From: a virus
IMG/VR virus record: IMGVR_UViG_3300031391_000022
Location: 1 to 20,468 of that record
Reading direction: 5' to 3' (one strand)
DNA length: 20,468 nucleotides
Position numbers and translations under genes: made by a program. The notes below the pieces were generated by a model that had not been told where the DNA came from, ran no database searches, and worked only from the letters and a program-made list of their open reading frames with translations. This document shows positions 1 to 20,468 of the stretch, in pieces; the first letter of the stretch is position 1, and every line of letters begins with the position of its first letter.

Positions 1-1
1 G

Positions 2-430
2 CGCGACGGCAAGATTACCGAGCGCGACGGCTACAAGGTCATACAGGACTGGATGATTGCCACTTACAAACGCCCGATATATTTGGCGTGGCTCAAATGG
101 TCAATCGACATGGGAATGGTTAAAATGAATCGCGGGCTTGGATCACCGTTGCCATTAGCAAAAATTGAAAAGTTTGCCGAGCATTCGTTTATCCCCCGCC
201 GCTGGCAGTGGGTTGACCCGCTCAAGGACATGAAGGCTATGGAGCTTGCGCGCAAAAACAATTGGACATCTGACAGCCAGATTGTGAGCGAGCAAGGCTC
301 CGACTTGACTGAACTTTACGATCAACAAGCAGAAGACGAAGAGTTGCGGATTCAAAAAGGCATCGAGAAACCGATTGACAAATCACTAACAAGTATCCAG
401 AAACTGGATACATCACCAGCAAGCCAATGA
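2..430 (+). CDS. Phage portal protein, C-terminal end (partial)
   Basis: The frame is open from the first bases of the window, so the gene begins upstream. It runs to a stop whose last bases form an ATGA overlap with the capsid gene. The visible 142 residues match the end of lambda gpB-type portals: a segment around PRRWQWVDPLKDMKAMELAR, then a 'TSDSQIVSEQGSDL' stretch, then an acidic, Gln-rich helical tail. Portal proteins form the twelve-part ring at one capsid vertex through which DNA enters and leaves. Its place directly before a protease-capsid gene is the standard order for siphovirus heads. The last codons also carry a TTGACA hexamer (375-380) and a 19-bp palindrome (393-411). Family assignment is from recalled motifs, not from a search. 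Confidence 0.8.
   Translation, partial: RDGKITERDGYKVIQDWMIATYKRPIYLAWLKWSIDMGMVKMNRGLGSPLPLAKIEKFAEHSFIPRRWQWVDPLKDMKAMELARKNNWTSDSQIVSEQGSDLTELYDQQAEDEELRIQKGIEKPIDKSLTSIQKLDTSPASQ
393..411 (+). promoter_or_regulatory. 19-bp palindrome, copy 1 (upstream of capsid gene)
   Basis: GTATCCAGAAACTGGATAC is a perfect 8-bp inverted repeat around a 3-base centre. It lies inside the end of the portal gene, 15 bases before the capsid ATG. TTGACA sits at 375-380, exactly 17 bases before CAGAAA within the motif, which is promoter-like -35/-10 geometry. It belongs to the dispersed GTATC-N9-GATAC family. Confidence 0.7.
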
Positions 431-2319
431 GTAAGATTAAACAAATCCCGCGTCACCTAAACCGCATCGCTCACGTCGAGCTGGAGCGCGGTTTAAACGT
501 GGATGCTCGCGAAGTCACGCTTTCGCTTTCGTCGGAAATGCCGATTCAAGACTTCCCTGGTGAGTTTACGATCCTCGACCACGGCACCGATGCCGTAATG
601 CTTGAGCGCCTAAACACCGCGGCACCATTGCTGTTTAATCACGACCGAAACATGCACCTCGGCAAAGTCACGAGGGCATATGTCGAAGATCGTAAACTTT
701 ACGTGATCGCTAGATTCGGCAACTCCGAACTAGCGCGCGAGAAATTTCAAGATGTGCAAGACGGCATACTCACGGAAGTGAGCGTGTCTGCAAAGATCCA
801 CGAAGTTAAGCTGGAAGAGTCCGGGTCGGACGGGGTTGACACCTACAGAGCTACCAAGTGGGAACCGCTAGAAGCATCGCTTGTCACTGTCTCTGCTGAC
901 ATTTCCGTCGGAGTCAACAGAACCGCAGCCAACCAACCCGACGACCAATACATCAAAATTTGTAATATTATGAGTGAACCAACCACACCCGCAACACCCG
1001 AGCCAATCGCTCGCGCCGAACCCACTGCAAAGCCAGTGATCGAATTCCGCACCGATCCTAAAGACATCGAGCGAAGCCAAAAAGCCGAGCGTGAGCGCGT
1101 CTCTGCAATCCACAGCCTAGCTAATCGCTATCAGGTTGAGGAAGCAGTCGTCCGCGACCACATCGACAACGACAAGCCACTGGAAGCATTCCAAGGCTAC
1201 GTGCTGACGAATCGCCACAACGCGAAACCAGTTAATACGAAAAACCGTGAGCTTGGTCTTTCCGAAAAAGAAAAGGAAAGCTTCTCGGTTGTCCGCGCAC
1301 TCTCGCAAACCGTCCGCGCAATGGACGGCCAGCACGGCGCATTTGACGGACTCGAAGCTGAGTGTTCGCGCGAAATGGAAAAGCTCATCGGCCGCGAAGC
1401 CAAAGGCTTTTTTCTTCCGACCGACATCAGCGAGCACCAGTCTGAAAAGGTCACACGCGAATTGAACCGCAACCTCTCCGCAGGTGTGGCAGCTAAGGGC
1501 GGATACACGATCGGCACGGACGTTCTTGGCGGCTCTCTTATCGAGTTGCTTCGCAATAAGTCGGTGCTGTCTGCTCTCGGTGTTCGCACCCTTAGCGGCT
1601 TGCGTGGTGACATCGCGATCCCAACCGTCGAAGGCGGCGCGACTGCTTATTGGCTGTCAGAAACTGGCGAAGTGACCGCTTCTGATCAAGCCTTTGGTCA
1701 GATCGGAATGACGCCAAAGCGCCTAGTTGGTGATACTGCATACAGCAAGCAATTGCTTACGCAGTCTAGTATCGGCGTTGAAGCGTTTGTGCGCGACGAC
1801 CTAATGACCGTGCTGGCTCTTGCAAAAGACTTAGCGGGCATTACAGGCAGCGGCGTAAGCGGGCAGCCTAGAGGCATCATGAACACGACCGGTATCGGCT
1901 CCGTAACGTTTGGCGCAACTGCCACACGTGCAAAGGCAATCGAATTCCAGACTGACGTTGCCACTGCAAACGCTTCACGCGGCTCCCTGAATTACCTGAC
2001 ATCGCCCGCAGTTGCAGGCGCATGGATGGGCATCGCAGAAGAGTCTGGCGCGGCACAATGGCTCTGGAAGGGCAACATCGACGAAGGCCAAGTAGTCGGT
2101 CGTCCTTGCCAATCCAGCAACCAGGTGCCTGACAACAAGGTGATCTACGGAAACTTTAATGATGCCATGTTTGCGGATTGGGATGGGATGGACGTAGTTG
2201 TCGATCCTTACAGCCTCAAAAAGACCGGGCAAATCGAAGTGACTATCCAGTTGCTTACCGACTTTGCAGTCCGCCACGCTGCATCGTTCTCCGTCTCATC
2301 TGACGCTGGCAATCAGTAA
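427..2319 (+). CDS. Fused HK97-type prohead protease and major capsid protein
   Basis: This 630-residue protein appears to join two functions. Residues 1 to about 165 resemble the HK97 (U35/S78) prohead protease: NHD with His72 as probable catalytic His, TEVSVSA with Ser119 or Ser121 as candidate nucleophile, and the WEPLEASLV segment near 146-153. A Pro/Glu-rich linker and a charged helical region (about 182-330), scaffold-like in character, come next. The C-terminal 300 residues look like an HK97-fold capsid protein, including GSGVSGQPRGIMN near 473 and an ending VTIQLLTDFAVRHAASF. The protease would trim the scaffold during head maturation. An in-frame ATG at 970 (Met182), preceded by an AT-rich run, could be an internal start giving capsid protein alone. 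The gene overlaps the portal gene by four bases. Confidence 0.88.
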   Translation: MSKIKQIPRHLNRIAHVELERGLNVDAREVTLSLSSEMPIQDFPGEFTILDHGTDAVMLERLNTAAPLLFNHDRNMHLGKVTRAYVEDRKLYVIARFGNSELAREKFQDVQDGILTEVSVSAKIHEVKLEESGSDGVDTYRATKWEPLEASLVTVSADISVGVNRTAANQPDDQYIKICNIMSEPTTPATPEPIARAEPTAKPVIEFRTDPKDIERSQKAERERVSAIHSLANRYQVEEAVVRDHIDNDKPLEAFQGYVLTNRHNAKPVNTKNRELGLSEKEKESFSVVRALSQTVRAMDGQHGAFDGLEAECSREMEKLIGREAKGFFLPTDISEHQSEKVTRELNRNLSAGVAAKGGYTIGTDVLGGSLIELLRNKSVLSALGVRTLSGLRGDIAIPTVEGGATAYWLSETGEVTASDQAFGQIGMTPKRLVGDTAYSKQLLTQSSIGVEAFVRDDLMTVLALAKDLAGITGSGVSGQPRGIMNTTGIGSVTFGATATRAKAIEFQTDVATANASRGSLNYLTSPAVAGAWMGIAEESGAAQWLWKGNIDEGQVVGRPCQSSNQVPDNKVIYGNFNDAMFADWDGMDVVVDPYSLKKTGQIEVTIQLLTDFAVRHAASFSVSSDAGNQ

Positions 2320-2339
2320 CCACTGACCGACCTCGCAGC

Positions 2340-2579
2340 ATGAAAATCATAATCACTCAGCCGACAGTTTGCGGCGGTAATCACGTCTCCATTGACGACG
2401 TTATCGATGCAACTGAATCAGACGCTCGTATGTTAATCCGTATCGGGAAAGCGGATACATACAGCGAGCCGCTGCCTACGCCGAGTGACAATGACGATCA
2501 GGGGCCTTTGATTCCATCCCGTATAGCAAAGGCCCCTCGCCGCAAAGTCAGCCGTTCAAAAACTTCAACCACAAAATAA
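2340..2579 (+). CDS. Small head-region protein, 79 aa
   Basis: The protein begins with a compact domain of the pattern 'xxP(T/x)xxGG...I(D)DVIDATESDARMLIRIGKAD', like short phage proteins often found beside capsid genes. It ends in a basic tail rich in Arg, Lys and Ser. No function is known to me. It follows the capsid gene by 20 bases and precedes another small head gene by nine. It has no Shine-Dalgarno site. The 52-residue protein at 5749-5907 shares the 'AxxLIxxGxA' ending of the compact domain. The coding region holds a 19-bp palindrome (2440-2458) and an 11-bp hairpin (2500-2537). Confidence 0.7.
   Translation: MKIIITQPTVCGGNHVSIDDVIDATESDARMLIRIGKADTYSEPLPTPSDNDDQGPLIPSRIAKAPRRKVSRSKTSTTK
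2440..2458 (+). promoter_or_regulatory. 19-bp palindrome, copy 2 (intragenic)
   Basis: GTATCGGGAAAGCGGATAC has both five-base arms exact with the nine-base spacing of the family. It is inside the 79-aa gene, about 130 bases before the next start. No TTGACA is seen at the usual distance. This is the weakest copy by context, but its arms match exactly. Confidence 0.5.
2500..2537 (+). repeat. Intragenic hairpin, 11-bp perfect stem
   Basis: AGGGGCCTTTG (2500-2510) pairs perfectly with CAAAGGCCCCT (2527-2537) across a 16-base loop. It has no T-run, so it is not a classical terminator. It lies in the coding region of the 79-aa gene and could slow or shape the transcript, or be chance. Confidence 0.5.
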
Positions 2580-2588
2580 TCTAAGACC

Positions 2589-2981
2589 ATGAGTATTCCT
2601 ACTAAAGTAACTTCGCTGACCAATGTGTCAGTCCTTCCAGCGTTTCTTCGCGTAGCCGCCGTAGATGGTGCCGCGATTGACCTGTTGCCATTTAATGGCA
2701 AAGTCGTAGTCGTCGTCAACAGCGGCAACATCACATCAGGCGCGACAAACTCAACGTTTCCGATTTCGCTGATGACCGGTGCTACCACTAGCATCGGCGA
2801 TGCATCGGCCGCTACGCTGGATACCACCATCACAGCAACCAACGTGGGCTCTTTGCAGACTGCCGAGGTTGACACGCGCAAAGCCGATCGTTATTTGTTC
2901 GCTCGCTGCACGATCACCGGTGGCTCAGATCCCGCGTTTCCGATCTCGATCAGCTTGATCGGATCACCGCAAACAGCATAA
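2589..2981 (+). CDS. Probable head decoration or small structural protein, 130 aa
   Basis: I do not recognise the family. The 130 residues are rich in Ser, Thr, Ala and beta-branched residues, with no membrane segment or cysteine-rich motif apart from one Cys near the end. The likely fold is all-beta, with a hydrophobic core 'GKVVVVVNSGN' around 37-47. It is the last gene before a strong terminator at 3020-3049, closing the capsid transcription unit. That position suits a decoration or stabilising protein, but this is inference from context only. There is no Shine-Dalgarno site before the ATG (leader TCTAAGACC). Confidence 0.72.
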   Translation: MSIPTKVTSLTNVSVLPAFLRVAAVDGAAIDLLPFNGKVVVVVNSGNITSGATNSTFPISLMTGATTSIGDASAATLDTTITATNVGSLQTAEVDTRKADRYLFARCTITGGSDPAFPISISLIGSPQTA

Positions 2982-3019
2982 TTTTCGTTAGGGGTAACGA
3001 GATCGTAAATACAGCGGAA

Positions 3020-3049
3020 GGAGCGTCTCGAAAGAGGCGCTCCTTTTTT
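3020..3049 (+). terminator. Rho-independent terminator after capsid genes
   Basis: GGAGCGTCTC, a GAAA tetraloop and GAGGCGCTCC (one G-T wobble) form a 10-bp stem followed by six T. It ends the head-gene transcript 39 bases after the 130-aa gene and just before the promoter-like element of the next gene. Confidence 0.9.
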
Positions 3050-3050
3050 A

Positions 3051-3120
3051 TGCACACACGCCTTGACAGACCTGCACACACACCGCAAGGTCGAGCTGTA
3101 GCAATTCCGCTGCACACACA
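3051..3120 (+). promoter_or_regulatory. Promoter-like element A (TGCACACA / TTGACA) of moron gene
   Basis: TGCACACA occurs at 3051, 3073 and 3111. TTGACA is at 3063-3068 followed by GACCTGCACACAC. No convincing TATAAT follows. The block from the first TGCACACA through GACCTGCACACAC is nearly identical to elements on the opposite strand at 18005-18035 and, less fully, 19711-19740. The TGCACACA copies could be activator or repressor sites around a -35 hexamer. Confidence 0.6.
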
Positions 3121-3128
3121 CAGACATT

Positions 3129-3575
3129 ATGAGCACAGACACGAAATCCAAATTCAAGAAGGGCGACCGCGTAAGGTTTACATCGGCACCACCACACACC
3201 CCCGAAATCCTTGGGCAGACCGGAACGATAGACGAAGACGAAAGCACTGTTCCTTTCGTTATTACCGACGAAGGCGAGCGACTCGCAATATGGGTGCATC
3301 ACATGGAGCTAATCACAGCCAAACCCGAGCAGCCCGCAGCCACCGATCTTGACCAGCAGCCCGCAGAGTCGCCCGCAACCTTTAAACCATCCTTGCCGCT
3401 CTCACCCGCGCTAGAAGCTACCGAAGAACCTACCCGCAGCTTCACAAAGCCCGCGCTCACTGCCGAAGCCCGCGCATTCGTAGAGCAGCACTTCCCCGTA
3501 GACTCACATGGCAAAGGTGATTACTACCGTCAGCTCGGCGTATTCGCTGAGTTCATCGAGTCTGTATTCCCCTAG
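3129..3575 (+). CDS. Moron-type protein with KOW/SH3-like N-terminus, 148 aa
   Basis: Residues 9-62 look like a small SH3-like or KOW-type barrel: KKGDRVRF, then ILGQTGTI, then an acidic turn, then LAIWVHHMELI. A Pro, Ala and Glu-rich linker spans about 63-112. The C-terminal 35 residues are probably helical (TAEARAFVEQHF to VFAEFIESVF). No function is assigned. The gene is flanked by its own promoter-like element (3051-3120) and by terminators on both sides (3020-3049, 3585-3610), so it is independently transcribed within the head-tail operon. That is the definition of a moron, often expressed from a prophage. The ATG at 3129 follows a CACACACACAGACATT leader with no Shine-Dalgarno site. Confidence 0.75.
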   Translation: MSTDTKSKFKKGDRVRFTSAPPHTPEILGQTGTIDEDESTVPFVITDEGERLAIWVHHMELITAKPEQPAATDLDQQPAESPATFKPSLPLSPALEATEEPTRSFTKPALTAEARAFVEQHFPVDSHGKGDYYRQLGVFAEFIESVFP

Positions 3576-3584
3576 CTACCCCAC

Positions 3585-3610
3585 AGCCCCGCAGCAATGC
3601 GGGGCTTTTT
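3585..3610 (+). terminator. Rho-independent terminator after moron gene
   Basis: AGCCCCGC, loop AGCAAT, GCGGGGCT, then a run of T gives an 8-bp perfect stem nine bases after the moron stop. With the terminator at 3020 it isolates the moron gene from both neighbours. Confidence 0.9.
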
Positions 3611-3629
3611 CGCGTCTTGCCATTTCAGC

Positions 3630-3648
3630 GTATCCAGTCCACAACTAC
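3630..3648 (+). promoter_or_regulatory. 19-bp palindrome, copy 3 (degenerate right arm)
   Basis: GTATCCAGTCCACAACTAC keeps the left arm, and its right arm ends in CTAC in place of GATAC. It closely matches copy 9 (GTATCCACAAATCAACTAC). It lies between the moron terminator and the ATG at 3653, four bases away, with TTGCCA at 3617-3622. This is where transcription of the connector genes would have to restart. Confidence 0.55.
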
Positions 3649-3652
3649 ACGC

Positions 3653-3988
3653 ATGAGCGATTTTGACGACTTCTTTTCCATCGCCGCACCCGAATTCTCG
3701 GCTGAGATGGACGATCCTATCAGCTTCGGCAGCGACACCGCAGCAAAGGTTGATTGCACGTTTGACGCGCTCGAAATGTCTACGGGGATCGAGCGATATG
3801 GCGATACCGAAAGCATCACGGCCCGCGCTGTCGTCGCGATGGCTTCCCTTAATACCGTGCCCAAGCAGAAGAGCCGCGTTTACCGCCACAAGACACAGAA
3901 GACCTACTACGTCGTCAGCGTGAGCACGGACGCGGGACACGTAGAGCTGTCGCTTACCGACGAGGGAGCGAAACGCGGTAATGGCTAA
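3653..3988 (+). CDS. Probable head-tail joining protein, 111 aa
   Basis: The size, position after the capsid module and overlap with a gp10-like gene fit a head-completion or head-tail joining protein (lambda gpFII-like role). The sequence has an acidic N-terminus (MSDFDDFF) and a beta-rich remainder ending 'TYYVVSVSTDAGHVELSLTDEG'. I chose the ATG at 3653, not the in-frame ATG at 3617, because 3617 lies just past the terminator and its extra 12 residues would cross the 19-bp palindrome. The stop overlaps the next gene by eight bases, so translation is probably coupled. Function is inferred from order. Confidence 0.65.
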   Translation: MSDFDDFFSIAAPEFSAEMDDPISFGSDTAAKVDCTFDALEMSTGIERYGDTESITARAVVAMASLNTVPKQKSRVYRHKTQKTYYVVSVSTDAGHVELSLTDEGAKRGNG

Positions 3989-4772
3989 GGGTAAAACAGG
4001 AATCACGCTCGACGATAGCGTCTATCGCCGTAAGATCAAGGAGATGGCTAGGCGACTCAATATCGTTGAGCGCGACCTAGTGCAAGAGCAAGGCGCTCTA
4101 CACGCGATCGATATGGCCAAACGCACGCCGCCGTTCGTGCGGTTCCCTGGCGGCAAGTCCATCGGCACGAAAGCTGATTACATCCAGGGCGTCGAAGCGA
4201 TCAGCCAAGACCTACTCAATATCTGCCGACCCAAAGACGCCGGGCTAATTGATTTCTGCGTCAAAACATTCGGGGTCGGATTCACGGACAAAGAGATTAG
4301 AGGCCGTGGCGGGCGCATAACCCGATACTCCTACGCCCGCATCGGCAGAGGGATGCAAGACATCTACCAATGGCACGAGTCGCACCGACAACCGTCCTCG
4401 GGGCGGACGTTCTACAGGGAGAGCATCAATACGATGTGGGTAGACGAGGACATGCTTGACGACTATATCGCATGGCGCATCCTTGCCATCGGCACCGCAA
4501 AGGCGTCGTTTTTCGGGGCGGCAAAGAAGCTTGACCCAGGTAACAAGACGCGCGCGCCCGTATGGGTTAAAAAACACGTCGCCAAATCTGGCGGCACTGG
4601 GCGAATCGTAGTTGATTCCAAAGGCCCGACAGCAACATACTCAGCAAGCGCTGCGGGCATACAGGTTCCGCTGCGCAGCATCAGAAGGGTTACGAGCAAT
4701 CGGCTAAAGTCTATGGTTAAGCGGATGAAATACCTCGCTCGGCAGTCTGCAAAGAAATCAGGGTTTAAGTAG
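3981..4772 (+). CDS. Tail completion / minor tail protein (gpZ or HK97 gp10-like), 263 aa
   Basis: The basic N-terminal helix (VYRRKIKEMARRLNIVERDL) followed by 'AIDMAKRTPP' is typical of the HK97 gp10 / lambda gpZ group, which cap the tail or join it to the head. The C-terminus is strongly basic with many Lys and Arg. The gene sits between a joining-type gene and a tail-terminator-like gene, the usual place for this class. It overlaps the preceding gene by eight bases and has no clear Shine-Dalgarno site. At 263 residues it is somewhat longer than typical gp10-like proteins. The family call rests on pattern and order. Confidence 0.65.
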   Translation: MAKGKTGITLDDSVYRRKIKEMARRLNIVERDLVQEQGALHAIDMAKRTPPFVRFPGGKSIGTKADYIQGVEAISQDLLNICRPKDAGLIDFCVKTFGVGFTDKEIRGRGGRITRYSYARIGRGMQDIYQWHESHRQPSSGRTFYRESINTMWVDEDMLDDYIAWRILAIGTAKASFFGAAKKLDPGNKTRAPVWVKKHVAKSGGTGRIVVDSKGPTATYSASAAGIQVPLRSIRRVTSNRLKSMVKRMKYLARQSAKKSGFK

Positions 4773-4792
4773 AGTTCTTGACTTTCAATTCT

Positions 4793-4811
4793 GTATCCAT
4801 AAAACGGATAC
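4793..4811 (+). promoter_or_regulatory. 19-bp palindrome, copy 4
   Basis: GTATCCATAAAACGGATAC has exact arms and ends three bases before the ATG at 4815. TTGACT is at 4778-4783, 15 bases before the motif start. It is the exact reverse complement of copy 6 at 10570-10588, which also lies three bases before an ATGGCA start. Confidence 0.75.
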
Positions 4812-4814
4812 ACA

Positions 4815-5321
4815 ATGGCAGCAACATCCGAGCAGCAACTTTACAATTTCGAGGGCAACATGGAGGCATCGTTTCGCGCATGGCTACAGGCTAAAGCGCT
4901 CGAAACGACTGTATCGGAAGCCACCGAAACCGCCGACGACAACCTGATCTACGCGCAGTTCCAAGTCGGCACTAGCACCGAGCACGTGGGCTACAAGGCC
5001 GACGGCACCACGCAGGAATACGATCAATACGCCTGCACCGTATCAATCGTCATACGCACACGCAGGCACTCAGAGGACGAGAGCTCAACCGCAAGCATCA
5101 ACACGCTGCATCAAGAGCGCGTCGGCTTAGTCCGCAAGTGGCTTTCAGTCTCGCAGGCGCGCGGCGGGGGTAACCTTGAAGGCTTTCTTACTCTCTACGA
5201 GTTGCAGTTCCTCGTCCCGCAGGCTGCCGAATACGACGTTGAAGCCCCCGACACGGACATCACGACGCTCAACTTTGCAGGTCAATTTTCAATCTTGCCA
5301 AATGCGTGGCCTGTATCATGA
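4815..5321 (+). CDS. Probable tail terminator-like protein, 168 aa
   Basis: The protein begins with a helix rich in Glu and Ala (ASFRAWLQAKALE) and continues as a mixed alpha/beta domain with 'YACTVSIVIRTRRH' and 'LYELQFLV' strands, which resembles the size and fold pattern of gpU-type tail terminators. These cap the tail tube and fix its length. It sits just before the probable tube protein. The stop codon lies inside 19-bp palindrome copy 5. The start is three bases after copy 4 and there is no Shine-Dalgarno site. The functional call is inference. Confidence 0.55.
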   Translation: MAATSEQQLYNFEGNMEASFRAWLQAKALETTVSEATETADDNLIYAQFQVGTSTEHVGYKADGTTQEYDQYACTVSIVIRTRRHSEDESSTASINTLHQERVGLVRKWLSVSQARGGGNLEGFLTLYELQFLVPQAAEYDVEAPDTDITTLNFAGQFSILPNAWPVS

Positions 5322-5331
5322 TTCTGGATAC
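5313..5331 (+). promoter_or_regulatory. 19-bp palindrome, copy 5
   Basis: GTATCATGATTCTGGATAC has both arms exact. It spans the stop of the preceding gene and lies 38 bases before the ATG at 5370. TTGCCA at 5295-5300 is 18 bases before the motif start, the same distance as TTGACA before copy 1. Confidence 0.65.
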
Positions 5332-5369
5332 ACCGCATTTTATAAACTCACAACCAACCACGTAATACC

Positions 5370-5744
5370 ATGGCCATTCCATTCCCATCAGTCGCTAATC
5401 TGCCCCAAGGCTTTGAGAGCGTCACCATCGACAGCGTAGCCTACAAGGTTGACGCCGTGTCTCTCGCATCCGAAGAAACGCGAGTCATTGAGCGCACCGA
5501 CGAAAACGGTGACGCCTCTGATTTCATGCTTCGGGTCGCAGCCGGAAAGATCCAAGGATCTATAACGCTGCAACGTGCCTTGACTACTACCGCTTTTCCG
5601 CCCGCTGGTGAAAGCTTCACTTACGACTACGATCGCAGCGGCACTGCCTCTACGCTCGTTACAACTGGCGTTACCAATAACCGCGACAAGGACACGTTCG
5701 ACACTTTCGAGGTGCCCGTGCTCCTAAGCGAATACCAAGCATAA
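5370..5744 (+). CDS. Probable major tail tube protein, 124 aa
   Basis: This small beta-rich protein has 'VIERTDENGDASDFMLR' and 'GKIQGSITLQRA' segments, a pattern common in tube-forming tail proteins. Its position before a chaperone-like gene and the tape measure gene is where the tube gene is expected. At 124 residues it is short but within the known range. No other gene before the tape measure fits this role better. The ATG follows an A/C-rich leader (CACGTAATACC) without a Shine-Dalgarno site. Confidence is limited because no unmistakable motif is present. Confidence 0.55.
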   Translation: MAIPFPSVANLPQGFESVTIDSVAYKVDAVSLASEETRVIERTDENGDASDFMLRVAAGKIQGSITLQRALTTTAFPPAGESFTYDYDRSGTASTLVTTGVTNNRDKDTFDTFEVPVLLSEYQA

Positions 5745-5748
5745 CACT

Positions 5749-5907
5749 ATGACAATCGAACTAACACAAACACGCAGCATTCGCGGAGTCTGGCAAAAAG
5801 TCGGCACAGTTCACACCATCTCCGACGGGGTTGCACAGCAGCTCATTGACGGAGGGTTCGCGAAGGTAGTAAAGCCCGCGCCGAAGCCCGCAGCCTCGGT
5901 AAAGTAA
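5749..5907 (+). CDS. Small tail-region protein, 52 aa
   Basis: A 52-codon frame starts four bases after the preceding stop and ends 19 bases before a terminator. The sequence includes WQKVGTVHTISDGVAQQLID and a Lys/Pro-rich tail (VKPAPKPAASVK). It resembles the compact part of the 79-aa protein at 2340-2579 (a strand, an acidic turn, then 'AxxLIxxGxA' and a polar tail), so the two may belong to one small family. Function is unknown. Confidence 0.6.
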   Translation: MTIELTQTRSIRGVWQKVGTVHTISDGVAQQLIDGGFAKVVKPAPKPAASVK

Positions 5908-5926
5908 CCAAACGACAACCGCTTTT

Positions 5927-5960
5927 AACCCTCGTTCGCCCAGTGCGGGCGGGGGTTTTT
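5927..5960 (+). terminator. Terminator-like hairpin before chaperone gene
   Basis: CGCCC (5937-5941) pairs with GGGCG around a short AGTGC loop. AACCC upstream can extend the stem to GGGTT past a bulge, and a run of T follows. It lies in the 64-base gap between the 52-aa gene and the next start. CTATAATGCC just after it could supply a -10, but no clear -35 is seen. Confidence 0.6.
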
Positions 5961-5971
5961 CGTAACCTATA

Positions 5972-6613
5972 ATGCCAACCATAAACCAACTCAGCGAGCA
6001 TTACACCGCAGAGCGCGAGCGCATCATTGAGGCTCGCCTCATGTCGTGGTCGTCTGTTTACGGCGTCTCGTCTGTATTGGGAATCTCGATACACCCGTTG
6101 ACGATGCTAGCTTGGGTTGACCTCAAGGTGAGCGGCAACGCGTTTGTCAACGCAACCGAGCCCAGCGATCCAGACGTGTTCGCTTATCTATGGCGAAACA
6201 GCACAGCATACGATTCCCGTAGGACGGTGAGCGCGTGGTGGGCTAAGCGCCGCGTCCGTAGGGCAATACGCCGTTCCGACCTCGTGGAAGTCCTGACAAC
6301 CGTATACGAGCACGTAGCTGAGGCATTCGACGAGTCACCGCAAACAGCAACCAAGGGTAGCGGCGTGCAGCGCAGTAACAAGATGCCTGCGATCGAGGGA
6401 TGCATTAGCGCGACTGACGAGCTGGCCAGCCGCTACGGTTGCACGCCAGACACGATTTGCAAATGGCCTATGAGTAAAATATTCCAGTGCCAGAAGGCAG
6501 CGCGAATTGCGACCGTGCCAGAGTATGACCCACTTGAGCCAGAATCGCTGCGAGAAATATCAAGCGCTATCCTTGAAAAACTTAATGAACCGCAAACAGA
6601 AGGAACAGACTAA
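5972..6613 (+). CDS. Tail assembly chaperone-like protein, 213 aa
   Basis: The gene lies between the probable tube gene and the tape measure gene, the fixed place of tail assembly chaperones. The N-terminal half has the pattern 'LGISIHPLTMLAWVDLKVSGNAF' followed by acidic residues and 'DVFAYLWRNS', which I associate with phage tail chaperone families. The middle is basic (WWAKRRVRRAIRR). I found no slippery heptamer or -1 extension, so it seems to be a single product rather than a gpG/gpGT pair. The stop overlaps the tape measure start (TAATG). Confidence 0.6.
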   Translation: MPTINQLSEHYTAERERIIEARLMSWSSVYGVSSVLGISIHPLTMLAWVDLKVSGNAFVNATEPSDPDVFAYLWRNSTAYDSRRTVSAWWAKRRVRRAIRRSDLVEVLTTVYEHVAEAFDESPQTATKGSGVQRSNKMPAIEGCISATDELASRYGCTPDTICKWPMSKIFQCQKAARIATVPEYDPLEPESLREISSAILEKLNEPQTEGTD

Positions 6614-8355
6614 TGGCACGCGAAGATATAACGGTAAGATTTAATCTTGATGAATCAGGGTTTAAAAATGGCATTAAGCGCGCTGGCCGAGCAATGAATA
6701 AATTTCGCAAAGAGATCAGCGGAAAGGTCGGAATCGCGCTGGCAGGTGTGTTTTCAGTTGGGCTAATTAAAAATATAATTGGACTTGGAACTGCTGCAGC
6801 AGAAACGGCATCTAAGTTTAAATCGGTATTTGGACCTGCATCATCCGCAATGAATAAGCGAGTGCAAGAGTTGCGAAAAACGATACCGAGCACTACCGCA
6901 GAGATGCAAAATTCGCTAGCCACATTTGCGCAAATGGCAACTGCATTCGGAATGAACTCGACTGCCGCAAATATGTTTTCCGTGGAAATGGTCAAAATCG
7001 CTGGCGACATCGCAAGCTTTAACGATCTACCCATCGAAGATGCGTTTACTAAGATTCAGAGCGCGATCAGTGGCGAATTTGAACCGATGAAGCAATTGGG
7101 AATCGTCATCAATCAGGCTAGGCTCAAGCAGGAAGCGTTAAATCTTCAAATCTACAACGGCGTAGGTCAAATGAACGCTGCTCAAAAAGCATTAGCAGTC
7201 CAATCAATACTGATACGCGACATGGGGGATGCCAACGGAGACGCTGCACTGACCGCCGATAGCGCCTCAAATCAAATCAAGTTTTTGAAAAAAAGCATTT
7301 TCGAGATGGGGACGGACATAGGGGTAACTGCATTGCCAGCGGTTCTTGAACTAACAAGAGGCATATTTTTTCTGCTGAGAAAAACAAAAGAATTTACAGA
7401 CTTTGCAGGATCTACCGTGGGGCAATTGATATACGGACCTACAGAAGAAACATTAGAAAGGCAAAGGAAATCGAAGCAGTTACTTGATGCGCAGGCGCAA
7501 GCGACCAGGGAATTGTCCAGCGAGGGAAAGCTCTACAAACAAGGGATGTTTGAGGGGACTTTATGGACTAAGGGACTGTCTGAAAAGCTAGATGAAAACA
7601 AGAGAAAGATTAAGGAGCGAACTCAATTAATAATTGATGGACTGGCCAAGGAAAGAAAGGAATCTGAGAAAAACGAAGTTGATAGGGTAAAGAAATCAGA
7701 AAAAGAAATCAAAGAAGCGTCAGACCTAACAGATGAGTTAAATGAGCAGATCGAGGCCGAAACCAACCCTGCCAGAAAGGCGGCGCTTGAACAACGACTA
7801 TCAGCATACAAGGCATTGCTTGAAGCAGCGGGAGAGTTGAATGGTATTGAGACCGTCAAACCGAAAGGATCTGGCGCAATCGGTGATGATGATGACAGCC
7901 CATCAACGGGAGGCGATATAGAGCGGCAAAAAAAGCTGATGGACATGAAGCTTGCCGCGCTCAAAGCGGAGACGCGAGGGGAAGACGCATTGGCTGAGGT
8001 AATAAGAAATCGAATAAAACTAGCCGAGCGCATACTCGAAATAATGAAGGAAACTGGCGCGACCCAGCGCGAGGCGACCATCATAGCCAACAAGCAGGTC
8101 AAGGCTGAGTTATCAACGGGTGGCAGATCCAACCAACCAAGCGGCGGAATCAGATCTGGCGGCGGAATCAGATCTGGCCGCATTAAGAGCATCCTGCCTG
8201 CCACTCGTGAGTCACGCTTCAGCCGTGCTGCACAAGGGGCAAGTGGGATGAATCAATCTACAAAAAGCGGGGGGTCAAAGCCAGACAAACAGTTGACCGT
8301 TGCTGAAGAGTCAGCAAGATCCTTGAAAATCATTGAAACGGAATTACTCAAATGA
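6613..8355 (+). CDS. Tail tape measure protein, 580 aa
   Basis: The N-terminal 250 residues match phage tail tape measure proteins: a Gly/Ala-rich amphipathic start with a hydrophobic stretch near 38-58, then 'AAETASKFKSVFG', 'ATFAQMATAFGM', 'IASFNDLPIEDAFTKIQSAISGE' and 'MKQLGIVI'. The middle and C-terminal parts are charged, coiled-coil-like helices (about 280-420 and 440-500). Tape measure proteins set tail length; at roughly 1.5 angstrom per residue, 580 residues implies a tail near 90 nm, an estimate only. A weak Shine-Dalgarno-like AAGGA precedes the ATG. The gene and those after it are more AT-rich in codon choice than the head genes. An ATGA overlap links it to the next gene. Confidence 0.88.
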   Translation: MAREDITVRFNLDESGFKNGIKRAGRAMNKFRKEISGKVGIALAGVFSVGLIKNIIGLGTAAAETASKFKSVFGPASSAMNKRVQELRKTIPSTTAEMQNSLATFAQMATAFGMNSTAANMFSVEMVKIAGDIASFNDLPIEDAFTKIQSAISGEFEPMKQLGIVINQARLKQEALNLQIYNGVGQMNAAQKALAVQSILIRDMGDANGDAALTADSASNQIKFLKKSIFEMGTDIGVTALPAVLELTRGIFFLLRKTKEFTDFAGSTVGQLIYGPTEETLERQRKSKQLLDAQAQATRELSSEGKLYKQGMFEGTLWTKGLSEKLDENKRKIKERTQLIIDGLAKERKESEKNEVDRVKKSEKEIKEASDLTDELNEQIEAETNPARKAALEQRLSAYKALLEAAGELNGIETVKPKGSGAIGDDDDSPSTGGDIERQKKLMDMKLAALKAETRGEDALAEVIRNRIKLAERILEIMKETGATQREATIIANKQVKAELSTGGRSNQPSGGIRSGGGIRSGRIKSILPATRESRFSRAAQGASGMNQSTKSGGSKPDKQLTVAEESARSLKIIETELLK

Positions 8356-9098
8356 GCATACCATACAATCACCAAATGACAGGCGTTAAGTCTACAGGCG
8401 GATACCCTCAGTATCCGCTACAGTCCGTAAATGACCTAACCCATGTTGTGTATAATATCCAGTGCAAATGCCTTCGGGCTGATTACGTAGTCCCTGCGCT
8501 AACCGACACCTTAGCAAACGCAACAAGCTCTAAAATAGTCAATCCGCCATTCGCAAACGGGAACGCTTATTTTGTTGGAGACATTTCTTTTGCAGATTCG
8601 GACGGCGGTCTAATGACGTTCACACGTCAATTTTCGACAGTGCCAGCAAACCGCTCAGGTGTTTATTCCGGTTCAATCAGCTTTCCGTTCCCATCGACTC
8701 AAGGAGTATACTACACGCCGCCCGCGACGAAAGACGCCGCTGAAAGTGATGATAACCTGTGGGAATTTCGCGAAGATAAAGCTTCAGACACAAGCGCCGG
8801 GGCTCTGTATATTGATTACGTATATTTCCTAGCCTCATCGCCTCCAACGATTAGCACTGTTTTTAAATCATCACAGACGGGGTTCGTAACCGACGGCGGA
8901 AGCGGATCATTCTCTAATGCTAAGGCTTTAAATGGCGACTCATTTACAGGGTCATATTCGGTTGGACAAACTACGCCGAGTGCTTCTTCTTACGCTTTAG
9001 CCGTTGCAAGTGGCACCCTCAAAAATGTTGACGTCAGGGTCAATCGATATATGGGAAATATCTTCGTTATGGAAACCCACAAGACCGCAGCCAAATGA
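8352..9098 (+). CDS. Tail-tip region protein of unknown family, 248 aa
   Basis: Beta-rich, with many Ser, Thr, Gly and aromatic residues, no signal peptide and two close Cys (IQCKCL) near residue 38. The sequence is virion-like, but I cannot name a family. It overlaps both neighbours by four bases (ATGA), so the three genes after the tape measure are probably translated as a coupled set. A perfect hairpin at 8398-8418 lies just inside the gene. By order it could be a distal tail or tail-tip component. Confidence 0.65.
   Translation: MSIPYNHQMTGVKSTGGYPQYPLQSVNDLTHVVYNIQCKCLRADYVVPALTDTLANATSSKIVNPPFANGNAYFVGDISFADSDGGLMTFTRQFSTVPANRSGVYSGSISFPFPSTQGVYYTPPATKDAAESDDNLWEFREDKASDTSAGALYIDYVYFLASSPPTISTVFKSSQTGFVTDGGSGSFSNAKALNGDSFTGSYSVGQTTPSASSYALAVASGTLKNVDVRVNRYMGNIFVMETHKTAAK
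8398..8418 (+). repeat. Perfect hairpin with outward-facing GGATAC / GTATCC half-sites
   Basis: GCGGATAC, CCTCA, GTATCCGC is an 8-bp perfect stem with a five-base loop. It uses the same GTATCC half-site as the 19-bp family but in the opposite arrangement. It is 46 bases into the coding region. Confidence 0.5.
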
Positions 9099-9610
9099 TT
9101 ATTAACGAAGATGAAGTGAAGGGATGGGGAAGCTTCCGAAGCGTATTGAAAAAGCTGATACGCTCAGTCAATCGCACGACTAAGATTTCCATCAGCCGAA
9201 ATGATTACAACGACGGAGTTACTTACTCCGGTGATGCGATTATACTCAATATTTCCAAATCAAAAGAATCAAGTCCGGGCGTTAGCAGTTCTGGACTAAG
9301 TGGAGTGAATATAATATGGGCAGACCTCACCGAAACATTCATTCCCGTTGCCGACATCTTAGAAGATTATGATTCTGAAGATTATTGGTCAATCGTGCTG
9401 GCAGTCTCAAACAACGCATTTGACCCTGAATTGGTAAGCTATGATGACGGGGAAGACTTGTGGGACGATACTGGAACTGATCAAACTCTCTACCGCTTGC
9501 GTGTGATTGCACCCAACGACGACGGCGACCCCGTAACGATTTCCAACTACGGGCAATTTCGGGAAGAAATCCTCTGCGTGGATGGCAAACCGGTTAACAT
9601 TTTAATCTAA
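9095..9610 (+). CDS. Acidic tail-tip region protein of unknown family, 171 aa
   Basis: Acidic protein with a basic N-terminal stretch (LKKLIRSVNRTTKISISR) and a very acidic middle (EDYDSEDYW, YDDGEDLWDD). Near the C-terminus 'YGQFREEILCVDGKPVNIL' looks like a conserved strand ending, though I cannot name a family. It starts in an ATGA overlap and its stop forms a TAATG overlap with the next gene. It is AT-rich in codon use like its neighbours. Context suggests a tail-tip or hub-associated protein; no function is claimed. Confidence 0.65.
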   Translation: MIINEDEVKGWGSFRSVLKKLIRSVNRTTKISISRNDYNDGVTYSGDAIILNISKSKESSPGVSSSGLSGVNIIWADLTETFIPVADILEDYDSEDYWSIVLAVSNNAFDPELVSYDDGEDLWDDTGTDQTLYRLRVIAPNDDGDPVTISNYGQFREEILCVDGKPVNILI

Positions 9611-10383
9611 TGACTGCACCAATCTCACAACATTTCATGACTAGAGGCGCAGGCAACGGTTTCACGTCGTGTTTGCAAAAGGTGTATGTGTCTAATTTCG
9701 ACTTTTGGACCACACTGTCAGGCGTCAGCAAGGTGTCACCAACAACATCTGATGCACTAATCCAAGAGTCATACATTTTGGCAATGAACTTGTTTTGGAA
9801 TATGGAAAAAACGAGTTTTACCGCAACTACAGTGGGAACATCAGGAACGCATCTTGCATTTATAGAGAATCCGAAAGAAAGAGTATGTGAGAGTAGTCTG
9901 TATAATTTTGTCGATATTACTAGCGATGGTGGTGGCCAGACGACCCTCTATATAAGAATGTGGCTAAGAATAGTGCGCATGTATAATGGTGTTACTACCG
10001 ATGAGGTTAATTTTGTTGGTTACGGTCTGAAATCAGATCCTTATGACAGTGGCATTAGATATTCTACAAGTTGGTTTTTACAAGGTTTTCAACGTGAAGC
10101 TTCATCGGTAAGAGCTACTATATCTTCATATACCGACGACCATACATTTGAATCTAGTTCTTCACTTCCCCCAGGTAGGCAGACCATTGCTCAGGATATC
10201 GCATATACCACAGTTTCGGGGCTTCACGTTATTGGGTGGGCATATGCTAGATGGCGCACCGCTGGCATTACAAACGCACCCGCCGCCGACGCTACTGCCA
10301 TGACCGCGTCGAATGATGACTCATCGTTTTCTTTAACCTCGATAGACTTCTACGCCTACCAACTTAACCCACCCACACCATGA
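9610..10383 (+). CDS. Tail-tip region protein of unknown family, 257 aa
   Basis: The protein is rich in Ser, Thr, Tyr and aromatic residues. A likely lectin-like or jelly-roll beta pattern runs from about 30 to 255 (for example TTLYIRMWLRIVRMYNG, VSGLHVIGWAYARWR and FSLTSIDFYAYQL near the end). Such folds occur in phage tail-tip and receptor-binding proteins, but this is pattern recognition only. Codon use is clearly more AT-rich than the fibre gene that follows, which suggests separate origins. The stop overlaps a 36-codon frame by four bases. Confidence 0.62.
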   Translation: MTAPISQHFMTRGAGNGFTSCLQKVYVSNFDFWTTLSGVSKVSPTTSDALIQESYILAMNLFWNMEKTSFTATTVGTSGTHLAFIENPKERVCESSLYNFVDITSDGGGQTTLYIRMWLRIVRMYNGVTTDEVNFVGYGLKSDPYDSGIRYSTSWFLQGFQREASSVRATISSYTDDHTFESSSSLPPGRQTIAQDIAYTTVSGLHVIGWAYARWRTAGITNAPAADATAMTASNDDSSFSLTSIDFYAYQLNPPTP

Positions 10384-10490
10384 GCACAATACGCAGCGGC
10401 ATCTCACTAGCACGCGCACAGACGCAACTGACGGTGATACGGGATAGGGAAGCATTACTACGAGCCAACAAGGCGAAGTCAGTCCAGTAA
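10380..10490 (+). CDS. Very small gene, 36 aa, or remnant of a frameshifted gene
   Basis: A 36-codon frame (MSTIRSGISLARAQTQLTV...) starts in an ATGA overlap with the preceding gene, which supports real translation. From about 10448 a different frame reads a plausible polar peptide (GSITTSQQGEVSPVIHIKSE onward) that stops at 10544-10546 with ending LFAIAPQ. That frame has an in-frame TAG at 10445. The two halves may once have been one gene of about 55 residues, now broken by an indel. A functional 36-residue peptide is equally possible. Confidence 0.4.
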   Translation: MSTIRSGISLARAQTQLTVIRDREALLRANKAKSVQ

Positions 10491-10569
10491 TACATATCAA
10501 GAGCGAGGCGTCTACGGAAGTGCTTTTCGCCATTGCGCCGCAGTAAACGCAAGATTGACATTTGCCGCC

Positions 10570-10588
10570 GTATCCGTTTTATGGATAC
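10570..10588 (+). promoter_or_regulatory. 19-bp palindrome, copy 6
   Basis: GTATCCGTTTTATGGATAC has exact arms and is the exact reverse complement of copy 4. It ends three bases before the fibre ATG (10592). TTGACA is at 10555-10560, 15 bases before the motif start. It is well placed to start or control transcription of the fibre gene. Confidence 0.78.
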
Positions 10589-10591
10589 ATA

Positions 10592-13288
10592 ATGGCAATC
10601 GACCTTTACATCAACACCGAAGCCCGCAGCCTCGAAACTGCAATCGTAACAGGCACCAAGCGGCCCACTGAGTCCGCCCGAATCCGCGAGTTCGTGCAGG
10701 GTGCCGATCAGGACTACATCTTGCACCTGATCAATGCCGACGGTAGCTACGACAGCCGCAGCGGTGACGAAGCCGTAGCAATGCGCGTAGGCGTGTCGGT
10801 GCGGGGCGGCACCGCCAAGACTGGCAAGTTCACCCTGACCGCTGGCGCAATCACATCAGAGGCTATCAGCTTCGGCGCATCGGCCTCTGCGCTTGAGGCG
10901 GCGCTAAACCGCATGAACTCCGGCGCAGGGCCATACAGTGACAAAGTGAAGGCGCAGAAACTCGGTGACGGCATGTGGCTCATTATCTTTGACACCGCTG
11001 GCGCTCAAGATGCGCTGGCCGCCGAAAGCCTCAACCTATTCCCTGAGTCTGGCGTCATCCCAAACCTCTACGTTACCGGCACGCCAACCATACGTTGCCA
11101 GCAGATAATCCGCGTAGCCCGGCAGCCCGCAATCTACAGCGAGACTTGGACAGCAGCGGGCACCACGTTTACGGGCACGCTAGACGCATCAACCGCCCGC
11201 GTGTCGCAACTGCTCAACGACGACTCAAGCGCGCAAGTCGTGTTCGAGGTCAAGGCCGACGACACCATCCTTTGCTCCGTCCCTTGCCGCATCCTGCCAG
11301 CCGTAGCCGACACTAGCGCATTCACCGGCGCAAGCCTTCCGACCCCTGTAACCGAGGCTTACGTGACCGCAGCCATTGCAGATGCGGCTCTTCCGGCTTC
11401 ATCGGTCTCGACGTTCGGAGGAACTCTCATCGATGACCCCGACGCAGCGACCGCAAGGGCGACGCTCGGAGTTGATGCGGCGGGAACCGACAACTCGACC
11501 GACGTAACTCTCGGAGGTGCGGGAACTTATATCTCGATCGCCGGACAGGTCATCACAGTCGACCCGATCACCGAGTCCGACATCAGCGATCTCGGAGCTT
11601 ACATCACCGGGATCACCGGGGAACCTCTCTCAGATCTCTCCGATGTCACGATCACCTCGATCGCATCCGGTGAGCTGCTCAAGTGGAACGGCTCCGCGTG
11701 GATCAATCAGACCTTGGCCGAAGCTGGGGTCGCGACAGCGGCTCAAGGCTCGCTCGCCGACTCCGCCGTACAATCAACAGACATCGACACATTGGCCGAG
11801 CTGAATGCGATCGTCGGAGACGCAACGCTCATCGACACCGGGGACTTTCGTCTCAGTGATGCTCGGACTCCCACGGCTCACACTCACACTGCAAGTGAAG
11901 TAACGGACTTCGACATTGAGGTTGCAAATAATTCTGCTGTTACAGCCAACACTGCAAAACTTACCGCTGACACAACTAACGTGACAGCCGCAGGTGCATT
12001 AATGGATTCTGAGGTGACTAACTTGGCCCAAGTCAAAGCTTTTGATACCACTGACTATGCAACAGCGGCTCAAGGCTCGCTCGCCGACTCTGCCGTTCAA
12101 TCAACAGACATCGACACCATTGCCGAGCTCAACGCCGTCGTCACCGATGCCACAATCCTCACCACCGCAACCGGCTACACCCAAGCCGCTGCGGATGCGG
12201 CAATCACCGCAAGCCTCACGCTGATCGGCAACACGATATTCGTCGCCAAGACTGGCACCGACACCCGCACCGGACTTGACGACCACGACATCCGCAAGCC
12301 GTTTCTAACGGTCAACGCAGCGCAGGCAGTGGCGGGCAGTGGCGACACGATTATGGTGTTTGCGGGCGACTACAGCGCAGAGACCGCGCTCGGTGGCGTG
12401 GATGGCGTTTATTATCAGGGGATGGACGGCGCAACGTTGCCAGCGTTTAACGTGACGACTGGGATTACTGTTTACGGCAGCGGATTGGCGCAGTCGCTCA
12501 CTTGCAATCATGCCAGCGCGATGATGAATTTTGCGCGGATGGATGCGGTTACTTTAATTTATTGCGATGGCGGCATGCAGACCGCAGGCAACGCTGGCAC
12601 TTTAATTTATTGCGATGGCGGCGTGCAGACCGCTGGCAACGCTGGCACTTATATTGCTTGCGAGGGCGGCGAGCAAACTGCTGGCAACGCTGGCACTTAT
12701 ATTATTTGCGATGGCGGCATGCAGACCGCAGGCAACGCTGGCACTTATATTTATTGCCTCACCGGCGGCGAGCAAACCGCAGGCAACGCTGGCACTTATA
12801 TTATTTGCGGGGGCGGCGTGCAGACCGCAGGCAACGCAGGCACTTATATTGGTTGCGCAGGCGGCGTGCAAACCGTCACTCACGCAAATTTAACCTCAAC
12901 AGACCGCCCCGTAAGATTGTTAGGATCAGGCAGCCTCACCATCACAGGACGCATTGAATCAACAGAATCTGGCGGCGTAGTCGTTGATATTGCTAATAGC
13001 TGGAGCGGTTCGCTCAAGCTTGTTGACTGCAACCTGACCGCAACTACAGTAGCAACCAACGAGGCAACCAAGGGCATCAATTACGGAACTAGCGTGACGG
13101 GCGATGTGCAGCTAAAGAACTGCACACTTATCACAGCACAGAATGGTAACGGAACCGCCCGCGCAATTGCATCCCCAAGTGCACAGACAATATATCTACA
13201 GACACCATGCGCATCCACACATGATGCGGAGTCGACCATAACACCGACAGGTGCCGATCTATTTATTAATCCCAACTTCACCGCGTAA
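10592..13288 (+). CDS. Tail fibre with beta-helix and cysteine-bearing 16-residue repeats, 898 aa
   Basis: Probable receptor-binding fibre. Residues 1 to about 245 form the likely tail-attachment part. Residues 250-530 are fibre-like, with the common phage segment 'FRLSDARTPTAHTH' and a duplicated 'TAAQGSLADSAVQSTDID' unit. A beta-helix-type opening follows near 546-595 (IFVAKTGTD..., then a GSGDTIMVFAGDYSAE segment), as in pectate-lyase-like folds. Residues 654-766 are seven 16-residue repeats (one has 17) with pattern T-x-I-x-C-x-G-G-x-Q-T-A-G-N-A-G. These resemble AIDA-type autotransporter passenger repeats and put one Cys in each of seven units. I chose the ATG at 10592, three bases after palindrome copy 6; an in-frame ATG at 10562 would cross that motif. 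Confidence 0.85.
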   Translation: MAIDLYINTEARSLETAIVTGTKRPTESARIREFVQGADQDYILHLINADGSYDSRSGDEAVAMRVGVSVRGGTAKTGKFTLTAGAITSEAISFGASASALEAALNRMNSGAGPYSDKVKAQKLGDGMWLIIFDTAGAQDALAAESLNLFPESGVIPNLYVTGTPTIRCQQIIRVARQPAIYSETWTAAGTTFTGTLDASTARVSQLLNDDSSAQVVFEVKADDTILCSVPCRILPAVADTSAFTGASLPTPVTEAYVTAAIADAALPASSVSTFGGTLIDDPDAATARATLGVDAAGTDNSTDVTLGGAGTYISIAGQVITVDPITESDISDLGAYITGITGEPLSDLSDVTITSIASGELLKWNGSAWINQTLAEAGVATAAQGSLADSAVQSTDIDTLAELNAIVGDATLIDTGDFRLSDARTPTAHTHTASEVTDFDIEVANNSAVTANTAKLTADTTNVTAAGALMDSEVTNLAQVKAFDTTDYATAAQGSLADSAVQSTDIDTIAELNAVVTDATILTTATGYTQAAADAAITASLTLIGNTIFVAKTGTDTRTGLDDHDIRKPFLTVNAAQAVAGSGDTIMVFAGDYSAETALGGVDGVYYQGMDGATLPAFNVTTGITVYGSGLAQSLTCNHASAMMNFARMDAVTLIYCDGGMQTAGNAGTLIYCDGGVQTAGNAGTYIACEGGEQTAGNAGTYIICDGGMQTAGNAGTYIYCLTGGEQTAGNAGTYIICGGGVQTAGNAGTYIGCAGGVQTVTHANLTSTDRPVRLLGSGSLTITGRIESTESGGVVVDIANSWSGSLKLVDCNLTATTVATNEATKGINYGTSVTGDVQLKNCTLITAQNGNGTARAIASPSAQTIYLQTPCASTHDAESTITPTGADLFINPNFTA
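11735..12141 (+). repeat. Duplicated segment within the fibre gene (two units)
   Basis: Bases 11735-11814 and 12062-12141 are related; the first 50 or so differ at only a few positions, and similarity then fades. Both encode TAAQGSLADSAVQSTDID followed by T-(L/I)-AELNA. The units are 327 bases apart. This is a typical fibre shaft duplication. Confidence 0.8.
12551..12889 (+). repeat. Tandem 48-bp repeat array, seven units
   Basis: Units of 48 bases follow head to tail in the fibre frame; the fifth has one extra codon (51 bases). Units 1 to 6 are close copies and unit 7 diverges after GGVQT. Because 48 is divisible by three, several other frames stay open through the array and give spurious ORFs. 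This is a protein-coding repeat and not a CRISPR array. Confidence 0.92.
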
Positions 13289-13437
13289 TGACTACTGCAA
13301 GAAAATCTAACTCAACCTTTAGTCCTGTGCTTACCGCAGAGGATATACGGACTACAGCTTTCCCGAGAAACTACCCGGGTATTATTGCTTTAATAACAGG
13401 CGGCGCTGCTATCACCAACACCGCATTCACCGTGTAG
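13288..13437 (+). CDS. Small protein of unknown function, 49 aa
   Basis: A 49-codon frame starts in a TAATG overlap with the fibre stop, which supports translational coupling. It begins MTTARKSNSTFSPVLTAEDI and ends in a Gly/Ala/Ile-rich hydrophobic stretch (GIIALITGGAAITNTAFTV). By position it could be a fibre accessory or assembly factor. The short hydrophobic tail is too weak for a confident membrane segment. Confidence 0.5.
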   Translation: MTTARKSNSTFSPVLTAEDIRTTAFPRNYPGIIALITGGAAITNTAFTV

Positions 13438-13466
13438 CCGACCGCCGCGAATCACTTTGACAAAAC

Positions 13467-13485
13467 GTATCTATAATCCTAATAC
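13467..13485 (+). promoter_or_regulatory. 19-bp palindrome, copy 7
   Basis: GTATCTATAATCCTAATAC has one base changed in the right arm (AATAC) and contains a TATAAT. It ends six bases before the ATG at 13492. TTGACA is at 13457-13462, ten bases before the motif start. With TAATAC as -10, the TTGACA spacing is 17. Confidence 0.7.
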
Positions 13486-13491
13486 ACTACC

Positions 13492-13791
13492 ATGAGCCAA
13501 CTTCCCGCACTCACTGCCAACGGCAGCACCACACCAATCGCCGCAAACGGCGCTTACACACTCTCCGCAGCTGGCACGTTCGACAGCGCGACCGTAATCA
13601 TGCAAGCGTCATGGGACGGCGGCACCACATACCACGACTTGACTGACTCCAACGGCACGGCGTTTGCAGCTACGGCCAACAAAGCCGAAAACATCGATGT
13701 GGCAAAGTGCCTATTTCGCGCAACCATGACCGACGCAGGCGCATCTTCCAGCGTGATCGTTTCAATCGTAACCTTCCGCGATCTCCGCTAA
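13492..13791 (+). CDS. Small virion-type protein, 99 aa
   Basis: All-beta small protein with a pattern often seen in virion surface or tail-associated proteins: 'SLxx...IAANGAYTLSAAGTFDSATVIMQASWDGGTTYHDL', then a hydrophobic C-terminal strand (SSVIVSIVTF). Its ATG lies six bases after 19-bp palindrome copy 7, and its stop overlaps the next ATG (TAATG). Function is unknown. Confidence 0.65.
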   Translation: MSQLPALTANGSTTPIAANGAYTLSAAGTFDSATVIMQASWDGGTTYHDLTDSNGTAFAATANKAENIDVAKCLFRATMTDAGASSSVIVSIVTFRDLR

Positions 13792-15104
13792 TGCCAGTGC
13801 AGCCCATAGTCCGCAGCATCGTCCGCCCGACAGTCGCCGGCATCGTTCGCAGTTTCGGCAGTTCGTTTGTAAGTCGCTTCGGCACTGGCCTTACCGCCGC
13901 CTACTTCCTCGCCGACCTCGGCAGCAAGCGCGGGACGGTGGACTCAGCCACGAACCCAGTGTCCCGTGATCGCCGCAATAGCGACGGCGGCTTGCGTGCG
14001 TTTACGGCAGCGGATATTAAGAGCGGCACGGCTTTGGACTACGTGAATAACGGGACTACTGGGCTGTATGGTAACACAATGTATTTTAGCGGCGCAGATA
14101 CAGAAACTGGGCACATAGCAGGCACCTCAATTAGTGACCCTTACGGCTTTAGTGGAAAAACAAAAATTGAACTACGTGGAACATTTATTGCAGGGAAACT
14201 TTCTAATAGCCAAACAAATTTCCTGTTTTCTCAGGCAGTGTCAGCGACTAGTACGGGTGTTGCCACTGGGATTACGACCAACAATAAATTTAGAATTGCT
14301 GGCAGAAGTATAGTTTCAGATGGGTTTAACTCTTTAGAGCACGCGACTATTTTAGTAGTTGGCAAAGCGTATGAATATCGGGCATATCTAGATTTTACAA
14401 ATGACCAATTAGGGGTAGCGTTGAGAGAAATTGATTCTGGTAACAGTTTTGCGTATGAAACTTCTTCGGTATCTTTTGGCAGCAATTCTTATACTCCAGG
14501 CTCCCCCTCGGTAGATGTTACATTTGGTTTTTTAGATTCTGTAGCAAACACCACATTTAACGGTATTGCAAAATTTACGGAAATCTGGACGAATAACACT
14601 TTAGTTTCGTCTTACAACATTACGTCAAATCTTGCCTCTGGAGCAGAGGATCAAACTGGGTCAGTCGATCTAACAGTCAACGGCTCTCCCGCGCTATACT
14701 CAGGGCAACCGTTTGGCAGCGTGCAGGCCAAGTTTTACGACGGTCTCGCAGGAGCCAACGACGCAACGCAAGCAACCGTTGCCAACATGCCAAAGACCGT
14801 AGTGGCTGGCGCAAGAGTAGTCGATGGCAATGGCAACGCCTCGACGCTGTGGGATGGCACGGACGAGCTTACGTTTACCACTGCATTTACTGGCCTCACA
14901 GCCGCCAACGTTTACGCCGTCACCGACAACGGCGGCACCGTCACGCTCGATACGATTACGGCGTTTGATATCAGCGGCATAACGACCATGACCGCTCTGC
15001 TCGACTCGCTAACCTATACCAAAATCACGGCGGTAATCATCGCGCCAGACAACGCAAACCAAGCCGCCATTCAAGCCGATCTTAACCGCCTTTACGGAAT
15101 CTAA
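13791..15104 (+). CDS. Tail adhesin with lectin-like middle domain, 437 aa
   Basis: Residues 1 to about 60 are Arg- and Val-rich (VQPIVRSIVRPTVAGIVRSF). Residues 90-290 look like a concanavalin/LamG-type beta sandwich (FSGKTKIELRGTF, YEYRAYLDFTNDQLGVALRE, FNGIAKFTEIWTNN). The last 100 residues are a Thr/Ala-rich domain ending QAAIQADLNRLYGI. The middle (about 14040-14640) is more AT-rich in codon choice than either end, suggesting domain exchange. I chose the ATG at 13791 in the TAATG overlap; an in-frame ATG at 13707 would add 28 Arg-rich residues that are the other frame of the preceding gene. Probably a second receptor-binding or sugar-binding protein. Confidence 0.65.
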   Translation: MPVQPIVRSIVRPTVAGIVRSFGSSFVSRFGTGLTAAYFLADLGSKRGTVDSATNPVSRDRRNSDGGLRAFTAADIKSGTALDYVNNGTTGLYGNTMYFSGADTETGHIAGTSISDPYGFSGKTKIELRGTFIAGKLSNSQTNFLFSQAVSATSTGVATGITTNNKFRIAGRSIVSDGFNSLEHATILVVGKAYEYRAYLDFTNDQLGVALREIDSGNSFAYETSSVSFGSNSYTPGSPSVDVTFGFLDSVANTTFNGIAKFTEIWTNNTLVSSYNITSNLASGAEDQTGSVDLTVNGSPALYSGQPFGSVQAKFYDGLAGANDATQATVANMPKTVVAGARVVDGNGNASTLWDGTDELTFTTAFTGLTAANVYAVTDNGGTVTLDTITAFDISGITTMTALLDSLTYTKITAVIIAPDNANQAAIQADLNRLYGI

Positions 15105-15400
15105 TGCACCTACCATTCCCCAACGTCACCGCAGCCCAAGCGCGAAACCACAGCGAATACCTGCACCGCGCAGGGCTAACCGTAGCCATCCCAGGCGACC
15201 CGCTTTATTGGTGGCACATGTCGGTAGCCGACGATGGACGCGCCGCGCTAATGGTAGATGCTGCTGACATGCCCCGCGCTGAGTTTGATGATAACGGCGA
15301 GGCGACGGGAAATCTTACGCATCACTGCCTGACCGCTGCCGAGGTGCGGGCGCTGGTTGAAACGCTGCCGGAAGGCTGGAACGAGGAGCAAGGAATCTAA
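15104..15400 (+). CDS. Small protein of unknown function, 98 aa
   Basis: Starts in a TAATG overlap with the adhesin gene, so it is probably co-translated with it. The 98 residues include an aromatic strand (GDPLYWWHMSVADDGRAAL), an acidic turn and a helical ending (TAAEVRALVETLPEGWNEE). There is no membrane segment or lipobox, and no amidase or lysozyme motif, so I do not call it an endolysin. It could be an adhesin accessory, such as a fibre chaperone, but that rests only on position. Confidence 0.55.
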   Translation: MHLPFPNVTAAQARNHSEYLHRAGLTVAIPGDPLYWWHMSVADDGRAALMVDAADMPRAEFDDNGEATGNLTHHCLTAAEVRALVETLPEGWNEEQGI

Positions 15401-15401
15401 C

Positions 15402-15686
15402 ATGCCAAACCAATCTGACACGACCCAAATCCCGAACAAATACGCGAGCTTACTGCTAGTCGGATCGCTACTATTTTTGGGAATGGTCTCAATCTACGCA
15501 GGCAACGAAGCCCACGACCTCAAAAAAGCCGTGCAGGCGAGCAGCATGGCAGACGGGCGACAAGACGCGATGATTGACGCGATCCTGCAAACGCAAGCGG
15601 ACGGCAAAAAGGCCACCGAAAAACTGACTGATGCCGTGATCGAGCTGACCATTGAAATCGCCAAGATACCAATCCCAACGCCATGA
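15402..15686 (+). CDS. Small membrane protein with helical tail (holin or i-spanin-like), 94 aa
   Basis: One transmembrane segment is clear at about residues 14-34 (YASLLLVGSLLFLGMVSIYAG). A charged, Ala/Lys-rich helix (40-85) that could form a coiled coil follows. This architecture fits an inner-membrane spanin or a holin-associated protein. The gene sits directly before a lipoprotein gene and overlaps it by four bases (ATGA), the order expected for an i-spanin/o-spanin pair. AGGA lies eight bases upstream as a weak ribosome site. I use the ATG at 15402; the in-frame ATG at 15357 would overlap the preceding gene widely. Confidence 0.6.
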   Translation: MPNQSDTTQIPNKYASLLLVGSLLFLGMVSIYAGNEAHDLKKAVQASSMADGRQDAMIDAILQTQADGKKATEKLTDAVIELTIEIAKIPIPTP

Positions 15687-16336
15687 CACTCCGAAACATC
15701 ACAACCCTTTTTACTGTATCCATAATCCTGATACTGGGCGCAGGGTGTTCGAGTGTCGGACTCCAGAGCAAACGCATTTTCCAGGACACCGTGGCCGCGC
15801 CCGTGGTCAAGGAGGTTACCGAGGACATCCGCCAAGCAGCAGACTACCTCTCAAAGTCCGTAGAAGAGCCTACCGAGGCAAAGGGCGTAGCGATAGACCT
15901 CTCGCAGCGTGTCGGCCCGCCTGAGCGTCCTATCAACGCAGCAAACGACGTTTCCGCCGCACTGACTAAAGGTAACCAAGCGCACGAGGATGATCTAGCT
16001 GACTTGATGACATGGCTCGACAAGCGCGAAGGCACCGCACTGGAAGGCACTGGACTGTCGCTATGGGGCGCAGGCGGCTTTGTCGTCGTGCTACTGATCG
16101 TCGTCGCGTGCGTGCTAGTCCCCGCGCTAATCCCGCTCGTCATACAGCTCGTGCAGACCATAGCAGGGACCTCGCGCGCAGTGCTACGGCAGACCGGTGC
16201 GGCGATGGTATCGGCGATCAGCGAATGGGAGGTCGAGAACCCGACCGAAGCCAAAGAGCTCAAGGCGCTCCTGTCGCGCAAAATGGATACCAAGAGCAAG
16301 ACGATCGTCAAGAAACTCAAAGCTGGCCAGCTCTAG
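15683..16336 (+). CDS. Lipoprotein with central membrane segment (spanin-like), 217 aa
   Basis: The N-terminus is a lipoprotein signal: charged MTLRN, a hydrophobic core and the lipobox LGAGC with Cys22. The mature part has a soluble region (about 30-120) and a long hydrophobic segment near 126-158 (FVVVLLIVVACVLVPALIPL), then a basic helical tail. A lipid-anchored N-terminus plus a later membrane segment recalls unimolecular spanins, although here some 60 residues follow the membrane segment. It is the last rightward gene before the convergent terminator. Alternatively it is an o-spanin partner of the preceding gene. A double-membraned host is implied. The region coding the signal peptide contains 19-bp palindrome copy 8. 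Confidence 0.6.
   Translation: MTLRNITTLFTVSIILILGAGCSSVGLQSKRIFQDTVAAPVVKEVTEDIRQAADYLSKSVEEPTEAKGVAIDLSQRVGPPERPINAANDVSAALTKGNQAHEDDLADLMTWLDKREGTALEGTGLSLWGAGGFVVVLLIVVACVLVPALIPLVIQLVQTIAGTSRAVLRQTGAAMVSAISEWEVENPTEAKELKALLSRKMDTKSKTIVKKLKAGQL
15716..15734 (+). promoter_or_regulatory. 19-bp palindrome, copy 8 (inside lipoprotein gene)
   Basis: GTATCCATAATCCTGATAC has exact arms and starts 33 bases into the spanin-like gene, within the signal-peptide codons. Codon choice alone could produce part of it, but the full 19-base match argues for selection. No TTGACA is seen at the usual distance. Confidence 0.55.
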
Positions 16337-16396
16337 TGCCAGCGCCCACGCAGCGACAACTGCACTGGCATTGCGCGAAACAGCACCTCAAAGCAC

Positions 16397-16440
16397 GCCG
16401 CCTGCGACTATGCCTCCACGAGCTAGTCAAGGCGGCTTTT
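16397..16440 (+). terminator. Terminator between convergent gene blocks
   Basis: GCCGCCT (16397-16403) pairs with AGGCGGC (16430-16436), and GACTA (16406-16410) with TAGTC (16424-16428). The stem has a small internal loop and TTTT follows. It lies between the last rightward stop (16336) and the last leftward stop (16466). The leftward strand lacks a good T-run here, so it serves mainly rightward transcripts. Confidence 0.75.
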
Positions 16441-16465
16441 CCGTCTCTGCGGTTGCCGCTGTGAC

Positions 16466-16705
16466 TTACAGGTTTTTCTCAATCCGCGCCATCTCCGCAA
16501 TCCGCGACGGCTTATCAACCACAAACCAGAAGGCCCGCGCAGCCCGCACGAACGCGCCGATCCACGCCCACGTCACGACAGCCGAGAACTGCATGGCCTC
16601 GCCCGCGGTGTTTTCGCCGGTGAACACCAGCTCGATGCCGTCTAGGGTCAGCGCGAACTTCGGCACGTTGACGCGCCGGAATCTGTATTTGTGCGCTTCA
16701 CTCAT
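16466..16705 (-). CDS. Small leftward protein, 79 aa
   Basis: Start at 16705 has a GAGG-type ribosome site and overlaps the upstream gene by eight bases. The protein starts MSEAHKYRFRRVNVPKF and has a central hydrophobic, Trp-rich stretch (VVTWAWIGAFVRAARAFWFVV) that might be a membrane segment. I recognise no family. It is the last gene of the leftward block, just before the terminator region. Confidence 0.6.
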   Translation of the reverse strand: MSEAHKYRFRRVNVPKFALTLDGIELVFTGENTAGEAMQFSAVVTWAWIGAFVRAARAFWFVVDKPSRIAEMARIEKNL

Positions 16706-16952
16706 GTTCGCCCTCTGCATCTAAAATCGCGTCAATGTCAAACCGGCTCCAGCAGTCCAACCGATCAAGGGAGTGAGCGCTTTCGCTTAGCAGCCAGTCC
16801 AGCCGCGCCCGCTCAGCAGCAAGCTCAGCCTCGGCGGCGTGCATGCGCAGCTCGATCTTGCGGCAAAACGCGGCGTTGATCGTGTGCGCATAGCCGCGCC
16901 CCTCGTCGATGAGCTGGCGGTCGGTCAGCGGTGTGGTGGTTGGCGTGCTCAT
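16698..16952 (-). CDS. Small helical protein, 84 aa
   Basis: Leftward gene with a good ribosome site (AAGGAG, 13 bases upstream) and an ATGA overlap with the preceding gene. The sequence is mostly helical: 'LTDRQLIDEGRGYAHTINAAF' followed by a coiled-coil-like Ala/Glu-rich region (about 33-55, ELRMHAAEAELAAERARLDWLL) and an acidic end. Such short coiled-coil proteins are common in phage early regions. No function can be assigned. Confidence 0.65.
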   Translation of the reverse strand: MSTPTTTPLTDRQLIDEGRGYAHTINAAFCRKIELRMHAAEAELAAERARLDWLLSESAHSLDRLDCWSRFDIDAILDAEGEHE

Positions 16953-17554
16953 AGTGATTCGAGAATCTCCTTACGGTTAGTGATTGCGTGCGACATTGCG
17001 GCTTTCCACCCTGCGCGGAAGTGCTCACTCAAATGGGGAAACGAATACGCGCCCCCTTTTGAGTGAGCCATCCACGCCACATCGATCGCGCACGGCGCAA
17101 CGTATGCGCGGATGCGGCAGTGCTCGGGGAAATGCTCCTGCGCCCATGCGGTGCGCACGTCAACGGCGTAGTGGCGACGGGCGGTTTGAATGCCGAAGGG
17201 TGCGTTAAATCCGCCAACCCATTGACTGCGTGAATCCACCATGTAATATTGCCCTTCTGACTCGGGGATGTCTTTGCCAAGTCCCACATACGCCATCCAC
17301 GGCTCCAGCTCGGGGCAGCCGTCTGGCGCGCGGCACGGGTCAAGCTCGGTCACGGCGTAGCAGTGCCGAAAGCTACCGCCTGCCTGGTAAGGATAGTGAT
17401 TATTCCTCGTGTAGATCGCGCTAAGTGTGCGGATTTCGTAATCTCCGTGAGTCTTACTGTCGCGAAATGCCAGCTTTTCGCCAGCTTCCGCAAGCCTCAG
17501 TGCTGCCACTATGTTAGCGACTAGCGCGTATGTTTTGATTGTTTCGTTTTTCAT
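16949..17554 (-). CDS. Leftward protein of unknown family, 201 aa
   Basis: Starts MKNETIKTYALVANIVAALRL at 17554, eight bases beyond 19-bp palindrome copy 9. It has a mixed alpha/beta composition with many Tyr, Trp and His, and six Cys-containing short motifs, for example 'FRHCYAVTELDPCRAPDGCPELEPW'. The last 25 residues (FRAGWKAAMSHAITNRKEIL) resemble a short helix seen at the ends of several phage early proteins. The in-frame extension to 17779 is rejected because it overlaps two other leftward frames. It overlaps the next gene by four bases. Confidence 0.65.
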   Translation of the reverse strand: MKNETIKTYALVANIVAALRLAEAGEKLAFRDSKTHGDYEIRTLSAIYTRNNHYPYQAGGSFRHCYAVTELDPCRAPDGCPELEPWMAYVGLGKDIPESEGQYYMVDSRSQWVGGFNAPFGIQTARRHYAVDVRTAWAQEHFPEHCRIRAYVAPCAIDVAWMAHSKGGAYSFPHLSEHFRAGWKAAMSHAITNRKEILESL

Positions 17555-17562
17555 AGTCGTGT

Positions 17563-17581
17563 GTAGTTGATTTGTGGATAC
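17563..17581 (-). promoter_or_regulatory. 19-bp palindrome, copy 9 (leftward)
   Basis: Read leftward it is GTATCCACAAATCAACTAC, eight bases before the ATG at 17554. Its degenerate right arm (CTAC) matches copy 3, which lies four bases before a rightward start, so the two form a sub-class. No TTGACA is visible before it. Confidence 0.6.
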
Positions 17582-17583
17582 GC

Positions 17584-17685
17584 TCACAGGCCCGCCCGCC
17601 ACGACATGACCACGACGTAGAGCGCAGCGGCAGACGGGGCGAGCAGGCACGCACAGAGCGCGTAGAGTGCGAGTGTGTAGATCAC
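17584..17685 (-). CDS. Small hydrophobic protein with GTG start, 33 aa
   Basis: The GTG start overlaps the stop of the preceding gene as GTGA, the same coupling seen elsewhere in the block as ATGA. The 33 residues are hydrophobic through most of their length (IYTLALYALCACLLAPSAAALYVVV), so it is probably a single-span membrane peptide. Too short for family recognition. Confidence 0.5.
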   Translation of the reverse strand: MIYTLALYALCACLLAPSAAALYVVVMSWRAGL

Positions 17686-17939
17686 GCGTGCGCCGCTCTC
17701 CTCGCGCGTGCTGTGCGGTTGTTGATGCTTTGCGGATGGATGCCGAGGTCGGCAGCGACGGCAGACGGACGCTCGCCATTGCCGACGCGGATCATTGCGG
17801 CGTCAACCGTGCTGGATGCGGAGCGGTGGCGGCCGCTATCTGTAACGTCGCCAGTGCGCATTAGAAGCTCCATCTTGAGCTTGAGGCTGTGGGCGTAATC
17901 CATGCAGTGGGATTCGCGGGAGTGATTCATGTGTAGCAT
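17682..17939 (-). CDS. Small helix-turn-helix protein, 85 aa
   Basis: Residues about 44-80 carry a helix-turn-helix pattern: VDAAMIRVGNGERPSAVAADL, turn GI, then HPQSINNRTARARR. This resembles homeodomain-like or transposase-type DNA-binding helices, which suggests a regulator of nearby promoters. It is preceded by promoter-like element B (18005-18035). I use the ATG at 17939; the frame stays open to 18026 but the extra residues translate the promoter element. The leader ends CCCACTACGAAA with no Shine-Dalgarno site. It could be the factor that binds one of the dispersed motifs, but this is speculation. Confidence 0.6.
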   Translation of the reverse strand: MLHMNHSRESHCMDYAHSLKLKMELLMRTGDVTDSGRHRSASSTVDAAMIRVGNGERPSAVAADLGIHPQSINNRTARARRAAHA

Positions 17940-18004
17940 TTTCGTAGTGGGTTCGGTGTGTGTGTGCGTCAGCTGAGTGCGTCCGCTGGTGTGACCCTGC
18001 GGGG

Positions 18005-18035
18005 TGTGTGCAGGTCTGTCAAGCAATTGTGTGCA
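18005..18035 (-). promoter_or_regulatory. Promoter-like element B (leftward)
   Basis: Read leftward: TGCACACA (18035-18028), then TTGACA (18022-18017), then GACC and a second TGCACACA (18012-18005). The segment CTTGACAGACCTGCACACAC is identical to element A. It lies about 65 bases before the ATG of the helix-turn-helix gene. Confidence 0.65.
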
Positions 18036-18049
18036 AGTTTCGTATTTAT

Positions 18050-18346
18050 TTACTGATAGCTAATATCCAATCCCAACGCCTGCGCGACTACGTGCTCAGC
18101 CACCGCACCCTTAGAGTGCTCCCATCCCCGCAGCATGTAGACGACATCGACGCAGAGCAACTGCGCGATCGACAGCCGCATATACTGCGCGTGAGCGACA
18201 GCAGTATCGCCGTCGTAGTTGACCGCAGGGTCGATGACCGCGTAGCCTAGCAGCCGCCACTCGTAAGCAGCAGAGGCGAACGCGGGGCGATTGTGGAGCG
18301 GGATACCGGTGATGGGGCCGCTGATGTAGATGATGCGTGTTTTCAT
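18050..18346 (-). CDS. DUF4406-like protein, 98 aa
   Basis: The sequence has the DUF4406 pattern: IYISGPITG near the start, PAFASAAYEWRLLGYAVIDPA, then YMRLSIAQLLCVDVVYMLRGW with the closing SKGAVAEHVVAQALGL. This family is related to the nucleoside 2-deoxyribosyltransferase fold (Rossmann-like), and members are frequent in phage early regions. No experimentally fixed phage role is known to me. The start at 18346 follows an ACACACCAGCACT leader. It lies 29 bases after the AT-rich membrane gene pair. Confidence 0.85.
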   Translation of the reverse strand: MKTRIIYISGPITGIPLHNRPAFASAAYEWRLLGYAVIDPAVNYDGDTAVAHAQYMRLSIAQLLCVDVVYMLRGWEHSKGAVAEHVVAQALGLDISYQ

Positions 18347-18375
18347 AGTGCTGGTGTGTTCGCGGAATATGCGCA

Positions 18376-18600
18376 TTACTTCTTATGGTCGTGATGTTTT
18401 AAACGACATAGAGAATCCTCCGAAGAGGGAATTGAATTACGTAGCTTGGACTTTTTCCCTGGGCTTTGTTGTCTTTGTTTTTGGAGCACTATGGAAGATA
18501 CTGACGCTATATGACTTACTACCATCATAAGCAATCCATACCCCATTAACAACCAAGGGACTAACCAGTCGAGCGACTCAATAAATTTCGCTAGGCTCAT
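18376..18600 (-). CDS. Small membrane protein, 74 aa (AT-rich cassette)
   Basis: Hydrophobic through about residues 11-40 (LDWLVPWLLMGYGLLMMVVSHIASV), so one or two membrane spans, then a basic soluble tail with Lys, Ser and His. Its ATG is adjacent to the stop of the preceding gene (TAAATG), so the two form a pair. Codon use is more AT-rich than other leftward genes. A membrane-located exclusion or lysis role is possible but not shown. Confidence 0.62.
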   Translation of the reverse strand: MSLAKFIESLDWLVPWLLMGYGLLMMVVSHIASVSSIVLQKQRQQSPGKKSKLRNSIPSSEDSLCRLKHHDHKK

Positions 18601-18951
18601 TTAAGAGTCCTCTCTACGGTTCTCAGAATGAAAATCTTCAGCTCTAACCCAAACCTCGGATTTATACTTAAAGAATCTGCCCCCGAAGGAGTTGTCGTAG
18701 ATTTTGATCCGCCCGTCATTTGCCGATCTGCCGAAATCACCCCAGCCGAATTCGTAATTGCGCTTAAATTTGCCCTTGATGTCGATGTGAAAACGGTAGC
18801 GATGTGGCTCCTGTCTGAGTCTAAGCAAAAAATAAAGAGCATAAAGACAGAGAGCAATCTGTCCGTAAATATAGACCTCAGAGAGATGGAGCTTGCCATC
18901 TCCATGGAGAAAAAAACTACCAAAAAATACTATAAAGATTAATCTTTTCAT
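18601..18951 (-). CDS. Membrane protein with soluble C-terminal domain, 116 aa (AT-rich cassette)
   Basis: The N-terminus (MKRLIFIVFFGSFFL) is a signal or first membrane segment, and a second hydrophobic segment lies near residues 27-45 (YIYGQIALCLYALYFLL). The remaining 70 residues are soluble, aromatic and basic (RYRFHIDIKGKFKRNYEFG...). An AAGG-type ribosome site sits before the ATG (AAGGAAAAGGTAACATT). A rightward frame at 18628-18942 overlaps most of it, but lacks a ribosome site and is judged a shadow. With the next gene it forms a compact membrane-protein pair. Confidence 0.65.
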   Translation of the reverse strand: MKRLIFIVFFGSFFLHGDGKLHLSEVYIYGQIALCLYALYFLLRLRQEPHRYRFHIDIKGKFKRNYEFGWGDFGRSANDGRIKIYDNSFGGRFFKYKSEVWVRAEDFHSENRREDS

Positions 18952-19025
18952 AATGTTACCTTTTCCTTGTTATCGTTGCGTTAAAAATCCTAGAACCAGT
19001 CAGGCTGAGAGGCTGCGTTCGTGCC

Positions 19026-19298
19026 TCACTTGCTCTCACCTTCCTTGTTCTGACAATTAAACCTACGGGCTTTCCCTTTGTGCGAAGCGAGCAAACCATC
19101 TTGTCCGCATCGTATTTGGCCTAGTGCGTTACCAATGGCCATTTCAGCGTCTTCCACGGTAAACAAGATTTGCCCATCCAGTAGCCAGCCGCAGACATAT
19201 TCCGCTATCTCAAATTGAGAGAATCGCGGTTGATTTCGGCGAGGATCAGAACCAATCGGTTGTATTAATTCCTTTCGTTCATTATTCACTACAGTCAT
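19026..19298 (-). CDS. Leftward protein of unknown family, 90 aa
   Basis: Has the best ribosome site of the window (GGAGGTG, six bases before ATG). Residues 20-65 form a mixed helical domain (FSQFEIAEYVCGWLLDGQIL, FTVEDAEMAIGNALGQI), followed by a basic polar tail. I cannot name a family. It follows the 56-aa gene by 18 bases, so they are likely one transcript. Confidence 0.65.
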   Translation of the reverse strand: MTVVNNERKELIQPIGSDPRRNQPRFSQFEIAEYVCGWLLDGQILFTVEDAEMAIGNALGQIRCGQDGLLASHKGKARRFNCQNKEGESK

Positions 19299-19316
19299 TA
19301 TACACCTCCACGTTCG

Positions 19317-19487
19317 CTACCCTTTGAAGTTGACCCGAGCCTTCGGCATAAGCCGTCCTTCCCTCTGCGCCTCCATGCGCTCGCTGTCGCGGTCAGGCTC
19401 GCGCTCGATGAACGCGGGGCGACCGTATGGGCTGAGGCGGGCGCAGTGTGTGGGCTGCTCGGTGGGGGGTGGCTGTTTGTCGGTCAT
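19317..19487 (-). CDS. Small polar protein, 56 aa
   Basis: Begins MTDKQPPPTEQPTHCARLSP at 19487 after a CACACACATACGAACT leader; the frame is open upstream to an ATG at 19553, which would add 22 residues. The protein is charged and proline-rich with no membrane segment. It may be an intrinsically disordered small early protein. It lies downstream of promoter-like element C and just before the 90-aa gene. Confidence 0.5.
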   Translation of the reverse strand: MTDKQPPPTEQPTHCARLSPYGRPAFIEREPDRDSERMEAQREGRLMPKARVNFKG

Positions 19488-19766
19488 AGTTCGTATGTGT
19501 GTGAAATTGTCCACCAGCCGCGCTCCCCCGCACTTCCTCGCGGTGTACTGCATATGGGATTAACAGACCCTTCGGGGGGCTACTGGTGGGAGCATTGACA
19601 GACTGCGCAGATCGCGCGGAGGGAAATAAAAACCTCGCCTGTAAATGCCCGTAAAATGGTGGTAAAGAACGGTGCCGTCTTTCCGGCTGCCATGCCCCCA
19701 ACATGCGCCGACCTGCACAGGTGTCAAGCGTTTGTGTGCATATTTCTCAAATAAATATTCGCACCC
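19488..19766 (-). other. Intergenic stretch of 279 bases
   Basis: No convincing gene is present. It holds promoter-like element C (19711-19740) and a rightward TTGACA at 19595-19600 without a clear -10 or partner repeat. Longer frames here (leftward from 19704) look like shadows of the neighbouring gene. Confidence 0.5.
19711..19740 (-). promoter_or_regulatory. Promoter-like element C (leftward)
   Basis: Read leftward: TGCACACA (19740-19733), AACGC, TTGACA (19727-19722), then CCTGTGCAGG. ACCTGCACAGGT at 19711-19722 is a palindrome overlapping the TTGACA. The order TGCACACA then TTGACA matches elements A and B; the part after TTGACA is diverged. It would drive the 56-aa and 90-aa genes. Confidence 0.55.
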
Positions 19767-20009
19767 CTACTCAGCCGTAATTCCCCGCATCCGCAGAATC
19801 GCCGCCATTGCGCCCGCCCGCTGCGACGCCTTCCGCGCCTCGCTCTTCCGCGCGGCCTTGACCTCGCTCGCCCGCTGCGCCTGGTAGGCTACGAGTTCAT
19901 GGTCGATGTAGCCATCAATGACGGGCGGCAGCCCACGGTCGGCTCGCTGTTGCTTGCGCTCGGCGGCCTTCGTCGCCTTTTCCCAGTCAGTCATTCGCGG
20001 TCGTCCCAT
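19767..20009 (-). CDS. Small basic helical protein, 80 aa
   Basis: Starts MGRPRMTDWEKATKAAERKQ at 20009; a TTG-initiated extension to 20069 would place the start eight bases from palindrome copy 10 but is less likely. The protein is strongly helical and basic-acidic (Ala, Lys, Arg, Glu), with a short central segment (LPPVIDGYIDHELVAYQAQ). It could bind nucleic acid, but no motif proves it. It is the first leftward gene of the block. Confidence 0.55.
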   Translation of the reverse strand: MGRPRMTDWEKATKAAERKQQRADRGLPPVIDGYIDHELVAYQAQRASEVKAARKSEARKASQRAGAMAAILRMRGITAE

Positions 20010-20077
20010 GACGGCACTTTCTAGCGTGGTATGCGGCGCGTCAAGCCATTGTAATAAGAAATATGGCAATAGGGCTT

Positions 20078-20096
20078 GTATTTAGATTCTGAATAC
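20078..20096 (-). promoter_or_regulatory. 19-bp palindrome, copy 10 (leftward)
   Basis: Read leftward it is GTATTCAGAATCTAAATAC, a relaxed family member: left arm GTATT, right arm AATAC as in copy 7. TTTGCA lies 17 bases before the motif start. It is 68 bases before the ATG at 20009 and eight before the alternative TTG at 20069. Confidence 0.55.
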
Positions 20097-20143
20097 ACAC
20101 AGTGACAGATGCAAAGACGGTTTCGTAGTCGTTTTCGTGTGTT

Positions 20144-20181
20144 AAGCGCCCCACCCTTTATTCGGTGGGGCGCTTTTTTTT
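20144..20181 (+). terminator. Strong rightward terminator with no gene in front
   Basis: AAGCGCCCCACC (20144-20155) pairs perfectly with GGTGGGGCGCTT (20164-20175) around an 8-base loop, followed by a run of eight T. It points rightward although the nearest gene on the left is leftward. It may end a small RNA begun near 20078, or block transcription into the leftward genes. Confidence 0.9.
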
Positions 20182-20192
20182 CGTATAAGGTA

Positions 20193-20326
20193 TTGACACG
20201 CGGGTAGATTGCTGCATTTGTAGGCGTATCAAAAAGATTCGAAGCTTTGCAGGCACGAACAGTTTTCCCGTCCTAGTGACAATTTTAGAACCTCGGTTTT
20301 CGCCTGCAAAGCGCCGAGGTTCTTTT
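20193..20326 (+). ncRNA. Candidate structured RNA with terminator-like hairpin and competing pairing
   Basis: TTGACA at 20193-20198 could be a -35, though no clear -10 follows. A perfect 10-bp hairpin (AGAACCTCGG at 20287-20296 with CCGAGGTTCT at 20314-20323) ends in TTTT. GCCTGCAAAGC in its 17-base loop (20302-20312) is perfectly complementary to GCTTTGCAGGC at 20244-20254. The two pairings would form a pseudoknot or exclude each other, as in an attenuator or leader RNA. No coding frame in this stretch is convincing. Confidence 0.35.
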
Positions 20327-20350
20327 GGTCTCAGTTTATAGGAGCAAGCG

Positions 20351-20468
20351 GTGAGATCCATTAGCCCGAGTCCTACGGTGCAGTCGTCAACTCATAACTG
20401 GGGACTGCTTAATACGGATTCGATGACCGCTTCAGGAATGTCATCGCGTGCACTACCCTGCTATCATG
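20351..20468 (+). CDS. Possible start of a rightward gene (partial)
   Basis: GGAG at 20341-20344 lies six bases before GTG at 20351, and the frame stays open to the window end (39 codons, VRSISPSPTVQSSTHNWGLL...). The ribosome-site spacing is good, but the sequence is Ser/Thr-rich and unlike a known family. Leftward frames in the same stretch are also open and one ends in a plausible DDIPEAVIESVLSSPQL tail. Treat as unconfirmed. Confidence 0.22.
   Translation, partial: MRSISPSPTVQSSTHNWGLLNTDSMTASGMSSRALPCYH

What the first reader, a model, noticed from the sequence alone, without database searches (positions are those of the whole stretch)
393..20096. Ten dispersed 19-bp imperfect palindromes (GTATC-N9-GATAC) near start codons in both arms
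Copies at 393, 2440, 3630, 4793, 5313, 10570, 13467, 15716 and, leftward, 17563-17581 and 20078-20096. All are exactly 19 bases. Six (393, 2440, 4793, 5313, 10570, 15716) have both five-base arms exact; by chance a 10-base gapped pattern is expected about 0.02 times in a window this size. Six lie 3-15 bases before a probable start. This recalls the dispersed repressor 'stoperators' of mycobacteriophage L5 or a phage-specific promoter set. I do not know this sequence as a described motif.
Basis: partly seen in the sequence, partly recalled or inferred. Interest (0 to 1): 0.8.

Follow-up and report, generated by a model that had tools for sequence, protein, structure and literature searches.

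The report
Shared DNA switch sites in Verrucomicrobiota-type phages
An uncultured phage carries at least a dozen copies of a 19-base mirror-image DNA sequence, most of them placed on promoters directly in front of genes; relatives keep them, and a satellite-like island and the chromosomes of the probable host group contain the same spaced sequence, which suggests that a host DNA-binding protein controls the phage genes there.

Summary
GTATC-N9-GATAC occurs six times exactly in 20.5 kb against 0.02 expected and is the most enriched dyad in the window; two further one-mismatch copies were missed (6074, 9143).

The window belongs to a phage clade without detectable HTH_3 repressor or integrase, probably infecting Verrucomicrobiota/Opitutae. 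Between relatives the arms change 0.5% against 6.5% in flanks. In three sub-clades (tail-tube identity down to 59%) the same gene starts carry a TTGAC-like box, the palindrome and ATG. Box-to-ATG distance is 36.4 ± 1.0, whereas box-to-palindrome distance varies from 5 to 13. This fits a -35 box of a nearly leaderless promoter with an operator lying over the -10/+1 region. Early genes have an asymmetric variant.

The same dyad, at that spacing, is enriched in chromosomes of several genomes of the Opitutae MAG's class, mostly inside genes, and occurs five times in an integrated satellite-like island. It is absent from more distant phages.

Best reading: operators for a dimeric DNA-binding protein, probably host-encoded, that blocks phage promoters. 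The protein is unidentified. No described motif was found in four literature searches.

The parts
393..411 (+). Palindrome GTATCCAGAAACTGGATAC, 15 nt before the ATG (427) of the protease-capsid gene
   Evidence: unchanged in L009, L010 and the sister contig G002
375..379 (+). TTGAC box, 13 nt before the palindrome at 393
2440..2458 (+). Palindrome GTATCGGGAAAGCGGATAC inside ORF 2340-2579
   Evidence: invariant in L009 while the flanks differ at 38 of 154 positions
3617..3621 (+). TTGCC box (-35-like)
   Evidence: conserved with nearly the same geometry in L353 (TTGCC) and L354 (TTGAT)
3630..3648 (+). Asymmetric copy GTATCCAGTCCACAACTAC, 4 nt before ATG 3653
4778..4782 (+). TTGAC box (-35-like)
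   Evidence: kept in L009, L012, L353 and L354 although neighbouring bases differ
4793..4811 (+). Palindrome GTATCCATAAAACGGATAC, 3 nt before ATG 4815
5295..5299 (+). TTGCC box, 13 nt before the palindrome
   Evidence: same distance in sub-clade 2a (L353:9954)
5313..5331 (+). Palindrome GTATCATGATTCTGGATAC, 38 nt before ATG 5370 (tail-tube-like gene)
6074..6092 (+).
   Evidence: arms unchanged in G001 and L018
9143..9161 (+).
   Evidence: present in L006 and L018
10555..10559 (+). TTGAC box (-35-like)
   Evidence: conserved in three sub-clades
10570..10588 (+). Palindrome GTATCCGTTTTATGGATAC, 3 nt before ATG 10592; reverse complement of the 4793 site
13457..13461 (+). TTGAC box; TTGACA-17-TAATAC promoter whose -10 coincides with the 3' arm of the palindrome
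   Evidence: -10 window TAATAC at 17 nt in the window and L230; box at the same distance in L353 and L354
13467..13485 (+). One-mismatch copy GTATCTATAATCCTAATAC, 6 nt before ATG 13492
15716..15734 (+). Palindrome GTATCCATAATCCTGATAC, 33 nt into the lipoprotein-like ORF 15683-16336
   Evidence: unchanged in G001
17563..17581 (-). Asymmetric copy GTATCCACAAATCAACTAC, 8 nt before the ATG of a leftward gene; identical core upstream of an early gene at G002:14319
20078..20096 (-). Copy GTATTCAGAATCTAAATAC upstream of leftward genes
   Evidence: GTATTCAGATTGTGAATAC in G001/G002

Best explanation
The copies are operators: 19-bp binding sites for a dimeric DNA-binding protein, most likely encoded by the host (Verrucomicrobiota, Opitutae-like). 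On the phage they lie over the -10/+1 region of sigma70-type, nearly leaderless promoters whose -35 box (TTGAC/TTGCC) sits 35-39 nt before the start codon. A bound dimer would block RNA polymerase at late genes (symmetric, presumably strong sites) and, through weaker asymmetric sites, at early genes. Intragenic copies would act as roadblocks. Shown: motif, placement, conservation, promoter geometry, the same spacing-specific dyad in chromosomes and in an integrated island. Inferred: that a protein binds, that it represses, that it is host-encoded, and that the host is Opitutae-like.
For: Six exact copies against 0.022 expected. Arm substitutions 1/210 against 185/2858 in flanks, Fisher P 3e-5; a few of those comparisons are between paralogous sites. 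Same gene starts marked in three sub-clades with 30-63% protein identity between clades 1 and 2a, 59% in the tail-tube protein for 2b. Box-to-ATG 36.4 +/- 1.0 against box-to-palindrome sd 2.2 (range 5-13): the box behaves as a -35 element and the palindrome does not sit at a fixed place in the promoter, as expected for an occluding protein. Palindrome read in either orientation at equivalent positions (4793 against 10570), which favours DNA over RNA. GTATCC-N7-GGATAC: 16 of 17 dyads over 21 spacings in G078, also enriched in G008, G094, G042, G131, not in 15 genomes of other groups. Five exact sites in 6.7 kb of an integrated island in G042.
Against: No binding protein has been identified. In chromosomes the sites lie mostly inside genes, with no preference for gene starts, so a repressor role there is doubtful. 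Several -10 hexamers are poor, and a generic sigma70 scan finds no excess of promoters. Early-gene sites lack the TTGAC box. An activator cannot be excluded. A virus cannot be linked to its host by contig binning and protein similarity alone.
Confidence: 0.5

Rival explanations
1. Sites of a phage-encoded regulator (late activator or repressor) of a family that HTH_3 does not detect; the chromosomal and island copies reflect convergence or past elements.
For: Sites are far denser on the phage and placed at gene starts; many phage proteins remain unassigned; the P2 Ogr/P4 Delta precedent of helper and satellite sharing late-promoter dyads (own knowledge).
Against: The box-to-palindrome distance varies from 5 to 13 nt, which is unusual for an activator. 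Chromosomal enrichment with the same 19-bp spacing in several genomes is left unexplained. The visible HTH protein is not conserved outside the clade.
Confidence: 0.25
2. A chromosome-wide architectural, segregation or self-marking motif of the host (comparable to matS, SlmA or Noc sites) that the phage and the island carry for the same purpose, with the promoter overlap incidental.
For: Chromosomal copies lie mostly inside genes, spread over whole chromosomes; AT-rich centres of the G078 sites although the surrounding genes look GC-rich; island copies are not all at gene starts.
Against: On the phages the sites track the same promoters across three sub-clades at 2-7 nt from ATG, which architecture alone does not predict.
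Confidence: 0.13
3. RNA hairpin acting on translation next to the start codon.
For: Several copies can form a 6-8 bp stem directly before ATG (sequences).
Against: Conserved C-A mismatches at the 13492 site in three sub-clades and the asymmetric ACTAC copies break the stem; the loop can be reversed (4793 against 10570); copies occur inside genes in chromosomes.
Confidence: 0.06
4. LexA (SOS) boxes of the host.
For: Phages often borrow LexA control (own knowledge).
Against: Motif-rich G078 and G051 have no LexA match, and no good match to the motif was found directly upstream of the lexA genes examined.
Confidence: 0.02

Closest known systems
Mycobacteriophage L5 stoperators (Gp71 repressor)
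   Same: Many near-identical short sites dispersed over both arms, in intergenic and intragenic places, at gene starts
   Different: L5 sites are 13-bp and asymmetric and are bound by a phage repressor (own knowledge); these are 19-bp palindromes, no HTH_3 repressor was detected, and the dyad also occurs in chromosomes
phiC31-type conserved inverted repeats (CIR)
   Same: Dispersed palindromic operators overlapping phage promoters
   Different: CIRs are early-region sites of a phage-encoded repressor (own knowledge); here late genes are marked and the binder may be a host protein
P2 Ogr / P4 Delta late-promoter dyads
   Same: Dyad shared by a phage and a satellite-like island at late genes
   Different: Ogr sites lie near -55 as activator sites (own knowledge); here the dyad covers -10/+1
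SlmA, Noc and matS chromosomal palindromes
   Same: Palindromes spread over a chromosome, mostly inside genes
   Different: Different sequence and length; no such protein is known for this motif; phage copies sit on promoters

Membership tests
L5-type stoperator system | many dispersed near-identical sites | tested here: met
L5-type stoperator system | asymmetric core with orientation bias | tested here: not met
   sites are palindromic; 4793 and 10570 are reverse complements; only the early variant is directional
L5-type stoperator system | phage-encoded repressor in a temperate phage | tested here: not met
   no HTH_3 and no tyrosine integrase in the window, G001 and G002; other repressor families not excluded
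phiC31 CIR operators | palindromes overlapping the -10 of sigma70-type promoters | tested here: inconclusive
   box-to-ATG geometry fits and TAATAC -10 at gene 13492; other -10 elements are weak
phage single-subunit RNA polymerase promoters | fixed non-palindromic promoter plus an RNA polymerase gene | tested here: not met
   palindromic, at varying distance from the box; no RNA polymerase among the families found, but no dedicated search was made
LexA box | site directly upstream of lexA and presence tied to LexA | tested here: not met
P2 Ogr/P4 Delta sites | dyad near -55 and a zinc-finger activator | tested here: not met
   the dyad lies within about 2-7 nt of ATG at most gene starts; the Ogr protein was not searched for
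chromosome-organising palindromes (matS/SlmA/Noc type) | chromosome-wide distribution with ori/ter bias and a cognate protein | tested here: inconclusive
   spread over G131 with no obvious empty region; ori/ter only roughly placed from GC skew; protein unknown

The most novel reading that the evidence does not exclude
Part of the Verrucomicrobiota has an undescribed, chromosome-wide DNA-binding protein (19-bp site GTATCC-N7-GGATAC, mostly inside genes) that phages and an integrated satellite-like island have adopted as their common transcription switch, placing its site over leaderless promoters.
Probability: 0.25. Interest if true: 0.78.

Novelty: new variant of a known kind. Interest (0 to 1): 0.58.

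Why it matters
Regulation of phages of uncultured Verrucomicrobiota is essentially undescribed in the papers searched here. A defined 19-bp site gives a direct handle for fishing out the protein. If it is a host protein, the case would link chromosome-wide binding with control of phages and of an integrated island by one factor. The tight 36-nt box-to-ATG distance also predicts leaderless transcription in these phages, which can be tested on metatranscriptomes.

Tried and rejected
LexA as the binder. The small HTH protein 17682-17939 as a conserved binder. Distant phages found through the capsid protein (35-44% identity): no motif and no strong substitute dyad in those examined. The dyad of L367 (ATATC-N13-GATAT) is a coding tandem repeat. 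L024 and L019, hit by the pattern scan, look like chance single matches. A co-regulated gene class at chromosomal sites was not found. Between G042 and G060 (92-94% identity) conservation was too high to test selection on chromosomal sites. A generic promoter scan did not help. The tool's reversed-pattern control for chromosomes was judged unsuitable, because CCTA/TAGG-type words are rare in bacteria (own knowledge), so other spacings of the same arms were used as control. Literature searches for the motif, for Verrucomicrobia LexA motifs and for Verrucomicrobia phage promoters gave nothing that describes it in the titles and abstracts returned; no paper was read in full.
Full report
OBSERVATION. 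The ten coordinates are correct and six copies are exact in both arms. Among all 5-bp dyads with spacers of 0-21, GTATC-N9-GATAC is the most enriched in the window: 6 observed, 0.022 expected, P 1.4e-13. Two more one-mismatch copies exist (6074, 9143). Copies with two mismatches are not significant alone (17 matches against 5.45 expected), but 3630 and 17563 belong to an asymmetric variant GTATCCA-N7-ACTAC. It has two entries in the window and five in the sister contig G002, one site being shared between them, and none in 100 simulations of G002. Four of these lie shortly before a start codon of an early or leftward gene (G002 11622, 14319, 15477; window 17563), and 3630 precedes gene 3653.

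WHAT THE WINDOW IS. It is a viral record of 20,468 bases with a portal end, a fused protease-capsid protein and a tape-measure-like protein (the last name is by position and size). Sister contigs G001 (28.9 kb) and G002 (27.0 kb) are 99.4% identical over 20 kb and between them span about 36 kb. They encode a gpA-type terminase large subunit, a Sak-type annealing protein, a weak NinB match, a DNA methylase with an SNF2-type helicase, and HNH endonucleases. No HTH_3 or tyrosine-integrase match was found, so nothing points to lysogeny, although other repressor families are not excluded. The best cellular match of the capsid protein is an Opitutae MAG (42%), the second a Verrucomicrobiota MAG. The same MAG (G008) contains a 15-kb contig of a related phage carrying the motif. 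The host assignment rests on this and is inferred.

CONSERVATION. Against relatives that have diverged nearby, the arms changed at 1 of 210 positions, the TTGAC/TTGCC boxes at 0 of 70 and the flanks at 185 of 2858 (Fisher P 3e-5 for arms and 0.02 for boxes). A few of these comparisons are between paralogous sites, related pairs are not independent, and the box of site 5313 was placed one base off in that script, so the P values are indicative. The intragenic copy at 2440 is invariant in L009, where 38 of 154 flanking positions differ.

PROMOTER GEOMETRY. A second sub-clade (L230/L353 and others, found with the DNA pattern) and a third (L354/L355) share tail and connector genes at 30-63% protein identity (59% for the tail-tube protein of the third). 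The same gene starts carry the same element: the pre-portal gene and the genes at 3653, 4815, 10592 and 13492 in all three sub-clades, and the gene at 5370 in two. Over 16 such promoters the box-to-ATG distance is 36.4 +/- 1.0 nt, whereas box-to-palindrome distance has sd 2.2 (range 5-13) and palindrome-to-ATG sd 1.5. The sites at 393 and 5313, which lie farther from their starts, were left out of this figure. The box was chosen by eye among TTGAC, TTGCC, TTGAT, TTGCA and TTTAC, which favours a tight result. TTGAC/TTGCC at 34-39 nt before an ATG occurs at 3% of window ATGs. The box therefore behaves as a -35 element of a promoter starting at or very near the ATG. The palindrome covers the -10/+1 region but slides relative to the box. 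At gene 13492 the -10 (TAATAC, 17-bp spacer) coincides with the palindrome's 3' arm in the window and in L230; the L354 sequence shows the same arrangement by eye. Other -10 hexamers are weaker, and a generic sigma70 scan shows no excess. A sliding position argues for an occluding repressor rather than an activator or a core promoter element. This is inference.

DNA OR RNA. The 4793 and 10570 sites are reverse complements of each other in equivalent positions. Conserved C-A mismatches at 13492 and the ACTAC copies break an RNA stem. DNA binding is favoured.

BEYOND THE PHAGE. GTATCC-N7-GGATAC occurs 7 times in G008, 16 in G078, 13 in G094, 6 in G042, 5 in G131 and 4 in G051, and not at all in 123 of 141 genomes of the class. 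Two of the G008 copies are on the phage contig C54 and two of the G042 copies are in the island described below. Spacing is the proper control: in G078 16 of 17 dyads over spacers 0-20 have N7; G131 uses N6 and N7. Fifteen genomes of other groups show no such preference. With 5-bp arms G131 shows 18 each at N8 and N9 against 3 in total at N7, N10, N11 and N12 among the places listed (counted by eye). Of 56 places tested by script, 50 lie inside an ORF; the set includes nine phage contigs, in most of which the site falls in an ORF that begins at the upstream TTG, so the figure describes chromosomes only approximately. The TTGMC-linked arrangement in the class is confined essentially to the phage contig G008:C54. 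An integrated element in G042 (integrase-like protein, HTH_17 protein, CHC2/Toprim primase; the TerS-like assignment is by weak similarity to a phage protein) holds five exact sites in 6.7 kb, all at N9, 0.023 expected. Phages with 35-44% capsid identity and the tail-tube relatives L356-L370 lack the exact motif.

BEST EXPLANATION. Operators for a dimeric DNA-binding protein, probably encoded by an Opitutae-like host, overlapping leaderless phage promoters and blocking them. The symmetric late sites may be strong and the asymmetric early ones weak, which could order expression in time (speculation). What the protein does on the chromosome, where the sites are mostly intragenic, is open. LexA is not supported as the binder.

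LIMITS. The binder is unknown and nothing has been tested at the bench. Relatives come from few metagenomes. Only openly licensed papers were searched.

Noticed in passing
window 3063 (+), 18022 (-), 19727 (-); L031 12049 (+), 12571 (+), 10644 (-), 9059 (-); G002 21878 (+): A second promoter-operator family: TTGAC followed by GACCTGCACA or its reverse complement (for example TTGACACCTGTGCAGGTCGGCGCATGTTGGGGGCATGG). In four copies the TTGAC lies 34-35 nt before an ATG, again leaderless-like.
   Followed up: partly
L300:12877-19545 (G042:C98:172877-179545): Satellite-like integrated island (integrase-like protein, HTH_17 protein, primase, possible TerS) with five exact GTATC-N9-GATAC sites.
   Followed up: partly
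genome G065 (class of the Opitutae MAG): A related 18-bp family GTATCGGAACCGGGATAC in several slightly different copies.
   Followed up: no
window 11732-12872 and L015 5737-7252: Long internal repeats: 48-nt units in the large tail-region ORF, and a paralogous family of repeat-rich small proteins in the sister contig.
   Followed up: no
L031 6602-8976 (-): Adjacent N6/N4 DNA methylase and SNF2-type helicase genes in the leftward arm of the sister contig; no ORF of that length is in the matching part of the window.
   Followed up: no
L328:226, 796, 2927: Another viral contig (35 kb) with GTATCCAAAAACTGGATAC-type sites, two of them right after T-rich stretches; possibly an unrelated phage using the same site.
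   Followed up: no
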